A stretch of 64,000 nt of DNA from Hoeflea prorocentri (GCF_027944115.1 NZ_JAPJZI010000001.1:3038001-3102000); one strand, 5' to 3'; counted from the stretch's first letter, positions 1 through 64,000 are shown. The notes: generated by a model from the sequence alone, not told the origin. Numbers and translations: made by a program.

Positions 1-864
1 TTTGGCGTGCCGGTGGACGCTCTGCCATCGATCACGCCGACCTCAGGGGCACTCGGTACCGCTGCATTCGACGGCGGAATAACGCCACTGACGGCGAGTA
101 TTGTTGACCAGCAGGCGGCGCTCTACGGTCATGGCTGCCGGCGACCCGGGGACGTCAAGATAACCTTTGGTACCGGTGCCTTCGCGCTTACGGTGACCTC
201 GACCGGCAAGCCGGCATCGCGACACGGCCTGTTGCCGACCATCGCCTGGCAAGAGGCGGGCGAACGCCCCGTCTATGCGCTCGATGGCGGGGTGTATACG
301 GTCTCGGCTGCAGTCAACTGGGCCCGCTCGATCGGTCTGTTCGATGATTTTGACGAGATCGCCGTTTTTGACGGCCCGGCGGCCGCTGAACGTGGGCTCT
401 ATTTTGTGCCGGCACTGGCCGGCCTTGCCTGCCCGCATTGGGATCGCGATGCGCGGGGAAGCTGGATGGGCCTTTCACTGGATACGACCAAGCAGGATAT
501 GGTGCGCGCGATTCTGGAAGGCATCGCCTTCCGCACAGCGGAGGTGGTCGAAGCGATCGACGCAGTCCAGCCGATAGCCGGGCCGATCACCATCGATGGC
601 GGCATGAGTGCCAATACTTACTTCGCGCAGTTTTTGAGCGATACGCTGGCGATCCCGTTGCGGGTTTCTGACGAGCCCGAACTATCCGCGTTAGGGGTCG
701 GGATGCTTGCCGCCGAGGCATCAGGCATGATCATCGACCGACCGCAAAAGGGCGCTATGGTCGCGCCGCGTCCGCAACCTGTGGCATGGCGAAAAGGGTT
801 TTTGTCGGCACGACAGGCGGTGCAGGCGTTCGGCGCAGCTTTTGCTGCCGAAGCCACGTCATGA
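1..864 (+). CDS. FGGY-family carbohydrate kinase (glycerol kinase-like), C-terminal part
   Basis: The reading frame is open from the first base, so the gene starts outside the window and only about 287 C-terminal residues are present. The protein would phosphorylate glycerol or a related polyol in the cytoplasm using ATP. Visible family features are the ATP-site segment 'FGTGAFALT', 'LACPHWDRDARG', 'LEGIAFRTAEVVEAID' and the late 'DGGMSANTYFAQFLSDTL', all typical of the second actin-like domain of FGGY kinases and closest to glycerol kinases. The substrate-determining N-terminal domain is missing, so another polyol or pentulose is possible. No gene follows on this strand for more than 5 kb; the next gene, guaA, is convergent. 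Confidence 0.85.
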   Translation, partial: FGVPVDALPSITPTSGALGTAAFDGGITPLTASIVDQQAALYGHGCRRPGDVKITFGTGAFALTVTSTGKPASRHGLLPTIAWQEAGERPVYALDGGVYTVSAAVNWARSIGLFDDFDEIAVFDGPAAAERGLYFVPALAGLACPHWDRDARGSWMGLSLDTTKQDMVRAILEGIAFRTAEVVEAIDAVQPIAGPITIDGGMSANTYFAQFLSDTLAIPLRVSDEPELSALGVGMLAAEASGMIIDRPQKGAMVAPRPQPVAWRKGFLSARQAVQAFGAAFAAEATS

Positions 865-1237
865 TGATCCCGTATGCAGATCGCCCTGATGTGACTGGCA
901 AACAGGTTTGTCTGCAATAATCTGGCCAAGTAAGGATCATGCCGTGACTGGGCCCCCGCAGCCATCGACCATGCAAGCAGCGCCTCGCCGGTCGTGCCGG
1001 TCTGCAAATGCGTCGAACCACATTCCGCTGCTCCATGGAGATTTGCAGACTGATGCGGCCGTGCTTTTGAACCAGATAACTTATGGCCCGGGCGCCCTCC
1101 CAGTGGCTCAACGGTCGAGCGGGGCATCTTCGATGCGCCATTGGTCGCCGGATCAGTCTCCCGCCTCATCGCGGCTTCGTCGCTTCAAAAAGGTCTATCG
1201 GACCTTTTCGCTGGTTACGCTCACCACCCAGGCCCCT

Positions 1238-1380
1238 TGAGCGCAGCGCTCAGGGCGTTCGCTGCTCTTGAAGTGGCACTTACCTCGAGTTGAAACGCTC
1301 CAGCGCTCCGCTATGGCTCTGCGCGCTCGTCGCTCGCGAAGTGCCACCGGCACTTCACTTTGAAGCGCGTTGCGCTTCAA
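1238..1380. repeat. cluster of three short perfect hairpins in the gap downstream of guaA
   Basis: The 523-base gap 865–1387 has no gene I can support. Its right half holds three perfect inverted repeats: TGAGCG/CGCTCA (1238–1252), GAAGTGCC/GGCACTTC (1338–1356) and TTGAAGCGC/GCGCTTCAA (1360–1380), each with a 3-base loop. The last lies seven bases beyond the guaA stop and could end guaA transcription, although no T-run follows it. Their density looks like rhizobial intergenic palindromic repeats, but I cannot compare copy numbers here. Confidence 0.5.
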
Positions 1381-1387
1381 ACGCTCC

Positions 1388-2950
1388 TCACTCCCACTCG
1401 ATCGTGCCGGGGGGTTTTGAGGTGACGTCGTAGACGACGCGGTTGATGCCGCGGACTTCGTTGATGATGCGGGTCGCGGCGCGGCTGAGGAATTCCATGT
1501 CGTAGTGGTAGAAATCGGCCGTCATGCCGTCGACGGATGTCACCGCCCGCAGGGCGCAGACATATTCATAGGTACGTCCATCCCCCATGACGCCGACTGT
1601 CTGAACCGGCAGAAGCACGGCGAAGGCCTGCCAGATCGTATCGTAGAGGCCGGCTGTGCGGATTTCGTCGAGATAGATGGCGTCCGCCTCGCGCAGGATG
1701 TCGAGCTTCTCGCGCGTCACGCCGCCCGGACAACGAATGGCAAGGCCCGGACCGGGAAACGGATGGCGGCCGATAAAGCTGTCCGGAAGGCCGAGTTCGC
1801 GTCCGAGGGCGCGCACCTCGTCCTTGAAAAGTTCGCGCAACGGCTCGACCAGTTGCATGTTCATGCGTTCCGGCAGACCGCCGACATTGTGGTGTGACTT
1901 GATGGTGACGGATGGTCCACCCGTGAACGAGACGCTTTCAATCACATCGGGATAGAGCGTTCCCTGAGCCAGGAAATCCGCACCGCCGATCTTTCTTGCC
2001 TCTTCCTCGAAGACGTCGATGAAGAGTTTGCCGATGGTCTTGCGTTTGACTTCGGGGTCGCTTTCACCCTCGAGCGCATCGACAAATGTGTCGGATGCAT
2101 CGACCAGCGCAAGCGGAATATTGTAATGCTCGCGGAACATCGCCATGACGTCCGCCGCTTCGTTTTTGCGCATCAGCCCGTGATCGACGAGGATACAGTT
2201 GAGCTGATCGCCGATCGCTTCATGGATCAGCAACGCCGCAACGGAGGAATCGACGCCGCCCGACAGGGCGCAGATGACCTTGCCGTCGCCGACCTGCTCG
2301 CGGATGGCCGCAATTGCCTGCTCGCGATAGGCCGCCATCGTCCAGCTTGCGTCGAGACCGGCAATATGATGGACGAAATTGCCGATCAGCTTGGCGCCGT
2401 CCGGTGTATGGATGACTTCCGGATGGAACATCATTCCATAGGCCTTGCGCTCGACATTGCCGAAGACCGCATACGGTGCGCCCTCGGAACGGCCAAGAAT
2501 TTCAAAGCCCGGCGGCAGGTCGATGACGCGGTCGCCGTGGCTCATCCAGACCTGGTGGCGCTGGCCCTGCGTCCAGACCCCGTCAAACAACGGGCAATCC
2601 TTCAGCACTTCGACATAGGCGCGTCCGAACTCGCGATGATCGGACGGTTCGGCCTTGCCGCCCATCTGCACACACATGGTCATCTGGCCGTAGCAGATGC
2701 CGAGCAGCGGGACGCCCGCATCGAAAATCGCCTGCGGCGCGCGGGGCGAGCCGGTTTCCGCCGTTGAAGCCGGGCCACCCGAGAGGATGACGGCCTTGGG
2801 CTTGATACGCTCAAAACCGGCCTCTGCGGACTGGAAGGGGACGATCTCGCAATAGACGCCGGCTTCGCGCACGCGACGGGCGATCAGCTGCGTGACCTGT
2901 GAGCCAAAATCGATGATAAGGACGGTGTCGGGATGGGATGCGCTGTTCAT
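1388..2950 (-). CDS. guaA: GMP synthase (glutamine-hydrolysing)
   Basis: Converts XMP to GMP with ATP and glutamine, the last step of guanine nucleotide synthesis. The 520-residue length is normal. The N-terminal class I glutamine amidotransferase domain shows the nucleophile motif 'GICYGQ' (Cys86) and 'HPEV'. The ATP-pyrophosphatase domain follows with the PP-loop 'SGGVDSS', and the C-terminal dimerisation domain ends '[10 protein letters not shown]', the usual GuaA terminus. ATG start. Transcribed alone on the minus strand; guaB lies about 10 kb away on the same strand, so the two purine genes are not one operon here. Confidence 0.98.
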
Positions 2951-3029
2951 GACAAGGCTTTAGACCGATTCCCGCCCGGATTGAAGCGCCGCGCGCCGGA
3001 AAATCGGTTCATTGCGCAGGCCCGCGGCT

Positions 3030-3668
3030 TCAGAGCGCAATTGTGTCGTCCGCAATCGCCTGTTCCAGCCGGTCGACCGCGGCGGCGAGTTTTTCATCGA
3101 CGATGTGCAGATACTGGGTCCAGTCGTCGATATGGCCCAATTCGGCCTTGCCGTCGGAGATGCCGCGCAGGCCAAGAAGCGGAACAGCAAACCGGTTGCA
3201 GGCCCGCAGCACGGCAAAACTTTCCATATCGACCATCTGAGCATCGATCGTGTCGTAGACATCACCCGAAATGATGTTGGCGCCGGTCGACAGCGTCGCC
3301 GCAGCAATCCCCGGAACCGTGATCGGCAGGTCTACGATGACCGGAAGATCGAGAAACGGTGTTGCGCCCTTTTCAAATCCGAGCGGGCTTGCATCCATGT
3401 CGCGATAGGACACGGAAGACACCTGGTAGATGCCGGTCTGCTCCAGCTGGGCGGACCCGGCGGAGCCAAGCGATATGACAAGATGCGGCTTCTGATCCGC
3501 CATGGTCAGTTCCTGCAGCGCCGCTGTAAGGCCGACAGCCGCCTCCACCGGTCCTACTCCGGTGATCAGCGGCCTGAAACGCTGCTTCAGTTCCGGTCCG
3601 TATTCCTGCTCGGCCGCCATGACATAGAGCAGCTTCTTGCCTGAAACACTCTTGATCAGATCCATCAT
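3030..3668 (-). CDS. 5'-methylthioadenosine/S-adenosylhomocysteine nucleosidase-like phosphorylase
   Basis: A 212-residue member of the PNP/UDP phosphorylase family, probably cleaving the N-glycosidic bond of methylthioadenosine, S-adenosylhomocysteine or a similar nucleoside. Support comes from 'ITGVGPVEAAVG' near the N-terminus, 'VISLGSAGSA', the substrate-binding 'VDMESFAV' and the late 'GISDGKAELGHIDDW' carrying the catalytic Asp. It overlaps the upstream thioesterase gene by four bases, so the two are translationally coupled. Two consecutive ATGs (3668 and 3665) could serve as start. The exact nucleoside cannot be settled by reading. Confidence 0.85.
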   Translation of the reverse strand: MMDLIKSVSGKKLLYVMAAEQEYGPELKQRFRPLITGVGPVEAAVGLTAALQELTMADQKPHLVISLGSAGSAQLEQTGIYQVSSVSYRDMDASPLGFEKGATPFLDLPVIVDLPITVPGIAAATLSTGANIISGDVYDTIDAQMVDMESFAVLRACNRFAVPLLGLRGISDGKAELGHIDDWTQYLHIVDEKLAAAVDRLEQAIADDTIAL

Positions 3669-4123
3669 CCTTCAATGCCCTCCCGCCCAACAATCGCCAT
3701 CATCGTGCCGGTCATCGTCGCCACCAGTTTTTCAGTCCCATCGGGGCGGACCGCGAAGGCTTTGCCGTCAGCAACCGTGATAGTACTGCCCGGCTTTGTC
3801 ACTTCGGCGCGGAAAACGAACCGCTCCCCCCTGGCCGGAGACAGAAGGTTGATCTTGAATTCGATTGTCAGGACGGCAGCGTCAGCGGCCATCAGCGTGA
3901 AGGCGGCATAACCGCAGGCGGAATCAAGCGCCGTCGATACGATCCCGGCGTGCAGAAAGCCGTGCTGCTGGGTGAAATCCTCGTGGAACGGCATTTCCAG
4001 TTCCACTTTGCCGGGCTCCACACTGTTGAGCATCATGCTCAGCGTCGCCATCACCTTCTGGCGGTCAAAGCTTTGACGGGAGCGCGCTTCAAAATCCGGA
4101 TTGCGTGGCTTTAGTTCCGTCAT
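3665..4123 (-). CDS. PaaI-type hotdog-fold thioesterase
   Basis: A 152-residue single hotdog-domain protein that probably hydrolyses acyl-CoA thioesters in the cytoplasm. The core 'QQHGFLHAGIVSTALDSACGYAAF' region carries the HG-x-x-H-x-G element of PaaI/DUF4442-type thioesterases, followed by 'VLTIEFKINLLSPARGERFVFRAEV' in which the central strand pairs in dimers. It is the first gene of a coupled pair with the nucleosidase and sits 9 bases downstream of rsmB, so rsmB, this gene and the nucleosidase probably form one transcript. The substrate is unknown. Confidence 0.85.
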   Translation of the reverse strand: MTELKPRNPDFEARSRQSFDRQKVMATLSMMLNSVEPGKVELEMPFHEDFTQQHGFLHAGIVSTALDSACGYAAFTLMAADAAVLTIEFKINLLSPARGERFVFRAEVTKPGSTITVADGKAFAVRPDGTEKLVATMTGTMMAIVGREGIEG

Positions 4124-4132
4124 GCGTGTACC

Positions 4133-5422
4133 TCATTGTCCCTTTTGCATTACCGCAAAGAAGAAGCCGTCCGTCTCGGTCGCGGCCGGCGTGAGCGTCA
4201 CCGTCTTCATATCGGCGGACCATGGCTGGCGCTTGTTCTCGCCAAAGAGGTCTTGCCAGACTTCACCCGCCGAGACGATTTCGAACTCTCCATTGTCCTC
4301 GCAAAAGCCGTAAACCTGCGCCTCATTTTCCTGCGGCAGGACTGAGCAGGTAATGTAGATCAGGAACCCGCCCGGACGTACAAAGGGCGCAGCGGACGCC
4401 AGCACTTCCTGCTGCTGGTCGATCCGTTCCTCAAGGTTTTTCTGCGTCAGCTTCCACTTGGTATCGGGCCTGCGCCGCCAGGTACCGGTTCCTGTACAGG
4501 GTGCGTCGATCACCACCCTGTCCATCCTGCCCGCAAGGGCGCTGAGATCCTCATCGGGCTGATGAACCTGCACATTGCGTGTCCCTGCCCGCTTCAGACG
4601 TTCGAATATGGGCGCCAGGCGCGTTTTATCGATATCGTAGGCATGGATCTGACCGCTGTTTTCCATCGCCGCCGACAGCGCCAGCGTCTTGCCGCCCCCA
4701 CCGGCACAATAGTCCAGCACCTGTTCGCCAGAACGGGCGAATATCAGGTCGGAGACAATCTGGCTGCCTTCGTCCTGAACCTCAAACCAGCCCTTTTGGA
4801 AGGCCGGCTCCGCGGTAACGTTCGGAAGGCGCGACGGCCCTCCCCGTGGCGCGATGCGAAGGCCATAGCGTGCCAGCGTCGACCTCGCCGCGCCGCTGCG
4901 CGCCAAAGCCTTTTCCACCTTTTCCGGCGACGCCTTCAGCGTATTGACCCGCAAGTCCAGCGGCGGGCGCTTGCCGAAGGCCGCCGCCTCGGCGATCCAG
5001 TCCTCGGCGAAGTTTTCCTCGAAGGCGAACTGCGTCCACTCGGGAATGTCGGCCTGTACATGTTTGGGCGCATTTGAAAGGTCTCGCGTCCGGTAGGCCG
5101 CCAGCATCTCCACGGGCAACGGATCCGGTGCAAATTTGTCACCTTCGAGCTGCGCCTGAAGTTTGTCGGGACTGATGTCCCAATCGCGATAAAGCACGGC
5201 ATGGACCTGAGCCGCGGGCGTGTCCGCGTCCATCAGATAGGCATGGGACAGTTTCCTGCGCAGCGCGTCATAGACAAGATTGCCGATGGCGGCGCGGTCA
5301 CCCGAGCCGGCAAAGCGATGGGAAAGACCCCAATCCTTCAACGCATCGGCAACCGGCCTCTTACGCTGTTCGATGTCGCTCAGAACTTCGATGGCCGCCG
5401 CCATCCGCCCGCCTAACCGCAT
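4133..5422 (-). CDS. RsmB/NOP family rRNA (cytosine-C5) methyltransferase
   Basis: A 429-residue SAM-dependent RNA m5C methyltransferase. The N-terminal NusB-like region (about residues 1–130) is followed by a Rossmann methyltransferase domain with 'LDYCAGGGGKTLALSAAM' (SAM loop), 'VVIDAPCTGTGTWRRRPD' (Pro-Cys motif IV) and 'YITCSVLPQENE' (Thr-Cys motif VI, the catalytic nucleophile). 16S rRNA is the usual target. It is the first gene of the minus-strand group with the thioesterase and nucleosidase. An internal ATG at 5404 is an alternative start. Confidence 0.9.
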   Translation of the reverse strand: MRLGGRMAAAIEVLSDIEQRKRPVADALKDWGLSHRFAGSGDRAAIGNLVYDALRRKLSHAYLMDADTPAAQVHAVLYRDWDISPDKLQAQLEGDKFAPDPLPVEMLAAYRTRDLSNAPKHVQADIPEWTQFAFEENFAEDWIAEAAAFGKRPPLDLRVNTLKASPEKVEKALARSGAARSTLARYGLRIAPRGGPSRLPNVTAEPAFQKGWFEVQDEGSQIVSDLIFARSGEQVLDYCAGGGGKTLALSAAMENSGQIHAYDIDKTRLAPIFERLKRAGTRNVQVHQPDEDLSALAGRMDRVVIDAPCTGTGTWRRRPDTKWKLTQKNLEERIDQQQEVLASAAPFVRPGGFLIYITCSVLPQENEAQVYGFCEDNGEFEIVSAGEVWQDLFGENKRQPWSADMKTVTLTPAATETDGFFFAVMQKGQ

Positions 5423-5525
5423 GTTGTAAATCCCGTGGTTCGCAATTGGGCGGAGCCATAGCGCGGCTGACGGCTAAAGGAAAGACGAGCGCCGCAAATG
5501 CACCCGGCGGCAAGAAACGCCGGTA

Positions 5526-5942
5526 TCAGATGCCAAGCAGCACCCATGCCAGCCAAAGCCACAGGATCGCATTCACCACATAGCCAACGATAAAGAGCGG
5601 CCGGCGTTTTCGGAGGTCGTTGGTGGTGATGTGAACGTAGGAATGCAGGATCCGGCTGGCGACAAAGGCCCAGGCCAGGATAAGCACCGCATAGTTCACG
5701 CCGTTGACCATTGCGAGCGCGATGCAGACGGCATAGAACAGAAACGGCAGTTCAAACTGATTGACAAGGTTGCGGGCCACGGTTGCGCTCGGTTCCGGTT
5801 CGACAATCGGCACCTTGTATTCTGACGCTTTGACCTTACCTGCCCGCACCGCGCCGGAACGGCGAAGCGAAACGATATAATAAATGACATAGATGAGGCC
5901 CGTCTGGACGATCAATGGCCAGAAAATCGCTGTGTTGCTCAT
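5526..5942 (-). CDS. MAPEG family membrane protein
   Basis: A 138-residue integral membrane protein with about four transmembrane segments: 'FWPLIVQTGLIYVIYYIVS' at the N-terminus, two in the middle around 'FLFYAVCIALAMVNGVNYAVL', and 'IVGYVVNAILWLWLAWVLL' at the C-terminus. The 'VARNLVNQFELPFLFYAV' segment with conserved Asn/Glu/Pro matches the MAPEG (eicosanoid/glutathione) fold. In bacteria these are mostly of unknown role. It is separated from rsmB by about 100 bases and its upstream side borders the first accessory region. Confidence 0.85.
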   Translation of the reverse strand: MSNTAIFWPLIVQTGLIYVIYYIVSLRRSGAVRAGKVKASEYKVPIVEPEPSATVARNLVNQFELPFLFYAVCIALAMVNGVNYAVLILAWAFVASRILHSYVHITTNDLRKRRPLFIVGYVVNAILWLWLAWVLLGI

Positions 5943-6171
5943 GGCTGTTCCCCGCTGCGAATCTGCAGCAAGAGGTTAGAGACTAAAAAGCCGGCTGAAA
6001 ACAGCCCGGCGACACTTCGATAAATTGACACATTTTTGCGGCAGGGTTGAACAAGCCCGTTTTTTAGGAAAGCCAGTAGCAAGACTGAACGCACCTCATA
6101 ATCAATGCGAACCCGTCGTTTGATTGTGCTGAAAAGACAATAAAAGCGTATGTCTGAAAGGGAGCGTAGCA

Positions 6172-6543
6172 ATGGTTGAATCAGGTACGAGAACCGGACA
6201 TCACGTGTTGAACGCCGCCGACAAACAGCGGCTGAAACGTCATCTGACACATCTTCGGCATTCGCTTGATGCCCTTCCGATCCGTTCCGAGCGCGACCAG
6301 ACCGCCGGTGTCGGTGAGTGGGCGCAATCCACCATGAAAACAACCTACGACATCATCTACCAGCTCAGCCCCGGCCGCAGCCAGGCGCCGGAGGTCAATC
6401 AGGCGTTCCACCGCGCCATGAGCGCCTATGACGCCACGGCCGATATAGCGGATCGCAGACATATTGGCCTGCGACACGAGGATTTTCAGATCGCCCGCAC
6501 TGCGATCCGTCGTTGCATTGAATCAGGCAGCCACCTGCTTTGA
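6172..6543 (+). CDS. small hypothetical protein, 123 aa
   Basis: I do not recognise the family. The protein is basic and His/Arg-rich, has no signal peptide or membrane segment, and looks mainly helical. The ATG is preceded by a fair ribosome-binding site (AAGGGAGCG, 8 bases before). It lies in accessory DNA between MAPEG and a convergent secreted-protein gene, whose stop is only 12 bases away on the other strand. A 98-codon frame lies opposite, but it lacks an equally good start, so I prefer this one. Confidence 0.55.
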   Translation: MVESGTRTGHHVLNAADKQRLKRHLTHLRHSLDALPIRSERDQTAGVGEWAQSTMKTTYDIIYQLSPGRSQAPEVNQAFHRAMSAYDATADIADRRHIGLRHEDFQIARTAIRRCIESGSHLL

Positions 6544-6555
6544 CGGCGTTGCAGT

Positions 6556-7695
6556 TCAGAACTGCTTCAGTGAATAGACATTATAAACACTGTTTCGATT
6601 GCAGGAACTTGATGAGCCTTTCGGCTCGGCCCCGTCCATGAGCACATAGGCTTTTCCGGCAGTCACCACGAGGCCTTCGGCGGAGGTTGGCAGATCGACG
6701 CTCAGCCTTTTGGGCCTGATCCTCAGTTCCCCGTCACTCACACTCTTCGCCGCGAGACGCTTTTTGGGGAAGCGCCACAGGCTGTGCTTTTCGCCTCCAT
6801 CATTGGACGGGCCGCTGATGATCCAGACATGGGTTTTGTCAGCGGCGATCTCACGGATACCTGCTTTATCGAGATCGAGACGGACAACGGCGTCAAACGC
6901 GAATCCATTCGGGCTTGTCTGGCGCATCAAAAAAGCGTCCCCTTCCGCGTTTGCGAGCGGCGCACGCAATCCGACCCAGATATCCTGACTTTTGCCGCCG
7001 AGGACAACCGCGCCCTCCAGGTTGAAGTCGTCGATTTCGTTGCAGGCCCTGGCGGCGGCCTCCTTGCCCAGTTTTGCCGCCTTGTCGGCATCCTGTTCTG
7101 CAACGTGAAGCGCATCGCACAGCATCTTCATATTGCCCGCCGCCTTGCCGCGCTTAACGCCGAACAGCCGGTTGCAGGTCATTTTCCTCGACCTTGCTTC
7201 CGATACACGGCGGGCGTCAAAACCGGCAGGCTCGAGCTTGCCGCTCAAAATCCTCTGGCGCTTGGTTTTAAGTTCGCACCGCCGATTGCGGCTGTGTGAG
7301 CCGTAAACGAGAATTTCCCCCGAGTTCAGCAAAGCCATGGCCTCGATATCCGACACCCTGTCCTTTTTCTTGGTGTTGATCGGAACCTCACGCCGCTCGG
7401 AAAGCCGGCCGTCTTTGCCGTCAACTGAAAAGAGGAAAAGCTTGTCCCTGATTTCATTGTCGGCGACCAGAAGGCAGGTTTCACCTTTCGCCTCCGGGCA
7501 GTCGGCCGCAAGCGCAGCGGACGCCTCACACAGCGGGTAACCGCCAAGGCTCTTTTTTGAAAGCTCCTGGGATGCGGCAGGCGACATCATTGGTGCCGCA
7601 AGAAACGCAGCGAGCGCAATCGCCGTGACACTGCCGGGACGCGCCGGCTTTTCGACGGAACAGGTCCTAAATCCCTTTGGTGCTGTCCAGGCCAT
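6556..7695 (-). CDS. secreted DUF3616-like protein
   Basis: A 379-residue protein with an N-terminal export signal (hydrophobic 'AIALAAFLAAPMM' after a long polar leader, cleavage likely near 'PAASQE'). The rest resembles DUF3616/beta-propeller esterase-like proteins: 'VSDIEAMALLNSGEILVYGSHS', 'NEIDDFNLEGAVVLGG', 'WVGLRAPLANAEGDAFL' and 'TSAEGLVVTAGKAYVL' recur in the right order. Function is unknown. The Cys-rich last 15 residues may form a disulphide. It is monocistronic, facing away from the GH2 promoter. Confidence 0.6.
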   Translation of the reverse strand: MAWTAPKGFRTCSVEKPARPGSVTAIALAAFLAAPMMSPAASQELSKKSLGGYPLCEASAALAADCPEAKGETCLLVADNEIRDKLFLFSVDGKDGRLSERREVPINTKKKDRVSDIEAMALLNSGEILVYGSHSRNRRCELKTKRQRILSGKLEPAGFDARRVSEARSRKMTCNRLFGVKRGKAAGNMKMLCDALHVAEQDADKAAKLGKEAAARACNEIDDFNLEGAVVLGGKSQDIWVGLRAPLANAEGDAFLMRQTSPNGFAFDAVVRLDLDKAGIREIAADKTHVWIISGPSNDGGEKHSLWRFPKKRLAAKSVSDGELRIRPKRLSVDLPTSAEGLVVTAGKAYVLMDGAEPKGSSSSCNRNSVYNVYSLKQF

Positions 7696-7851
7696 GACGT
7701 TTCACTTCTTCCAGTCTCCGTCTTTTACCATCAAGGAGCTTTTGTGTCTGCCGGACCTCACATGTACCGGCTCAAAGACCCGCCAGCCCCCGGCTTTAAA
7801 GGTCTTGACCGATCTAAACGGCCTTCTTCATCGACAGTTTTAGTAAATAAT

Positions 7852-7880
7852 TTGACAATATTTAGTAACGTTACTAATGT
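7852..7880 (+). promoter_or_regulatory. sigma-70-type promoter with LacI-type operator before GH2 gene
   Basis: TTGACA (7852–7857) and TAATGT (7875–7880) are separated by exactly 17 bases. A perfect 16-base palindrome, TTAGTAACGTTACTAA (7862–7877), with the central CG step typical of LacI/GalR operators, fills the spacer and enters the -10 box. Binding there would block RNA polymerase. The LacI-family gene at 11798 is the obvious candidate repressor, because it sits in the same insert. Confidence 0.75.
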
Positions 7881-7916
7881 TGCGCGCAATGAAGACAAAC
7901 CACATCCGGGCGAGGC

Positions 7917-10205
7917 ATGCGGCAGATCAGCGAATTGAATGAGGGATGGCTCTTTCGAGCCCCCCTGAACCAGACAACCAACGGCGGAAACGGAGCGCAG
8001 AAGGTTTCGTTGCCGCATTCCGCGGTGGAGCTTCCGTTCAACTATTTTGACGAGGAGTCCTACCAACGCGCCTTTGAATATGAGCGTGAAATCCCCTGGC
8101 AGGCGAATTTCGAAGGCAGGGAAGTCTATCTTCATTTTGAAGGTGTGATGGCTGACGCCCGCGTCCTGATCAACGGTATCGAGCGTGCACATCATGCCGA
8201 TGGCTATACGCCGTTCAGTGTTCGGCTCACCGAACATCTGGCACCTGATACAAACCTGTTGACTGTCGTGGTGGACGGCGCGGAAAATCCGGACATTCCG
8301 CCGTTTGGCGGCCGGATCGATTACCTGACCTATGCCGGGATCTATCGTGATGTCTGGTTGATGTCCTTTGCGCCGGTGTTCGTGAAATCAGTCAAGATCG
8401 AGACGCCTGATGTCCTTGCCGGACGGAAAACCGTGCAGGTGAAGGGCACGATCCACAATCCGCGATCCCTGCCCTTCGACGGCACGGTCAAGCTGACACT
8501 GCTTGATCAAAAGGGCGAGGCGATTGCTCAGGAAAACCACCAAGTCCGGTCTTGCGACAGCTTCACTATCACCTTGGCGGATCTGGGGAATATAACGCTT
8601 TGGGACATTGATGACCCCGCCCTTTATTCGCTCGAGATTGTACTGGAAACGGAACACGGTCTCGACAGTTTCCACGAGCATTTCGGGTTTCGCGACGCTC
8701 GGTTTACCTCAACCGGCTTCTCGCTGAACGGCAGGCCGCTGAAGATACTCGGTCTCAACCGCCACCAGTCCTTTCCCTATACCGGTTATGCGCAGGGGCG
8801 CGCGTCGCAGGAAAAGGACGCCGGAATCCTGAAATTCGAGCTCGGCTGCAATCTGGTGCGGACGTCACACTATCCCCAGTCAAAATGGTTTCTGGATCAC
8901 TGCGACCGTATCGGCCTTCTGGTGCTCGAGGAAATACCCGGCTGGCAGCACATAGGCGGAACGGCGTGGAAAAAAGAGGCGGTGCGCAACGTCCGCAGGA
9001 TGATCGAGCGCGACTGGAACCACCCGTCGATCGTTTCGTGGGGTGTGAGGATCAACGAGTCGCCCGATGATCACGCGTTCTACAGCGAAACCAACGCGCT
9101 TGCGCGCCTGCTTGATACGACACGGCAGACCTGCGGCATCCGCAAGTACCGCGAGAGCGAGCTTCTCGAGGATATATACACAATGAACGATTTCTCGCTG
9201 TGCAGTGACCTTCTGCCGGAGAGAACACCGCTTCTGCGACCGCGCACTGCGACAGGCCTGGAAAAGGATGTGCCCTATCTGGTGACCGAGTTCAACGGAC
9301 ACATGTTCCCCACCAAGGCCGAAGACAATGAACTTCGTCAGGTCGAACATGTGACGCGGCACCTCGAAGTCATCAATGCGGCCTTTGCAAATCCGAACAT
9401 TGCCGGCTGCATCGGCTGGTGCATGTTCGACTACAACACACATAAGGATTTCGGCTCCGGTGACAGGGTCTGCCATCACGGCGTGATGACGATGTTCCGC
9501 GAACCGAAATTTGCCGCCTATGCCTATGCCAGCCAGCAGGATCCGGGCGTCAAGACCATCATGAAACCCGTAACCTACTGGTCGCGCGGTGAGCGGGACG
9601 TCGGCGGCGTGTTGCCTTTGATGGTCCTGACAAATTGCGATGAGGTGGAGTTGCGTTTTCCGGACGGGACCAGATTCCGCAAAACAGGCGACCGCAACCG
9701 CTTTGCACATCTTCCACATCCGCCGGTGATTTTCGACAGGTCCGATATCCCGGAAGATGTGCTCGGAAAATGGGGGCTGAAATGGCACGGAGTCACCATC
9801 AACGGATATCTCGAAGAGAATATTGTTGAAACCGTCGAATTTGCCGCCGATCCGATCGCTTCCAGGCTCGACATCACCCCTGACAAAACGACGCTGGACG
9901 CAGCGGAGCGCGAGGAGGTCCGCGTGATCATTCGCGCACTGGATCAGGCAGGCCGGGTGTTGCCGTTTCTTTCCGACCAGATCTGTATTGCCATTGACGG
10001 ACCGGCCGAGTGCCTGGGGCCTGCGCAATCACCCTTGAGAGGCGGAACCACCGGTTTCTGGCTGCGGGCAACCGGCAAGGAAGGAGACATTCAGGTGAGC
10101 GTGACCTCGGGCAGGTTTGAAACGCAAGTGCTCAGCCTTGAGGCAACGCTCGGCGAAAGACCAATCGAACGCCAGGGCGTTCGGCACATTCGGGCGCTGG
10201 CCTAG
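7917..10205 (+). CDS. glycoside hydrolase family 2 protein (beta-galactosidase/beta-glucuronidase type)
   Basis: A 762-residue cytoplasmic glycosidase without signal peptide. Domain order is a jelly-roll sugar-binding domain (about 1–160; 'VYLHFEGVMADARVLING'), an immunoglobulin-like domain (about 160–250), a TIM barrel (about 255–550) and extra C-terminal beta domains. The acid/base is Glu381 in 'WGVRINES' and the nucleophile is Glu458 in 'VTEFNG'. Both differ from the LacZ consensus surroundings ('GNE', 'SEYG') but keep the glutamates. The enzyme probably acts on an imported oligosaccharide. The promoter carries a LacI-type operator. The next gene is a sugar-binding protein on the same strand. 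Confidence 0.9.
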   Translation: MRQISELNEGWLFRAPLNQTTNGGNGAQKVSLPHSAVELPFNYFDEESYQRAFEYEREIPWQANFEGREVYLHFEGVMADARVLINGIERAHHADGYTPFSVRLTEHLAPDTNLLTVVVDGAENPDIPPFGGRIDYLTYAGIYRDVWLMSFAPVFVKSVKIETPDVLAGRKTVQVKGTIHNPRSLPFDGTVKLTLLDQKGEAIAQENHQVRSCDSFTITLADLGNITLWDIDDPALYSLEIVLETEHGLDSFHEHFGFRDARFTSTGFSLNGRPLKILGLNRHQSFPYTGYAQGRASQEKDAGILKFELGCNLVRTSHYPQSKWFLDHCDRIGLLVLEEIPGWQHIGGTAWKKEAVRNVRRMIERDWNHPSIVSWGVRINESPDDHAFYSETNALARLLDTTRQTCGIRKYRESELLEDIYTMNDFSLCSDLLPERTPLLRPRTATGLEKDVPYLVTEFNGHMFPTKAEDNELRQVEHVTRHLEVINAAFANPNIAGCIGWCMFDYNTHKDFGSGDRVCHHGVMTMFREPKFAAYAYASQQDPGVKTIMKPVTYWSRGERDVGGVLPLMVLTNCDEVELRFPDGTRFRKTGDRNRFAHLPHPPVIFDRSDIPEDVLGKWGLKWHGVTINGYLEENIVETVEFAADPIASRLDITPDKTTLDAAEREEVRVIIRALDQAGRVLPFLSDQICIAIDGPAECLGPAQSPLRGGTTGFWLRATGKEGDIQVSVTSGRFETQVLSLEATLGERPIERQGVRHIRALA

Positions 10206-10240
10206 CCGGCTCCCGCACTTCCGGTTCCACGACCCGAGGC

Positions 10241-10254
10241 AAAGCAAGCGCTTT
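10241..10254. promoter_or_regulatory. possible second LacI-type operator
   Basis: AAAGC-N4-GCTTT, including the octamer AAGCGCTT, resembles generic LacI/GalR operators. It lies 36 bases after the GH2 stop and about 120 bases before the sugar-binding-protein start. It does not match the 7862–7877 palindrome in sequence, so it may belong to another repressor or be fortuitous. Confidence 0.3.
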
Positions 10255-10376
10255 CCTTGAACCCTTCAGGCTACACGGTGCCGGGAACAGATTGTGCCGA
10301 TCGCTTCACAGGTCATCGAGGACGCTCTGGCCGATCAGACGAAGTTTCAAAAGGTTCGTTCAAAGGAGGAAAACGA

Positions 10377-11627
10377 ATGAACATTCAAAAAAGACTGAGC
10401 ACGACCATTTCGGTCGTCGGCCTGCTGATCGCAGGCAGTTCGGGAGCCATCGCGGCAGACAAGCTGAGCGGGGAGTTGAAGATATTCCTCGACACCTCCA
10501 ACCCCACGCCCCGGGCCACGATGGAGCGGATGATAGAGCGCTTCCAGGCCATGCATCCGGACATGGACATCTCGACGACCATTATCGACAGCGAGGCCTA
10601 CAAGACGCAGATCAGGAACTTTTTGAGCGCCAATCCTCCCGATGTGACCACCTGGTTCGCGGGCAATCGCATGTTGCCCTTTGTCGAAACCGGCCTTTTT
10701 GAAGACGTTTCGGATATATGGCAGGGAGAGCTTGCCGAGGATCTGGCCTCGACCAAAAAATCGATGACCATCGACGGCAAACAATGGGGCGTTCCCTATA
10801 CCTATTATCAGTGGGGCGTCTATTACCGCGAGGACATCTACAAGGAACTCGGGCTTCAACCGCCAACAAACTGGCAGGAGTTCAAGGATAACTGCCAGAA
10901 GGTGCTGGACTCCGGCCGGAAGTGTTTTTCGATCGGCACCAAGTTCCTTTGGACCGCCGCCGGCTGGTTCGACTATCTGAACCTGCGCCAGAACGGCTAT
11001 GAATTCCACATGGACGTGACGTCGGGCAAGGTCAGTTGGGAAGACCCTCGGATCCGGGACGTGTTTGCGCTGTGGCGCGAATTGATCGACATGGGCGCAT
11101 TCATCGACAACCATACCTCCTATAGCTGGCAGGAAGCCCTTCCCTTCGTGGTTCAGGGAGATGCTGCCGGCTATCTTCTCGGCAACTTCATTGTCGCGCC
11201 GCTTCGCGACGGGGGCCTGACGGACGAGCAACTGGGTTTTTACCAGTTTCCCATGATCGTCGAGGGCATTCCGCTGGCGGAGGACGCACCGGCCAACACG
11301 TTCCACATTCCATCGAATGCGGAAAACAAGGACAATGCGCGCGCATTCCTGAAATATGTCGCGGATGTCGACAATCAGTCGATCATCAGCAAGGAGCTCG
11401 GCCAGCTCGCGGTCAACTCCAGAAGCGAGGTGCCCGATGACAAGTTCATGCGCCAGGGCTTTGAAATGCTGAGCAACGCCTATGCCCTTGCACAGTTCTT
11501 TGACCGGGACGCGCCGGCCCAGATGGCTAAAGTCGGCATGGAGGGTTTTCAGGAATTCATGGTGCAACCGGATAATCTCGATGCGATCCTGAAGCGCCTG
11601 GAAAACACGCGCAAGCGCGTTTATTGA
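10377..11627 (+). CDS. extracellular sugar-binding protein of an ABC transporter (SBP family 1)
   Basis: A 416-residue periplasmic binding protein. I chose the ATG at 10377 because AAGGAGG lies just before it and the signal peptide begins directly ('MNIQKRLSTTISVVGLL', cleavage near 'AIAADKL'); an open frame further upstream is ignored. The mature part has the group 1 layout: 'MIERFQAMHPDMDI', 'DVTTWFAGNRM', 'GVPYTYYQWGVYYREDIY' and 'WTAAGWFDYLNLR'. No permease or ATPase gene is adjacent, so it must work with components encoded elsewhere. Between the GH2 enzyme and the LacI regulator it probably imports the GH2 substrate. Confidence 0.9.
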   Translation: MNIQKRLSTTISVVGLLIAGSSGAIAADKLSGELKIFLDTSNPTPRATMERMIERFQAMHPDMDISTTIIDSEAYKTQIRNFLSANPPDVTTWFAGNRMLPFVETGLFEDVSDIWQGELAEDLASTKKSMTIDGKQWGVPYTYYQWGVYYREDIYKELGLQPPTNWQEFKDNCQKVLDSGRKCFSIGTKFLWTAAGWFDYLNLRQNGYEFHMDVTSGKVSWEDPRIRDVFALWRELIDMGAFIDNHTSYSWQEALPFVVQGDAAGYLLGNFIVAPLRDGGLTDEQLGFYQFPMIVEGIPLAEDAPANTFHIPSNAENKDNARAFLKYVADVDNQSIISKELGQLAVNSRSEVPDDKFMRQGFEMLSNAYALAQFFDRDAPAQMAKVGMEGFQEFMVQPDNLDAILKRLENTRKRVY

Positions 11628-11642
11628 TTTCGCCCGCATCAC

Positions 11643-11670
11643 GAAGGGGCGTGTGCCTGCACGCCCCTTC
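11643..11670 (+). terminator. stem-loop after the sugar-binding protein gene
   Basis: A perfect 11-bp stem (GAAGGGGCGTG/CACGCCCCTTC) with a 6-base loop begins 16 bases after the stop. No T-run follows, so it may stabilise the mRNA end rather than act as a strong intrinsic terminator. Confidence 0.55.
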
Positions 11671-11797
11671 ATCAACCGCATAAAGCAGCAGTGTGTTGCG
11701 TCCGGTCCGTCAGAGCGTGCATTTGACTGATCGGACCGGATGCGCCATCACGTTTCAGGCAGAAGCAGCCGGCTGGATCGGATATCGGGTAAGCTAC

Positions 11798-12838
11798 GTG
11801 GCAACAATCAAAGACATTGCGGACAAGGTCGGCGTCTCGCCAACCACCGTTTCCAGGGTTCTCAATGCCGATCCGACATTGTCCGTTTCCAAGAAAGTGC
11901 GCGTTGAGGTCACCGAAACCGCCGCCGAGCTCAATTACGAGGTCCGCGGCACGAAGCGCAAAACATTCGGAAACGGCGAAACGGTTTATCCCCACCTTGA
12001 CGACGTGATCATCCTGCAGGGTCTTTCCGATGAGCAGGAACTGGAAGATCCCTATTATGTTGGCCTGCGTTTGGGGATCGAGAGGGCCTGCCGGTCCGCA
12101 GGGCTGCCGGTCCGGATCGTCTATGCCAATGAAAGCAACGGGTTTAACCCGGGCAGCAGAACCGGCATCGCGGTCGTTGGCCATCACGATATGTCATCGC
12201 TACAGGCCGTTCTGAACCGGCGGACCAATGTCGTGTTCGTCGGGACCGAATACGAGAAATACGACCGGGACGTCGTCTATCACGATCTTTCAAATTCCAT
12301 GAGGAAACTTCTGAGCGGTCTGACTAAGGCCGGGTACAGGAATTTCGGCTTCATTGGTGGCCGCTATGACGCCGACGAGCCGGAAGCGATCGAGACCGGT
12401 GAGCGCCTCAGCAGTTTCAGGGACTGGCTGACGGCCGAGGGCCTGTATGACAAATCGCTTGTACGGCAGGAGGGCAAGACGCCCCAGAACGGTTATCAGC
12501 TGACCCGCGATCTCATCGATCAGGACAGACAACCCGACGTAATCGTCGCGGCGACCGATAGTCTGGCAATTGGCGCCTACATGGCGCTGAAGGACGCCGG
12601 TAAACAGATTGGCGGCGACATAGCCGTGGTCGCATTCAACGACATTCCAGCCGCCCGTCATCTCGTGCCGCCGCTGACCACGGTGAAGCTCCCAGCCGAA
12701 CTCATCGGCAAAACGGCCTTTGAGCTGCTGCAGGAACAGGCCGAAGGTCGCGTCACGACCAAGCGGGTCATCCTCGGCTCAGACATTGTCTGGCGCGAGA
12801 GCTGCAGGACACCCGAAAACACCGACGATGTGTTTTAG
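11798..12838 (+). CDS. LacI-family transcriptional regulator
   Basis: A 346-residue repressor-type regulator. The N-terminal helix-turn-helix is 'ATIKDIADKVGVSPTTVSRV' followed by the hinge region 'AAELNYEVRG'. The effector domain is periplasmic-binding-like, with 'PDVIVAATDSLAIGAYMALKDAG' and 'IAVVAFNDIPAARHLVPPLTTV' as in LacI/GalR proteins. I place the start at the GTG at 11798 because it puts the HTH at residue 2; a frame open from 11693 would add 35 residues without family resemblance. It ends 22 bases from the convergent guaB. It probably controls the GH2 gene through the palindrome at 7862–7877. Confidence 0.9.
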   Translation: MATIKDIADKVGVSPTTVSRVLNADPTLSVSKKVRVEVTETAAELNYEVRGTKRKTFGNGETVYPHLDDVIILQGLSDEQELEDPYYVGLRLGIERACRSAGLPVRIVYANESNGFNPGSRTGIAVVGHHDMSSLQAVLNRRTNVVFVGTEYEKYDRDVVYHDLSNSMRKLLSGLTKAGYRNFGFIGGRYDADEPEAIETGERLSSFRDWLTAEGLYDKSLVRQEGKTPQNGYQLTRDLIDQDRQPDVIVAATDSLAIGAYMALKDAGKQIGGDIAVVAFNDIPAARHLVPPLTTVKLPAELIGKTAFELLQEQAEGRVTTKRVILGSDIVWRESCRTPENTDDVF

Positions 12839-12860
12839 AATATCTCCACAGGAGAGCGCG

Positions 12861-14363
12861 TTAGACGCTGCCGGGATAGTTGGGGCTTTCGCGGGTAATG
12901 GTCACATCATGGGTGTGGCTCTCGCGAAGGCCGGCGCCGGAAATGCGCACAAAGCGTGCCCGCTCATGCATCTCATCAAGGTTGGCCGCGCCGACATAAC
13001 CCATCGCCGCCTTCAGGCCACCGCCAAGCTGGTGCAGCACGGCGGCCACCGGCCCCTTATAGGGCACCTGCCCTTCAATGCCCTCCGGCACGAGTTTGAG
13101 TGTATCGCGCACCTCCGCCTGGAAATAGCGGTCGGCGGAGCCGCGCGCCATCGCGCCGACGGAGCCCATGCCGCGATAGGCTTTGAAGGAACGCCCCTGA
13201 TAGAGATAGACCTCGCCGGGGCTTTCATCCGTGCCGGCAAGCAGCGAGCCGATCATCACCGCCGATGCGCCGGCGGCAATGGCCTTGGCCATATCGCCGG
13301 AAAACTTGATGCCGCCATCGGCGATCACCGGAATATTGCTTTTCTGGGCGACCTCCACGGCGCTCAGGATTGCCGAAAGCTGAGGAACGCCGACGCCGGC
13401 GACAATGCGCGTGGTGCAGATTGAACCCGGGCCAATGCCAACCTTGATGGCGTCCGCGCCCGCATCCATCAGCGCCTTTGCGCCATCGGCCGTGGCGACG
13501 TTGCCGGCCATGATGCGTACGGAATTGGAAAGCTTCTTTACCCGCGCGACGGAATCAAGCACACGCTGCGAATGGCCGTGGGCCGTGTCGACGACCAGCA
13601 GATCGATGCCCGCATCGATCAGCCGCTCGGCACGGGCAAAGCCGTCATCCCCGACCGTCGTTGCAGCGCCGACGCGCAAACGTCCCTGCGCATCCTTCGA
13701 GGCATGCGGGTTGAGCTGCGATTTCTCGATATCCTTGACGGTGATCAGCCCGACGCACTGGCCGTCCGGATCGACGACAAGCAGCTTTTCGATACGATGC
13801 TGATGAAGCAGCTTCTTGGCTTCCTGCTGCTCGACGCTCTCATTGACCGTCACCAGACCTTCGGCGGTCATGAGTTCGCTGATACGCTGTGACGGATCGG
13901 ATGCGAAGCGCACATCACGGTTGGTCAGGACGCCGACAAGCCGGCCCGTATTATGGCCGCCCGTTCCGCCATTTTCGACCACCGGAATGCCTGAAATGCC
14001 GTGCGTCTTCATGAGCGCCTGCGCATCGCCGAGCGTCGCATCGGGCCCGATCGTCACCGGATTGACCACCATGCCGGATTCGAACTTCTTGACCTGCCGG
14101 ACTTCCTCGGCCTGCTCGTCGGGGCTCAGATTGCGATGGACAATGCCTATGCCGCCGGCCTGTGCCATGGCAATGGCGAGCCGCGCCTCGGTGACCGTAT
14201 CCATGGCCGAAGAAATGATCGGAAGGTTGAGGTCGATATCCTGGGCGATGCGTGTGCGGATATCAGTTTCACCGGGCATGACGGAGGAATGACCGGGCTG
14301 CAGCAGCACATCGTCAAAAGTAAGGGCTTCGTGTCCGGTCGCCGATTCGATAATGCGCGCCAT
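12861..14363 (-). CDS. guaB: inosine-5'-monophosphate dehydrogenase
   Basis: A 500-residue enzyme that oxidises IMP to XMP with NAD+, the committed step to guanine nucleotides. The TIM barrel starts '[19 protein letters not shown]'. It is interrupted by a CBS-domain pair (about residues 95–210, '[11 protein letters not shown]', 'LTNRDVRF'). The active-site loop '[18 protein letters not shown]' carries the catalytic Cys, and '[14 protein letters not shown]' and '[10 protein letters not shown]' follow. The ATG at 14363 is preceded by AGAGG. The 510 bases upstream hold no gene, only the partial rlmE-like sequence described separately. Confidence 0.98.
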
Positions 14364-14539
14364 GGCCAATCCTCTAAGGTATGGAAATTGCGACGGTTCG
14401 CCTATCCGGCGCCGCTGCATATCCGTTGGTCGATAAGAAGTTGGCGTTGGCTGGTACCACGGAAAACGGACATTGGGAACTGAAAAAGCAGTACCGCAGT
14501 CGGGTTTACCTGAAAACCTGCACAGATTTCATCAATCCG

Positions 14540-14590
14540 TCATGCATCATCATCAGAACGCCCGCGAAAACCCTTCGCCAGCAGATATAT
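14540..14590 (-). pseudogene. diverged copy of the rlmE 3' end upstream of guaB
   Basis: Read on the minus strand, codons here give '[16 protein letters not shown]' and a stop. The intact rlmE gene ends '[12 protein letters not shown]'. A 17-base run (CCGCGAAAACCCTTCGC on the plus strand) is identical at 14562–14578 and 20409–20425, in the same orientation. The flanking differences fall mostly at third codon positions. No similarity is visible further 5'. It may be a displaced 3' end left when DNA entered between rlmE and guaB. The rest of the gap 14364–14873 shows nothing. Confidence 0.45.
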
Positions 14591-14873
14591 CCGGCGTCGG
14601 AGAGCGTGTGTCTCATGTTCAAGGCTCCTTTCGGAGCTTAAATCACGCCGGCATGTCAAACTTCAAAGGCTGCTTTACCACTGGAGGCTGTGGCTCGACG
14701 TTTGGGTTGATCGGCTGCTCTAAGCCCGAAATGGTTCGCTAAATCGAGCGACATTATCCTGACGGCGACGCAAATCTGTTCACATAAAAAAGGTTATGGA
14801 TAGACATCGGGAACTACAGTTCCTGCAGCCATTCAAGGCAATTCGGTGGCGGATCATAAGATATGAGATGGCT

Positions 14874-15406
14874 TTAACTCCATAGCACCGATCCGAAGAT
14901 GGCTGAGATCGCGATGGCAGACTGAATCCGGTACTGTACCCACTCCGCAGTAGGGTTTGTCTTCCATACCCATTTGCCCTCATCCGAACGTTTATAGTAT
15001 TTTGCGAGCGGGCTTAGTCGCTCAATATCCGAGACGACTACCCGAGGCTCTCCCGTGAATCGCGATAGCCTGTAGTCTCTCACGTGCTGATCCGGCTGAA
15101 GCGCGCCGGTCGGAGGAAATCCAACTAGCCGGCACAAAGACCAAATATCACTCACGCGACAGTAGCCCGGGTCGGCAAACCGGCCCGGGTTGTTTTGGGG
15201 TGCGGGCCGGGCAAGGTTCCATAGCTGTCGAATGTCGCCAGCAAGAGACGCAATAGGCTTCCCCAGAACACTCTTACACGCGAGTAGCGTTTCGCTGACC
15301 GGGCTCCCCGCAATCATGCGTAAGCCGCCACCACAAGGCTACGATTCGCGCACCCTCTGTGCCTTTGCTGTAGTACCGGTCGACGGATTCCTGCTTGTGC
15401 GAGGCC
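14874..15406 (-). pseudogene. possible frameshifted hypothetical gene
   Basis: An ATG at 15406 has a good ribosome-binding site (AGAGGA, 8 bases before) and begins 'MASHKQESVDRYYSKGTEGA', but this frame stops at 15274 after 44 codons. From 15317 another frame runs 147 codons to 14874 ('MIAGSPVSETLLACKSVLGK' at its start, a short hydrophobic C-terminus). Its own ATG lacks a ribosome-binding site and a TAG lies nine codons before it. One indel near 15300 would join them into a protein of about 175 residues. I recognise no family. It may equally be two chance frames. Confidence 0.3.
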
Positions 15407-15432
15407 ATGCCCAGTCCTCTTGCCGAAACCGA

Positions 15433-15444
15433 TACAATTGAGAC
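15433..15444 (+). promoter_or_regulatory. shared motif TACAATTGAGAC, copy 1
   Basis: The identical 12-mer occurs at 16230–16241, and its first eight bases at 16791–16798. This copy is 142 bases before the secreted-protein gene at 15575 and also 27 bases upstream of the divergent ATG at 15406. Confidence 0.45.
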
Positions 15445-15574
15445 GAACAGCGAAAATTCCCTGATACACGCACGATCCATCTTGGCGGTGTCGTCAAATT
15501 ATTGGCGACAAATTCAACCGCCGTTTTGCTCGCTGTTAGTTCAAGCAAGTCGGCAAACCAAAAAGGAGAAAGTC

Positions 15575-15847
15575 ATGACTTTCAAAGTCATCCTCGCCGC
15601 CGCCGTCCTGGCCACCTCGTTCACGAGCTTCTCGTCATCGGCTGCCTATTCGGCAGATGAAAGCAAACCCGCCGCCGCAGGAAATCTCACGACCGGCGAG
15701 AAAGGAAGAAAGATTTCCGGGAAGCCGGATGGTACATATGGGGGCAAAAATGTTGCAACTGCCTTCACGAACTTTTGCTACTCCCAGTTTGGACCGAAAG
15801 CAAAATATCCGGATGCCGGTCTGCTTCAGAAGTGCCTAAGCAAATAA
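15575..15847 (+). CDS. small secreted protein, 90 aa
   Basis: The start ATG follows AAAAGGAGAAAG closely. A clear signal peptide ('MTFKVILAAAVLATSFTSF', cleavage near 'AAYSADES') leads to a mature chain of about 63 residues. The mature chain is rich in Gly, Lys and Thr and has two Cys ('TNFCYSQFG' and 'LLQKCLSK'), which could form a disulphide. I do not recognise a family. It shares the upstream motif TACAATTGAGAC with the next small secreted gene and the kinase gene, and it ends before a strong stem-loop. A frame open further upstream is ignored because the signal peptide starts here. Confidence 0.7.
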   Translation: MTFKVILAAAVLATSFTSFSSSAAYSADESKPAAAGNLTTGEKGRKISGKPDGTYGGKNVATAFTNFCYSQFGPKAKYPDAGLLQKCLSK

Positions 15848-15864
15848 CCGTGTACTCCAACCCG

Positions 15865-15899
15865 CCAGGGAATGCCGCAAGACGCTCGGCATTCCCTGG
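15865..15899 (+). terminator. strong stem-loop after the 90-aa secreted protein gene
   Basis: A perfect 13-bp stem (CCAGGGAATGCCG/CGGCATTCCCTGG) with a 9-base loop lies 17 bases after the stop codon; a T-rich stretch follows about 20 bases later. The remainder of the gap 15900–16351 holds only the motif at 16230. Confidence 0.7.
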
Positions 15900-16229
15900 G
15901 GAACTTTGTAAATGACCGTTTTTCTCCCGTAGTCCGGTTTCGATCGCATCCGTCTTTGACGGAGACAGTCTATTTTTTGTTTGCTCGCGGCAGTTTGGCT
16001 AGCAACAGACGCCTGCCCACATCCGACGGATAGGAGCGCGCCACATGAGCGGCTGTCAGCACGTCGCCGCATTCGTGTTTCCGACAAAGTCGGAAACGCT
16101 CTGGCGGACCGCCCCGCCCGTCATTTCTTTTCGGAAAGCTTTCGTAACATCGGCAAAAATTGTGCGGGGGAGTCAGTTTTCGCCTCAGAAACGAATGTAT
16201 CAAATATTTCCGACGAGGGACGAAGCGGT

Positions 16230-16241
16230 ACAATTGAGACA
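16230..16241 (+). promoter_or_regulatory. shared motif TACAATTGAGAC, copy 2
   Basis: Identical to the 12-mer at 15433–15444, in the same orientation and at a similar distance (122 bases) before a small secreted-protein gene. Confidence 0.45.
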
Positions 16242-16351
16242 ATCGACAACATCCGAACGACAAAGGGCGACGTCAGATTTCCGATACAGGCAAGCGCCGG
16301 CCGTGGTGGCCGGTGGCATCCTGGACAACACACTGAAAAGGAATCCTGACG

Positions 16352-16681
16352 ATGACATACCCAACAAAAAATGCCCGCTTCGGTGGGCTGTTTGCAACCA
16401 TGGTGGTCGCGGCAACGGTTTTGAGCGTCGCACCGGCATCAGCCGAATATGCCTGCAAAAACGGGCATCACTACAAGAACGGCACGGGCGTTAATGCAAA
16501 CCTCATCGCTGCTCAGACCTATGCCAAAAAACAATGGCAAAACAAGATCAAAGATGAGTACGGACTCGCCTGGTCGACTTGGAGTATCGCCAAGGGCAAG
16601 CAAGTCATCTGCTCCGCCGGTGGCGGTGGATCGAAGATATGCGTGGCCCGTGCGCGTCCTTGCAAATACGTCACCGGCTAA
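16352..16681 (+). CDS. small secreted cysteine-containing protein, 109 aa
   Basis: The signal peptide is 'FGGLFATMVVAATVLSVAPA' with cleavage near 'ASAEYACK'. The mature domain of about 77 residues begins 'YACKNGHHYKNGTG' and has four Cys that could form two disulphides, with aromatic 'GLAWSTWSIAKGKQVICSAG' in the middle. The layout resembles small secreted hypothetical proteins of rhizobia, but I know no function. GGAATCCTGACG precedes the ATG. The upstream motif is shared with the gene at 15575, suggesting common control. Confidence 0.75.
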   Translation: MTYPTKNARFGGLFATMVVAATVLSVAPASAEYACKNGHHYKNGTGVNANLIAAQTYAKKQWQNKIKDEYGLAWSTWSIAKGKQVICSAGGGGSKICVARARPCKYVTG

Positions 16682-16790
16682 TGGTGACGCGGTGCGATAG
16701 GCTCGGATACGAACCAAGTTGCAGGTGGATCATCGTCCCTCCGGTCCGCCTGCAACACCTTTCACTTCTGCGTAGTTGGGCATGGGCTGA

Positions 16791-16809
16791 TACAATTGTT
16801 ACAATTAGC
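16791..16809 (+). promoter_or_regulatory. variant of the shared motif before the kinase gene
   Basis: TACAATTG at 16791–16798 is followed at once by TTACAATTAG, a near-tandem repeat, 111 bases before the kinase start. This is the third site of the TACAATTG series and may indicate autoregulation. Confidence 0.4.
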
Positions 16810-16901
16810 GAAGCCATACGGATACGCTGTCGGGGCAAGGTCGCAATGTGTACGGCGCGCTAGCTGTGTCCAGTTTAGGGTATGCGAAGGGAGATTTACC
16901 G

Positions 16902-19346
16902 TTGGCTGCGAAGGATCAAGAACATGTCCGCACATTTTCAGCTGACGAGAAGGTCCGGCTTGTGCTCGAGAGCTTACGGGCAGACAAAAGTGTTGCCGAA
17001 CAGTGCCGCGAAGTCGGAGTTCCCCAGGACATCTTTGAACAGTGGCGGAATAGCTTCCTTGAGGGTGGCAAAAGGCAGCTTTTTGAGGAAACCGCTCCCG
17101 CATCCAATAGTATTGAACTCGATGATGATCTTTGCCGTATGATCGTCGAATCCTTTCCCGCCAACCTGCTCGTCTCAAGACCTGCCGATGGCAAGATCCT
17201 GTTCCGCTCGGGGTCTACGGAAGCAACATATGGCAAGCGCGAGCATACAAGCGAACACTGGGCATGCCAGAAGGCTCGCAGGAAGTTTGTCGAACAATTG
17301 AAAGAGACCGGTAAGGTCGATGCCATGTTTTTCGTCGGACGAAAATTCGATGATACCGAATTCCCTGCTCAGCTTTCCAGCCGGCTGATCGAACACCGCG
17401 ACACAACGATAAGTGTCACCACGTCGACGGACCTGTCCAGATTCTATGCCATGACCGAGGAGATCGAAAAGATCAATGCCCGGTTCGAGGAAGCACTGGA
17501 GGCTCTGGACGAAGGTCTCATGCTTTATGATTCCGAACTCCGCTTGGAACTATTCAACGAACGGGCGAACGAACTTTTCTTCGATGGGAAAGGAAGATTC
17601 GAACTCGGCAAGACATTCCAAGAGATTTGTGATCACTTCGCCAAGACAGGTCTATTGGTCATGCCGCCGGGACTGGCAAAAGAAGACTGGGCTCGGTTCG
17701 CAGAACAGGATGTCCGCAGTTTGGCGCAGAACTCAGAACTGACAACAGCGGCTGGCCGCCTTCTGTTGGGAACCTCGCATAAAACTGATCAGGGAGGATA
17801 CCTGCTTACATTCAGGGACATCACTGAGCAACGCAAGGCGCAGGAAGCAGAGCGCGAGGCTGACTCTCTTCTGAAACTCATTGTCGATGCCTGTCCCGTC
17901 AATTTTATGGTATCGCGCGTCGAAGATGGCGAGATTGTCTACCGTTCGCAGGCGTCGAAGGAGCGGTTCGGAAAAATCGATTCAGCCCGGTCGTTTTTTC
18001 TGAAACCTGAGGACAGACTGGCCTATCTTGATGCGTTGCTGCCGACCGGTGTCGTGAATGACTATCCCGTCAAGTTCCGTAAGGGCAACGGATCGATCAC
18101 CGACGGCCTGACATCGGCGCGTGTCACGACCTACAAGGGCAACGACGTCATTGTCTCCTCGACACGGGATGTTACAGAATTTCTCAAGCTGCAGGAGGAA
18201 CTTCGGCATCAGCGCGAGATCGCGCATCAAAACGAGAAACTGTCGGCTTTGGGAGAATTACTGGCCGGTGTTGCACACGAACTGAACAATCCTTTGTCTG
18301 TTGTGGTCGGTTATTCCATGATGCTGAAGGAGAAGCTGGAAGATCCGATTCATCGCGAGCGAATCGACCGCGTCAGTCAAGCCGCTGAGCGCTGTGCGCG
18401 GATCGTAAAGACCTTTCTCGCAATGGCGCGTCAGCGGCCCGTCAATCCGGAGCCATTGTCGCTCAACGATATCATTGAGGTGGCCGCCGACGACGCTGGT
18501 GTTGCCGTTCGCTCGAAGGGTGCGCGGATTGTCTTCGATCTCAATTCCACTCTCCCTCTGGTCGATGCCGATGAAGATCAACTTATACAGGTTTTCACCA
18601 ATCTGATTTCCAATGCCCGCCATGCTCTTGCCGATAAAGGCAAGGAAGGCATTCTCACGCTGAGAACCTATGTCGATGATAAGCTAAATCGTGTAGTGGC
18701 CGAGGTAGCTGACAATGGACCGGGCGTCCCCAGGGAGCTGCAGTCGCGCATCTTCGAGCCGTTTTTCACGACGAAAGAGGCCGGTGCGGGAACCGGTATC
18801 GGCCTCGCCTTCTGCCACCGTATCATCGATTCCTATGGTGGACGGCTTTCCTTAAAATCCTCGCCGTCAAACGGAGCGCGCTTTATCGTCCGTTTGCCAG
18901 AAAGCGCACGGCAAACCGGCTCCTTTGCGGAGCCGGGTGCGGTCGGCGCAAAGGCGGGCGAAACCCGCCGGATTCTGGTGGTGGACGATGAAGTCAGCGT
19001 GACCGATATGCTTGTGGATTTGCTGGAAGCAAATGGTTGCGAGGTTGAGGCGCGTAACGATGCCCAGACCGCCCTTTCGCTTCTGGAAAGAAAATCATTC
19101 GATGCTATCCTCAGCGACATCAGAATGCCGGGACTCGACGGGGAAGCATTCCTCAAAAAGCTGAAGGCTTCCCACTCAGAATATGACGGCAGACTCGCCT
19201 TCGTGACCGGCGACGTCATGAGCGCGGATGTGGCAGATTTTTTGAAGCGCTCCGGTGTTCCCCATCTGGAAAAACCGGTTGTTCCGGGGGATCTTCAAGC
19301 CTTGATTGCCGAACTCTGTGCAACGGGTGAGGGGCTCGAGAGATGA
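16902..19346 (+). CDS. hybrid sensor histidine kinase with N-terminal transposase-like HTH and C-terminal receiver
   Basis: The start is taken as the TTG at 16902, preceded by GAAGGGAG at 9 bases; GTG at 16848 is the alternative. From the TTG (814 aa), residues about 12–64 look like an IS3/OrfA-type helix-turn-helix ('SADEKVRLVLESLRADKSVA', 'QWRNSFLEGGKRQLFEE'). Then come PAS-like regions (about 85–360), HisKA with His459 in 'GVAHELNNPL', HATPase with 'DNGPGVP' and 'GTGIGLAF', and a receiver with Asp739 in 'ILSDIRMPG'. No transmembrane segment is visible, so it is a cytosolic sensor. It overlaps the downstream response-regulator gene by four bases. Confidence 0.85.
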   Translation: MAAKDQEHVRTFSADEKVRLVLESLRADKSVAEQCREVGVPQDIFEQWRNSFLEGGKRQLFEETAPASNSIELDDDLCRMIVESFPANLLVSRPADGKILFRSGSTEATYGKREHTSEHWACQKARRKFVEQLKETGKVDAMFFVGRKFDDTEFPAQLSSRLIEHRDTTISVTTSTDLSRFYAMTEEIEKINARFEEALEALDEGLMLYDSELRLELFNERANELFFDGKGRFELGKTFQEICDHFAKTGLLVMPPGLAKEDWARFAEQDVRSLAQNSELTTAAGRLLLGTSHKTDQGGYLLTFRDITEQRKAQEAEREADSLLKLIVDACPVNFMVSRVEDGEIVYRSQASKERFGKIDSARSFFLKPEDRLAYLDALLPTGVVNDYPVKFRKGNGSITDGLTSARVTTYKGNDVIVSSTRDVTEFLKLQEELRHQREIAHQNEKLSALGELLAGVAHELNNPLSVVVGYSMMLKEKLEDPIHRERIDRVSQAAERCARIVKTFLAMARQRPVNPEPLSLNDIIEVAADDAGVAVRSKGARIVFDLNSTLPLVDADEDQLIQVFTNLISNARHALADKGKEGILTLRTYVDDKLNRVVAEVADNGPGVPRELQSRIFEPFFTTKEAGAGTGIGLAFCHRIIDSYGGRLSLKSSPSNGARFIVRLPESARQTGSFAEPGAVGAKAGETRRILVVDDEVSVTDMLVDLLEANGCEVEARNDAQTALSLLERKSFDAILSDIRMPGLDGEAFLKKLKASHSEYDGRLAFVTGDVMSADVADFLKRSGVPHLEKPVVPGDLQALIAELCATGEGLER

Positions 19347-20053
19347 ATGCCGCCCAATCCCACATTCTGGTTTGCGACGACGAAACTCATCTGCGCGAGA
19401 TGGTTGGCGAGTATCTGATCGAACGCGGCTATCGGGTTACCGAGGCTCCGGACGCATCCTATTTGCACGAGGCTATGGAGGATGACGCAGCTGATCTGAT
19501 TGTTCTCGACATTAACATGCCTGGCCAGGACGGGCTTTCCGCACTTCGCACGCTTCGTACCAGTTCCACCGTTCCGGTCATCATGCTCACTGCATCAGCA
19601 GAAGTTGTAGACCGTGTTGTAGGTCTTGAAATGGGTGCGGATGATTACGTCGGCAAACCGGTCGATCTCCGCGAACTGGAAGCCCGGATAAAGGCCACAT
19701 TGCGCCGTCACGCCACAATCGAGGAGGAAACCAAGCGCAAAGAGCTGGTTTCAGGCACGGTTCCATTCGGCGTGTGCCGGCTCGATCTGGACGCGGCCAA
19801 ACTTTATGGATCCAATGGAAACGAGATAGCCATCACAGCCATGGAATTTAGCCTCCTACGGGTTTTTGCTTCCAATCGCGGCCGCATTCTCAATCGCGAT
19901 CAGCTGTTGGAGCAGGCGCATGACAGAGGCTGGGAACCGTTTGACCGATCGATCGATCTGCGCATTTCACGGATACGTAAGAAAGTGGAAAAGAATCCGA
20001 AGAAGCCCGAGTGCATCCGGACGGTCAGGGGAATAGGCTATATTTTTGACTAA
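19343..20053 (+). CDS. OmpR/PhoB-family response regulator
   Basis: A 236-residue two-domain regulator. The receiver has the acidic pair 'CDDE', the phosphoacceptor Asp56 in 'IVLDINMPGQDG', 'VIMLTAS', and Lys in 'DYVGKPVDLREL'. The C-terminal winged helix has 'ITAMEFSLLRVFASNRGRIL' and ends 'IRTVRGIGYIFD', typical of OmpR/PhoB. Its ATG overlaps the kinase stop (ATGA), so the two are co-translated and form one signalling pair. The likely targets are genes with the TACAATTG motif, including the kinase itself; this is inference from position. Confidence 0.93.
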   Translation: MNAAQSHILVCDDETHLREMVGEYLIERGYRVTEAPDASYLHEAMEDDAADLIVLDINMPGQDGLSALRTLRTSSTVPVIMLTASAEVVDRVVGLEMGADDYVGKPVDLRELEARIKATLRRHATIEEETKRKELVSGTVPFGVCRLDLDAAKLYGSNGNEIAITAMEFSLLRVFASNRGRILNRDQLLEQAHDRGWEPFDRSIDLRISRIRKKVEKNPKKPECIRTVRGIGYIFD

Positions 20054-20063
20054 CCAGATTTTG

Positions 20064-20195
20064 GAAATGCCGCATTTCTCTTTCTCGCGGCTGCACCCAA
20101 AAAGTTCCATTAGAAACCTTATCGCTCAAATGCGACACTGAGCGAATGTCCTATCGGTCCGCATTGCGGACCTGCGCCGTTTGTGGAACGCCTTC
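20064..20195 (+). terminator. terminator-like hairpin and structured intergenic DNA after the response regulator
   Basis: GAAATG-CCG-CATTTC (20064–20078) followed by a pyrimidine run TCTCTTTCTC resembles an intrinsic terminator. Further hairpins follow: CGCTCA/TGAGCG (20124–20145), GGTCCGC-ATT-GCGGACC (20157–20173) and a TGGAAC/GTTCCA stem ending near 20195. The gap 20054–20398 holds no gene I can support; the palindromes look like a rhizobial-type intergenic repeat. Confidence 0.5.
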
Positions 20196-20398
20196 AGGGG
20201 TTCCACCAAAAAGCAGACATCGACGGTCATCTATTTGTGAGTACATGCCGAAGCTCACCAACTCCGCCAGACACGCCGGCAGTGCCTCAGGTTCATGCCG
20301 TTGCGCTACGGATAGCGCCATCAAATGATCCCATTTAAACCAGAAGCGCTCTGGAAGAGCTCGTGGTGAACGGCAGTTCGGCTCAGCGATTCTGCATA

Positions 20399-21094
20399 TT
20401 AACCCCGACCGCGAAAACCCTTCGCTAAGAGATACATCTCGACCGATTCGGCGCGTGAGGCGGGCGGCTTGATGTGGATGACCTGTTTGAAATTCTTCTT
20501 CAGCATGTTGAGAAGATCGGCTTCCGTGCCACCCTGAAAGGTCTTGGCGAGAAAGTGTCCGCCCTTGTTGAGCACATCGACGGCGAAATAGGCCGCGACC
20601 TCGCACAGATGCATGGTGCGCAGATGATCGGTACGGCGGTGGCCGGTGGTGGGCGCCGCCATGTCGGACAGCACCAGATCGGGCGCGCCGCCGCAGGCCT
20701 CTACCAGCTTTTGCGGCGCCTCGTCGTCAAGGAAATCCATCTGCAGGAAATGCACGCCGGGCACCGGGTCCATCTCGAGGAAATCGATGGCTGCGACCTT
20801 CGGGTTCTCATCGGTCGAGGCGGTGACCTTGGCGGCGATCTGCGACCAGCTTCCGGGTGCTGAACCGAGATCAACAATGCGCTTTGCTCCGGAGAGGATC
20901 TTGTGCTTCTCGTCGATCTCCAGCAGCTTGAAGGCAGCGCGGGCGCGATAGCCTTCAAGCTGGGCGCGCTGCACGTAAGGGTCGTTGATGTGACGTTCCA
21001 GCCAGCGGCGCGACGAGGCTTTCAGCTTGCCGCGTTTCTTGATCTTCTGGCCCAGTTTGCGCCCCGTCCGGCTGCCGCCTGTTGCACGTTTCAT
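20399..21094 (-). CDS. rlmE: 23S rRNA 2'-O-ribose methyltransferase RlmE (RrmJ/FtsJ)
   Basis: A 231-residue SAM-dependent enzyme that methylates U2552-type positions in the 23S A-loop. A basic N-terminus ('[20 protein letters not shown]') precedes the Rossmann core with '[17 protein letters not shown]', the SAM loop '[16 protein letters not shown]', '[17 protein letters not shown]' with the catalytic Asp, and '[12 protein letters not shown]' with the catalytic Lys. It overlaps ppx/gppA by four bases, so the two are coupled. A partial copy of its 3' end lies upstream of guaB. Confidence 0.96.
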
Positions 21095-22596
21095 CGGTTG
21101 CCGCCCCCCTCGCCCGGCCTTGGCCCGCGGCGATGGCCCTGCCCGGAAGGCCGCTTGAACTGGTTGCGCCGGCCCCGCCCGCGACGCCAGATGCCGTCAG
21201 CGGCCATCATTTCAGTCAGCAGGCCTTCGCGCAGGCCGCGGTCGGCAACGCGCAGCCGCTCGGACGGCCAGCGGCGGCGGATGGCTTCCAGGATGGCGCA
21301 GCCCGCCAATACAAGGTCGGCACGGTCCGATCCAATGCAGGGGTTGGAAGACCGGGCCTCGAAATCCCACGAGAGGAGCTTTTGGGTCATCCGGTCGACA
21401 TCGTTGCTCGACAGCCAAAGGCCGTCGACGCGCCGGCGGTCATAGCGCGGCAGATCGAGATGTACTCCGGCAAGCGTCGTCACGGTTCCCGACGTTCCAA
21501 GCAGGTGGAAAACGCCGTTCGGGGAGCCGGAGCAGCCGGGAATTTCCGGACAGGCAAAATCTTCCAGCAGGCCGCTGACCTCATCGACCATGTCGGCAAA
21601 GATCTGCGCGGTGACATCGCGCCCGCCATGACGCTCGGACAGGGTCACGACGCCGACCGGCAGCGATGTCCAGGCGGCGATGTGATTGGCGAGCCGGTTG
21701 GAGCGGCTTCCCGAAAGGTCGATCGCGGCAATCTCCGACGAGCCGCCGCCAATATCGAACAGGACGACACCGTCCGTCTCGCGCCCGACCAGCGATGAAC
21801 AGCCGGACACCGCAAGCCTTGCTTCCGTCTCGCGGTTCACGATCTCCAGATCGAGACCGGTTTCCTCCTTGACCCGGTCGAGGAATTCCGAGCCGTTGCG
21901 CGCGGCGCGGCAGGCCTCGGTGGCGATCAAGCGGTGGCGGCGAACAGGACGGCTGTCCATCTTGTCGGCGCAGACCTTCAGCGCTTCGACGGCGCGGTCC
22001 ATGGCCGCTTCGGAAAGCTCGCCGCGCGCGCCCAGCCCCTCGCCCAGCCGCACGATACGCGAAAATGCATCCACGACACGGAACTGGCCCGGCCTTGTCG
22101 GCATGGCGACAAGCAGGCGGCAATTGTTGGTGCCAAGATCAAGCGCGGCATAGAGCGGGCCCTTGCCGTGATGCCGCTTCGGCTTCCAGAAACGCTGCTG
22201 CCCGTCCTTGTTGCCCTCGCGGCCGCGTTGCTGCGGCTGCGGGGCGCGGCTGCCATTGAGATGCTGAGGTTGCTGGCTGTCCGCCGATTGCTGCTGGGCA
22301 GCCTGACCCTTGGCGGATTTGCCGCCCTTGCCGCGCCGTCTGCGACGACGACGTTTGCCTGACCCGCGCGCCTGTCCGTTTCCGGGAGCCGTATCGCCCG
22401 GACTGGCCTTGCCGTTATGTTGCGGGCGCCGGGACTCCTCGCCTTGGTCGGATCCCTTGACGGCTTCGCGTCCGCCGGGCTTGTTGCCTGCGGCGCTGTC
22501 GGCGCTGGAGGGACCTTCCCGGTCCTCGCCATGCGCCTTGCCGGTTTTCAGCGCCCCGTTTGCGGACGCATCCGCGTCCTTTTCGGGGTCTGCCAC
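21091..22596 (-). CDS. Ppx/GppA-family phosphatase with low-complexity N-terminus
   Basis: A 501-residue protein. The C-terminal part (from about 145) is the exopolyphosphatase/guanosine pentaphosphatase fold with '[16 protein letters not shown]' (phosphate loop), '[17 protein letters not shown]' and 'SVGVVTL'-type segments ('[15 protein letters not shown]'). It would hydrolyse polyphosphate or pppGpp. The first 140 residues are a disordered, charged tail of Gly, Arg, Lys and Gln with an '[16 protein letters not shown]' stretch, probably binding RNA or polyanions. The start is a GTG with AGGA upstream. It is coupled to rlmE. Confidence 0.9.
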
Positions 22597-22733
22597 TTTA
22601 TATCCTGTCGCGCCGCGCCAAGCGAAATCTGCGGCAGCGGGCGCGCTCTGTTCTTCGTTGAAGAAACTGTAACAGCGCGCTCAAGGTTCGCCAAACGATT
22701 TTTCAGGGCCGTTTCCGGCAGTGTAAATTAATT

Positions 22734-22762
22734 TTGCCGGGGCGTTTGCATCGCGCTATAAT
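22734..22762 (+). promoter_or_regulatory. promoter of tRNA-Gln
   Basis: TTGCCG (22734–22739) and TATAAT (22757–22762) are spaced by 17 bases and lie 41 bases before the mature tRNA 5' end, as expected for a stable-RNA promoter. Confidence 0.7.
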
Positions 22763-22802
22763 TTTGTCTATAACGCCGCCGCGCCCGAGCAGGCGCGCAG
22801 CT

Positions 22803-22876
22803 TGGGGAATAGGTTAACGGTAGACCCACGGACTCTGACTCCGTTAGTCCTGGTTCGAATCCAGGTTCCCCAGCCA
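22803..22876 (+). tRNA. tRNA-Gln(CTG)
   Basis: The cloverleaf was folded by hand. The acceptor stem TGGGGAA/TTCCCCA is seven perfect pairs, followed by discriminator G and an encoded CCA. The D arm starts at 22812. The anticodon stem ACGGA/TCCGT encloses a loop with CTG at 22835–22837. The T arm CCTGG/CCAGG holds TTCGAAT. The anticodon reads CAG (Gln). The 3' half of the gene is the left copy of a 25-bp direct repeat, marking it as an integration site. Confidence 0.96.
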
Positions 22877-22878
22877 AA
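22854..22878 (+). repeat. attL-like copy of 25-bp tRNA-Gln 3' end repeat
   Basis: Starts with TTCGAATCCAGG in the T loop and runs through CCA plus two A. It is identical over 25 bases to 23960–23984, in the same orientation. Confidence 0.8.
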
Positions 22879-23257
22879 GCTTACCAGTGAATGTGCAAGG
22901 CTTCTTCAACCGCTATACAGGAGCCCGCCGAAGCTTTGAGGCTTTTCGACCGCCTTCTGTTCACTTCAGCCTCAAAGTCTTTAATCGAGCCGATGCGTTT
23001 TCCGAACCGATTTGAACGCTTGGAATAGTGCTGCACCCTGTTGATGGCGCGATGCACGGCGGCTTTCATTTTGGAAATGAAGCCAGCCCAACCCGGCACT
23101 GAAGACCAACTAAATGCATAAATAACAACGTTCTGTAGAAAACGCCGGTCAGTTTTGTTGAAGTTCTTCACTTTCAATCCGAAAATGCCTCTCGATTTTG
23201 TTTCCTCAGTGCTAATTTCTTCTACCGAAACGGATGATGGGCGTTTTGGGGGGATGA
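22879..23257. other. gap between tRNA-Gln and the TetR gene
   Basis: No gene is supported. A 130-codon frame on the minus strand would start from TTG over the TetR ribosome-binding site and resembles no family I know. AT-rich stretches around 23110–23220 probably hold the TetR promoter, but no clear boxes or palindrome were found. Confidence 0.4.
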
Positions 23258-23908
23258 ATGAGCACCAATCCAAATGAAGACAACCAGACCGAGGACAAGA
23301 AAACGCAGATCCTGAACGCTGCGACGAGATTGCTCACGGCTCAGGGATTGCAGACCCTCTCATTTGAAGCGGTCGCCAATGAAGCGGGCCTCTCCCGTCA
23401 ATTGGTCCGTTACTATTATTCCGATCTTGATGTCTTGATGGTGGATTTGTGCATCCATCTTCAGAAGGTTTACCAGGAGGTTCTGGTTACAGGAATTGTG
23501 GAGGTCGCCGAAGTCGAACGTCTCGGGTTCTTTCTGGACTTCCTCTTCGGTCTCTCCGCAGACCATCCCATGCCTGACAACCTCGAGGCCTATGACGCTT
23601 TGTTTGCCTATTCCGTAGGCTCCGCGGCCTTGAAAGAGCGTTTGTGCGAAAAATATAAAACCCTTGGCCAGGTCATTGTTCACGAGTTGGCGATTGCGCA
23701 TCCCGGACTTGACCACGCCGCCTGTCAGGAACTGTCGTTTCTCATTGTCTCGATGATGCATGCGCATTGGAGTTATGTCGCGACATTGGGCTTTTCGCCC
23801 AACCACAACCGGTTGGCACGGGGCGCAATCGACCGCTTGATCGCATCTTATGTCGAGGATTCGACCGCGGTTCCATCCATGGAGACCCCCTGGTCCCGTG
23901 ATGGTTGA
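23258..23908 (+). CDS. TetR-family transcriptional regulator
   Basis: A 216-residue regulator. The N-terminal HTH is 'KKTQILNAATRLLTAQGLQT' and 'VANEAGLSRQLVRYYYSDLD', typical of TetR, and the helical ligand-binding domain follows. The ATG sits directly after a G-rich ribosome-binding site. It is the only supported gene between the two 25-bp tRNA-end repeats, so it was probably brought in with the element. Its target and ligand are unknown; no divergent operon partner exists next to it. Confidence 0.85.
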   Translation: MSTNPNEDNQTEDKKTQILNAATRLLTAQGLQTLSFEAVANEAGLSRQLVRYYYSDLDVLMVDLCIHLQKVYQEVLVTGIVEVAEVERLGFFLDFLFGLSADHPMPDNLEAYDALFAYSVGSAALKERLCEKYKTLGQVIVHELAIAHPGLDHAACQELSFLIVSMMHAHWSYVATLGFSPNHNRLARGAIDRLIASYVEDSTAVPSMETPWSRDG

Positions 23909-23959
23909 TTTCTGTCTGTTAAGGCACTTTCAGGCACATTCATGAAACCTCATTGCCGT

Positions 23960-23984
23960 TTCGAATCCAGGTTCCCCAGCCAAA
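23960..23984 (+). repeat. attR-like copy of 25-bp tRNA-Gln 3' end repeat
   Basis: Perfect repeat of 22854–22878, here without any tRNA 5' half. The distance between copies is 1,106 bases. The following stretch 23985–24237 holds no gene. Confidence 0.8.
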
Positions 23985-24237
23985 TCTGTTCAAAGACAAT
24001 TCCGACACGACTATTTCTTGGCAACGCTCTAGGTGGGCAAGAATTGAGCGAAGGCATAAGCACTGCGAGCAGTTGCCATTTGTTCACACAGCTGCTTGTC
24101 AGTTACACCTGCTATCCATACGGTCAATCTGCAAGCGCACTTCTTGCGGGGGTTGTATTGTGTTATACATCAGCACAATGGCCTATTGCTAAGGTCTATG
24201 CCAGTTCATCGGATAACGACATGAGAGTAAGTGCACA

Positions 24238-24723
24238 ATGCGAATATTCAACATCTTGGCTCTTGGACTATTACTTGTGGCAACTGGACCCCAAGTAGCC
24301 TCTTCGGAGGACGACTTCACGTTGTTCGTAAAAATCTGCAGCAATAGCCCGAAAACGATTCGTAGAAACTGCTCTGGTGTAACAACACTACCTGTGGAGA
24401 ATACGCGTATAAGACTGTACGCTTATTTAGAACTGACTTGGTTATCGCCAAATCAGAAGGAGCGGTCGCTTCGCCCTCTTTATCTTCGTTGGGAATTCAA
24501 CTCGGCAGATGGGAAAACGGTACCTCTTGCTAATCCCGATAACAGGAGGACGTACATTTGGCGACCAGCTGTATGGAACAGTGTGACATTCTGGGATGTA
24601 AACCAACGTGCGTATCAGGATATGCCCGGCATCTATCGTTTCGTTGTATATAGCGACCGCGGCGACTGGAAAAACTCAATAGTGGAGGAGGTTCTAGTCT
24701 CGATAGGATCGGACGCCAGCTGA
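24238..24723 (+). CDS. secreted hypothetical protein, 161 aa
   Basis: A signal peptide ('MRIFNILALGLLLVATGPQV', cleavage near 'ASSEDD') leads to a mature domain of about 138 residues that looks all-beta: 'TRIRLYAYLELTWLSP', 'LYLRWEFNSADGKTVPL', 'RRTYIWRPAVWNSVTFWDV' and 'GIYRFVVYSDRG'. It recalls small carbohydrate-binding or Ig-like folds, but I recognise no family. Two Cys lie near the mature N-terminus. Base composition is clearly more AT-rich than in the neighbouring core genes. The stop overlaps the next start by one base (TGATG). Confidence 0.65.
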   Translation: MRIFNILALGLLLVATGPQVASSEDDFTLFVKICSNSPKTIRRNCSGVTTLPVENTRIRLYAYLELTWLSPNQKERSLRPLYLRWEFNSADGKTVPLANPDNRRTYIWRPAVWNSVTFWDVNQRAYQDMPGIYRFVVYSDRGDWKNSIVEEVLVSIGSDAS

Positions 24724-25304
24724 TGTGGAAAGTCTTGTTTTTCTTACTGATTTGTATCGCTTCAATGCCATTGGCTGTCCTTGCTCAGGATGCAAACATA
24801 GACGTGAAAATAAACGCATTGGAAGCCCAAATCCGCGCGATTGAAAGCGATATCGACACTGTGAACGATGGTCAGGATGCAGAAATGGCCAAGTTAAATG
24901 GCTCCATTGACGAGCTACGAAGACGCATTCAGCGTTTCAATGAAGATTACGAGAGGCTTCAGTCCGCACTTGCTACAACTGAAGCCTTGCGAGGGCAAAT
25001 AACAACTCTGACCACAGATGTAGCAACCGCAAAAAAAGAGGCTAACCAATCCTCTGAAGCTGCAAACTCCGTCCGCTGGATTGTCTCTATCGCTGCAATT
25101 CTCATCACGGGTATGACTGCTGTGCTCGGCCTTCTGTTCTCGCAGCGCTTTGTTGATCTCAAGGCTGACGCTCGCGTCGCACAGGAAGTCTTGGCTAGAG
25201 TTGAAAAACGCATGGACGAGTCTACTGACACAAATCAAGTGCTCGCCCGGATTGAGAGATACACTGAGACGATAGTCAGTTCTCTTGAAGAGAAGCCAGG
25301 ATAG
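24723..25304 (+). CDS. membrane-anchored coiled-coil protein, 193 aa
   Basis: A cleavable signal or first membrane anchor ('MWKVLFFLLICIASMPLAVL') is followed by a periplasmic coiled coil (about 28–115, 'KINALEAQIRAIESDIDTV', 'KLNGSIDELRRRIQRFNED'). A single transmembrane segment comes next ('WIVSIAAILITGMTAVLGLL', about 120–140), then a charged cytoplasmic tail of about 50 residues. The topology suggests a sensor or adaptor that works with the co-translated secreted protein upstream. No enzymatic motif is present and no family is recognised. AT-rich like its partner. Confidence 0.65.
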   Translation: MWKVLFFLLICIASMPLAVLAQDANIDVKINALEAQIRAIESDIDTVNDGQDAEMAKLNGSIDELRRRIQRFNEDYERLQSALATTEALRGQITTLTTDVATAKKEANQSSEAANSVRWIVSIAAILITGMTAVLGLLFSQRFVDLKADARVAQEVLARVEKRMDESTDTNQVLARIERYTETIVSSLEEKPG

Positions 25305-25435
25305 CAACTGAAGACAGGGTTATTGCCCGAGCTGGTTTTGAGGCCACTGAATTCACTGTTGACCGTGCAAACTGGCGTAAAATGCTATTTCCGTTTGATT
25401 GAGGCCATGACGGCTCACAATCGCCGTGCCATCGC

Positions 25436-26524
25436 CTATCCGCAGACGGCGAATTTGATGCACATCGGCGTGCCGATTTCGATGTTTTCCGGGCCTGGGG
25501 TCAGCCTCCCGGTTTGTTCATCACGGGAGAAAACGGCGATGTGATCGGAATCCTGATTGGCTGAGAACACCCAGCGTCCGCAGGGACTCAATGCCAGTGC
25601 GCGGGGTGTCTGACCACCGCAGGGCGTGCTCTCCACATGTGTAAGCCTGCCATCCTCGCCGATCGCCAGAACGGCAATCGTGTCCTGCCCGCGATTGCCG
25701 ACATAGAGGAACCGGTCGTCCGGCGAAATCTGGATGTCCGAACAATGATTGCCGTCAGCAGCAACGCCCCGGACGGCGGAGACGGTCTCCACCAGTTCCG
25801 GGGTTTGCCCTGCCACAATGGACATGCTGGCAACCGTGCTGTTCAATTCTCCGGTAACAAACAGGCGTGTCCCGTCCGCCGTCCATGCCAGATGGCGCGG
25901 CCCCATGCCCTGCGGCATGTCGGTGGCCGATTCCAGTTCCAGATCCCCGTCCTTGCTCAAGTGGTAGAGCAGGATCTTGTCGATCCCGAGATCGGCGACG
26001 GCAACCCGTCCGTCAGGCATCTGGCGGATGAAATGAGCGTGGGATCGTTCCTGCCTTTCGGGATGTGTGCCCGAACCCTCATGGGCAGCGCTGGAGGAAG
26101 CGGGATGGATGCCTTCAGCTTCGGAGATCGGAAAAACGGCGACGGATTTGTTCGGCCCTTCCGCACCAAGCGCATAGTTGGTCACCAGAAGGTGCCGTCC
26201 GTCATTGCTGAGGGAATTGTGCGACGTGATGCTGCCACGGCTCGGAACAATATCGAGATGCGTGATTTCCGCCCCGTCCGGATCAAATTCAAAGGCCGTG
26301 ACATGGCCTTGCGCGCGCCCGAAAAGCTCCGAGTTTGCAAAAATACGCCGTCCGTCCTGTGTCGTGGACAGATAGGTGGGATTGTCGATCCCCTCGTAGC
26401 GCGCGACCAGCGCCGCCTTGCCCGTGGCCGCGTCGAAGCGGAGAACGGAGATGCCCTCGCCATTCGCTGTCGCAAAGTAAGGCGTCGGAACGTTGCAGCT
26501 GCCGACAAACATATGAAGAGACAT
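25436..26524 (-). CDS. lactonase family (6-phosphogluconolactonase-like beta-propeller) protein
   Basis: A 362-residue seven-bladed beta-propeller of the YbhE/Lactonase_7 type, with repeated blades such as 'PTYLSTTQDGRRIFANSELF', 'SHNSLSNDGRHLLVTNYALG', 'HLAWTADGTRLFVTGEL' and 'ALSPCGRWVFSANQDSDHIA'. It would open a sugar lactone to the free acid. No signal peptide is seen. It is the last gene of the minus-strand operon that starts with the ribose-type binding protein at 31141, tying it to uptake of the same sugar. Confidence 0.85.
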   Translation of the reverse strand: MSLHMFVGSCNVPTPYFATANGEGISVLRFDAATGKAALVARYEGIDNPTYLSTTQDGRRIFANSELFGRAQGHVTAFEFDPDGAEITHLDIVPSRGSITSHNSLSNDGRHLLVTNYALGAEGPNKSVAVFPISEAEGIHPASSSAAHEGSGTHPERQERSHAHFIRQMPDGRVAVADLGIDKILLYHLSKDGDLELESATDMPQGMGPRHLAWTADGTRLFVTGELNSTVASMSIVAGQTPELVETVSAVRGVAADGNHCSDIQISPDDRFLYVGNRGQDTIAVLAIGEDGRLTHVESTPCGGQTPRALALSPCGRWVFSANQDSDHIAVFSRDEQTGRLTPGPENIEIGTPMCIKFAVCG

Positions 26525-26544
26525 TGCTTGACCTCCTTATGCGC

Positions 26545-27495
26545 TCAGATCGCGGTGCGCAGATGCGCCTGGCGACCATAGATTGCCACCACGGCGACGA
26601 TCAACACACCGAGCAGCGCCTGTACGACCGATTGGTCGAAGCCGAGCCCGATCAGCACCGTGTTGAGTTGGGTGAGCACCAGTGCTCCGGCAACAGTGCC
26701 GGCAATGCCGCCCTGCCCGCCCGACAGTGCCGTGCCTCCGATCACCGCAGCCGCGATGGTCTGAAAGAGATAGTGCCGGCCGACATCGGCAAAGGCCGCA
26801 CCTGAAAAGCCCAGAAGCAGAATGCCGGTGACCGCGGCCAGACCTGCGGAGAGCCCGAAACAGAAGACCCAGACCTTCAAAGCGCTGATGCGCACCAGCG
26901 GTGCGGCGGTTGGATTGGCGCCATAGGCAAAGATACGGCGGCCCAACAGGGTGCGCCGCTCCAACAGGAACAGCAGCACGGCAAGCAACAATGCCGCCGG
27001 AACCAGCATCGGCACCGGGATCGGGCCGATGGACTGCCCGATCGATACAAACTCGCTGATATAGGCCGGCGCGCTGCCGGTCGGGTAGCCCCTGGTCCAC
27101 AACAGGACGCCGCCGAGAAGCGCCGTGCCCGTTCCCAGTGTGATGATCAGGGGATGTACCTTCAACAGCGACGAGATGGCACCATTGAATGCGCCGACGG
27201 CGATGCTCAAGACGAGGACGACGAGTATCGCAACGGGAAACGGCATGCCTTGTGAGGACAGTTGCGCCACCGCCACATTGGCAAAACCGACGACAAAGGG
27301 AATGGACAGATCAATGCCGCCGATGAGCATGACGATGGTCTGACCGGCAGCGGCGATGATCAGGAAGGACGCGATGACCAGCATCGCCCTGATAGAAAAG
27401 ACCGATGTGTAACCTTCAACCGTGGCCGCGCCGATGGCGAAAATCACAGCAACCATGCCATAGGCCAGAACCGTCTTGTTGGTGGTCATGCGCAT
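26545..27495 (-). CDS. ribose-type (CUT2) ABC transporter permease
   Basis: A 316-residue RbsC-family permease with about ten membrane segments. The family motif 'AAGQTIVMLIGGIDLSIPFV' lies about residues 50–70, and 'GGTALSGGQGGIAGTVAGAL' near the C-terminus is the conserved cytoplasmic loop. I take the ATG at 27495, which starts directly after the previous permease gene's stop; 27489 is also possible. With the permease at 27497 it would form a heterodimeric channel. Confidence 0.92.
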   Translation of the reverse strand: MRMTTNKTVLAYGMVAVIFAIGAATVEGYTSVFSIRAMLVIASFLIIAAAGQTIVMLIGGIDLSIPFVVGFANVAVAQLSSQGMPFPVAILVVLVLSIAVGAFNGAISSLLKVHPLIITLGTGTALLGGVLLWTRGYPTGSAPAYISEFVSIGQSIGPIPVPMLVPAALLLAVLLFLLERRTLLGRRIFAYGANPTAAPLVRISALKVWVFCFGLSAGLAAVTGILLLGFSGAAFADVGRHYLFQTIAAAVIGGTALSGGQGGIAGTVAGALVLTQLNTVLIGLGFDQSVVQALLGVLIVAVVAIYGRQAHLRTAI

Positions 27496-27496
27496 A

Positions 27497-28447
27497 TCAG
27501 CCGGCCCGCCTTGCTCTGAGTTTGTCTGCAATCACCTGCGAGTTCAGCGCCACCGCGACCACCAGCACCAGACCGTAGGTGATCTGCAGGAAGAAGGGCG
27601 ACACATTCAGATAGGTGATCAGGTTCTGGATGAGGAAGATATCCAGCGCGCCGAGGGCAGCGCCCGCAATGCCCCCTTTGCCGCCCGCCAGGCTGACCCC
27701 GCCAAGCGCCGCCGCGGCGATGGCCAGAAGCGTATAATTGGGGCCGACCTGCGCATCGGCTGAACCAAGCAGCGCGGTCAGCGAGATGGCGGCAAGCCCG
27801 GCAAAAAGCCCGCCCAGCACATAGGCCAGAAAGCGCACGCGAGCGACATTCAGCCCGGCTGCATAGGCCGCGCGGTCCTCGCCGCCGATGGTCATGATGT
27901 GCCCATGCAGCGGCGTTGACTTGACCGCCAGCCACAGTCCGGCGCCAGCCAGAAGCGGCAATATGGACCATTCTTCCGACAGGGACACCAGCCAGGACGG
28001 AACCGGGCCGATCGGCGACGGCAGGTACCAAGTCGCAATGCCGGCAAGCACCAGATAGGTCCCAAGCGTTGCGACAATGGGTTGGATGCGAAGGACGATG
28101 GCGAGAAATCCGTTCACCGCACCGCCGATGGCACCGACCGCAATCGCAAAGGGCACGATGATGAGGGGCGAGCTGATGCCGAGATCAAGGATCAGCCCCT
28201 TGACGGTGAGCACGGAGATCATGCCCATGAGCGGACCGATGGAGATGTCGATGCCTTCGCGACCGGCCAGAATGACCGGTGTTGCGGCCGCCGCAGCCAG
28301 TATCAACGGCGCGACGAGGCCAAGTGTTGTACCGAGATTATCAGGCGCAAACCGGTTCGGCGTCACCACCAGGGTGATCAGCATCAGGACCACAAAGAGG
28401 CCAAGGGCGAATTTGGCCTCCAGAAGGCTGGCCAGCGTTGATTTCAT
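27497..28447 (-). CDS. ribose-type (CUT2) ABC transporter permease
   Basis: A 316-residue RbsC-family permease, paralogous to the one at 26545. It carries 'ATPVILAGREGIDISIGPLM' and 'ALGGVSLAGGKGGIAGAALG' and about ten hydrophobic segments. The ATG overlaps the stop of the second ATPase half (ATGA), so the two are translationally coupled. Two permease genes rather than one is common in this subfamily when the pore is a heterodimer. Confidence 0.92.
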   Translation of the reverse strand: MKSTLASLLEAKFALGLFVVLMLITLVVTPNRFAPDNLGTTLGLVAPLILAAAAATPVILAGREGIDISIGPLMGMISVLTVKGLILDLGISSPLIIVPFAIAVGAIGGAVNGFLAIVLRIQPIVATLGTYLVLAGIATWYLPSPIGPVPSWLVSLSEEWSILPLLAGAGLWLAVKSTPLHGHIMTIGGEDRAAYAAGLNVARVRFLAYVLGGLFAGLAAISLTALLGSADAQVGPNYTLLAIAAAALGGVSLAGGKGGIAGAALGALDIFLIQNLITYLNVSPFFLQITYGLVLVVAVALNSQVIADKLRARRAG

Positions 28448-29205
28448 GCCGTCGCACCCTCACCCTGACCGAACATGGATTGCATCAGGCCGTCGAGCGA
28501 CAGCTCAGCCCGAGGCAGTGTGGAAAAAATGCCCGCATCGCGAAAAACCAGCACCTCATCGCACAGCTCCACCAACTCATCGAGCTCGGTGGAGAAGAGA
28601 ACGATGGTCATACCGAGTTCGTTCACCGCACGGCGGAAGTAGTCGTAAAGGGCATGGCGGGTCTGGATATCGACGCCGCGTGTCGGATCGTTCAGCAAAA
28701 GGACGCGCGGGTTCGCGGCCATGATGCGCGCCAGCAGAACCTTCTGCTGATTGCCGCCCGAAAGATTGCGGATCGGCGTGGTGTAGGATGCAAACGACAT
28801 GGAGAGTTCCTTTCGGAAGGCCTCCAGCTTTTCACGCACATGTTTCGAGCGGATCCAGCCACGCGGCGCGAATTCCTCAGCGCTGCCGAGCAGGAAATTG
28901 TCCGCCACGCCCAGCATCGGGAATATGCCGTTCTTTTTGCGGTCCGATGGCAGATAGGCCAGCCCCGCACGCCCGGCCTCGGCATAGGTCCGCACCGGCT
29001 GCCCGCCTTTCTCCGTCATCGCCTCGATCGACCCTTCGGGCGAGGCGTGCAGGCCGGCAAGCGCCTGTATGAAAAGATCCTGGCCGTGACCGTCGAGCCC
29101 GGCGAGGCCAACAATCCGGCCTGCCTCGATCTCCACATCGATCGGCGGGCTGTCCGGCTCCAGCCGCAACCCCGAAACCGAGAGGACCGATGGGCGATCA
29201 GACAT
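28444..29205 (-). CDS. ABC transporter ATPase, second half (NBD2) of a split RbsA-type protein
   Basis: A 253-residue domain equivalent to the C-terminal half of RbsA. The signature 'LSGGNQQKVLLARIM' is intact, but the Walker A position reads 'GLDGHGQDL' with no GKS/T, and Walker B is 'RVLLLNDPTRGVD' with Asp for the catalytic Glu. This is the degenerate site of the RbsA pair. The ATG at 29205 overlaps the stop of the first half by eight bases, in a different frame. It must pair with the NBD1 protein to make one active ATP site. Confidence 0.88.
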   Translation of the reverse strand: MSDRPSVLSVSGLRLEPDSPPIDVEIEAGRIVGLAGLDGHGQDLFIQALAGLHASPEGSIEAMTEKGGQPVRTYAEAGRAGLAYLPSDRKKNGIFPMLGVADNFLLGSAEEFAPRGWIRSKHVREKLEAFRKELSMSFASYTTPIRNLSGGNQQKVLLARIMAANPRVLLLNDPTRGVDIQTRHALYDYFRRAVNELGMTIVLFSTELDELVELCDEVLVFRDAGIFSTLPRAELSLDGLMQSMFGQGEGATA

Positions 29206-29938
29206 CAACCAGCTCCTGTGTGAGATGCGCCAGCAGCGTTGCCGGGTTGATGTCGGCTCCTTCAAGCTCGGCGATCAGAACCCCGTTTTGCATAACGTGC
29301 ACCTGATCGGAGAGTTCCACGATCTCCGGCATCCGGTGCGAAACAAAGACAACGGCGCTGCCGGCCTCGCAAAAGGCCTTCAGCGTGTCGAACAGTTTTC
29401 CGCGGTCGGCGAGATCCAGCGCCGCCGTCGCCTCGTCGAGGATCAGCACGTCGGGGCGCCGCGCCAGCCCGCGCGCAATCACAACAATCTGCTGCTCATG
29501 AAGCGGCAACTCCCCCGCCGGGCGATCAAGCGCAATCGACCTGTCCGTCAATTGCGCCAGTGTTTGCCGCGCAAGCTCTGTCTTTTCGTTCACACTCATG
29601 CAGCGGTGAAAAACACCGTCCTGCCCGAGAAGGATGTTGTCGAGAACCGAGCGGTTCGGGACAACCAGAACCTCCTGCAACACAATCGCAACGCCATGCG
29701 CCAGCATCATGCGCGGGTCAGGCACGCCCTGAATCAATTGCCCGCCGACACGGATTTCACCGTTGTCGGCGGGCAGAACACCGCAGAGCACCTTGGCAAG
29801 CGTGCTCTTTCCCGATCCGTTTTCCCCGAGAATGGTATGGATCCGGCCGGATTGGATATCGACCGAAACATCGCGCAGTGCCTGCGTCTCGCCGAAACGC
29901 TTCGACACGCCACGACAGCCAAGGAGAATCTTGTCCAT
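29198..29938 (-). CDS. ABC transporter ATPase, first half (NBD1) of a split RbsA-type protein
   Basis: A 246-residue domain equivalent to the N-terminal half of RbsA. Walker A is intact ('GENGSGKST', residues 38–46), Walker B is 'DVLILDEATAALD' and the switch His lies in 'VVFVSHRM'. The signature loop is degenerate ('GELPLHEQQIVVIARGL' instead of LSGGQ). Together with NBD2, whose signature is good and Walker A bad, this gives one functional composite ATPase site. RbsA proteins are normally a single chain of about 500 residues, so the split is notable. Confidence 0.88.
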   Translation of the reverse strand: MDKILLGCRGVSKRFGETQALRDVSVDIQSGRIHTILGENGSGKSTLAKVLCGVLPADNGEIRVGGQLIQGVPDPRMMLAHGVAIVLQEVLVVPNRSVLDNILLGQDGVFHRCMSVNEKTELARQTLAQLTDRSIALDRPAGELPLHEQQIVVIARGLARRPDVLILDEATAALDLADRGKLFDTLKAFCEAGSAVVFVSHRMPEIVELSDQVHVMQNGVLIAELEGADINPATLLAHLTQELVDV

Positions 29939-29962
29939 ACCTCTTCCCGCAGCCAGATGTGC

Positions 29963-31141
29963 TTAGTCGCAAGCTCCCGGCACATCGGCATAGTTCCAGC
30001 CCGGAGCCAGCTCGGAACTGTTGAAGTATGCATTCATAACTTCAGAAGGCACAGGGTCTTCCGGATTGACCGGGAAGATTTCCGCTGAATCCGGCTTCAT
30101 GCAATCGCCGTACCAGGCATCGAAAGATGACATGGGCACCTCCGGAATCGGGATCATCAGCGTGCTGAGCTTCGGCTCCTGACCGGACAGGATACGCGAC
30201 GACACGCGGAACAGGTTCTGTCCCATCCATTGCGGCAGCACCGCATGGCCCGTGAACTTGAACGCATCCGGATTGGCTTTCCAATAGCCAAGCGCGTCGC
30301 CGGTCACCGATCCGGTGATGACGGGGACCGGCCGGCCGGCCTGAGCGAATGCCTCGGCGATGACGCGGGTTTCCGATCCCGTGGTCCACACGCCGTCGAT
30401 CGGAGCTGGATTGGTAGCCAGTGTCTGCAGGATCACAGATTTCGTGACGCTAGGCGTCCAGTCGCCATTGACCATGCGAACGACCTTGACGTCCGGATAT
30501 TCGGCAAAGGCAGCCTGGGCGCCCTGACGCTGCTGATCGACAATGGAGACACCGGCAATGCCTTCAACCATGACGACATTGCCCTTGCCGCCGATGGCTT
30601 CGGCCAGGCTGCGCGCCATGTCGTAGCCCCATTTGTAGTAGTTCGAGTCGACATTTACCGCATTTGGTGAACTGACCGTCGAGGCTGCTGTCACAAACGG
30701 AATTCCGGCCTCTGCGGCGGCTTCAACGGCGGCATTCAGGCCCGTGGGTGAACCCGGAACCGAGGTGATGATGTCGCATTCGGCGTCGATCAGGCTGCGG
30801 ATGTTGGATATCTCCAGACCCACGTCGCCATTCGAATCCGTCATCTGGAAGGCTGAGACCTTGCCTTCGTCGATCAATCCCTGGACCAGTCGCTTGAGCT
30901 CGTTGGTCAGGGCCACACGCCACGGATTGCCCTGATAGCTTTCCGAGTGGCACCAAAGCACCGCACCGTCATTTTTTACTTTCGGCACCTTCGGCAGCCC
31001 GACCGGGGTTGCCGAATTCTCATATTCCGCCTGCAGACCGCTCGGCAGGGAACCAATAACATCGTCGACGCCCTCAGCTCCTGCCGAGACCGTCATGGCA
31101 GCCAGGGTGAAACCCACTGCGACGTGCCTGAACAATTTCAT
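29963..31141 (-). CDS. ribose-type sugar ABC transporter substrate-binding protein
   Basis: A 392-residue periplasmic protein with a signal peptide ('HVAVGFTLAAMTVSAGAEG') and a periplasmic-binding-protein type 1 (Peripla_BP_4) core: 'VLWCHSESYQGNPWRVALTN', 'LIDAECDIITSVPGSPTGLN', 'GIPFVTAASTVSSPNAVNVD' and 'PIDGVWTTGSETRVIAEAF'. It is longer than RbsB (about 300) but fits the longer sugar-binding relatives. It is first in the operon binding protein–NBD1–NBD2–permease–permease–lactonase, behind a promoter with an inverted-repeat operator. Confidence 0.9.
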   Translation of the reverse strand: MKLFRHVAVGFTLAAMTVSAGAEGVDDVIGSLPSGLQAEYENSATPVGLPKVPKVKNDGAVLWCHSESYQGNPWRVALTNELKRLVQGLIDEGKVSAFQMTDSNGDVGLEISNIRSLIDAECDIITSVPGSPTGLNAAVEAAAEAGIPFVTAASTVSSPNAVNVDSNYYKWGYDMARSLAEAIGGKGNVVMVEGIAGVSIVDQQRQGAQAAFAEYPDVKVVRMVNGDWTPSVTKSVILQTLATNPAPIDGVWTTGSETRVIAEAFAQAGRPVPVITGSVTGDALGYWKANPDAFKFTGHAVLPQWMGQNLFRVSSRILSGQEPKLSTLMIPIPEVPMSSFDAWYGDCMKPDSAEIFPVNPEDPVPSEVMNAYFNSSELAPGWNYADVPGACD

Positions 31142-31245
31142 GATCTACTCCTCCTGTTTTGATGCGCCTGCAGGTTTTCGTCTTGGGCGAAGTTACCCGG
31201 AAAACCGATCCCGATCTCCTGACAGGATCGATAGGCGACTATTTC

Positions 31246-31288
31246 GATTTATCAGCATTAAATTCACTTGTAAAACTAATTTTTACAT
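31246..31288 (-). promoter_or_regulatory. promoter and operator of the ribose-type ABC operon
   Basis: On the minus strand TTTACA (31274–31269) and TAAATC (31251–31246) are 17 bases apart. An inverted repeat, TGTAAAA-CTAAT-TTTTACA (31269–31287; 8-base arms if 31268 and 31288 are counted), covers the -35 box. Its AAA-N5-TTT core and spacing match the repeats at 35522 and 46080. The rest of the gap up to 31467 shows nothing I can support. Confidence 0.6.
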
Positions 31289-31467
31289 GTGGTTGAATAC
31301 GCCTATGAACAAAGTGCGCAAACAGTTGAAAAGGCAGCCATTGGTTGCCGCGAAGAAAACATCTCGACGCGCCAGAGCGATCCTTCGGCAATGTCTTTTG
31401 ATACAGGCGGCGGGCAGAGCCGTTCCGCAGGCGGCTCAGGAGTGCTGGCCGGTCAATGCAAGCAGCT

Positions 31468-32598
31468 TCAGTCCCGCGACCAGCCTATGGGCGTCTCGCC
31501 AAGATAGGGGGCAGGCCCGTGGGCGGACGGCCGACTTCCGTCGACACGGATCGGCGACAGGAGAGCGCCGATCTTTTGCCCTCCCCTTTCGGTCGCGCCG
31601 ATCATTCCGAGTTTCTGCAAAATGCCGGAATCAATCAATTCCTGCCAGTTCATGACCGGTGCCGCCCACATATCCGCTTCCGCGAGTTTGGCGATCCAGT
31701 AATCGGTCTTGTCCTGGACGATCCTGTCGGCAATGCGGGCGGCGATTTCATCTCGGTGACCGAAGGGATCGAGCGTGTCTGACGGAAACTCGAGCCCGAG
31801 ATTGCCGAACAATTCCGTCAGGTCATTCATGGCAATGGCAACGTGGCCGTCGGCCGTTTCATAGACGCCATAGGGCGCTGCGAGGAAAGCGTGCGCGGCA
31901 TTGTTGCTGGGGCGGGACGGCAAACGCTGACCGTCATTGAGGAATGTCGACAGCAACTCGAACTGGAGGTCGACGATGGCTTCCATAAGGCTTGTTTCCA
32001 CATGGCCGCCCTCGCCCGTCGTCCCGCGTCTGACAAGCAGCGCGAGAACACCCTGCGCCAGGGCGGCGCCTGCCAGGATATCGGCAACCGGAAGGCCGAT
32101 CGCCACCGGGCCATGCTGTTGAGCACCCGTCAGCCACATGACGCCGCTGCGCGCCTGTGCCAGTAAATCCTGTCCCGGCAGGGCGTCCCATTCATTGCCA
32201 CCGCCATAGCCGGACACAGACCCGTAAACCACTTTCGGATTTCGCTCGCGAACGGCGTCGTAGCCAAAGCCGAGCCGCTCAATCACGCCCGGGCGGAAAT
32301 TCTGAATCACCACGTCCGCTTCATCCACAAGCGCCCAGATCTTTTCACGATCCACCTCCGATTTCAGATCGACAGCCAGGGAGCGCTTGCCCCGGTTGAT
32401 GGCATGAAAGACGGTGCTTTCCCCATCGATCTGGACATCGGACACGTAGAGATAGCGTGACAGGTCTCCCTTGCCCTTGCGTTCCACCTTGATGACATCC
32501 GCTCCGAGGTCGGCAAGGCGGAGACTGGCGTACGGGCCGGCAAGGAACTGGCTGAAATCGAGGACTTTCAGCCCCGACAAAGGCGCAACCGCAGTCAA
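31468..32598 (-). CDS. CaiB/BaiF-family (class III) CoA-transferase
   Basis: A 376-residue family III CoA-transferase. The N-terminus reads 'GLKVLDFSQFLAGPYASLRL' and 'GADVIKVERKGKGDLSR'; the conserved 'VVIQNFRPGVIERLG' and 'VYGSVSGYG' follow, and the probable catalytic Asp lies in 'GLPVADILAG'. The start is a TTG at 32598 with AAGGAG eight bases upstream, and it overlaps the stop of the previous gene (TTGA). It would move CoA between organic acids. It is paralogous to the CoA-transferase at 44924. Confidence 0.88.
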   Translation of the reverse strand: MTAVAPLSGLKVLDFSQFLAGPYASLRLADLGADVIKVERKGKGDLSRYLYVSDVQIDGESTVFHAINRGKRSLAVDLKSEVDREKIWALVDEADVVIQNFRPGVIERLGFGYDAVRERNPKVVYGSVSGYGGGNEWDALPGQDLLAQARSGVMWLTGAQQHGPVAIGLPVADILAGAALAQGVLALLVRRGTTGEGGHVETSLMEAIVDLQFELLSTFLNDGQRLPSRPSNNAAHAFLAAPYGVYETADGHVAIAMNDLTELFGNLGLEFPSDTLDPFGHRDEIAARIADRIVQDKTDYWIAKLAEADMWAAPVMNWQELIDSGILQKLGMIGATERGGQKIGALLSPIRVDGSRPSAHGPAPYLGETPIGWSRD

Positions 32599-33740
32599 TG
32601 GACCACTCCTTTAAAACTCTCGGCAAAGGATCGATTGAGCGACTTTACGGCCTGCGGAACCGGTCTCTTGCCTGTGAGCGCTTCGTTGACGATCTCCGCA
32701 CCTTCCGCCTGAAACGCCATATAGCCGTCATGACGCGGTCTGAGCCAGGCTGCCTCATGGGTCAGGCGCGTGTTCCGGTAAGCATCCAGCACCGGCGCGT
32801 TGACCTCTTCGCTCGCCCAGGCAACCGCATTGCCCGGCTGGCCGTTGGATGCCGCATAGAGGCCGGACTGGCACTCGGCTCCCGCTGCCCAGGCGGCAAA
32901 TTGTGCGCAGAGTTCAGGCGACCCGGTCCGGCTTGAGACGGCAATTCCGGTGCCGCCGAGCGCCGAACCGACCGGCCCGGAACGCCCAAGAGCCGGGATA
33001 TCCGAAAAGGCCAGGCGGTTGGCGCGGTAGCCTTTGTTGGAATAGCCCTTGTAAAGATACGTCAACGGGGCAATTCGCAACGTGTTGTCCTCGGCCAAAC
33101 GATCCATGGCGGCAATGGGGTCCATGCCGAAACACTCCGGATCGATGTGGTCGCTCACCGCCTTTAACTCGGAAAAGACTTTGCCGAGCACATCTTCAGG
33201 CAGCAATCGGTCCTGTTCCGACCCGCAAGGGTGGCCGATGTTTCCGGCAAGGGTAAAGATGCAGATGAGTGAATGGGGAGGACGCATCGGGAGAATGACC
33301 GCTCTGTTCTTTGCAACCTCCTTTACGTCGGACCATGTCCCCACACGATTGCCAAGATCGGGCCGGTGGGCCTGAACCTGCGTCGCCGCGTCAACGGGCA
33401 GCGCCCACTGGTGACCGTCAATTGCATAGCTGATGAAGCTCTTTCCGACCGTTTCGTTGGCAAGGGCGGTCATGGCCGTTTTCGGAAGCAACTCGTCCAG
33501 TGCCAGCAGGCAGCCCTGACGGGCAACGGCTCCCACATGCGGATGGTCGATAATCAACAGATCGTAGTCGGCGGCAAGCTGGTCAACCGGTGTACTCTCA
33601 AAACCCTGCAGCGAACGTTTGTCCCAGGTGATTTTCACACCGGGATTTTGCTCCTCGAAGGCAGCCGACAGTGCGATCATCGGATCGTATCCGCGCGGGT
33701 CGGACCATGTCATTCCTTTAAGCGTATGCCTTGCATTCAT
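32595..33740 (-). CDS. solute-binding-protein homologue lacking a signal peptide
   Basis: A 381-residue protein with the fold signature of family 1 extracellular binding proteins: 'GMTWSDPRGYDPMIALSAAF', 'PGVKITWDKRSLQGFESTPV', 'YDLLIIDHPHVGAVA' and 'GHQWALPVDAATQVQAHRPD'. It begins 'MNARHTLKGMTW' with no hydrophobic export signal, and no better upstream start exists because the IclR stop is 36 bases before. It therefore probably stays in the cytosol, perhaps as a ligand sensor, a chaperone for an acyl substrate, or an enzyme partner of the coupled CoA-transferase. Confidence 0.75.
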   Translation of the reverse strand: MNARHTLKGMTWSDPRGYDPMIALSAAFEEQNPGVKITWDKRSLQGFESTPVDQLAADYDLLIIDHPHVGAVARQGCLLALDELLPKTAMTALANETVGKSFISYAIDGHQWALPVDAATQVQAHRPDLGNRVGTWSDVKEVAKNRAVILPMRPPHSLICIFTLAGNIGHPCGSEQDRLLPEDVLGKVFSELKAVSDHIDPECFGMDPIAAMDRLAEDNTLRIAPLTYLYKGYSNKGYRANRLAFSDIPALGRSGPVGSALGGTGIAVSSRTGSPELCAQFAAWAAGAECQSGLYAASNGQPGNAVAWASEEVNAPVLDAYRNTRLTHEAAWLRPRHDGYMAFQAEGAEIVNEALTGKRPVPQAVKSLNRSFAESFKGVVH

Positions 33741-33775
33741 CTTGTCTTTATTTGCCTTTCAATGTTCGGGTCTGC

Positions 33776-34594
33776 TTACGACCTCGCCGAGGCGCCCGCA
33801 CCGATTTTTTCCGATATTCGTTTGCCCGCTTCAATCAGCTCCGCCTTGCAGGCGTTGATATCGGGTTCGTCCACGGCCATGAGGCGGTTGACATAGGGGA
33901 TCGTCAAAGCAGCGGAGACTTCTCCCCCGTGGCCGAAGATCGGCACGGCGATGTTGTAAACGCCTTCGATGACCGGCGACGGGCTCTGACAAACGCCTGT
34001 ATCCTGGACCTGTTTCACCGACGCCTCGAAACGGTCGATGGTCTCGCGGCTTGCGTTGTCCGTCAGCGCATAGATTTTGTCGCGCCTGTCCGGCGCCAAC
34101 CGATGGGCGAGACAGGCGCCCGATGCAGTAAACATAAGCGGCACTCGCGCTCCAAGACGAACGGAAGTGATGTTGTTGCCTGGCGGGTCGACCTGCGCGA
34201 TGACGAGAATGTCGGTATCGTGCAGAATCGCCATGTGCAGCGACTGGTTGAGCTTGCGCGCAGTGTTTTCCATGATCTCGCCGGCAACTGCGGTCAGCCT
34301 TTTTGTCGGCGGATGACGATGGGACAATTCAAACATGCGCATGGTCAGCGAATAGCGTTCGCTATCCGCGTCCAGAAGGACGTAATTGCGATCCTGCAAA
34401 ACGGCCAGCATGCGATAGATTTCGCTGATGGATCGATCAAGGGCATGTGCGATCTCGGCCTTTTTCAGACCTGATGTCTGGCTTGCCAGCAATTCGAGTA
34501 TATCGAGCCCCTTGGACAGGGCCGGCGCGCTGTATTTTTCGGATCTCGCCGCCTCTTGCGCCCGCCCCTTCTTGTTCTGTTTGGTTTCTGTCAT
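33776..34594 (-). CDS. IclR-family transcriptional regulator
   Basis: A 272-residue regulator with an N-terminal winged HTH ('SKGLDILELLASQTSGLKKA', 'ALDRSISEIYRMLAVLQDRN') and the C-terminal IclR effector domain ('RLGARVPLMFTASGACLAHR', 'NIAVPIFGHGGEVSAALTIP'). I prefer the ATG at 34594 over the GTG at 34600. It lies centrally in the sugar-acid locus, between the hydrolase and the cytosolic binding-protein homologue, and is the best candidate to bind the inverted repeats at 31268, 35522 and 46080. Confidence 0.93.
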   Translation of the reverse strand: MTETKQNKKGRAQEAARSEKYSAPALSKGLDILELLASQTSGLKKAEIAHALDRSISEIYRMLAVLQDRNYVLLDADSERYSLTMRMFELSHRHPPTKRLTAVAGEIMENTARKLNQSLHMAILHDTDILVIAQVDPPGNNITSVRLGARVPLMFTASGACLAHRLAPDRRDKIYALTDNASRETIDRFEASVKQVQDTGVCQSPSPVIEGVYNIAVPIFGHGGEVSAALTIPYVNRLMAVDEPDINACKAELIEAGKRISEKIGAGASARS

Positions 34595-34642
34595 ACCCAC
34601 ACCGTGTTTCTGGTCGCTATCCCGGGGTTGTACTTCAACCCG

Positions 34643-35491
34643 TCAGATCTGCCAGAGCTTTCTGGCATTGGCACTGTATAACCCATCGCGCTCGGGGATT
34701 GACCAGCCCGCTGTCAGCGCCTGGGTGGCCGCAACCCAGGTCGCCATGCCACCGCCAAGGTTGCAAACGGGAATGTCCGAGCCCCAGACGATGCGTTCCG
34801 GCCCGAAAGCCTCAGCCGTATGCTCAAAGTAAGGTCGAATATCCGCCAGCGCCCAACTGCCCGGATCGGCATAGGCAACGATGCCGGAGATCTTGGCAAA
34901 CACGTTGGGGCGCCTGGCAAGTTCGCTGATACTATCCCGCCAGTCCTCAAAACGCCCGGACGCGATATCCGGCACGCCGCAGTGATCCAATACGAATGTG
35001 ACGTCCGGACAATGATCGACCAACTGCTTTGCCAGGCCGAGCTGGCGGGCAAGCACGCATATGTCGAAGGTCAGTCCGGTGTTTTTCAGTCGATTGATGT
35101 TGTCCCGGAAAAGCGCCGTTGTGCTGACCTCGTCCGGCACCACGTGCAGGACGCGGCGAAACCCCTTTACCGCCGGGTTCTGCCGATTGTGCTCCAGAAA
35201 AGCGGCAAATCCATTTTCTTCGGGGCGGCAGGATGAGATAACCCCGCGCATCAGACTGTCCGGCCGGCCGACAAGGCCGGCTCTCATATCGGTTTCTTTC
35301 TGGATGTCAGATTCTGCGACATCCACCTCCATGTGAAGACACCCGCCAATGCCGAGCCTGGCCGCGTCACGACTGTAATTTTCGAACGTGTTGTCGCGGT
35401 TCAGCGCCTCAACATCTGCGAGCCATGGGTAGTCGAGACTGTCCCGATCGATGAGATGCAAATGACTGTCAAAAAGCATGGGTCCGTCCAA
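34643..35491 (-). CDS. amidohydrolase-family sugar lactonase (L-fuconolactonase-like)
   Basis: A 282-residue TIM-barrel hydrolase of the amidohydrolase-2 type. The N-terminal metal motif is 'DSHLHLIDRD', the mid-barrel shows 'FVLDHCGVPD' and the C-terminal strand 'ERIVWGSDIPV' carries the catalytic Asp. Relatives open L-fucono-, L-rhamnono- or galactono-lactones, or 2-pyrone-4,6-dicarboxylate. The TTG at 35491 is five bases after AAGGAAG and is my preferred start; the ATG at 35479 would remove four residues. It is the first gene of the minus-strand operon with IclR, the binding-protein homologue and a CoA-transferase. Confidence 0.85.
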   Translation of the reverse strand: MDGPMLFDSHLHLIDRDSLDYPWLADVEALNRDNTFENYSRDAARLGIGGCLHMEVDVAESDIQKETDMRAGLVGRPDSLMRGVISSCRPEENGFAAFLEHNRQNPAVKGFRRVLHVVPDEVSTTALFRDNINRLKNTGLTFDICVLARQLGLAKQLVDHCPDVTFVLDHCGVPDIASGRFEDWRDSISELARRPNVFAKISGIVAYADPGSWALADIRPYFEHTAEAFGPERIVWGSDIPVCNLGGGMATWVAATQALTAGWSIPERDGLYSANARKLWQI

Positions 35492-35513
35492 AGTTTCTTC
35501 CTTAACGTAAACG

Positions 35514-35543
35514 TTGACTAAATATGAAAGTCAAGTTTATATA
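35514..35543 (+). promoter_or_regulatory. divergent control region: promoter of the CUT1 operon with inverted-repeat operator
   Basis: TTGACT (35514–35519) and TATATA (35538–35543), 18 bases apart, form a plus-strand promoter 60 bases before the binding-protein start. Inside lies ATATGAAA-N5-GTTTATAT (35522–35542), which agrees at 19 of 24 positions with the 46080 region when read on the opposite strand there. The same gap serves the lactonase operon on the minus strand. A further AACGT-AA-ACGTT palindrome lies at 35504–35515. Confidence 0.6.
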
Positions 35544-35600
35544 CGAAATACTGCCACACAGCGCAGCGCTGCAGAGACTGCAGCCAACCGGGAGGAAACT

Positions 35601-36908
35601 ATGAAAAAAGCGAAGTTAACACTATTACTTGGCGCATCGGCGCTGATGGGGCTTGCCGGCCATGCGGTGGCAGGCGAGTTTGACGGGATTACCCTTCAGG
35701 CCAAGCTGATCGGCGGGCAGCAATATGAGGCTCTCTATGCCCGGATCGCGGAATGGGAGGCCGAAACCGGCGCAAAAGTCCAGGTCATTTCAAAGAAGAA
35801 CCACTTTGAACTGGACAAGGAGTTCAAGTCCGATCTGGCGGCAGGCACCCTTGGATGGTGCGTTGGCTCCAATCACTCCTCATTCGCTTCACAATATCCG
35901 AGCCTCTATACCGATCTGACACCCTATCTGTCGGATGAGTTCATCGCCGAGTATGTGCCTTCGAACATCGCCGCCTCAAAAATCGGCGATGCGCTGGTGA
36001 TGCTGCCACGTGCTCAATTCGACGTCTCGGCTCTTTATTATCTGAAGTCCGTTTACGAGAACGAGGACAACAAGAAGGCCTATATGGAAAAGACCGGCCG
36101 CGAACTGACGCCGCCGGACACCTGGGACGAATACAAGGAACAGGCGATCTTCTTTACCGATGCGCCGAACTTCTACGGCACCCAATATGCCGGCAAGGAC
36201 GAGGCCATTGTCGGCCGTTTCTACGAGCTTGTGGTGGCCGAGGGCGGCCAGCTGTTCAACGAAGACTGGTCGCCGGCCTTTAACTCGGACGCGGGCAAGC
36301 GGGCTCTGAAATGGTTCGTCGATCTTTATCAGGCAGGCGCCGTGCCGCCTGGAACCACATCATATCTGTGGGATGACCTTGGCCAGGGCTTTGCATCAGG
36401 CACCATCGCCCTCAATCTGGATTGGCCGGGCTGGGCAGCCTTCTTCAACGGTGAAGACACCTCGAAGGCCGCAGGTAATGTCGGCGTGAAGGTTCAGCCT
36501 GCCGGCAGCGCCGGTGTGCGCACCGGATGGTCTGGTCACCATGGCTTCTCGGTTACCGAAGCCTGCGACAACAAGGAGGCTGCCGCCTCGCTCGTCGCCT
36601 GGTTGACCAACGAGGACAGCCAGAAGCTCGAGAGCTCTGCCGGCCCGTTGCCGACCCGCACGGCGGTTTGGGACCATGTCGTGGCTTCGGCTGAGGGCGA
36701 TGCTTATCGCAAGGAAGTCCTGGAAGCCTTCCAGACGGCGGCCAGCCACGCCTTCCCGGCTCCGCAGACCCCGTACTGGATCGAAGCGACCAACCTGATC
36801 TTCCCGGAATTGCAGGCCGCGATCCTGGGTGACAAATCGATCGACGAGGCTCTCTCGGATGCATCCGAAGCCGTTGACGAGATGATGCAGGAAAACGGCG
36901 TCTACTAA
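35601..36908 (+). CDS. CUT1-type ABC transporter sugar-binding protein
   Basis: A 435-residue periplasmic protein. The ATG at 35601 follows GGGAGGAAACT. The signal peptide is 'KLTLLLGASALMGLAGHAVA' with cleavage before 'GEFDG'. The mature part shows 'MEKTGRELTPPDTWDEYKEQ', 'FYGTQYAGKDEAIVGRFYEL', 'ALKWFVDLYQAGAVPPG' and 'GTIALNLDWPGWAAFF', the layout of large sugar-binding proteins. It heads an 11-gene plus-strand operon that ends at 44894 with the catabolic enzymes, so it should capture the sugar or sugar acid they break down. Confidence 0.94.
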   Translation: MKKAKLTLLLGASALMGLAGHAVAGEFDGITLQAKLIGGQQYEALYARIAEWEAETGAKVQVISKKNHFELDKEFKSDLAAGTLGWCVGSNHSSFASQYPSLYTDLTPYLSDEFIAEYVPSNIAASKIGDALVMLPRAQFDVSALYYLKSVYENEDNKKAYMEKTGRELTPPDTWDEYKEQAIFFTDAPNFYGTQYAGKDEAIVGRFYELVVAEGGQLFNEDWSPAFNSDAGKRALKWFVDLYQAGAVPPGTTSYLWDDLGQGFASGTIALNLDWPGWAAFFNGEDTSKAAGNVGVKVQPAGSAGVRTGWSGHHGFSVTEACDNKEAAASLVAWLTNEDSQKLESSAGPLPTRTAVWDHVVASAEGDAYRKEVLEAFQTAASHAFPAPQTPYWIEATNLIFPELQAAILGDKSIDEALSDASEAVDEMMQENGVY

Positions 36909-36921
36909 GTCTCCCAAGACT

Positions 36922-36944
36922 GGAGGGGCGCACCGCGCCCCTCC
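36922..36944 (+). terminator. intergenic stem-loop between binding-protein and permease genes
   Basis: A perfect 10-bp GC-rich stem (GGAGGGGCGC/GCGCCCCTCC) with a 3-base loop. In the malE–malF-type arrangement, such stems stabilise the upstream binding-protein message and lower permease expression. No T-run follows. Confidence 0.7.
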
Positions 36945-37011
36945 GACCGCCTGACCGCCGGGCACGACCCGAATAGAGAAACCTTCCGGTTCGAAACCAA
37001 GGACTCGAGCA

Positions 37012-37908
37012 ATGGTGCGCTCCCGCCTACCCACTTGGTTCGTGCTGCTGCTGCCGGCAATCATCATTCTGGTAGCGGTTGTACTGATCCCGCTGATCCT
37101 TTCGCTGTATTCGAGCTTCACGCCATATCGGTTGACGCGGCCCGAAACGCTCTACAAATGGATCGGCCTCTTCAACTATGAAAAGGCGGTGACAAGCGCC
37201 CATTTCTGGGCCGCATTCGGACGCACGGTCCTTCTCCTGACCATTGCGCTCAACCTTGAAATGCTGATGGGCCTCGGCCTGGCGCTGCTTGTCAACAAGG
37301 TGACCTACGGCCAGCGCGCCCTGCGCACCATCATGATGTTTCCGATGATGTTCTCTCCGGTTCTGGTCGGCTTCCAGTTCAAGTTCATTTTCAACGACAA
37401 TGTCGGGCTGGTGAACAATGCGCTTCAGTCACTCGGCCTGACCGATGTCGCCATTCCCTGGCTTGTCGACGGGCAACTGGCCTTTATCTCGATCCTTGTC
37501 GCAGAGATGTGGTCTTCGACATCCGTCTTCGCGATCCTCATCCTCGCCGGGCTTTTTGCCGTACCGCGCGACCCGATTGAGGCAGCAAAGGTGGACGGAT
37601 GTACACCCTGGCAAAGCTTCAGGCACATCACCCTGCCCTACATCATGCCGTTCATCTATATCGCTCTGGCGATCCGCTCGCTGGACGTGGCGCGCGCCTA
37701 TGACATTGTGCAGATCATGACCAATGGCGGGCCTGCCCGCCGGACCGAACTGCTTTGGACGCTGATCGGGCGCACCGGCTATGTGGACGCGAAAATGGGC
37801 TACGCCAATGCCATGGCGTATGTTTCGATTTTCCTGGCCATCGCATTCACCATCTATTTCTTCCGCAAGCTCAACGCCGCGCGCGCTGAACTCGGAATGG
37901 CGAGGTAA
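37012..37908 (+). CDS. CUT1-type sugar ABC transporter permease (MalF-like)
   Basis: A 298-residue inner-membrane permease with six predicted segments, beginning 'LLLPAIIILVAVVLIPLILS'. The cytoplasmic EAA loop that contacts the ATPase reads 'EAAKVDGCTPWQSFRHITLP' about residues 195–215. It is followed after two bases by the second permease gene. Together they form the pore for the substrate bound by the protein encoded just upstream. Confidence 0.95.
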   Translation: MVRSRLPTWFVLLLPAIIILVAVVLIPLILSLYSSFTPYRLTRPETLYKWIGLFNYEKAVTSAHFWAAFGRTVLLLTIALNLEMLMGLGLALLVNKVTYGQRALRTIMMFPMMFSPVLVGFQFKFIFNDNVGLVNNALQSLGLTDVAIPWLVDGQLAFISILVAEMWSSTSVFAILILAGLFAVPRDPIEAAKVDGCTPWQSFRHITLPYIMPFIYIALAIRSLDVARAYDIVQIMTNGGPARRTELLWTLIGRTGYVDAKMGYANAMAYVSIFLAIAFTIYFFRKLNAARAELGMAR

Positions 37909-37910
37909 TC

Positions 37911-38777
37911 ATGGACCAGAACCTCAAACACCGCATACAAGCGCAGACCGCCAAGGTCCTTCATCTGGTCGCCCTGTTCATCGCCATGTGCATTATCTGC
38001 ATTCCCGGTCTTTGGGTGGTGCTGAATTCACTGCGGCCGACCGTGGAGATCATGGCCAAGCCACCGGTGTGGATACCGAGCGAACTCAATCTCGACAATT
38101 ACCGCGCCATGTTCGGCGCCGTCGGCGAAGGCGGCGTGCCGGTGCTGCAATATTTCACCAACTCGCTGATCATCTCGGTGACGTCGACGCTCATTGCCGT
38201 TCTGATCGGCATGGCCGGCGGCTACGCGTTTGCGCGCTATCAATTCAAGGGCAAGGCGGCCATCTTCATCGGGCTCATGCTGACCCGTGCCGTTCCGGGC
38301 GTGTCGCTGTCGTTGCCCTTGTTCATTGTCATGGCAAAGACCGGGCTGATCGACACCCATATCGGCCTGATCCTCGTCTATATCGCATTGAACGTGCCCT
38401 TCACCATCTGGCTGATTGACGGCTTCTTCCGCCAGGTTCCGATCGATCTCGCCCATGCGGCTGAAATCGACGGCTGCACACGATGGCAGGCTTTCTGGAA
38501 GGTGGAGTTTCCCGTGGCGCGCGCCGGGATCGCGTCAGCCGGCATTTTTGCTTTCCTGACATCGTGGAACGAATATGCGCTTGCCAGTCAGCTGACCCGA
38601 TCGACCTTTTCAAAGACGATGCCGGTCGGACTGCGCGATTTCACCAGCGAGTTCACCATCAACTGGGGCGGCATGTGTGCGCTGGCGGTTCTGATGATCA
38701 TACCCGCGCTCATCCTCACATTCATCGTGCAGAAACACCTCATTGCCGGGCTGACCTTCGGCGGCGTGAAAGGATAA
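37911..38777 (+). CDS. CUT1-type sugar ABC transporter permease (MalG-like)
   Basis: A 288-residue permease with six segments. The N-terminal 'LHLVALFIAMCIICIPGLWV' is the first, and the EAA loop 'HAAEIDGCTRWQAFWKVEFP' lies about residues 182–202. It ends three bases before the ATPase gene. The start ATG is immediately preceded by the end of the first permease gene with GAGG. Confidence 0.95.
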   Translation: MDQNLKHRIQAQTAKVLHLVALFIAMCIICIPGLWVVLNSLRPTVEIMAKPPVWIPSELNLDNYRAMFGAVGEGGVPVLQYFTNSLIISVTSTLIAVLIGMAGGYAFARYQFKGKAAIFIGLMLTRAVPGVSLSLPLFIVMAKTGLIDTHIGLILVYIALNVPFTIWLIDGFFRQVPIDLAHAAEIDGCTRWQAFWKVEFPVARAGIASAGIFAFLTSWNEYALASQLTRSTFSKTMPVGLRDFTSEFTINWGGMCALAVLMIIPALILTFIVQKHLIAGLTFGGVKG

Positions 38778-38780
38778 GAA

Positions 38781-39869
38781 ATGGCACAGGTTCGCCTGCG
38801 GGACGTCGTTAAGAGTTATGGCTCGGTTCAGGTCGTCCACGGCATCAATCTTGAGATCGAGGACAATGAGTTCGTGGTCCTGGTTGGGCCTTCCGGCTGC
38901 GGAAAATCCACCACGCTTCGGATGATCGCCGGGCTGGAAGCCATTTCCGACGGAAAGGTGTCCATCGGAGAAAGGGTCGTCAACGACCTGCCGCCGCGCA
39001 AGCGGAACATCTCCATGGTGTTTCAGAACTATGCGCTCTATCCGCACATGACCGTGCGGGAAAATCTTGGCTTTTCGCTGCAGATCGCCAAACGGCCACA
39101 GGCGGAGATCGACGAGGCGGTCAAGGAGGCTGCCAACATCCTGAACCTGAGCGAATTCATGGACCGCAAGCCCGGCACGCTTTCCGGCGGCCAAAGGCAA
39201 CGGGTCGCAATGGGCCGGGCGATTGTTCGCCATCCCGATGTGTTTTTGTTCGACGAGCCACTTTCCAACCTTGATGCCAAGCTGCGCACGCAAATGCGGA
39301 CCGAGATCAAGAAACTGCATCAGAAAGTCAAATCCACCATCGTCTATGTCACGCATGACCAGGTCGAGGCGATGACGCTGGCGGACCGGATCGTGATCAT
39401 GCGCGACGGCCATATCGAGCAGGTCGGCACGCCGCTCGACGTTTTTGAAAATCCGGCCAACACCTTCGTGGCCACCTTCATCGGTTCGCCGCCGATGAAC
39501 CTGCTCTCCGCTCAGGTCAAGGAAGGGCAGCTTGCGCTCGACGGCGGTCCGGTTTCGAAACTGCCGCAGCAGTTTGCCGGCAATGTACAGGAAGGACAGC
39601 AGGTGATCCTCGGCTTTCGCGCCGACAATTTCATGCTTGCCGGTCATGCCATGCAGATGGAAGGCGAATATGCCGAATTCGACATGACGGTGAACCTGTC
39701 CGAGCCGCTCGGCACCGAGACCCTTCTCTTCGGTTCGCTCGCCGGCAAGGAGGTTCAGGCAAAGATGCTGAACCCGCGCCCCGTCGAAGACGGTGAACGG
39801 CTGACCTTTCAGCTCGACCTGACCCGCTGTCACCTGTTTGACGCCGAAACCCAAAAGAGCCTGAGATAG
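38781..39869 (+). CDS. sugar ABC transporter ATPase (MalK/UgpC-like)
   Basis: A 362-residue ATPase. Walker A is 'GPSGCGKST', the signature '[17 protein letters not shown]', Walker B '[12 protein letters not shown]', and the switch His is in '[15 protein letters not shown]'. The C-terminal third is the OB-fold regulatory domain of MalK-type proteins ('[14 protein letters not shown]', 'ILGFRADNF'). It energises the two upstream permeases. The enolase-superfamily gene follows after four bases. Confidence 0.96.
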
Positions 39870-39873
39870 AGCC

Positions 39874-40986
39874 ATGGCCCGGATCACCGAGATAGAAATC
39901 TTCATGGCGAACCTTCAGCCCAAGGTGAAACGGGTTGACGCCATTCAGAGTTTCGTCAGTCAGGAGACGCCTTTCGTGCGGGTGACAGACGAGGACGGCG
40001 CGAGCGGTCTTGGATATTCCTACACGATCGGCCAGGGCGGACCAGCCGTGATGTCGCTGCTGCGCGAGACTCTGGTGCCGCAGCTCATCGGCCGGGAGGC
40101 TGAAGATATCGGGCGCATCTGGCGCGACCTGCTGTTCTCGACCCATGCCACTGCAGTCGGGGCGATCACCTCTCTGGCGCTTGCGGCGATCGACACGGCC
40201 CTATGGGACCTGCGCTGCAAACGGGCCGGACTGCCGCTATGGCGCATGCTGGGCGGCGCCAAGGCGTCCGTACCCATGTACACGACCGAAGGCGGTTGGC
40301 TGCATATCCCGACCGAGGATCTTGTCTCCGACGCCGTCGAGGCGAAATCTCTGGGCTTTTCAGGATCGAAGATCAAGATCGGACGGCCGCATCTGTCGGA
40401 AGACCGCGAGCGTCTGGCAGCGGTACGCGAGGCGGTCGGCCCGGATTATGAAATCATGGTCGATGCCAATCAGTGCTTTTCCCGGGCCGAGGCCACGCGG
40501 CGGGCAAAGGTGCTTGAGGAAATGGGCATTGCCTGGTTCGAAGAACCGATGCCCGCAGACGATGTTATGGAACATGTACGGCTCGCGGCCTCAACGTCGG
40601 TTCCAATCGCCGTAGGGGAAAGCATGTATTCCCTGTCGCAATTCAAGGATTATCTGACAACCGGCGGCGCAAGCATCGTCCAGGTGGATGTTGCCCGCAT
40701 CGGCGGCATCACGCCGTGGATGAAGGTTGCGCACATGGCTGAGGCCTTCAACGTGCCCGTCTGCCCGCATTTTCTTATGGAACTTCATGTCAGCCTTGTG
40801 TGCGCAATCCCCAACGCACCGTGGCTGGAGTATATTCCGCAGATCGACAACCTGACGGCCGAGCCGATGCGCATGGAGGCAGGCCGCGCTTTTGCGTCCG
40901 ATGCACCGGGCCTCGGGATTGCGTGGGACGAGGACTTGTTGAACGCGGCGCGCATTGACGGGCTCAGCGCCCGGGTGACCAACTGA
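39874..40986 (+). CDS. enolase-superfamily acid-sugar dehydratase/racemase (mandelate racemase subgroup)
   Basis: A 370-residue enzyme. The mandelate-racemase catalytic set is complete and in register with a constant offset of two: Lys166 and Lys168 ('SKIKIG'), metal ligands Asp197, Glu223 and Glu249, and His299 ('CPHFLMELH'). The C-terminal 'WLEYIPQIDNL' and 'APGLGIAWD' also follow mandelate racemase closely. Most relatives in sugar operons dehydrate aldonic or aldaric acids to 2-keto-3-deoxy acids; racemisation is possible. The position after an ABC transporter and before a mutarotase supports a sugar-acid role. Confidence 0.9.
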   Translation: MARITEIEIFMANLQPKVKRVDAIQSFVSQETPFVRVTDEDGASGLGYSYTIGQGGPAVMSLLRETLVPQLIGREAEDIGRIWRDLLFSTHATAVGAITSLALAAIDTALWDLRCKRAGLPLWRMLGGAKASVPMYTTEGGWLHIPTEDLVSDAVEAKSLGFSGSKIKIGRPHLSEDRERLAAVREAVGPDYEIMVDANQCFSRAEATRRAKVLEEMGIAWFEEPMPADDVMEHVRLAASTSVPIAVGESMYSLSQFKDYLTTGGASIVQVDVARIGGITPWMKVAHMAEAFNVPVCPHFLMELHVSLVCAIPNAPWLEYIPQIDNLTAEPMRMEAGRAFASDAPGLGIAWDEDLLNAARIDGLSARVTN

Positions 40987-41005
40987 CCGGAAAGGTGGAG
41001 CGGCA

Positions 41006-41335
41006 ATGCAGAGAATGGGAATGGCAATCGGCCTTAACGCCGAAAAGGTCCAGGAATACAAGACGCTGCACGCCGATGTCTGGCCGGGTGTCCTGAAAAT
41101 GATCACCGAATGCAACATCCGCAACTATTCGATTTTCCTCAAGGAGCCGGAAAACATTCTCTTCGGTTATTGGGAATATCACGGAACGGATTTTGCCGCC
41201 GACGCGGCCAAGATGGCCGCTGATCCGGAAACCCAGCGCTGGTGGGATGTGTGCATGCCCTGCCAGAAACCCTTCGAGCATCGCGGACCGGACGAGTGGT
41301 GGGCGATGATGGAGGAGGTCTTTCACCTCGATTAG
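41006..41335 (+). CDS. L-rhamnose mutarotase-family protein
   Basis: A 109-residue alpha/beta-barrel dimer protein of the RhaM family, which interconverts pyranose anomers. It shows 'RMGMAIGLNAEKVQEYKTLH' with the active-site His, 'VWPGVLKMITECNIRNYSIF', 'ILFGYWEYHG' and the C-terminal 'WWAMMEEVFHLD'. Length is normal. AAAGGTGGAG precedes the ATG. Its presence argues that the transported substrate is a free deoxy-hexose such as L-rhamnose or L-fucose, or a pyranose of similar configuration. Confidence 0.9.
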   Translation: MQRMGMAIGLNAEKVQEYKTLHADVWPGVLKMITECNIRNYSIFLKEPENILFGYWEYHGTDFAADAAKMAADPETQRWWDVCMPCQKPFEHRGPDEWWAMMEEVFHLD

Positions 41336-41337
41336 CC

Positions 41338-42393
41338 ATGACGCAGAATTTTCGACAGCACTGGCCAAAAGCAACGGATCCGAAACCGATCGTCATTTTC
41401 GGGGCCGGTTCCATTGTGACCGACGCACATCTGCCGGCCTATGCGAGGGCCGGCTATCGGGTGGCCGGTGTCTTCGATCCGGATCTGGACAAGACGCGCG
41501 ACCTGGCAATGGCCCATGGTATCGCTGCCTATGGCTCACCGCAGGAAGCGGCATCGGCAGGCGATGTCGTCTTTGACCTTGCCACGCCTCCGGCCGCGAT
41601 TGCCAATATCCTGGAGATTCTGCCCGAGGGTTCCGCGGTGCTCATTCAAAAGCCGATGGGCAGTGATCTTGAGGAGGCTACAGAAATCCTTCAAATCTGC
41701 CGCCGCAGAAAGCTGAAGGCGGCGGTGAATTTCCAGCTCCGGTTTGCCCCCATCACACTGGCCTTGCAGGATGCGATAGAACGCGGGCTTCTCGGCGACA
41801 TTGTCGATTTCGATGCCTGGCTTGCACTCGACACGCCCTGGGGCCTGTGGAAGTTTCTGGAGCCGCTGCCGCGCGTTGAGATCAGTCTTCATTCAATCCA
41901 CTATCTGGATCTGATCCGAGGATTGCTCGGCGATCCGAAAGGCATCCACGCCAAGACCTTGGGGCATCCATCCTCAAAGATTGCCCAGACACGCACCGCC
42001 GCCATTCTGGATTATGGCGATGAGTTGCGCTGCGCCTTGTCGATCAATCACAATCACGCGTTCGGCCGCAAATATCAGGCCTGTGAATTCCGCATTTGCG
42101 GCACCAGGGGCGCTGCCTACCTGCAGCTTGGCGTTAATCTCGATTACCCCAAAGGCGAGGCGGACATATTGGAGATCAACACAGGAGACGGCTGGGAAAC
42201 CGTCACGCTGAGCGGAACCTGGTTCCCGGATGCGTTCGCCAGCCGGATGAGCCAGCTCCAGCGCTTTGCAAGCGGCGAGGACGACACGCTGATCGGAAGC
42301 GTTGAAGACGCCTGGTCGACCATGGCCCTTGTCGAAGCCGCCTATGAAAGCAGCGCCAGCGAAGCCCACCCAATCGCAAGGAGACCGCAGTGA
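41338..42393 (+). CDS. Gfo/Idh/MocA-family oxidoreductase
   Basis: A 351-residue NAD(P)-dependent dehydrogenase. The Rossmann start is '[20 protein letters not shown]', and the conserved Lys lies in 'IQKPMGSD' (Gln replaces the usual Glu of EKP). The alpha/beta substrate domain contains 'VNFQLRF' and '[13 protein letters not shown]' with the usual His. It starts two bases after the mutarotase stop; the previous frame also extends upstream, but the ATG at 41338 fits the family start. It probably oxidises the sugar at C1 or reduces a keto intermediate. Confidence 0.88.
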
Positions 42394-42839
42394 ACATTCA
42401 GGAAATCTATTTCGAGGACTATGAGATCGGCCATTTCCGGGAGACCTTCGGGCGCACGATCACCGAAACGGATTTTGTCGTTCACGCCGGACATACAGGC
42501 GACTTCTTCCCGCACCACATGGACAAGGAGTGGTGTAAGACACAGGAATTCGGACAGCGTGTCGCACATGGCACGATGGTGTTTGCGATCGGCATCGGCC
42601 TCAGCGCAAGCGAGATCAACCCGGTCGCGTTCTCCTATGGTTACGACCGCCTGAGATTTGTGAAACCGGTTCATATCGGCGACACGATCCGCACGCGGCT
42701 GACCATCGACCGCAAACATCCCGACCCGAAACGCGAAGGGATGGGTCAGGTCTTCGAGAAAGTCGAAGTGCTCAATCAGAACGATGAAACCGTGCTTGCT
42801 ACCGAACACATCTATCTTGTCGAAATGCGGAAAGCCTGA
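42390..42839 (+). CDS. MaoC-family hydratase/dehydratase, catalytic residues present
   Basis: A 149-residue hotdog-fold protein starting with a GTG that overlaps the previous stop (GTGA). The R-hydratase motif D-x-N-P-x-H appears as 'GDFFPHHMD', with Asp38 and His43 in the catalytic positions. The '[20 protein letters not shown]' segment is shared almost word for word with the second MaoC protein at 44340. Enzymes of this kind add or remove water on CoA thioesters, which fits the two CoA-transferases in the locus. Confidence 0.88.
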
Positions 42840-43141
42840 TGAGCGCGTTTTTGAAACTTCACCCGAAGGATAACGTCCGTGTCGCGCTGCGTCCTGTCGA
42901 ACGGGGCGACCGGTTTGAAACCGATGAGGGACCAGTTACATGTTTGTGTGCGGTGGGCATGGCCCACAAGGTCGCCGAGCGCCTGATCGAAAAGGGAAGT
43001 CTGGTGATCAAGTACGGTATGCCCATAGGCACGGCGATCACCGATATTGCGGCCGGCGAACATGTGCACGTCCACAATATCGAGAGCCGATACACACCGA
43101 CCTATCATCATGAAGACCAGGCGGAATCAAGCAATGAATAA
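42839..43141 (+). CDS. UxaA-family dehydratase, small (SAF-domain) subunit
   Basis: A 100-residue SAF-domain protein equivalent to the N-terminal part of altronate/galactarate dehydratases: 'LHPKDNVRVALRPVERGDRF', 'LVIKYGMPIGTAITDIAAGE' and 'HVHVHNIESRY'. The ATG overlaps the MaoC stop (TGATG) and the stop overlaps the large-subunit start by eight bases. In UxaA both parts are one chain; here they are two coupled genes, as also happens in other relatives of the family. Confidence 0.88.
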   Translation: MSAFLKLHPKDNVRVALRPVERGDRFETDEGPVTCLCAVGMAHKVAERLIEKGSLVIKYGMPIGTAITDIAAGEHVHVHNIESRYTPTYHHEDQAESSNE

Positions 43142-44336
43142 GACGTGGCAAGGCTATCTTCGAAAGGACGGGCGAAAGGGTATCCGCAATGCGGTCGCGG
43201 TTGCCTATCTCGTCGAATGCGCACATTTCGTTGCCGACAAGATCGTTCGACCCTTTGACGATGAGGAGGTCCACCTTATCGGCTTTCCGGGCTGCTTTCC
43301 GAACGCCTATGCCCAGACAATGATGGAGAAGCTCTGTACACACCCGAATGTCGGCGCGGTGCTTCTTGTTTCCCTTGGCTGCGAGAGCTTCAACCGCCGG
43401 CGGCTTTCAGAGGTCATTGAAGCCTCCGGCCGGCCGGTCGAGACGCTGGTCATTCAAAGAAACGGCGGCACCGCCGCTACGATCAAGAGCGGTCGGGACT
43501 TCGTCCGCGCCGCGCTTGAGGAAATCGCCGACGTGCCAAAGGTGGAGATGGGTGTCTCCGACCTTGTTGTCGGGACCATCTGCGGCGGCTCGGACGGAAC
43601 CAGCGGCATATCTGGAAATCCGGCGGCAGGACGCGCCTTTGACCGCCTCGTTGCCGAAGGCGCAGCCTGCATATTCGAGGAAACGGGCGAGTTGATCGGC
43701 TGTGAGCATCTGATGGCGGAGCGCGCGATCACTCCGGAACTTGGCGAACTCATCAAGCAATCAGTCGACAAGGCGGCGGCCTATTATGCGGCCCTTGGAT
43801 ATGGGAGCTTTGCTGCGGGGAATGCCACTGGCGGATTGTCGACAATCGAGGAAAAGTCGCTGGGCGCCTATGTGAAATCGGGTGAGGCACCGATCAGCGG
43901 CATTTTAAAGCCGGGAGACACGCCACCGAAGGGCGGGCTTTATCTGATGGATGTCGTGCCCGACGGACCCGTCCGTTTCGGCTTTCCCAATATTGCCGAC
44001 AATGCGGAAATCACCGAGATGATTGCCTCTGGCGCGCATCTGACCCTGTTTGTGACAGGCCGCGGGTCGGTTGTCGGATCGGCGATCGCCCCGGTTATCA
44101 AAATCTGCGCAAATCCGGAAACATACCGCTCACTCGAGGCGGATATGGACGTAAACGCCGGTGCGATTGTCGACGGGCACATGAGCATCGACGGTGTCGC
44201 CGACGAGATCTTTGAACTGATCCAGGACGTTGCGGGCGGCGAGACGACAAAGTCCGAGGCCATCGGCCATCGCGAATTCATCCTGACCTACAAGAGTTTT
44301 GAACCGATCGGGCCGGCATGCCTGCCCGTCACGTAA
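43134..44336 (+). CDS. UxaA-family dehydratase, large (catalytic) subunit
   Basis: A 400-residue protein equivalent to the C-terminal domain of altronate dehydratase, starting 'GYLRKDGRKGIRNAVAV'. The family signature is 'VGTICGGSDGTSGISGNPAA', and Cys residues in 'GFPGCFPNA', 'SLGCESFN' and 'TICGGSD' could bind iron. I place the start at the ATG at 43134. It should dehydrate an aldonic or uronic-derived acid to a 2-keto-3-deoxy acid. With the mandelate-racemase-type enzyme the locus has two unrelated dehydratases. Confidence 0.9.
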   Translation: MNKTWQGYLRKDGRKGIRNAVAVAYLVECAHFVADKIVRPFDDEEVHLIGFPGCFPNAYAQTMMEKLCTHPNVGAVLLVSLGCESFNRRRLSEVIEASGRPVETLVIQRNGGTAATIKSGRDFVRAALEEIADVPKVEMGVSDLVVGTICGGSDGTSGISGNPAAGRAFDRLVAEGAACIFEETGELIGCEHLMAERAITPELGELIKQSVDKAAAYYAALGYGSFAAGNATGGLSTIEEKSLGAYVKSGEAPISGILKPGDTPPKGGLYLMDVVPDGPVRFGFPNIADNAEITEMIASGAHLTLFVTGRGSVVGSAIAPVIKICANPETYRSLEADMDVNAGAIVDGHMSIDGVADEIFELIQDVAGGETTKSEAIGHREFILTYKSFEPIGPACLPVT

Positions 44337-44339
44337 GAT

Positions 44340-44894
44340 ATGCATGAGCCGGAAGCCAACCGGCCCGACACCATGGAGGCAAAGTTGTCCGAAGCAAGCT
44401 ACTACGCAGATCAAGATGAGATCCCTCTCTACAATGTGGAGACATGGCTCTACGAGGATTTCAAGGTCGGTGAAAAAGTGCGGTCCATCCGGCGCACGAT
44501 CTCGGAGGGCGAGTGCATGCTCTTCAACAGCCTTGTGATGGACAACCACCCTTATGTCGCCGATGACATTTTCACCTCAAACGAAGGATTGTTCGGCAAG
44601 CGGCTGGTCGCCGGAGCGATGGTTTTCAGCTATGGCCTCGGCCTGATGGCAAACAACAATGTCAACACGTTTTCATACGGTTACGACAAACTGCGCTTCA
44701 TCAAACCGGTGTTCATCGGTGACACGATTTTCACAGTCCGTACGCATCTGGAAAAACGGCCGAAATACAAGGAACTGGGCCTCGTCAAGGTTTCCTATGA
44801 GGTGTTCAAGAATGAGGGCGAACTGGCGCTCTATGCCGAACATCTGCAAACGGTCAAATACCGTCATCCGGAGAATTTCGAGGCCGAGGGCTGA
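44340..44894 (+). CDS. MaoC-family protein lacking the catalytic histidine
   Basis: A 184-residue hotdog protein, paralogous to the one at 42390 (shared '[20 protein letters not shown]'). Where the active one has D-x-x-P-x-H, this one reads '[10 protein letters not shown]': Asp68 is kept but Val73 stands at the His position. It has a longer N-terminus (about 35 extra residues) and a C-terminal extension. It may be a structural partner in a heterodimer with the first MaoC protein, or have another chemistry. It is the last gene of the plus-strand operon. Confidence 0.85.
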
Positions 44895-44923
44895 TCCCGC
44901 CGGCCTGTGGAGGCATCAGGTTT

Positions 44924-46054
44924 TTACGTCAGAAATTCACCCGTATCGGCGCCCAGCGCCGGGCCGCCGCGGCCGGATTTGAAAACCTCGCCATCGATAC
45001 GGATCGGGCAGCGGGTCGTTGACGCGGTCGCGCCGTCAGGTGTCGTAATGTCCTGCACCATATCAAGTGCGGCAAAACCTTCCGTTTCGAGCAAGGCCGG
45101 CCAATCAAGAACCGCGGCGCACCAGATATCGGCCGGCTCCAGCCGGTCCAGCCAATAGCGCACGTCTTGCGTCAAGAGGTGATCGCGCAGGATAGCCTTG
45201 ATATCATCGCGCAGGCGAAGTGCATCATCCGGGTCTGCAAACGGCTCCAGTTCCCTGCAGTCGATCAGTTCGGCAAGCTTTGCGATCGGCGTCATGGCAA
45301 TCGCCAGATAACCGTCCTTGCATTTGTAAATTCCGTAAGGCGCACCAACGGAGATATTCGCATTGCTGACCTTGCCGCGCGGTGCCATTGCACCGTCACC
45401 GTTGAGAAACGCCGTAAACAGTTCGAACTGCATGTCGATTGACGAAGACATCAGGTCAACCTCGACAAGACCACCCTCGCCCGTCCGCTCGCGCCTGAGC
45501 AATGCGGCCATGATGCCCTGTACCAGATGGTTGCCGCATGTGATGTCGAGGGCGGCAAAGCCTGCGGGCACGGGCGGCATATCGCCGTCTCCCGACAGCC
45601 AGGGCATGCCCGTCAGCGACTGAACCAGCAGATCCTGCCCGGGTTTTTCGACCCATGGCCCCTCGGTGCCATAGCCGGTCACCGCACCATAGACCAGCCG
45701 CGGGTTGACGGCACGGACCGTCTCCCAGTCCAGACCGATCCTTTCCATGACACCCGGCCGGAAGTTGTGGATCAGGACATCCACGGACTTCAGCAGTTCC
45801 TTGATCCGTTCAAGATCCGCCGGGTTTTTCAGGTCCGCCGCAACGCTCTTCTTGTTCCGGTTGATCGTATGAAACAGGAGACTGTCTTCACCGGCCTTCT
45901 GGTCTGCAATGACCAGCGATCGGCACAGATCGCCCACTCCCGGCCGTTCTACCTTTATCACTTCCGCACCGAGATCGGCGAGCCTGAGCGCCGCCATCGG
46001 GCCGGCCAGGAACTGGGCGAAATCCAGAACTTTAAGTCCTTCCAGCGGCTTCAT
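44924..46054 (-). CDS. CaiB/BaiF-family (class III) CoA-transferase
   Basis: A 376-residue family III CoA-transferase, paralogous along its length to the one at 31468 ('GLKVLDFAQFLAGPMAALRL', 'GAEVIKVERPGVGDLCR', 'VLIHNFRPGVMERIG', 'VYGAVTGYG'). The probable catalytic Asp is in 'AALDITCG'. I use the ATG at 46054, with GGAG ten bases upstream. It is convergent with the long operon ending at 44894 and divergent from the dehydrogenase pair at 46208; the gap between carries an operator-like repeat. Confidence 0.9.
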   Translation of the reverse strand: MKPLEGLKVLDFAQFLAGPMAALRLADLGAEVIKVERPGVGDLCRSLVIADQKAGEDSLLFHTINRNKKSVAADLKNPADLERIKELLKSVDVLIHNFRPGVMERIGLDWETVRAVNPRLVYGAVTGYGTEGPWVEKPGQDLLVQSLTGMPWLSGDGDMPPVPAGFAALDITCGNHLVQGIMAALLRRERTGEGGLVEVDLMSSSIDMQFELFTAFLNGDGAMAPRGKVSNANISVGAPYGIYKCKDGYLAIAMTPIAKLAELIDCRELEPFADPDDALRLRDDIKAILRDHLLTQDVRYWLDRLEPADIWCAAVLDWPALLETEGFAALDMVQDITTPDGATASTTRCPIRIDGEVFKSGRGGPALGADTGEFLT

Positions 46055-46079
46055 TTGAACTTGACTCCGATTGAACCGT

Positions 46080-46113
46080 ATATAAAACATATTTTCATAT
46101 ACTGATTAGTCAA
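46080..46113 (-). promoter_or_regulatory. promoter/operator between CoA-transferase and alcohol dehydrogenase genes
   Basis: On the minus strand TTGACT (46113–46108) and TATGTT (46091–46086) with a 16-base spacer precede the CoA-transferase start. The inverted repeat ATATAAAA-N5-TTTCATAT (46080–46100) has one mismatch between its 8-base arms and overlaps the -10 region. It is the third member of the set at 31268 and 35522. Confidence 0.6.
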
Positions 46114-46207
46114 GCACTCAAATCCGAGTGCACGTTTGAGCCGCCGGACCCCGCACGGGTCAGCCGCAGCGGGAGCGGCCTACAGGGCCAGGAGGATCAG
46201 GACCGCG

Positions 46208-47236
46208 ATGACGACCAAGCACAAGGCCGGCTACTACAAGGGCAGCAAGAGCTTTACGCTTGACGCGGCCGAGACCGTTTCACCAGGAGCTGGAGAGGTC
46301 GCCATAAAGGTTGCCTATTGCGGGATATGCGGGACCGACATGCATGTCTTTCACGGCAATATGGATGCGCGTGTCGGTCATAACAGGGTACTCGGCCACG
46401 AAATGTCCGGTACCGTGGCCGCCCTTGGCGATGGGGTGGATGGATTTTCCGTCGGCCAGAAGGTGACTGTCAGGCCGCTGAGCCACTGCGGAAAATGCCC
46501 CGCCTGCCTCGCCGGCCATGAACATATCTGTCACAACCTGAAATTTCTCGGACTGGACACCGACGGCGCGATGCAGGAAGTCTGGACCGTGCCGGCCTTT
46601 ACCGTGCATACCCTGCCCGACGACATGCCCATGGACCATGCGGCCCTTGTCGAACCCGTCGCGGTCGCCTGCCACGATGTGCGCCTGTCCGAATTGACCA
46701 AGGGCGAGGATGTTGTCGTGATTGGCGGCGGGCCGATCGGCATGCTTGTGGCGCTCGTAGCGCGCGATGCAGGCGGCAAGGTCATTGTTTCAGAAGTCAA
46801 CCCGAACCGGCTGGCGATCGCCGGGGCGCTTGGGTTTGCCACGATCAATCCGGTCGAACAGGATCTGAGCGCAGAAGTCCTTTCAGCCACGAACGGCAAA
46901 GGCGCGGATGTCGTGTTCGAGGTCTCCGGAACGCAAAAAGGTGTCGATGCGATGACGGCCGTCGCCGCCACACGGGCACGCATCGTCATGGTCGCCATCC
47001 ATGCGACCAAGCCGCAGATCGATCTCTTCCAGTTCTTCTGGCGCGAATTGCAGCTGATCGGGGCGCGGGTCTACGAGCCCGTGGATTATGAAAAGGCCAT
47101 CGCACTTGTGGCATCGGGCGCAATGAGTGCCGATACCATCATCACCGATATCAGCCCGCTTTCCGAAATCCAGGGCGCTTTTGAATCACTCGATACAAAT
47201 CCGACGGCGATGAAAAGCCTGATCAAGGTGAGTTAA
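46208..47236 (+). CDS. zinc-dependent medium-chain alcohol/polyol dehydrogenase
   Basis: A 342-residue MDR enzyme. The catalytic zinc site uses 'CGICGTDMHVFHG' and 'LGHEMSG', and the structural zinc site is the four Cys in 'CGKCPACLAGHEHIC'. The NAD loop 'VVIGGGPIGMLVALVARDAG' is Rossmann-type. The ATG at 46208 is preceded by AGGAGG at 46196. Relatives oxidise sugar alcohols or the hydroxyl of 2-keto-gulonate-type acids. It pairs with the SDR gene four bases downstream. Confidence 0.9.
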   Translation: MTTKHKAGYYKGSKSFTLDAAETVSPGAGEVAIKVAYCGICGTDMHVFHGNMDARVGHNRVLGHEMSGTVAALGDGVDGFSVGQKVTVRPLSHCGKCPACLAGHEHICHNLKFLGLDTDGAMQEVWTVPAFTVHTLPDDMPMDHAALVEPVAVACHDVRLSELTKGEDVVVIGGGPIGMLVALVARDAGGKVIVSEVNPNRLAIAGALGFATINPVEQDLSAEVLSATNGKGADVVFEVSGTQKGVDAMTAVAATRARIVMVAIHATKPQIDLFQFFWRELQLIGARVYEPVDYEKAIALVASGAMSADTIITDISPLSEIQGAFESLDTNPTAMKSLIKVS

Positions 47237-47240
47237 GCAC

Positions 47241-48008
47241 ATGAACGTCTTGCAGTCTTTTGATCTCAGCGGGAAAACAGCACTCGTAACCGGCGCAAAG
47301 CGCGGCATCGGACGGGCCATGGCCGAAGCCCTTGCCGGTGCGGGTGCCGATATAGTCGGCGTCAGCGCGACATTGTCCCCGGGAAGTGAAGTCGAACAGT
47401 CCGTGAGTGCGATGGGGCGGTCATTCACCGGTTATAGTTGTGATTTCAGCAACCGCGGCGCACTACTGGATTTCACAGGCCAACTCAGAGCCGACGGGAT
47501 TGCGCCCGATATCCTGATCAACAATGCCGGGACCATCAAACGAAAGCCGGCGGCGGATCATCCGGATGAATGGTGGGACGAGGTGATCGAGGTCAATTTG
47601 TCATCGCAATTCGTCCTCAGCCGAGAGATCGGCAAGGACATGGTCAAACGCGGACACGGCAAAATCATCTTCACCGCATCCCTGCTGACTTTCCAGGGCG
47701 GAATTACCGTACCCGGCTACGCCGCCTCCAAGGGCGGCATTGGCCAGTTGACCAAAGCCCTCGCCAATGAATGGGCTGGCTCCGGGGTCAACGTCAACGC
47801 CATCGCTCCCGGCTATATCGCCACCGACAACACAGAAGCGCTTCGGCAGGACCAGAACCGCCATCAGGCGATCCTGGAACGTATACCCGCAGGCCGCTGG
47901 GGCCAGCCGGAGGACTTTGCCGGACCGGTCGTATTCCTCGCATCGGCGGCATCGGATTATGTCAACGGTGAAATCCTCGTCGTCGACGGCGGATGGATGG
48001 GCCGTTAG
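47241..48008 (+). CDS. SDR-family oxidoreductase (KduD/gluconate 5-dehydrogenase-like)
   Basis: A 255-residue classical short-chain dehydrogenase. The cofactor motif is 'VTGAKRGIGRAMAEAL', 'NNAGTI' follows, and the catalytic Tyr-x3-Lys is 'YAASKGG' with Ser upstream in 'ASLLTF'. The start 'SFDLSGKTALVTGAKRGIGR' and the end 'YVNGEILVVDGGWMGR' resemble 2-deoxy-D-gluconate 3-dehydrogenase and 2-keto-3-deoxy-L-fuconate dehydrogenase types. It is cotranscribed with the Zn-dehydrogenase. The exact substrate is not clear from sequence. Confidence 0.9.
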   Translation: MNVLQSFDLSGKTALVTGAKRGIGRAMAEALAGAGADIVGVSATLSPGSEVEQSVSAMGRSFTGYSCDFSNRGALLDFTGQLRADGIAPDILINNAGTIKRKPAADHPDEWWDEVIEVNLSSQFVLSREIGKDMVKRGHGKIIFTASLLTFQGGITVPGYAASKGGIGQLTKALANEWAGSGVNVNAIAPGYIATDNTEALRQDQNRHQAILERIPAGRWGQPEDFAGPVVFLASAASDYVNGEILVVDGGWMGR

Positions 48009-48187
48009 GCGACCGTTTCGGACGGGTTTCCGGCGCAATCGATCAGATGGGCCAACGCTTCCACGCGTTCGGCATTCTACTTTCGTGGCATGTGCCTTGT
48101 ATCGCCGCAATTCGGTCCGCAACTGTGTGGCACGCGGCGAGCCGCAGCGCTCTGCGCACCGGCTACGCCCGGTAAAGGAGACATGTC

Positions 48188-48298
48188 ATGAACAGCATTT
48201 TTGCTACTTCCTACCGCCTGATTATGCGGCTGGCATCGTTCTTGTCGGTCACCGGTCGTACGCGGCCACAGCCACTGCCCCAACAGCATTATCCATGA
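48188..48298 (+). CDS. possible small protein, 36 aa
   Basis: An ATG preceded by AAAGGAGACATGTC, a good ribosome-binding site, opens a 36-codon frame beginning 'MNSIFATSYRLIMRLASFLS' and ending in a Pro/Gln-rich tail. The first half is an amphipathic helix with basic residues. It is followed by a perfect 10-bp stem-loop. The gap 48009–48358 holds nothing else I can support. No family is recognised. Confidence 0.4.
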   Translation: MNSIFATSYRLIMRLASFLSVTGRTRPQPLPQQHYP

Positions 48299-48310
48299 GG
48301 AACAAACAGC

Positions 48311-48336
48311 CCCGACCGTCATTGAAGACGGTCGGG
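48311..48336. terminator. stem-loop between the small ORF and egtBD
   Basis: A perfect 10-bp stem (CCCGACCGTC/GACGGTCGGG) with a 6-base loop sits between convergent genes and may end transcription from both sides; T-runs are weak. Confidence 0.55.
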
Positions 48337-48358
48337 TACCGGATTGGCCTGGAACCGG

Positions 48359-50620
48359 TCAGGTGAGAACGGCAACCGCGAAATGGTTGTTTTCGTCCAT
48401 CCACAATTCGGCAAGGCTCCAGCCTGCTTCGTTCGCAATGTCCTCGAAGCGTTCCGGTGTATATTTGTGAGAATTCTCCGTATGGATCGTCTCGCCCTCG
48501 CTAAACCGCACCGTCTCGCCTGCTATGGTGACGGACTGATCGCTACTGCTGACCAGATGCATCTCGATTCTGCTCCTGTCTTCATTCCAGCAGGCCTGAT
48601 GGGTAAAAGCTGAAACATCAAAATCGGCCTCGAGCTCACGATTGATGCGGCTCAGAAGATTGAGGTTGAAGCGGGCCGTCACACCGTCGCTGTCGTCATA
48701 GGCACGAAGCAGCGTCTTGCGCTCCTTGACCAGATCAAACCCGATCACGAAAGTGTCGACGTCCTCAATCTTCCTCAAACGGGCCATCAGTTCCGCGGCC
48801 TCGTCAATTTCAAAATTGCCGATGGTCGAGCCGGGAAAGAACAGCACCTTCGGGGCCGATTCGACCGCCTGCGGCATGGCAAAGGCGCTTGTGAAATCGG
48901 CAACGACCGGATGCACGTCCAGCGACACGTAATCCGCCGCAAGACGCTCGGCCGCCGCCTCCAAATGCGTCACCGAGATGTCCACCGGCACGTATGCGCC
49001 CAATGACGGCAGCGCATCAAGCAGCAGGCGCGTCTTCACGCTCGATCCGCTCCCAAGCTCCACAAGCGCCGCGCCCTCGGGAACATGTGCGGCCAGCCGG
49101 TGTGCCTCATTGCTCAGGATGGCAGTCTCTGTGCGGGTCGGATAATACTCCTCAAGTTCGGTGATCTGATCGAACAGGGCCGAGCCTTCAGCATCGTAAA
49201 GCCACTTGGCTTCTATCGTCTTGCGCGGCGTTGTCAGCCCGGACAGGATCGAGGCGGCAAAGTCCTCTCCCACATCACCTGTTTGTGTCGAGATCTTCTT
49301 GCCCCTCGGATGTCCTGAACCGCCGCCAACCGTATCATCCGCCAGGCGCAGGCCAAGCATCTGCCAGCGCTGGTGCGGGTAAAAGAAGGTGCGGTACGAG
49401 TCCCGCATCTGCTCCAGCGGCGTTGCGCAGGAACCGCCGCGAAGAACGAACTGATTACACATGAACTTGCCGTTATATTCGCCGATGGCGCCTTCGGGCG
49501 GACGAAATCCCGGATAGGGGGTAAACGGGCTTTGCGTCCACTCCCAGACATCGCCCCAGAATTGCTCTCCATCTTCCGGCTCACCGGCAGAGCGACGCGG
49601 CCTGACATCGGTCGGCATCGGCCTGTAGTTGGAAGATTCGAGGAAATTGCCGCGGATCGGCCGCTCGCGGGCGACCACTTCCCACTCCGCTTCCGTCGGC
49701 AGGCGTTTTCCCGACCAGCGGGCAAAGGCATCGGCTTCATAATAGCTGACGTGCACGACCGGCGCTTCGAGATTGACCGGTTGCGGGCCACGCAGCGTGT
49801 AGCTCCACCATTCACCGTCCTGACGCCACCAATAGAGCGGCGCATCCCAGTCCTCCTGCTGACATCTTGCCCAGCCGTCCGAAAGCCAGAGCGTTGCGGT
49901 CCGGTAGCCGCCATCATCCATGAAGGCGATCCAGTCGCGATTTGTCACCGGCCGGGATGCAAGGCGGAACGGCTGCAGATAGGTCTTGTGGCGCGGTCCT
50001 TCGCAGTCATAGGCGAAGCCGCCGCCGCCATGTCCGATTTCAACGAGCCCGCCTTCGTGATCAATCCATTGCAGCGGACGTTCACGCGCAACGCGGATCG
50101 GCTCCGGCGCGCGGTAGGCCGGCATCAGCGGATTGTGCGACAGCGCATGAAGGAGATCGGTGACCAGCAGTTCCTGATGCTGCATCTCGTGATGGCAGCC
50201 GAGTTCGGCAAGGTCGCGGATCTCGTGCGCATCCTCACGATCCTCCGACAAAAGTCGGCGCATTGTGTCGTCGACATGCGCGCGATAGGCCAGGACTTCC
50301 TCAATGGCGGGACGAGAGATCATTCCGCGCTTGGAACGCATGTGCCTTGGTCCGGCCTGGACATAATAGGAGTTAAAAAGGAACGCGAAGCGCTCATCGG
50401 GCGAGCGGTAGTTCGATACACGGGGTTTGAGGATGAATTCCTCGAAGAACCATGTCGTGTGCGCCAGGTGCCACTTGGCCGGGCTGGCATCCTCCATCGA
50501 CTGGAGTGTCATATCTTCGGGCGTCAGCCCTTTGACGAGCGCCTCGGAGCGGGCGCGGACGGATTGATAGAACTTGATACCCGTTTCGGCTGAAGGGGCG
50601 AGATTCGTTGCAGGTGTCAC
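48359..50620 (-). CDS. EgtB–EgtD fusion: bifunctional ergothioneine biosynthesis protein
   Basis: A single 753-residue frame from a GTG (AAGGA upstream). Residues about 1–430 are EgtB, the iron sulfoxide synthase. The DinB part has iron ligands His54 ('WHLAHTTWFFEEF'), His144 and His148 ('HHEMQHQE'); the FGE-like part includes 'GKRLPTEAEWEVVAR' and 'VLRGGSCATP'. After a Gly/Ser/Lys linker (about 435–465), residues to 753 are EgtD, the histidine trimethyltransferase ('AKWLYDAEGSALFDQITELE', 'LVELGSGSSVKTRLLLDAL', 'FFPGSTIGNF'). Fungal Egt1 has the opposite order, EgtD then EgtB. No egtA, egtC or egtE is nearby. Confidence 0.9.
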   Translation of the reverse strand: MTPATNLAPSAETGIKFYQSVRARSEALVKGLTPEDMTLQSMEDASPAKWHLAHTTWFFEEFILKPRVSNYRSPDERFAFLFNSYYVQAGPRHMRSKRGMISRPAIEEVLAYRAHVDDTMRRLLSEDREDAHEIRDLAELGCHHEMQHQELLVTDLLHALSHNPLMPAYRAPEPIRVARERPLQWIDHEGGLVEIGHGGGGFAYDCEGPRHKTYLQPFRLASRPVTNRDWIAFMDDGGYRTATLWLSDGWARCQQEDWDAPLYWWRQDGEWWSYTLRGPQPVNLEAPVVHVSYYEADAFARWSGKRLPTEAEWEVVARERPIRGNFLESSNYRPMPTDVRPRRSAGEPEDGEQFWGDVWEWTQSPFTPYPGFRPPEGAIGEYNGKFMCNQFVLRGGSCATPLEQMRDSYRTFFYPHQRWQMLGLRLADDTVGGGSGHPRGKKISTQTGDVGEDFAASILSGLTTPRKTIEAKWLYDAEGSALFDQITELEEYYPTRTETAILSNEAHRLAAHVPEGAALVELGSGSSVKTRLLLDALPSLGAYVPVDISVTHLEAAAERLAADYVSLDVHPVVADFTSAFAMPQAVESAPKVLFFPGSTIGNFEIDEAAELMARLRKIEDVDTFVIGFDLVKERKTLLRAYDDSDGVTARFNLNLLSRINRELEADFDVSAFTHQACWNEDRSRIEMHLVSSSDQSVTIAGETVRFSEGETIHTENSHKYTPERFEDIANEAGWSLAELWMDENNHFAVAVLT

Positions 50621-50858
50621 TGTTTCAGTCCTTGATTCTGGATTGGGATTAATTTCCTGCCGTTATCTGGAATTCGCCTCCTTGCTTGTTTGCTGATGGT
50701 CCATGGCACCTGCACCTTTTGATGCCCTCCAAGCCACGGACAGCAGGTTCAAGGTGACGGTGAATTCGGGCGCGCCGGTGTCGGCGTTTTCAACTTTCGT
50801 AAACCCTGTTCAAATGTACGGGACCGCCAAAACAGGTAAAGGCGGCGCCGAGTTGCAT

Positions 50859-50878
50859 CCTGACAGCGTTTTGTCAGG
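50859..50878. terminator. stem-loop downstream of the sigma-factor operon
   Basis: CCTGACA-N6-TGTCAGG, a perfect 7-bp stem, 41 bases after the end of the minus-strand operon and upstream of egtBD. Confidence 0.4.
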
Positions 50879-50919
50879 AGGCTCTGCAAGGCCGTTGGTC
50901 CGAGGGACCTGTCGCGATT

Positions 50920-51267
50920 TCAGCGGAACAATCGCCGCCGGGCAGCTCTCAACATCAAAAACAAGAGCGCGCAGGGTGTGGCGATGGTGTTGACCGGAAG
51001 CAACGCGGCGCCAAGGACCGGGTCGCCTATCGTAAAAAGCGGCGTTGCAAGGCCGTTCATGACCAGAATCGCTGCCTGTTGCATGGGCGCCGCAAAAAGC
51101 ATTGACGCCAGCAAAACCACGACAATCACGACAAGGATTTTGACAACGTGCCGGCGGCGACCGTCTCCGGCCGACCTCATGGTCCAGGTGGCAAAGGCCT
51201 CACCGTCCAGTGGTTTGTCCGCCTCGGCAAACAATCTGTTCAGTTCGCGATCACGTTCATCGGTCAT
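50920..51267 (-). CDS. small membrane protein coupled to ECF sigma factor, 115 aa
   Basis: A charged cytoplasmic N-terminus of about 40 residues ('DERDRELNRLFAEADKPLDG') is followed by three hydrophobic segments ('ILVVIVVVLLASMLFAA', 'AAILVMNGLATPLFT', 'ATPCALLFLMLRAARRR'). The ATG overlaps the sigma-factor stop (ATGA). The position and topology are those of a small membrane anti-sigma factor, but it lacks a recognisable ZAS motif, so this is inference from context. Confidence 0.7.
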   Translation of the reverse strand: MTDERDRELNRLFAEADKPLDGEAFATWTMRSAGDGRRRHVVKILVVIVVVLLASMLFAAPMQQAAILVMNGLATPLFTIGDPVLGAALLPVNTIATPCALLFLMLRAARRRLFR

Positions 51268-51830
51268 GAATGTTCTCCGTGACTGGTCGTGCCGCCATAG
51301 GCGGACAGCGCCTTTTTCAAACGCTGTGCTCCACGGCGGATATGGGATTTGACGGTGCCTGCCGGCAGGCCGGTGAGTTCGGCAATTTCGGCATGGCTCA
51401 TGCCTTCACTGTACGACAGAACGATGCAAAGCCTGACAGGTTCGGACAGGCCGGCAAGTGCACGGTCAAGGTCATAGGCAAGGTCGGCGGAATGTTCTGC
51501 CTGTCCGGCAATTTCGTCAGGATCCCCGGCATTCTTCAAGGGGTCGCGGCGCCGGCAATGCTGAAGCCAGACGTTCACGGCAAGCCGCTTGAGCCATGCG
51601 CCGAAACTGCCGGGCTGCCGCAACTTCCCCATATGACGCCAGGCTTCGAGAAAGGCCTGCTGGGCAAGATCGTCCGCCAGGGCGGGATCACCGCACAAGC
51701 GTCGCATCAGGTTGCGCAGCCATGATTGACGGCGGCGCACAAGCTCCTCAAAGGCAAGGCGATCGCCGTTTTTTGCCAAGGCGGCAACGAGTGCCTCCGG
51801 GGCTTTCGCATATGTCGCCAACGGCTTCAT
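51264..51830 (-). CDS. ECF-family RNA polymerase sigma factor
   Basis: A 188-residue ECF sigma factor. Region 2 is 'RRLCGDPALADDLAQQAFLE' and 'FGAWLKRLAVNVW'; region 4 is 'GMSHAEIAELTGLPAGTVKS' and 'HIRRGAQRLKKAL'. Region 3 is missing, as in all ECF factors. It is the middle of three tightly packed genes, after a small membrane protein (8-base gap) and before another that overlaps it. I see no obvious recognition sequence to predict its targets. Confidence 0.92.
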   Translation of the reverse strand: MKPLATYAKAPEALVAALAKNGDRLAFEELVRRRQSWLRNLMRRLCGDPALADDLAQQAFLEAWRHMGKLRQPGSFGAWLKRLAVNVWLQHCRRRDPLKNAGDPDEIAGQAEHSADLAYDLDRALAGLSEPVRLCIVLSYSEGMSHAEIAELTGLPAGTVKSHIRRGAQRLKKALSAYGGTTSHGEHS

Positions 51831-51838
51831 CCTGACCG

Positions 51839-52282
51839 CTAGCGGCCAAGGCGGCCAGAACGGGTGTCATCGCCCTGCCCGTCACGGCGGGCAACATACC
51901 GCGCTGACGCGATCAGCCCGAAGGCCGCAAAGCCGACGAGGAAAGCCGCGCCGAGGATCGGGTAGAAAGCCGGCGCGTATTGCAGACTGACAAGCCAGGC
52001 GAGAACGGCAATGCCGGGCGCCACGAACAGGCTGATCAGACCGTAGACCATAAGCTCGCGCTCAAGCCGCGCCCCACCGCCAGTCGTCGACGCCAGGACC
52101 TTGTCCAGAACGTCTTCGTCGATCGCCTGCCCGCTTTCGACAATGCGCCGCAGGGTCTCGTGTTGCGTGCGCCGTTTGGCGATGTCGTACCAGATGCCGG
52201 CAATGATGACGGCTGCAATAAAGAACCAGAAGCCGAGCGCAGCCAGGCCTGCGCCAACTCCTTCCAGACCTGCTAGTTGCAT
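51839..52282 (-). CDS. DUF6249-like membrane protein, 147 aa
   Basis: Three or four membrane segments: 'LGFWFFIAAVIIAGIWYDIA' near the N-terminus, then after a soluble loop 'IVESGQAIDEDVLDKVLAS', 'LISLFVAPGIAVLAWLVSL' and 'ILGAAFLVGFAAFGLIASA'. The loop 'QHETLRRIVESGQAIDEDVL' is typical of DUF6249 proteins found beside ECF sigma factors. I use the ATG at 52282, with GGAGA eight bases upstream. It is the first gene of the sigma operon. Confidence 0.75.
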   Translation of the reverse strand: MQLAGLEGVGAGLAALGFWFFIAAVIIAGIWYDIAKRRTQHETLRRIVESGQAIDEDVLDKVLASTTGGGARLERELMVYGLISLFVAPGIAVLAWLVSLQYAPAFYPILGAAFLVGFAAFGLIASARYVARRDGQGDDTRSGRLGR

Positions 52283-52407
52283 GCGTATCTCCATGAACTG
52301 TGTGTTTGTGCCCATATAGATGCGTGGAAAGGGCTTATTGGATGCAGGACAAAAAAAGTAATTTCACGGTATTTCAATCTTACCGCGAAACGGTCTAACG
52401 TCCCGCC

Positions 52408-53316
52408 ATGATTTCCGACCGGCCATTGCTTGGCATTGTTCTCATGCTCGGGTTCTGCATTCTCGCACCACTTGGCGATTCCATAGCCAAGTTGCTCAGC
52501 GATGCCGTTCCGCTCGGTGTGCTGCTGGCTTTCCGGTTTCTCGTGCAGACCGTTCTGCTTTTGCCGCTGGTCATATTCAGTGCACGAAACCTGCGCATGT
52601 CGAAGCGGGTTTTCCAGCTTATGGTCTTGCGCACAGTGCTTCATATCTTCGGCATCGGAGCGATGTTTGCCGCGCTGCGCTATCTTCCCCTGGCCGACGC
52701 CGTGGCCATCGCCTTCGTCATGCCGTTCATCATGTTGCTGCTTGGTAAATTCGTTCTTTCGGAAGAGGTCGGCCCGCACCGGCTTGCTGCCTGTGCGGTC
52801 GGGTTTATCGGAACGCTCCTCGTCATCCAGCCGAATTTCGCAGCTGTCGGCGCACCGGCACTCCTGCCCTTGCTGGTGGCGGTTATCTTCTCCTTCTTCA
52901 TGCTGGTTACCCGCCAGATTGCCAAGGAGATCGACCCAATCAGTCTGCAGTTCTCCAGTGGGGCGGTCGGGACAGCCTTGCTCGCGCTGATTCTGATCGT
53001 CTTTCAGGGCGCCGAAATCGAGCCGCTGGTCCTGGTCGCACCAAGCGCCGAGGAGTGGTTTCTGCTCGTTCTGCTTGGCATATTCGGGACGCTGGCGCAC
53101 CTGTTGATGACCTGGTCGCTGCGCTTTGCGCCCTCGGCAACGCTCGCACCCATGCAGTATCTTGAGATACCTTTCGCCACGCTGATCGGTTGGTTCATCT
53201 TCCGCGACCTGCCAAACGGGCTGGCAGCCGTCGGCATCGCCATCACCGTCGGCGCCGGACTTTATGTCATCCATCGTGAACGCATGGTTGCCCGGCGGAT
53301 CGCCGCCGAAGCCTGA
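52408..53316 (+). CDS. DMT-superfamily (EamA) transporter
   Basis: A 302-residue ten-helix transporter made of two EamA repeats. The first starts 'IVLMLGFCILAPLGDSIAKL' and the second 'LLPLLVAVIFSFFMLVTRQI'; conserved 'ALRYLPLADAVAIAFVMPFI' and 'FAPSATLAPMQYLEIPFATL' mark the repeat ends. Relatives export amino acids or metabolites. It is divergent from the sigma operon and has no other partner. Confidence 0.92.
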   Translation: MISDRPLLGIVLMLGFCILAPLGDSIAKLLSDAVPLGVLLAFRFLVQTVLLLPLVIFSARNLRMSKRVFQLMVLRTVLHIFGIGAMFAALRYLPLADAVAIAFVMPFIMLLLGKFVLSEEVGPHRLAACAVGFIGTLLVIQPNFAAVGAPALLPLLVAVIFSFFMLVTRQIAKEIDPISLQFSSGAVGTALLALILIVFQGAEIEPLVLVAPSAEEWFLLVLLGIFGTLAHLLMTWSLRFAPSATLAPMQYLEIPFATLIGWFIFRDLPNGLAAVGIAITVGAGLYVIHRERMVARRIAAEA

Positions 53317-53537
53317 CCTGTTGGTCTCAAGCGGTATTTTTCGCTCGAATCAAGCTCCCATGACGAATGAAATTTTTCCTTTAACCAGCTATGATTACCG
53401 CATTTTTACGCCACGTCTTGTGTATTTTTCAAAGCCCTATAGGATCGCGCCGCAACGGCAGTTCAGCCGGGCGCATGGGATAGATGAAAGCGGCAAAAGT
53501 CTACATTGCCGAAGCATGATGGAGAGCGATATTCGCC

Positions 53538-54284
53538 ATGGCTGATGGTGGTCGTCTTGCAGGAAAAAAAGCGCTGATAACCGCCGCAGGTCAAGGCATT
53601 GGCCGAGCCGCGGCCGAGGCTTTTGCGCGCGAGGGGGCCTTTGTCGTCGCAACGGATATCAGCGAAGCGGCACTGCCGGAGCTCGACGCCGTCGATGGGA
53701 TTGTCGCCCGGCGCCTGGACGTATTGGATGCGGCAGCGGTCACGGGCATTCTTGAAGAATTCGGCCCCTACGACATTCTGTTCAATTGTGCCGGCTATGT
53801 GCATTCCGGCACGATCCTTGATGCAACGGATGACGAGTGGGACCTCGCGTTCAACATAAACGCCAAAGCGATGTTCCGGCTGTGCCGGGGCGCCATTCCG
53901 GGCATGCTGGAAAGGGGTGGCGGCTCGATCATCAATGTGTCGTCGGTGGCCTCGTCGGTCAAAGGCGTTGCTGACCGTTGCATCTACGGTGCATCGAAGG
54001 CCGCCGTTATCGGGCTGACCAAATCGATCGCCGCTGATTTTGTGACAAAGGGAATACGCTGTAACGCCATCTGTCCGGCAACAGTCGACAGCCCTTCGCT
54101 TCACGAGCGCCTGCGCGCCACGGGCGACTACGAGACAGCGTGGGAAGCCTTTGTCGCTCGCCAGCCGATGGGTCGGATCGGAACGGCGGACGAAATCGCG
54201 GCGCTGGCTGTCTATCTCGCGGCCGATGAAAGTGCATTCACCACCGGACAGACCCTCATAATCGATGGCGGCTGGGTTCTCTAA
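53538..54284 (+). CDS. SDR oxidoreductase, 2-keto-3-deoxy-L-fuconate dehydrogenase-like
   Basis: A 248-residue short-chain dehydrogenase close to the DHRS6/BDH2 subfamily: 'LAGKKALITAAGQGIGRAAA', 'DILFNCAGYVHSGTILDATD', 'SVASSVKGVADRC' with the catalytic Ser, 'YGASKAA' with Tyr and Lys, and 'SLHERLRATGDYETAWEAF'. Bacterial members oxidise 2-keto-3-deoxy-L-fuconate to the 2,4-diketo acid. It is followed after 47 bases by an FAH-family hydrolase, the enzyme expected next in that path. Confidence 0.9.
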   Translation: MADGGRLAGKKALITAAGQGIGRAAAEAFAREGAFVVATDISEAALPELDAVDGIVARRLDVLDAAAVTGILEEFGPYDILFNCAGYVHSGTILDATDDEWDLAFNINAKAMFRLCRGAIPGMLERGGGSIINVSSVASSVKGVADRCIYGASKAAVIGLTKSIAADFVTKGIRCNAICPATVDSPSLHERLRATGDYETAWEAFVARQPMGRIGTADEIAALAVYLAADESAFTTGQTLIIDGGWVL

Positions 54285-54331
54285 TTCCCGCAGCTGCCTT
54301 CGGACACATCACAAGCAGACAGGACACATTC

Positions 54332-55177
54332 ATGAAATTACTTCGTTTTGGCGAACCCGGTCAGGAACGCCCCGGCATCCTTGATGCCGGTGGCAATATC
54401 CGCGATCTGTCGGCTGTCGTTCCGGATATCGCCGGCAGCGTTCTTGGCGACGAGCAACTCTCGGCAATCGCCAAGCAGGATCTGGAGAAATTGCCTCTTG
54501 TAGAAGGGAATCAGCGTTTCGGGCCGTGTGTCGCCGATGTGGGCAAATTCTTATGCATCGGGCTCAACTACTCCGACCATGCCGAAGAAGCCGGAATGAC
54601 GGTTCCGGATGAACCGGTCCTTTTCTTCAAGGCGACATCGGCAGTCTGCGGTCCGAACGACAATGTGGAAATCCCGCGTGGTTCGACTGCTACGGACTGG
54701 GAAGTCGAACTCGGCGTGGTGATCGGCAAACACGCCAAATATGTCAGCAAGGACGACGCGCTCGACCATGTGGCGGGTTATTGCGTCATCAACGACGTGT
54801 CAGAGCGCGACTTTCAGCTCAAACGCTCCGGCCAGTGGGCCAAGGGAAAATCGGCCGATACATTTGGCCCGATTGGCCCGTGGCTGGTCACCCGCGACGA
54901 GGTGCCCGACCCGCAGAACCTCTCGATGTATCTCGATGTCAACGGCAAGCGCTTTCAGTCCGGCTCAACGAACACGATGGTCTTCGGCGTCGCCCATGTC
55001 GTGTCCTATCTCTCGCAATTCATGAGCCTTCATCCGGGCGACATCATTTCAACCGGTACGCCTCCTGGTGTCGGCATGGGTCAAAAGCCCGATCCGGTCT
55101 ATCTTAAGCCCGGCGACGTGATCGAACTGGGTATCGAAGGTCTAGGCGAACAACGGCAGACGACGGTCGCCAGCTGA
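54332..55177 (+). CDS. FAH-family hydrolase (2,4-diketo-3-deoxy-L-fuconate hydrolase-like)
   Basis: A 281-residue fumarylacetoacetate-hydrolase-fold protein. The metal-binding acidic residues lie in 'DWEVELGVVIG', the oxyanion region in 'FLCIGLNYSDHAEEAG' with the catalytic His, and 'DIISTGTPPGVGMGQKPDPV' is the conserved C-terminal loop. With the upstream SDR it would split a 2,4-diketo-3-deoxy acid to pyruvate plus lactate (from a 6-deoxy sugar) or glycolate (from a pentose). The lactate dehydrogenase-type gene at 61713 would then use the product. Confidence 0.9.
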   Translation: MKLLRFGEPGQERPGILDAGGNIRDLSAVVPDIAGSVLGDEQLSAIAKQDLEKLPLVEGNQRFGPCVADVGKFLCIGLNYSDHAEEAGMTVPDEPVLFFKATSAVCGPNDNVEIPRGSTATDWEVELGVVIGKHAKYVSKDDALDHVAGYCVINDVSERDFQLKRSGQWAKGKSADTFGPIGPWLVTRDEVPDPQNLSMYLDVNGKRFQSGSTNTMVFGVAHVVSYLSQFMSLHPGDIISTGTPPGVGMGQKPDPVYLKPGDVIELGIEGLGEQRQTTVAS

Positions 55178-55189
55178 GGCGGCCAGCCG

Positions 55190-56104
55190 TCAGGAAAGCT
55201 CCCTGGGGATGATTGCACCGCGCACGCCAATGACGCGGGCTGCACAATCGTGACCGGCCAGCATGGCTTCGCCCAGCGGCCGTCCGGACAGGAGCGCCGC
55301 CAGAAAAGCCCCGTTGAAACTGTCGCCCGCAGCGGTCGTATCAACCACGCTGGTTGCCGGCGAAAACCGGATCGACGGATCGGCCGGCGCGTTGATCGGA
55401 ACGGGCCCCTCGGCACCGCGTTTGAGGGCGCCGGTCACAATGCCGCTGGCGCTCAAACGCGCCAGCGCCGCCATGGGATCGGCATCACCGAAGAGTGCCA
55501 TCTCGTCATCCACCGACGGCATGCCGATATCGCACAGGGACCAGGCCCGGCTGACCGCATCGCGCGCAGCCTCAACGCTTTCCCACAGTCTTGGGCGATA
55601 GTTGGAATCGAAGGCAAAGAGCCCTCCCCGCTCGCGAAAAACCTGAAGCCAGCCCATCAAGGCTGTTCGTACATCAGGCTGAAGGATGGCCAGCGTGATG
55701 GCGGAGAGGTAGACGACATCAAACTCATCGAGTGAGGAGAAATCAGCGCCATGATCGCTGCAAAAAAGCAGCCTGGCGGCCGAGTTCTCGCGCCAGTAGG
55801 AAAACGATCGTTCGCCATGTGCATCGGTGCTGATGGCATAAAGGCCGGGCAGCCGCTCATCATCCCGGACAATCCCGGCAGTCGAAACACCCTCGCCTTC
55901 GATAAACGCGATCATCCGGTCCGAAAAACTGTCACGGCCGACTTGTGAGACGAAGGCAACCTTATGGGCTTTTGCGCCGGCACGCTCAAGATAGACAGCC
56001 GTATTCAGCGTATCGCCGGCAAAGCCGATTTGGGCGGTTTGCCCCTCTGCATCCAGGGAAAGCTCCACCATGGCCTCGCCCACGCACGCGATCTTTCGGC
56101 CCAT
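55190..56104 (-). CDS. PfkB-family sugar kinase, 2-keto-3-deoxygluconate kinase-like
   Basis: A 304-residue ribokinase-fold kinase. The substrate end is 'GFAGDTLNTAVYLERAG', as in KDG kinases; the catalytic motif is 'DTTAAGDSFNGAF' with the base Asp. The ATG at 56104 follows GGGAGAA at 7 bases. It is convergent with the FAH gene (12 bases between stops). It gives the locus an alternative fate for a 2-keto-3-deoxy acid, phosphorylation toward the Entner–Doudoroff cleavage, though no aldolase gene is in the window. Confidence 0.88.
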   Translation of the reverse strand: MGRKIACVGEAMVELSLDAEGQTAQIGFAGDTLNTAVYLERAGAKAHKVAFVSQVGRDSFSDRMIAFIEGEGVSTAGIVRDDERLPGLYAISTDAHGERSFSYWRENSAARLLFCSDHGADFSSLDEFDVVYLSAITLAILQPDVRTALMGWLQVFRERGGLFAFDSNYRPRLWESVEAARDAVSRAWSLCDIGMPSVDDEMALFGDADPMAALARLSASGIVTGALKRGAEGPVPINAPADPSIRFSPATSVVDTTAAGDSFNGAFLAALLSGRPLGEAMLAGHDCAARVIGVRGAIIPRELS

Positions 56105-56307
56105 GATGATTTTCTCCCGGATAGTCGGCGCGTCGTCGCCGAGCGGCGCTGGACTGGATCGCAAAAACGCGGTTCAGCGTCAAGGGATGCATACGGCCAA
56201 GCGAGGATATGCAGAACATGACGCGACAGCGCTTGCGCTCGCGGCCCGGAAAAGGCAACACTACAACTTAGAGGCGGCGAGCAGGCCGCAAGAGACAGGG
56301 AACAACC

Positions 56308-57507
56308 ATGCATCCTACAAACAACAGAATTGCCGATATTGTTCCGGAAGTAAAAGAATGGCGGCGGTGGCTGCACCGCAACCCGGAATTGCTTTTCGAC
56401 CTTCCCAAGACATCAGCCTATATCGCCGAAAGATTGCGCGAGATCGGTGTGGACGAAATCCACGAGAATGTAGCCGAGTCAGGCATTGTGGCCGTGATCA
56501 ACGGCAATGCAGACGGACCGGTGATCGGGCTGAGGGCGGATATGGACGCCCTGCCGATGGACGAGATAAGCGACATCGAACATGCATCCGAAACGCCCGG
56601 GAAAATGCATGCATGCGGCCATGACGGCCACAGCGCCATGCTTTTGGGCGCTGCCAAATATCTGGCGGAGACACGCAACTTTGCCGGCAAGGCCGTGCTG
56701 ATATTCCAGCCGGCCGAGGAAGGCGGCACCGGCGCAAAGGCGATGGTCGACACCGGGTTGTTCGACAGAATGGGCATTGATGAGGTGTACGGCATGCACA
56801 ACATGCCCAGTCTTCCGATCGGCCATTTCGGATTCTGCGAGGGGCCGGCGCTGGCGGCGACCGATTTCTTTTATGTCGATATCGAGGGCGTCGGCGGGCA
56901 TGCTTCCCGTCCACACCGCTGCGTCGATCCCGTCGTCGCGGCAAACGCCATTTACAACGCATTCCAATCGATCATCACGCGCAATGCCGATCCGATGAAA
57001 AACGGGCTGATTTCGATCACCTCCATACAGGCGGGCGACGCCAACAATGTCATTCCGCAAACGGCGCATCTGAAAGGCACAGTGCGTAACCTGCATGAAG
57101 AAACGCGCGACATGATCGAGCGGCGCATGCAGGAGATCGTCGACGGCATTGCGCAAAGCCATGGTGTTGAAATCAAGCTGACCTATGATCGTCTATGCCC
57201 GGTTACGATCAATCATGTCGATCAAACGGTTCATGCGGCAGAGGCCGCCGAAAAGGTCGTGGGCGCGCAGAACATCGACCGCGAGCAACCGGCCCGCCTC
57301 GGCGGAGAGGACTTTTCCTATATGCTCCAGGAAAAGCCCGGCACGATCGTTTTCATCGGCAATGGCGAAACCGCCGGCTTGCACCACCCGGAATATGATT
57401 TCAACGATGAGGCGATCCCGTACGGCATCGCCTTCTGGGCAAAAATCATAGAGGACAGGCTGCCGCTCGGCGAAAGCGCTGCACCACCGATCAAACAGGC
57501 GAGCTAG
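56308..57507 (+). CDS. M20-family amidohydrolase (hippurate hydrolase/N-acyl-amino-acid type)
   Basis: A 399-residue zinc or manganese hydrolase. Metal-site motifs are 'GLRADMDALPMDE', 'HACGHDGHSAMLLGAAKYLA' and 'PAEEGGTGAKAMVD' with the catalytic Glu; the lid domain begins 'GVGGHASRPH' and the last ligand is in 'GLHHPEYDFND'. Members cleave N-acyl amino acids or hippurate-like amides. It is transcribed alone, divergent from the kinase. The substrate cannot be deduced. Confidence 0.92.
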   Translation: MHPTNNRIADIVPEVKEWRRWLHRNPELLFDLPKTSAYIAERLREIGVDEIHENVAESGIVAVINGNADGPVIGLRADMDALPMDEISDIEHASETPGKMHACGHDGHSAMLLGAAKYLAETRNFAGKAVLIFQPAEEGGTGAKAMVDTGLFDRMGIDEVYGMHNMPSLPIGHFGFCEGPALAATDFFYVDIEGVGGHASRPHRCVDPVVAANAIYNAFQSIITRNADPMKNGLISITSIQAGDANNVIPQTAHLKGTVRNLHEETRDMIERRMQEIVDGIAQSHGVEIKLTYDRLCPVTINHVDQTVHAAEAAEKVVGAQNIDREQPARLGGEDFSYMLQEKPGTIVFIGNGETAGLHHPEYDFNDEAIPYGIAFWAKIIEDRLPLGESAAPPIKQAS

Positions 57508-57515
57508 GGTTTCGA

Positions 57516-57983
57516 CTAGAGCGGATGCGTTTCGGTTGCCTCGGAGAAAGGCCGGCGCAGCCGCTCTCCGGGTTGCAGAAGAACATCATTGTGCAATGCG
57601 ACGCCCATTTCCAGGCTTGCAGCAATGTTATGGGCGCGCTCGATGAAGAGGTCTGCGGCAGGCGGCGCGCAAAGCTCCCGCGCCGTTTCTTCGAACAGTT
57701 GAAGCCAGCGGTCGAAATGCCTGGCGTCGACGGGAAGCGGTGCGTGTTTTTGCATCGGTCTGCCGTGATAACGCCCGGTCTGCAACGCCACAGACGACCA
57801 GAAGGCGAACATGCGCTGAAGATGTGGCTCCCAGTCGGTGATGCGTTCGGCAAAGACAGGACCGAGCATGTCATCCGCTCTCACCCGGTCATAGAACCGG
57901 CGAACAAGTCGTTCGATCAACGCCTCGGTTATTCCGGTTTGCTTTGAGATTTCCCGTGATTTGCGGGCTCGTCTGTCGTTCAT
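57516..57983 (-). CDS. group III truncated haemoglobin
   Basis: A 155-residue globin of the TrHb-III type: 'LIERLVRRFYDRVRADDMLG', 'WEPHLQRMFAFWSSVALQTG', 'RPMQKHAPLPVDARHFDRWL' with the proximal His (residue about 95), and 'LFIERAHNIAASLEMGVALH'. These small heme proteins bind O2 or NO; the role is often NO detoxification. I use the ATG at 57983; an upstream frame lengthens it by 18 residues. It is convergent with the M20 gene. Confidence 0.9.
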   Translation of the reverse strand: MNDRRARKSREISKQTGITEALIERLVRRFYDRVRADDMLGPVFAERITDWEPHLQRMFAFWSSVALQTGRYHGRPMQKHAPLPVDARHFDRWLQLFEETARELCAPPAADLFIERAHNIAASLEMGVALHNDVLLQPGERLRRPFSEATETHPL

Positions 57984-58298
57984 AGGTGTCGCTTCTTCCA
58001 ACGGGAGCAATCTGTGGGTCGAAACGGCGGGTTTCAAGTCGCTAAATTGCCGCGGTGTTTCGCCTCAATGCAAGACAGTTCGTACTTCACCTCAATCGGC
58101 AGCAAGTCATGTATGTCAGCACTGATATACTTGACGAAAACTTACACGCATGTTTCTTCTGGCACCAAAAGAGCTGGAATACTCTTTTGAAACGAGAAGC
58201 CTTTACTTGAACATCCCTCATCATCCGGCGAGACGATATCAGGCGTTTGAAGCGGATCGGCAACATGTTTAACGGACTTAACTGATCGGGCCTGCTGT
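57984..58298. other. gap upstream of the glycosyltransferase pair
   Basis: No gene is supported. The stretch is AT-rich around 58100–58230 and probably holds the glycosyltransferase promoter, but no convincing -35/-10 pair or palindrome was found. The RBS before 58299 is weak. Confidence 0.4.
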
Positions 58299-59894
58299 AT
58301 GATCCCCAAGATAATCCACCAAACATGGCGCGATGAAAACATCCCCGACAACTACCTGGAACTCGTTGACAGCTGGAAGCGGCTAAATCCGGATTGGGAG
58401 TACCGTCTGTGGACAGATAATGATCTGGACACCATGGTCGTCGAGCATTTTCCGGAATTCCTTGATCAGTTTCGCGCATATCCAAACCCCGTACAGCGCG
58501 CCGATGCAGGCCGTTATATGGTGCTTTATCTCCATGGCGGCGTTTATGCGGACCTCGACACACGCTGTAACGAGCCGTTCGATCTGCTGTGGGATGAAGA
58601 GCGTATCGTCCTGGCGCATGAGCCGCTGGAGCATCTCTACGAATATTGCCGGGTCAGGCAGATGGATCATCTGCTTTTCAACGGCACCATGGTGAGCCCC
58701 AAAGACCATCCCTTCTGGCTCAGCGTGTTCGAGGCGATGGAGCGGGCCCGGCATTCCAGAGATGTCATGGATTCAACCGGACCGGTGCTTTTGACAAATT
58801 GCGTGAAGCAATACAGCGACCCCGACAGTCTTTGCATCAATTCGTGCCAACTCTTTAATCCCCTGACGAAGCAGAAGGTCGAGTCCGAAGCCGACGTCTT
58901 CGGCGACTATGCGGGCCATCGCCTTTCGACCCATTACTGGTTCGGAACCTGGTATCAGGACTGGTATGAAACGCCGCTGCGCCGCTTCAAGAAGATCGTC
59001 CGGAAAACCCGGTACCATTTAACCCGGGGGGAGTATCTGTCGCGGTCCGAGGCGCGGTCGCTGGTGGACCGAACAGTGTTGGATATCCCGCTGAACGGGT
59101 CTGCGTCAGCGGATGACCAAAATATCCAGGTGCTGATCCCGGCTCGCGACGCGGAACCGTTCCTCGAGCGGTGTGTCGAACTGCTGCGCGCGCTGGACTA
59201 CCCCAAGGACAAAATAAAGATTGCTTTTTGCGAAGGCGACAGCGTTGACAATACGTGGGACAGGCTGCAGGCACTGTGCGCCGAGCTTCGCACCGAATTT
59301 GCAGACGTGATCTGCCTGAAGAAAGAAACCGGCGCCAGTTTCAACCGTGAAAAACGCTGGAAACCCAAACTTCAAAAAAAGCGCCGCATCGGCCTGGCGA
59401 AGGTCCGCAATCACCTGATTGACAACGCGTTGGACGGCGAAGCGAATTGGGCTTTATGGATCGATGCCGATGTCTGCGATTATCCGCCCGATATCCTGAA
59501 GAGGCTGTTGCACGAGCGCGAGAAGATCGTGGTGCCGAATTGCGTCCTGGAGCCTGGCGGCGCGTGTTATGATCTTAACAGCTTCACCGTGACCGATGAG
59601 CGGCGTGATAGCGGCTATTACAAATATGTCCGCAATGGTCTTTACGCACCACCGGGAGAATCGCCGCGGCGATTGCACTTCAACGATCTTCGCAGCTCGG
59701 AGCGTGTTGAACTCTTCGGCGTCGGCGGCACGATGCTGCTGGTGCATGCCTCCGTTCACCGGGCAGGCATCCGGTTTCCCGAAATCCCCTATTGCGATCT
59801 GCTTGAGACCGAGGGCTTTGGCTATTGGGCTCGCGACTGCGGCGTTATTCCGATCGGACTTCCCAATGTGGAAATCCGGCATGTGCGCTCATGA
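58299..59894 (+). CDS. two-domain glycosyltransferase: GT32-like plus Anp1/GT62-like
   Basis: A 531-residue cytoplasmic protein. Residues about 1–200 are a GT32-type (DXD) transferase: 'IPKIIHQTWRDENIPDNYLE', 'NPDWEYRLWTDNDL', 'RADAGRYMVLYLHGGVYADL' with Asp85-x-Asp87. Residues about 275–531 look like the Anp1/GT62 family known mainly from fungal mannan synthesis: 'IQVLIPARDAEPFLERCVEL', 'GLAKVRNHLIDNAL', 'ALWIDADVCDYPPDIL' with Asp389 and Asp391, and 'GVGGTMLLVHASVH'. Both DXD sites are intact. It overlaps the GT25-like gene (ATGA). Confidence 0.82.
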   Translation: MIPKIIHQTWRDENIPDNYLELVDSWKRLNPDWEYRLWTDNDLDTMVVEHFPEFLDQFRAYPNPVQRADAGRYMVLYLHGGVYADLDTRCNEPFDLLWDEERIVLAHEPLEHLYEYCRVRQMDHLLFNGTMVSPKDHPFWLSVFEAMERARHSRDVMDSTGPVLLTNCVKQYSDPDSLCINSCQLFNPLTKQKVESEADVFGDYAGHRLSTHYWFGTWYQDWYETPLRRFKKIVRKTRYHLTRGEYLSRSEARSLVDRTVLDIPLNGSASADDQNIQVLIPARDAEPFLERCVELLRALDYPKDKIKIAFCEGDSVDNTWDRLQALCAELRTEFADVICLKKETGASFNREKRWKPKLQKKRRIGLAKVRNHLIDNALDGEANWALWIDADVCDYPPDILKRLLHEREKIVVPNCVLEPGGACYDLNSFTVTDERRDSGYYKYVRNGLYAPPGESPRRLHFNDLRSSERVELFGVGGTMLLVHASVHRAGIRFPEIPYCDLLETEGFGYWARDCGVIPIGLPNVEIRHVRS

Positions 59895-60679
59895 CAAATT
59901 CGGCCTGCAAACTTCCCGCCTTCGTGCTGACCTTCGACGGGTCCCATCCGCAACGTCATGAATCCGTCAGGCAACAAATGCTTGCCTTCGAACCGGCAAT
60001 CGAATGGCAATTCGTTCACGGTTTTGCCGCCGATGATAGCCGGATCGAGGACCTTTATGACGATGCGCTGAACAGGCGTTATTCGAAGCGGCCCATGGGT
60101 CGGGGAGAAATTGCCGCCTATGCGGGACACCGCAGGATGATGCAGAGGTTCATTGAAACCGGCCACGATTACGGTCTTTTTGTCGAAGACGATTTCGGCT
60201 GGCGTGGAACGGCCGCTCAATGGCACCATTTGATCGGCAATGTCGATACCGTCATGGCCGGCAAGGACATGCTCAAACTGTTTGATTTCGGCCCGCCCAA
60301 GTCGGGCTGTGTGGCCCGCGCCGAATGCGGTCCTATCGAGACAGTGAAGCCCTTGAGCGTCGGTGCCGGCGTGGTTGGCTATATCCTTGGCCGGGACGGC
60401 GCAAAAAAAATACTCTCGCGCAAACGGGTCTTCAGACAGATAGACGAAGATATAAAGTATTATTGGGAACTCGGGCTCGAGATATGGACTGTCCGACCTC
60501 AGATGATCGCTGAAATCAGCGCAGGCCTTGGCGGAAGTTATCTGGAGAAAGAGCGGGCACTGATCAAGCGGCGCCATCGCAATTTGGCGACTTCACTGAA
60601 GGGCAATCTGCTGGCGCTTCGCAAAAAGGTCCTGAACCGGCATCATCGGTCCAAAGGAAATGCAGGTCCGCGATCATGA
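59891..60679 (+). CDS. GT25-like glycosyltransferase
   Basis: A 262-residue protein similar to family 25 (LPS/collagen-type) transferases: 'AFVLTFDGSHPQRHESVRQQ' at the N-terminus, 'MGRGEIAAYAGHRRMMQRFI', the acidic 'YGLFVEDDFGW', and 'GAGVVGYILGRDGAKKIL'. The ATG overlaps the stop of the GT32/GT62-like gene, so the two act on one glycan. The C-terminus is rich in Lys/Arg and may contact membrane. Acceptor is unknown. Confidence 0.82.
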   Translation: MTNSACKLPAFVLTFDGSHPQRHESVRQQMLAFEPAIEWQFVHGFAADDSRIEDLYDDALNRRYSKRPMGRGEIAAYAGHRRMMQRFIETGHDYGLFVEDDFGWRGTAAQWHHLIGNVDTVMAGKDMLKLFDFGPPKSGCVARAECGPIETVKPLSVGAGVVGYILGRDGAKKILSRKRVFRQIDEDIKYYWELGLEIWTVRPQMIAEISAGLGGSYLEKERALIKRRHRNLATSLKGNLLALRKKVLNRHHRSKGNAGPRS

Positions 60680-60761
60680 GGGCGTCGCAATGATCCGGGC
60701 AAGGTTTTGCACCAGGCATATGGACATTGTATCCTGCAAAAGACTGTCAGCGGGGTTGGCG

Positions 60762-61535
60762 ATGCAGTTGAAATCTGTGCTTGGCGCTTTTGTTCTGGTT
60801 TTTTGTTTTTTACCGGCTGTCGGCTTAGCGGCAGATGATCCGCTGACGTTTACCTACGATCCGCCGAAGGATCTTTCCAAGCACCGCGAAATCGAGCTTT
60901 GGGGAACCTTCTACCACACCAGGATCGCCAAGGATCAGCCGGACGGGCATGACCTGCTCAACAAGCACGACAAGCCGATCGGCCCGAAGCTGGGCCGGAC
61001 GGACTGGTGCAAGGCTGCCCTTGAGGGCGCTGCCGTCATCGAGATGAAGGACGGTTCGAAGGTGATCGTCAATGTGCGTGACGCGGATGGCCCGGCCCAG
61101 GTCAATTGCAGCCCGCTCTATCCGCACCTGAGTGCCCGGGCGCGCAACGGCATGCGCCATACACGGTTTTTCAAGATCACATCCCCCAAGGTCAAATATG
61201 GCTACGGGATCGACGACATGCCTCTTGCGGCCTTTCGCACCATCGCGGTCGACCGGCATCAGGTTCCGATCCGCTATCGCAGCCTGGTTTTCATTCCCAA
61301 ACTCAAGGGGCGCAATCTGACCCTTGCCGATGGCACCGCCATTACCCATGACGGTTACGTGTTTGCCGCCGACACCGGCAGCGGTGTTCATGGTCACCAT
61401 ATCGATTTTTACACCGGCTTCGTGAACACCAATCCGTTTCCCGATCTGGCCGGTGGTGAGCGTCATCGTTTCAAAGCCTATCTCGTGACCGATGAAGCGA
61501 TCCACAAACAGATGTTGGAACTTCACTCCGACTAA
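60762..61535 (+). CDS. secreted 3D-domain protein (MltA C-terminal-like)
   Basis: A 257-residue exported protein. The ATG at 60762 begins the signal peptide ('MQLKSVLGAFVLVFCFLPAV', cleavage near 'GLAADDP'); an upstream open frame is ignored. The C-terminal part has the 3D (Asp-Asp-Asp) domain layout: 'GYGIDDMPLAAFRTIAVDR', 'GTAITHDGYVFAADTGSGVH' and 'HHIDFYTGF', as in lytic transglycosylase MltA and YuiC. It probably acts on peptidoglycan. It starts 82 bases after the GT25-like gene and may be cotranscribed. Confidence 0.8.
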   Translation: MQLKSVLGAFVLVFCFLPAVGLAADDPLTFTYDPPKDLSKHREIELWGTFYHTRIAKDQPDGHDLLNKHDKPIGPKLGRTDWCKAALEGAAVIEMKDGSKVIVNVRDADGPAQVNCSPLYPHLSARARNGMRHTRFFKITSPKVKYGYGIDDMPLAAFRTIAVDRHQVPIRYRSLVFIPKLKGRNLTLADGTAITHDGYVFAADTGSGVHGHHIDFYTGFVNTNPFPDLAGGERHRFKAYLVTDEAIHKQMLELHSD

Positions 61536-61712
61536 GCCTTGCCGTTGACTGCTCATCTACACTGCCCACGCAACTGGTAAAAAAAATTGTCCACATGCAC
61601 AGATCCATCTTGTTTCCAACGGGATGATCATTAGAATGCGCTCCGGCCCTTTCCTATTCCGTTTCAGTGACAGCCAGTTTTCGCAGGATTGGGTCAACCA
61701 TGGAGACACCTG

Positions 61713-62870
61713 ATGGCGCCCATTCTCGAGATCGCGGACCTGAAAGAACGCGCCAGGCGCCGCGTACCGAAGATGTTCTTCGACTACGCCGATTCAGGCT
61801 CCTGGACCGAGAGCACCTATCAGGCCAATGAAAGCGACTACGACCAGATAACGCTGCGCCAACGCGTGGCTGTGGATATGACCAACCGCTCGCTTGAAGC
61901 CACCATGATCGGACAACCGGTCTCCATGCCGCTGGCGCTGGCGCCGGTTGGGTTTTGCGGCATGCAGTGGGCTGACGGAGAAATTCTTGCTGCGCAGGCA
62001 GCCGAAGCGTTCGGCGTTCCATTTACTCTTTCCACCATGAGCATCTGTTCCATCGAGGATGTGGCCGAGAACACGAAAAAACCGTTCTGGTTCCAGCTCT
62101 ATGTCATGCGGGACCGGGACTTTGTCGGCAATCTCATCGACCGCGCCAAGGCTGCCGGATGCGCGGCACTGGTTCTGACGCTCGATCTGCAGATTCTGGG
62201 TCAGCGCCACAAGGACCTGCGCAATGGCCTGTCGGCGCCGCCCAAATTCACACCGCATCATCTTTGGCAGATCGGCACCTGTCCGTCGTGGTGCCTGGCC
62301 ATGGCGAAGACCAAACGGCGTACGTTCCGTAACATTGTCGGCCACGCCAAGGGCGTCGGTGACCTCTCATCGCTCAGTTCGTGGACGGCTGAGCAGTTTG
62401 ACCCGACCCTGTCATGGGCAGATGTCGAATGGATCAAGGAGCGCTGGGGCGGTCCTGTTATCCTGAAGGGCATTCTTGACGCCGAGGACGCGCAAATGGC
62501 CGCAAAGACCGGAGCCGACGCCATTATCGTGTCGAACCATGGCGGCCGGCAGCTTGATGGTGCACCTTCTTCCATCCGGTCGCTGCCGGCAATCATTGAT
62601 GCGGTTGGCGACAAGATCGAGATCCACATTGATGGAGGCATCCGCTCCGGTCAGGATATTCTCAAGGCACTCTGCCTCGGCGCCACCAGCACCTATGTCG
62701 GGCGGCCGTATCTCTACGGTCTCGGAACCGCGGGCAAGGCCGGTGTCGCCAGGATGTTTGAAATCCTGAAGACGGAACTGGACATAACCATGGCGCTGTG
62801 CGGCGAGCGGGACGTGAAGAACCTTGGCCGCCAGAACCTGCATGCGGCCTTCGGCGAGAAGATCAACTGA
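61713..62870 (+). CDS. FMN-dependent alpha-hydroxy acid dehydrogenase (L-lactate dehydrogenase-like)
   Basis: A 385-residue TIM-barrel flavoprotein of the LldD/glycolate oxidase family. 'RRRVPKMFFDYADSGSW' starts the fold, 'PLALAPVGFCGMQW' binds FMN, the active-site His is in 'IIVSNHGGRQLDG', 'HIDGGIRSGQDILKAL' holds FMN phosphate. The ATG at 61713 follows GGAGAC. LldD-type members oxidise L-lactate to pyruvate and pass electrons to quinone, fitting as the last step after FAH-hydrolase cleavage. Confidence 0.92.
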   Translation: MAPILEIADLKERARRRVPKMFFDYADSGSWTESTYQANESDYDQITLRQRVAVDMTNRSLEATMIGQPVSMPLALAPVGFCGMQWADGEILAAQAAEAFGVPFTLSTMSICSIEDVAENTKKPFWFQLYVMRDRDFVGNLIDRAKAAGCAALVLTLDLQILGQRHKDLRNGLSAPPKFTPHHLWQIGTCPSWCLAMAKTKRRTFRNIVGHAKGVGDLSSLSSWTAEQFDPTLSWADVEWIKERWGGPVILKGILDAEDAQMAAKTGADAIIVSNHGGRQLDGAPSSIRSLPAIIDAVGDKIEIHIDGGIRSGQDILKALCLGATSTYVGRPYLYGLGTAGKAGVARMFEILKTELDITMALCGERDVKNLGRQNLHAAFGEKIN

Positions 62871-62873
62871 CCG

Positions 62874-64000
62874 CTATGTCGGACCGATCATGTCTTCGGG
62901 CCGCACGGTCGCGTCGAACTCTTCTTCGCTGACATAGCCGAGACGCAACGCTTCCTCGCGCAGCGTTGTGCCGTTTTTGTGCGCTTCCTTGGCGATCTTC
63001 GTGGCTTTGTCGTAGCCGATCTTCGGCGCAAGCGCGGTCACCAGCATCAAGGACCGCTCCATCAGGTGCCTGATATGATCCTCATTCGCCTTGATGCCGA
63101 CAACGCACCGGTCTGCAAAGCTGCGGGCGGCGTCCGACAGCAATTGAACGGACTGCAGCAGATTGTGGGCAAGCAGCGGCTTATAGGCGTTGAGCTCAAA
63201 CTGGCCCTGGCTTCCGGCGATCGTCACGGCCGTCTGATTTCCCATGACCTGCACGCACACCATGGTCAAAGCCTCGCACTGGGTCGGGTTGACCTTGCCG
63301 GGCATGATCGACGAGCCGGGCTCGTTCTCCGGCAGCGAAAGCTCTCCCAGCCCTGAGCGTGGGCCGGAACCGAGATAACGGATGTCATTGGCGATCTTGA
63401 AGAGCGAGGCGGCGATTGTGTTGAGTGCTCCGTGTGCATAGACGAACGCGTCATGCGTCGCCAGCGCCTCAAATTTGTTGGCAGCGGTCTGGAAAGGAAG
63501 CCCGGTCAAGTCGGCAACGGCATCCGCGAATTTTACGTCGAAACCCTTTACGGTATTCAGGCCTGTTCCCACAGCCGTCCCACCCTGTGCCAGATGGTAA
63601 AGCCCGTCCAGCGCCGGCGAAAGGCGTTCGATCGAATTGGAGACCTGCGCCGCATATCCGGAGAACTCCTGTCCCAATGTCAGCGGCGTTGCATCCTGGG
63701 TATGGGTTCTGCCGATCTTGACGATATGTTCGAATGCCTTTGATTTGTCGCGCAGCGCCGTCCGCAGATGGCTGAGCGCCGGGATCAGTGACCCATTGAT
63801 TTCGCGCGCGGCGGCAATGTGCATGGCAGTGGGAAAGGTATCATTGGAGGACTGCCCCATATTCACGTGATCGTTGGGATGAACCGGGTCCTTGCTGCCA
63901 ATGACGCCGCCCATCAATTCGATGGAACGGTTTGAAATGACCTCGTTGGCGTTCATATTGGACTGGGTCCCCGAACCGGTCTGCCAGACGGCCAACGGAA
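62874..64000 (-). CDS. fumC: fumarate hydratase class II, C-terminal part
   Basis: The frame is open to the window end, so the first 80–90 residues are missing. '[17 protein letters not shown]' is the substrate-site region, '[20 protein letters not shown]' carries the catalytic His, and the signature '[19 protein letters not shown]' with the active-site Ser loop is complete. It interconverts fumarate and malate in the TCA cycle. It is convergent with the lactate dehydrogenase gene, three bases between stops. Confidence 0.97.

Follow-up and report, generated by a model that had tools for sequence, protein, structure and literature searches.

The locus studied occupies positions 25436-48008 of a 64,000-nt stretch of Hoeflea prorocentri DNA (GCF_027944115.1), referred to here as the window. 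It contains 24 ORFs treated as genes, all of which were run against Pfam and 20 of which were run against NCBIfam. Its features, together with a gene pair located further downstream in the window, are the following.

25436-26524, minus: 7-bladed lactonase (PF10282)
26545-31141, minus: RbsABC-type sugar ABC transporter, ATPase split (Pfam, NCBIfam)
31266..31290: weak predicted operator upstream of the RbsABC-type operon (leave-one-out PWM rank 2, 21.4 bits; 5 mismatches)
31468..32598, minus: caiB1, family III CoA-transferase (PF02515, CoA_transf_3, E 2.8e-95)
32595..33740, minus: sbp1b, solute-binding protein (SBP) fold without signal peptide (SBP_bac_8, E 1.4e-09)
33776..34600, minus: iclR, KdgR-like IclR regulator (PF01614/PF09339; KdgR NF011671 92.5 bits, cut-off 275)
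34643..35491, minus: amh2, lactonase-like Amidohydro_2 protein (PF04909, E 1e-48)
35520..35544: predicted operator in the divergent promoter (best PWM site; 2 mismatches to the palindrome)
start about 35514-35601, end 39869, plus: MalK-type sugar ABC transporter, comprising SBP, two permeases and ATPase (Pfam)
39874..40986, plus: MR, enolase-superfamily (mandelate-racemase-type) sugar-acid dehydratase (PF13378/PF02746)
41006..41335, plus: RhaM-type mutarotase (PF05336, E 2.1e-33)
41338..42393, plus: gfo, Gfo/Idh/MocA dehydrogenase (PF01408, PF22725; ATG at 41338, start shifted from 41242)
42390..42839, plus: maoC1, hydratase-2 type with Asp/His motif (PF01575, E 5.8e-21; PDB 4ffu, E 3e-69)
42839-43141, plus: two-part UxaA-type dehydratase, SAF subunit (PF08666)
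about 43134-44336, plus: UxaA-type dehydratase, catalytic subunit (PF04295/PF20629)
44340..44894, plus: maoC2, altered active site D-x-H-P-Y-V (PF01575, E 4.2e-12)
44924..46054, minus: caiB2, family III CoA-transferase (PF02515, E 5.6e-99; ATG 46054 the probable start, not 46090)
46078..46102: predicted operator between caiB2 and tdh-kduD (0 mismatches to the palindrome)
46208..48008, plus: tdh-like Zn-alcohol dehydrogenase and KduD-like SDR (PF08240/PF00107; TIGR01832 323 bits, cut-off 339)
53538-54284 and 54332-55177, plus: SDR and FAA-hydrolase-family (FAH) 2,4-diketo-acid hydrolase (61% and 71% identity to the R. algicola pair)

Every gene class named at the locus by the initial annotation was recovered by Pfam (24 ORFs) and NCBIfam (20 ORFs); sbp1b, which sits between iclR and caiB1, and the SDR/hydrolase pair, 5.5 kb downstream, had been overlooked. 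Against NCBIfam, amh2 reached 101.5 bits with NF052480 (L-fucono-1,5-lactonase), under the cut-off of 400, and MR 311 bits with NF047820 (L-talarate/galactarate dehydratase), under the cut-off of 500. The tdh-like and KduD-like genes have counterparts in Bacteroidota operons (L119, L122, L125) at 54-55% and 69-71% identity. The two half-length ORFs of the split RbsABC-type ATPase are found also in relatives (L033, L034, L038). Both maoC genes and the MalK-type transporter lie, as had been proposed, in one operon-like packed run with gaps of -8 to +103 bp.

Residues were scored as conserved when kept in at least 95% of rows (57 for MaoC1, 82 for MaoC2, 104 for CaiB). By this measure the Asp of PGQDLL, which we take to be the catalytic residue of the CaiB/BaiF family, is conserved in CaiB together with the presence of the CoA_transf_3 domain, and the D38 and H43 pair is conserved in MaoC1. 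Neither CaiB1 nor CaiB2 belongs to a named NCBIfam subfamily, all listed equivalogs for CaiB and MaoC1 scoring far under their cut-offs (e.g. 211.6 against 700 bits). MaoC2, with 74 conserved positions, keeps D68 and has an extra conserved His two residues past the Asp, but carries Val in place of the His found in MaoC1 and in the hydratase-2 motif. Hence MaoC1 and MaoC2, which are 37% identical, are not simple duplicates; the identity between CaiB1 and CaiB2 is 45%. The description of the locus as a complete set of CoA chemistry was also too strong, because thiolase, CoA ligase, acyl-CoA dehydrogenase and CoA lyase are missing from the 24 ORFs; CoA ligase and thiolase are likewise missing from the 10 ORFs scanned at 52-64 kb.

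The start of caiB1 overlaps the stop of sbp1b by 4 bp. The AlphaFold model of sbp1b (pLDDT 94.7) has the fold of an ABC-importer SBP, aligning in Foldseek with sugar-binding SBPs at a TM of about 0.8. It carries no export signal: a leader, defined by a hydropathy of at least 1.9, was detected in 1 of 68 sbp1b homologues and in 12 of 14 transporter SBPs taken as control. Sbp1b belongs to the CoA module and is probably a cytosolic enzyme or binding subunit.

Predicted KdgR/IclR-like operators, in the form of an A/T-rich TGAAA-N5-TTTCA-like palindrome, are located upstream of the transporter operons and between caiB2 and tdh; the published KdgR motif is RWWGAAACGNCGTTTCAKKA (PMC8222616). Sites were ranked with a PWM derived from 12 transporter promoters, the tested locus always being left out. 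The site at 35520..35544 is the top one of the PWM built without the window, such palindrome matches not being expected in shuffles, and would be common to amh2-iclR-sbp1b-caiB1 and to the transporter-MR-rhaM-gfo-maoC-uxa run. For the perfect palindrome at 46078..46102 none is expected in shuffles either; its leave-one-out PWM score (rank 3, 12.3 bits) lies under the reversed-sequence control of 13.4. Among 33 loci, the maoC2/caiB/sbp1b operon is preceded by one of the top three PWM sites in 24, and by the very best one in 13. The nine loci lacking an operator before the CoA genes comprise three without a separate promoter and six from Devosia or a Rhizobiales MAG. The PWM scan found no operator before 53538.

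The association was surveyed in 397 Hyphomicrobiales genomes, that of the window included, with 20 kb as the limit for co-localisation. A close MaoC2 homologue is present in 29, the genome of the window among them, all of which have MaoC1, CaiB of the same type and sbp1b within that distance; Fisher p values for co-occurrence of the module genes range from 2e-38 to 7e-47, the genomes not being independent. CaiB occurs in 35 of the genomes, and in 33 of these MaoC1 lies within that distance of it. Incomplete sets are also seen: CaiB is missing from G323 and MaoC1 from G293, and five genomes (G013, G040, G181, G259, G334) have sbp1b and no close CaiB, MaoC1 or MaoC2. In a collection of 80 loci built on MaoC2, where neighbours were counted only within the stretch examined per locus, sbp1b was found in 62, any CaiB in 66, MaoC1 in 47, gfo in 45, iclR in 34 and amh2 in 32. 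MaoC2, CaiB and sbp1b occur together in 59 of them, from seven named phyla, and with MaoC1 as the fourth gene in 39, from six. Whole-genome searches in 20 genomes drawn from these loci revealed both sbp1b and CaiB in 16 and a close MaoC1 in 17. The module is nevertheless split in places: two Phyllobacterium genomes have MaoC1 in the sugar cluster and the MaoC2-CaiB-sbp1b trio on another contig, S. meliloti has MaoC2 at a distance and CaiB-sbp1b 9.6 kb from the sugar cluster, and in Bacteroidota MaoC2 is often apart from the rest. The search for absent or scattered CoA genes that the initial annotation had suggested had a mixed outcome, the closeness of MaoC1 to CaiB speaking for a linked set and these splits against one. 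That the CoA genes are tied to the sugar genes and are not chance neighbours, as had been argued, is supported by the 29/29 co-localisation, the recurrence across phyla and the predicted operator common with the transporters. Searches of an open-licence library turned up no paper on a CaiB/MaoC1/MaoC2/sbp1b module.

Some MaoC2-CaiB-sbp1b loci adjoin L-fucosidase, RhaT, mutarotase and fuconolactonase-like genes. L-fucosidase homologues (two representatives, Pfam-checked) lie near MaoC2 in 13 of the 80 loci, two of them being only 26-27% identical. A Persicobacter operon reads RhaT-SBPb-CaiB-CaiB-SBP-Gfo-ADH-SDR-MaoC, with lactonase, L-fucosidase and sulfatase adjoining, and a Roseibium plasmid has an annotated L-fuconate dehydratase, SDR and FAH behind MaoC1. 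MR and UxaA are both missing from the examined stretch in 22 of the 39 four-gene loci, for example in L092 (rhaM-caiB-caiB-(745 aa ORF)-maoC2-fucosidase-maoC1-sbp1b-amh2-RhaT-gfo), in whose genome L-fuconate dehydratase and FAH are located elsewhere.

The non-phosphorylating L-fucose route 3, as given in the available text of PMC11199699 and PMC6336799, consists of FucM, FucA, FucB, FucC, FucF and FucG. The window has its SDR and FAA-family hydrolase, a pair known from L-rhamnose catabolism too, though NF053535 gave 440 bits for a cut-off of 500; from its sequence, the SDR at 53538-54284 is probably the 2-keto-3-deoxy-L-fuconate 4-dehydrogenase. An L-fuconate dehydratase orthologue is absent from this genome (G000) at E 1e-120, the best match being a partial one, of 37%, to the window MR, and MR or the UxaA pair may act as stand-in. 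The enzyme is present in 43 of 317 sampled genomes; these include just 10 of the 35 with CaiB. A reference title ties D-altronate dehydratase family proteins to L-fucose pathways, and a dehydratase active on D-arabinonate and, weakly, on L-fuconate has been described. With the SDR/hydrolase pair in the window, CoA is unnecessary for breaking the carbon chain, and the view that the CoA set must carry the carbon flow is not supported. This pair, and the dehydratase and FAH elsewhere in the L092 genome, indicate that L-fucose breakdown may do without the CoA branch.

In our preferred reading, with a probability of about 0.45, the genes of the locus make up an IclR/KdgR-type regulon that serves the breakdown of a 6-deoxyhexose (L-fucose or a closely related sugar being the likeliest) and includes a conserved CoA-thioester branch beside the known route. 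After uptake by the transporters and mutarotation by RhaM, the sugar would be oxidized at C1 by Gfo or KduD/Tdh, its lactone opened by the Amidohydro_2 protein and the 7-bladed lactonase, and the acid dehydrated by MR or the UxaA pair. CaiB would transfer CoA from a donor acyl-CoA to the sugar acid, which we infer to be the acceptor, or to its keto-deoxy product, and MaoC1, through its Asp/His site, would hydrate or dehydrate the thioester across its 2,3 bond. MaoC2, whose site is altered, could be either a partner subunit or another lyase of a different kind, and sbp1b might act in the cytosol, as enzyme or delivery subunit, by binding acyl-CoA or the sugar acid. In this genome the branch would run beside the 4-dehydrogenase/hydrolase route.

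Other explanations have to be weighed. The CoA module might degrade another compound co-occurring with L-fucose, either a substituent, acyl or other, that fucosylated glycans carry or an acid sharing the importers, the sugar itself following only the known non-phosphorylating route. In line with it, the SDR/FAH pair is present in the window and neighbours MaoC1 in R. algicola, S. meliloti, Phyllobacterium and Ponticoccus, and in several Rhizobiales the MaoC2-CaiB-sbp1b trio forms a small operon of its own. We consider it unlikely, though worth serious attention, given that in Persicobacter and Chitinophagaceae the CoA genes share one run with a dehydrogenase and lactonase or mutarotase, without MR, UxaA or FAH, that in some Paenibacillus loci (L054, L060, L062) they share one with gfo and amh2, and that no recurring substituent-removing gene was seen among the scanned ORFs, which include a minority of the unassigned ones. 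The cluster might instead be an ordinary non-phosphorylating L-fucose/L-rhamnose one, in which a candidate gene can be assigned to each classical step and the CoA genes are accessory, without pathway significance; this is very hard to sustain, since neighbours without relevance to the pathway would not be expected to show the 29/29 co-localisation, the spread over phyla and the common operator.

CaiB, MaoC and sbp1b could also come into play once the C-C bond has been cleaved, with a C3 product as substrate (lactate, an acid derived from lactaldehyde, or a C3/C4 hydroxy acid); short acids are common substrates of the CaiB and MaoC families. RraA-like aldolase homologues do lie beside the module in 6 of the 80 loci, but are missing from the examined stretch in the other 74; lactate is already covered by the LldD-type lactate dehydrogenase of the window, and to our knowledge a MaoC-type mechanism cannot dehydrate lactoyl-CoA, all of which makes the proposal improbable. 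A role of MaoC1, MaoC2 and sbp1b outside CoA chemistry, in which the hot-dog MaoC proteins act as hydratases or dehydratases on a keto-sugar from Gfo and CaiB has an unrelated role, would suit the missing standard His of MaoC2 and the fact that Gfo/Idh proteins often produce keto-sugars. Eight Bacteroidota loci with MaoC2 near L-fucosidase genes and no CaiB in the examined stretch point the same way; however, seven of these genomes have CaiB and sbp1b elsewhere, only that of L074 lacking both, and the CaiB Asp is kept, so that this role also seems improbable.

The CoA-thioester branch could have a wider meaning. It is possible, though we would not count on it, that the genes form a widespread undescribed module: deoxyhexonic acids, L-fuconate for instance, would be handled as CoA thioesters via CaiB and dehydrated by MaoC rather than by a metal-dependent sugar-acid dehydratase, and a periplasmic sugar-binding SBP fold would have been relocated to the cytosol as enzyme or acyl-CoA/sugar-acid binding subunit. 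If so, deoxysugar breakdown in soil and marine bacteria would have a CoA branch overlooked by current pathway annotation, fucose-rich algal and plant glycans would partly be consumed through it, and the conserved leaderless SBP would offer a clear case in which to study how cytosolic metabolism takes over a transport protein. The gene set is small and well defined, and tractable laboratory strains carry it.

Among known systems, route 3 is matched in the window by candidates for mutarotase, lactonase, enolase- or UxaA-type dehydratase, 4-dehydrogenase SDR and FAA-type hydrolase; it differs in that CaiB, MaoC and a leaderless SBP are not among its parts in the available text of PMC11199699 and PMC6336799, and 'MaoC' and 'CoA' do not appear in the main text of the latter. 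Known pathways for acids that run through mesaconate, itaconate or beta-methylmalyl-CoA, as named in NCBIfam and PDB matches, also combine CaiB with MaoC, whereas the 24 ORFs include no CitE-type lyase and the locus has sugar genes instead. That sugar-acid routes never use CoA, as had been assumed, is not supported, given the oxidative deoxyribonate catabolism of Klebsiella michiganensis, for which the available text of PMC6365646 proposes deoxyribonyl-CoA. As suggested here, a sugar acid is proposed there to be converted in the form of its CoA thioester, and the cluster includes a CoA-transferase; that system uses CoA-synthetase, hydroxyacyl-CoA dehydrogenase and thiolase, whereas no ligase or thiolase was found in our locus. 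Finally, the sugar-binding SBPs of ABC importers (SmoF, MalE) share with sbp1b the fold (TM of about 0.8) but not the lack of a signal peptide, identity being at most 18% among the 50 matches listed, and, unlike them, sbp1b is conserved adjoining CaiB even in Bacteroidota operons with the RhaT symporter.

The gene classes that the initial annotation had named for 25436-48008 were all recovered (Pfam, 24 ORFs; NCBIfam, 20 ORFs), and both MaoC genes do lie, as it had claimed, in the transporter run, which extends on the plus strand from the sugar-binding protein gene at 35601 to maoC2 at 44894 with intergenic distances of −8 to +103 bp. A gene that had not been singled out there overlaps caiB1 by 4 bp on the minus strand:

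32595-33740, minus strand: sbp1b, a protein with the solute-binding-protein fold

Together with caiB (family III CoA-transferases), maoC1 and maoC2, sbp1b makes up a CoA module that, judged on sequence, is real and conserved. Within the order, 397 genomes were searched with maoC2, sbp1b, maoC1 and caiB2 as queries (cut-offs for close matches, E ≤ 1e-60 for maoC2 and sbp1b, 1e-40 for maoC1 and 1e-90 for caiB), and close homologues were found in 29 genomes for maoC2, 35 for maoC1, 35 for caiB and 41 for sbp1b. All 29 maoC2 genomes, that of the window included, carry maoC1, caiB and sbp1b within 20 kb of maoC2; within 5 kb lie caiB in 29, sbp1b in 25 and maoC1 in 8. The caiB genomes contain sbp1b in 35 of 35 cases and maoC1 in 34, the latter within 20 kb in 33. 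Fisher p values for the co-occurrence range from 2e-38 to 7e-47, values that ignore the shared ancestry of the genomes. Partial sets occur in 12 genomes of the 397: five have maoC1, caiB and sbp1b with no close maoC2 (G010, G121, G219, G250, G282), G323 lacks caiB and maoC2, G293 lacks maoC1 and maoC2, and five have sbp1b with no other module gene close (G013, G040, G181, G259, G334).

Beyond the order, a single maoC2 scan of genome contigs gave 91 loci (numbered L), of which the best 80 were kept. These belong to Pseudomonadota (29), Bacteroidota (19), Acidobacteriota (12), Bacillota (9), Verrucomicrobiota (6), Chloroflexota (3), Deinococcota (1) and an unnamed phylum (1). Because contig ends cut many loci, the neighbour counts among these best 80 of 91 are lower bounds: at least 62 have sbp1b, 66 any CaiB and 47 maoC1; at least 45 have gfo (Gfo/Idh/MocA), 32 amh2 (a lactonase-like amidohydrolase), 26 MR (an enolase-superfamily dehydratase) and 21 the mutarotase gene rhaM; and at least 34 have iclR, 15 kduD, 7 tdh and 6 the UxaA pair. 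MaoC2, CaiB and sbp1b stand together in at least 59 of the 80 and all four CoA genes in at least 39; in 22 of these 39, MR and UxaA are both missing from the available stretch. Twenty genomes from these loci, ten of which showed only maoC2 of the module at the locus, were searched whole, and contained sbp1b in 17, caiB in 17 (E ≤ 1e-60), both in 16 and maoC1 in 17 (E < 1e-55). In this search sbp1b, caiB and a close maoC1 were all missing from the L074 and L106 genomes, sbp1b from L047, caiB from L107 and a close maoC1 from L048. On S. meliloti pSymB (L132), MaoC2 is located away from CaiB and adjoins a TRAP transporter and a LacI regulator.

A predicted KdgR/IclR-like operator connects the module with the transporters, the closest sequence-based approach here to the joint induction that the initial annotation asked to see. 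The divergent amh2/sbp1 promoter is kept in relatives, and a weight matrix was trained on 12 transporter promoters, the tested locus being left out each time. Its three best separate places in the 64-kb window are 35514 and 31263, each before a transporter operon, and 46072 in the caiB2-tdh interval. The matrix was then applied to 33 loci (the window, 29 Pseudomonadota loci, L114, L131 and L133), scores being ranked over the whole locus and regions of up to 260 bp upstream of the maoC2, caiB or sbp1b gene considered. A top-three position was found there in 24 of the 33, and the very best in 13, including all eight Phyllobacterium-type loci (L099, L101, L103, L104, L108, L110-L112), which are outside the training set. 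The best score of the reversed sequence was exceeded in 22 of the 24 matches; it was not exceeded in the window (12.3 against 13.4) or in L131 (16.9 against 19.2). No top-three place precedes the CoA genes in nine of the 33 (L036, L037, L040, L078, L079, L081, L085, L086, L093); in L036, L037 and L040 these genes sit inside transporter or IclR runs. The common element, RTATATRAAA-N5-TTTYATATAY, has no mismatch at 46078-46102 and two at 35520-35544, where shuffles lead one to expect none, and with up to five mismatches allowed it is found 29 times over 14 loci, where 20 shuffles average 1.4 sites and never exceed 3; since the pattern was drawn with the sites in view, these mismatch counts are partly circular, which the leave-one-out matrix is not. 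A different operator, TTGACT-N9-AGTCAA, was discarded, giving 17 matches at up to three mismatches with 15.2 expected by chance. Co-occurrence, synteny and operator tests all speak against a chance neighbourhood of the CoA genes, which is ruled out in agreement with the initial annotation.

In CaiB the Asp of PGQDLL, which corresponds to the catalytic Asp of formyl-CoA transferase, is at least 95% conserved over 104 rows, and in the tree of these rows the paired Bacteroidota copies form two parallel clades, so the pair is old in that phylum. MaoC1 keeps Asp38 and His43 of the hydratase-2 motif. MaoC2 keeps Asp68, with Val in place of His and an extra conserved His70; its site being different and strictly conserved, the two are not plain duplicates. 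An obligatory MaoC1/MaoC2 heterodimer was not adopted either, as no close MaoC2 was found in the five genomes of the order mentioned above, which do keep MaoC1, CaiB and sbp1b, and maoC1 and maoC2 are often apart in Bacteroidota. The predicted structure of sbp1b (pLDDT 94.7) suggests a sugar-type solute-binding fold, and 32 positions are invariant across 52 rows of its alignment. It is not an ordinary transporter subunit, for it has no leader (checked against a control solute-binding protein) and occurs in RhaT operons. In loci of Bacteroidota and Acidobacteriota, sbp1b has a second leaderless protein of this kind as its neighbour (e.g. L065 11658-12890, L119 11054-12295).

A route without CoA has also to be considered, on account of three genes outside 25436-48008:

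53538-54284: SDR, 61% identical to its Roseibium algicola counterpart
54332-55177: FAA-hydrolase protein, 71% identical to its R. algicola counterpart
61689-62870: LldD-type L-lactate dehydrogenase

The SDR and FAA-hydrolase pair sits 5.5 kb beyond the locus; in R. algicola the reference pair stands with a gene annotated as L-fuconate dehydratase. Against the model for 2,4-didehydro-3-deoxy-L-rhamnonate hydrolase the window's hydrolase reaches 440 bits (cut-off 500). By homology, 53538-55177 and 61689-62870 represent the established final steps of non-phosphorylating L-fucose/L-rhamnose catabolism. According to PMC11199699, route 3 of L-fucose catabolism leads to pyruvate and L-lactate; with the pair and LldD in the window, this route can be drawn without CoA. 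Neither the matrix nor the palindrome scan found an operator site before 53538. The expectation that L-fuconate dehydratase is a constant companion of the CoA module failed in a sample of 317 genomes, whose membership is listed in part. Other genes of the window deserve mention. A 2-dehydro-3-deoxygluconokinase-like PfkB gene (55190-56164; 292 bits, cut-off 400) may, taken with the KduD-like gene, hint at uronate or KDG metabolism. The RbsA-type ATPase at 28444-29938 is split into two half-length ORFs, probably not by sequencing error, since two are also present in the relatives L033, L034 and L038. A single protein at 48359-50620 with DinB_2, FGE-sulfatase and Methyltransf_33 domains is presumably an ergothioneine-type EgtB-EgtD fusion, and the glycosyltransferase ORF at 58299-59894 joins a sugar-binding DXD domain to an Anp1 domain (PF03452, E 7e-42) from a family known chiefly in fungi.

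As to the substrate, L-fucosidase homologues (two representatives as queries, both matching PF01120) occur close to maoC2 in 13 of the best 80 of 91 loci, those of L046 and L089 being weak (26-27% identity). A Persicobacter plasmid carries a run of RhaT, SBPb, CaiB, CaiB, SBP, Gfo, alcohol dehydrogenase, SDR and MaoC, followed by IclR, a beta-propeller lactonase, an alpha-L-fucosidase and a sulfatase, with no annotated MR, UxaA or FAA hydrolase within the 31 kb examined. The order RhaT-sbp1b-caiB-caiB-SBP-gfo-tdh-kduD-maoC1 is found in Bacteroidota L119, L122 and L125; in L119 and L125 an AraC regulator gene separates RhaT from sbp1b. L092 (Chitinophagaceae) combines genes for a mutarotase, two CaiB, an unassigned product of 745 aa, MaoC2, a fucosidase, MaoC1, sbp1b, a lactonase, RhaT and Gfo. 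In R. algicola, S. meliloti and Phyllobacterium, maoC1 shares a run with MR, mutarotase, Gfo, SDR, FAH, L-fuconate dehydratase and a MalK-type transporter, which in S. meliloti we take to serve L-fucose. The fucosidase neighbours, the RhaT, lactonase and mutarotase runs and the L-fuconate dehydratase, SDR and FAH beside maoC1 make L-fucose or a stereochemically related sugar (L-galactose, D-arabinose) our best guess. What speaks against it is that the high-affinity L-fucose system of S. meliloti is another transporter, with SMc02774 (PMC3454389).

CaiB would load CoA onto a sugar acid, either as such or as its keto-deoxy derivative, and MaoC1 would move water at C2-C3 of the CoA-bound acid; neither ligase, thiolase nor lyase is among the 24 ORFs of the locus, and this CoA role is plausible but unproven. 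No description of the module was found among the matches listed in the open-licence literature, judged on titles and abstract openings, and as far as that literature goes it is undescribed. The predicted operator resembles the A/T-rich palindromes of KdgR type that were published in PMC8222616. The premise of the initial annotation that sugar-acid routes run without CoA is contradicted by Klebsiella deoxyribonate catabolism, for which a CoA-bound sugar acid has been proposed (PMC6365646), a proposal that offers a precedent for the module described here.
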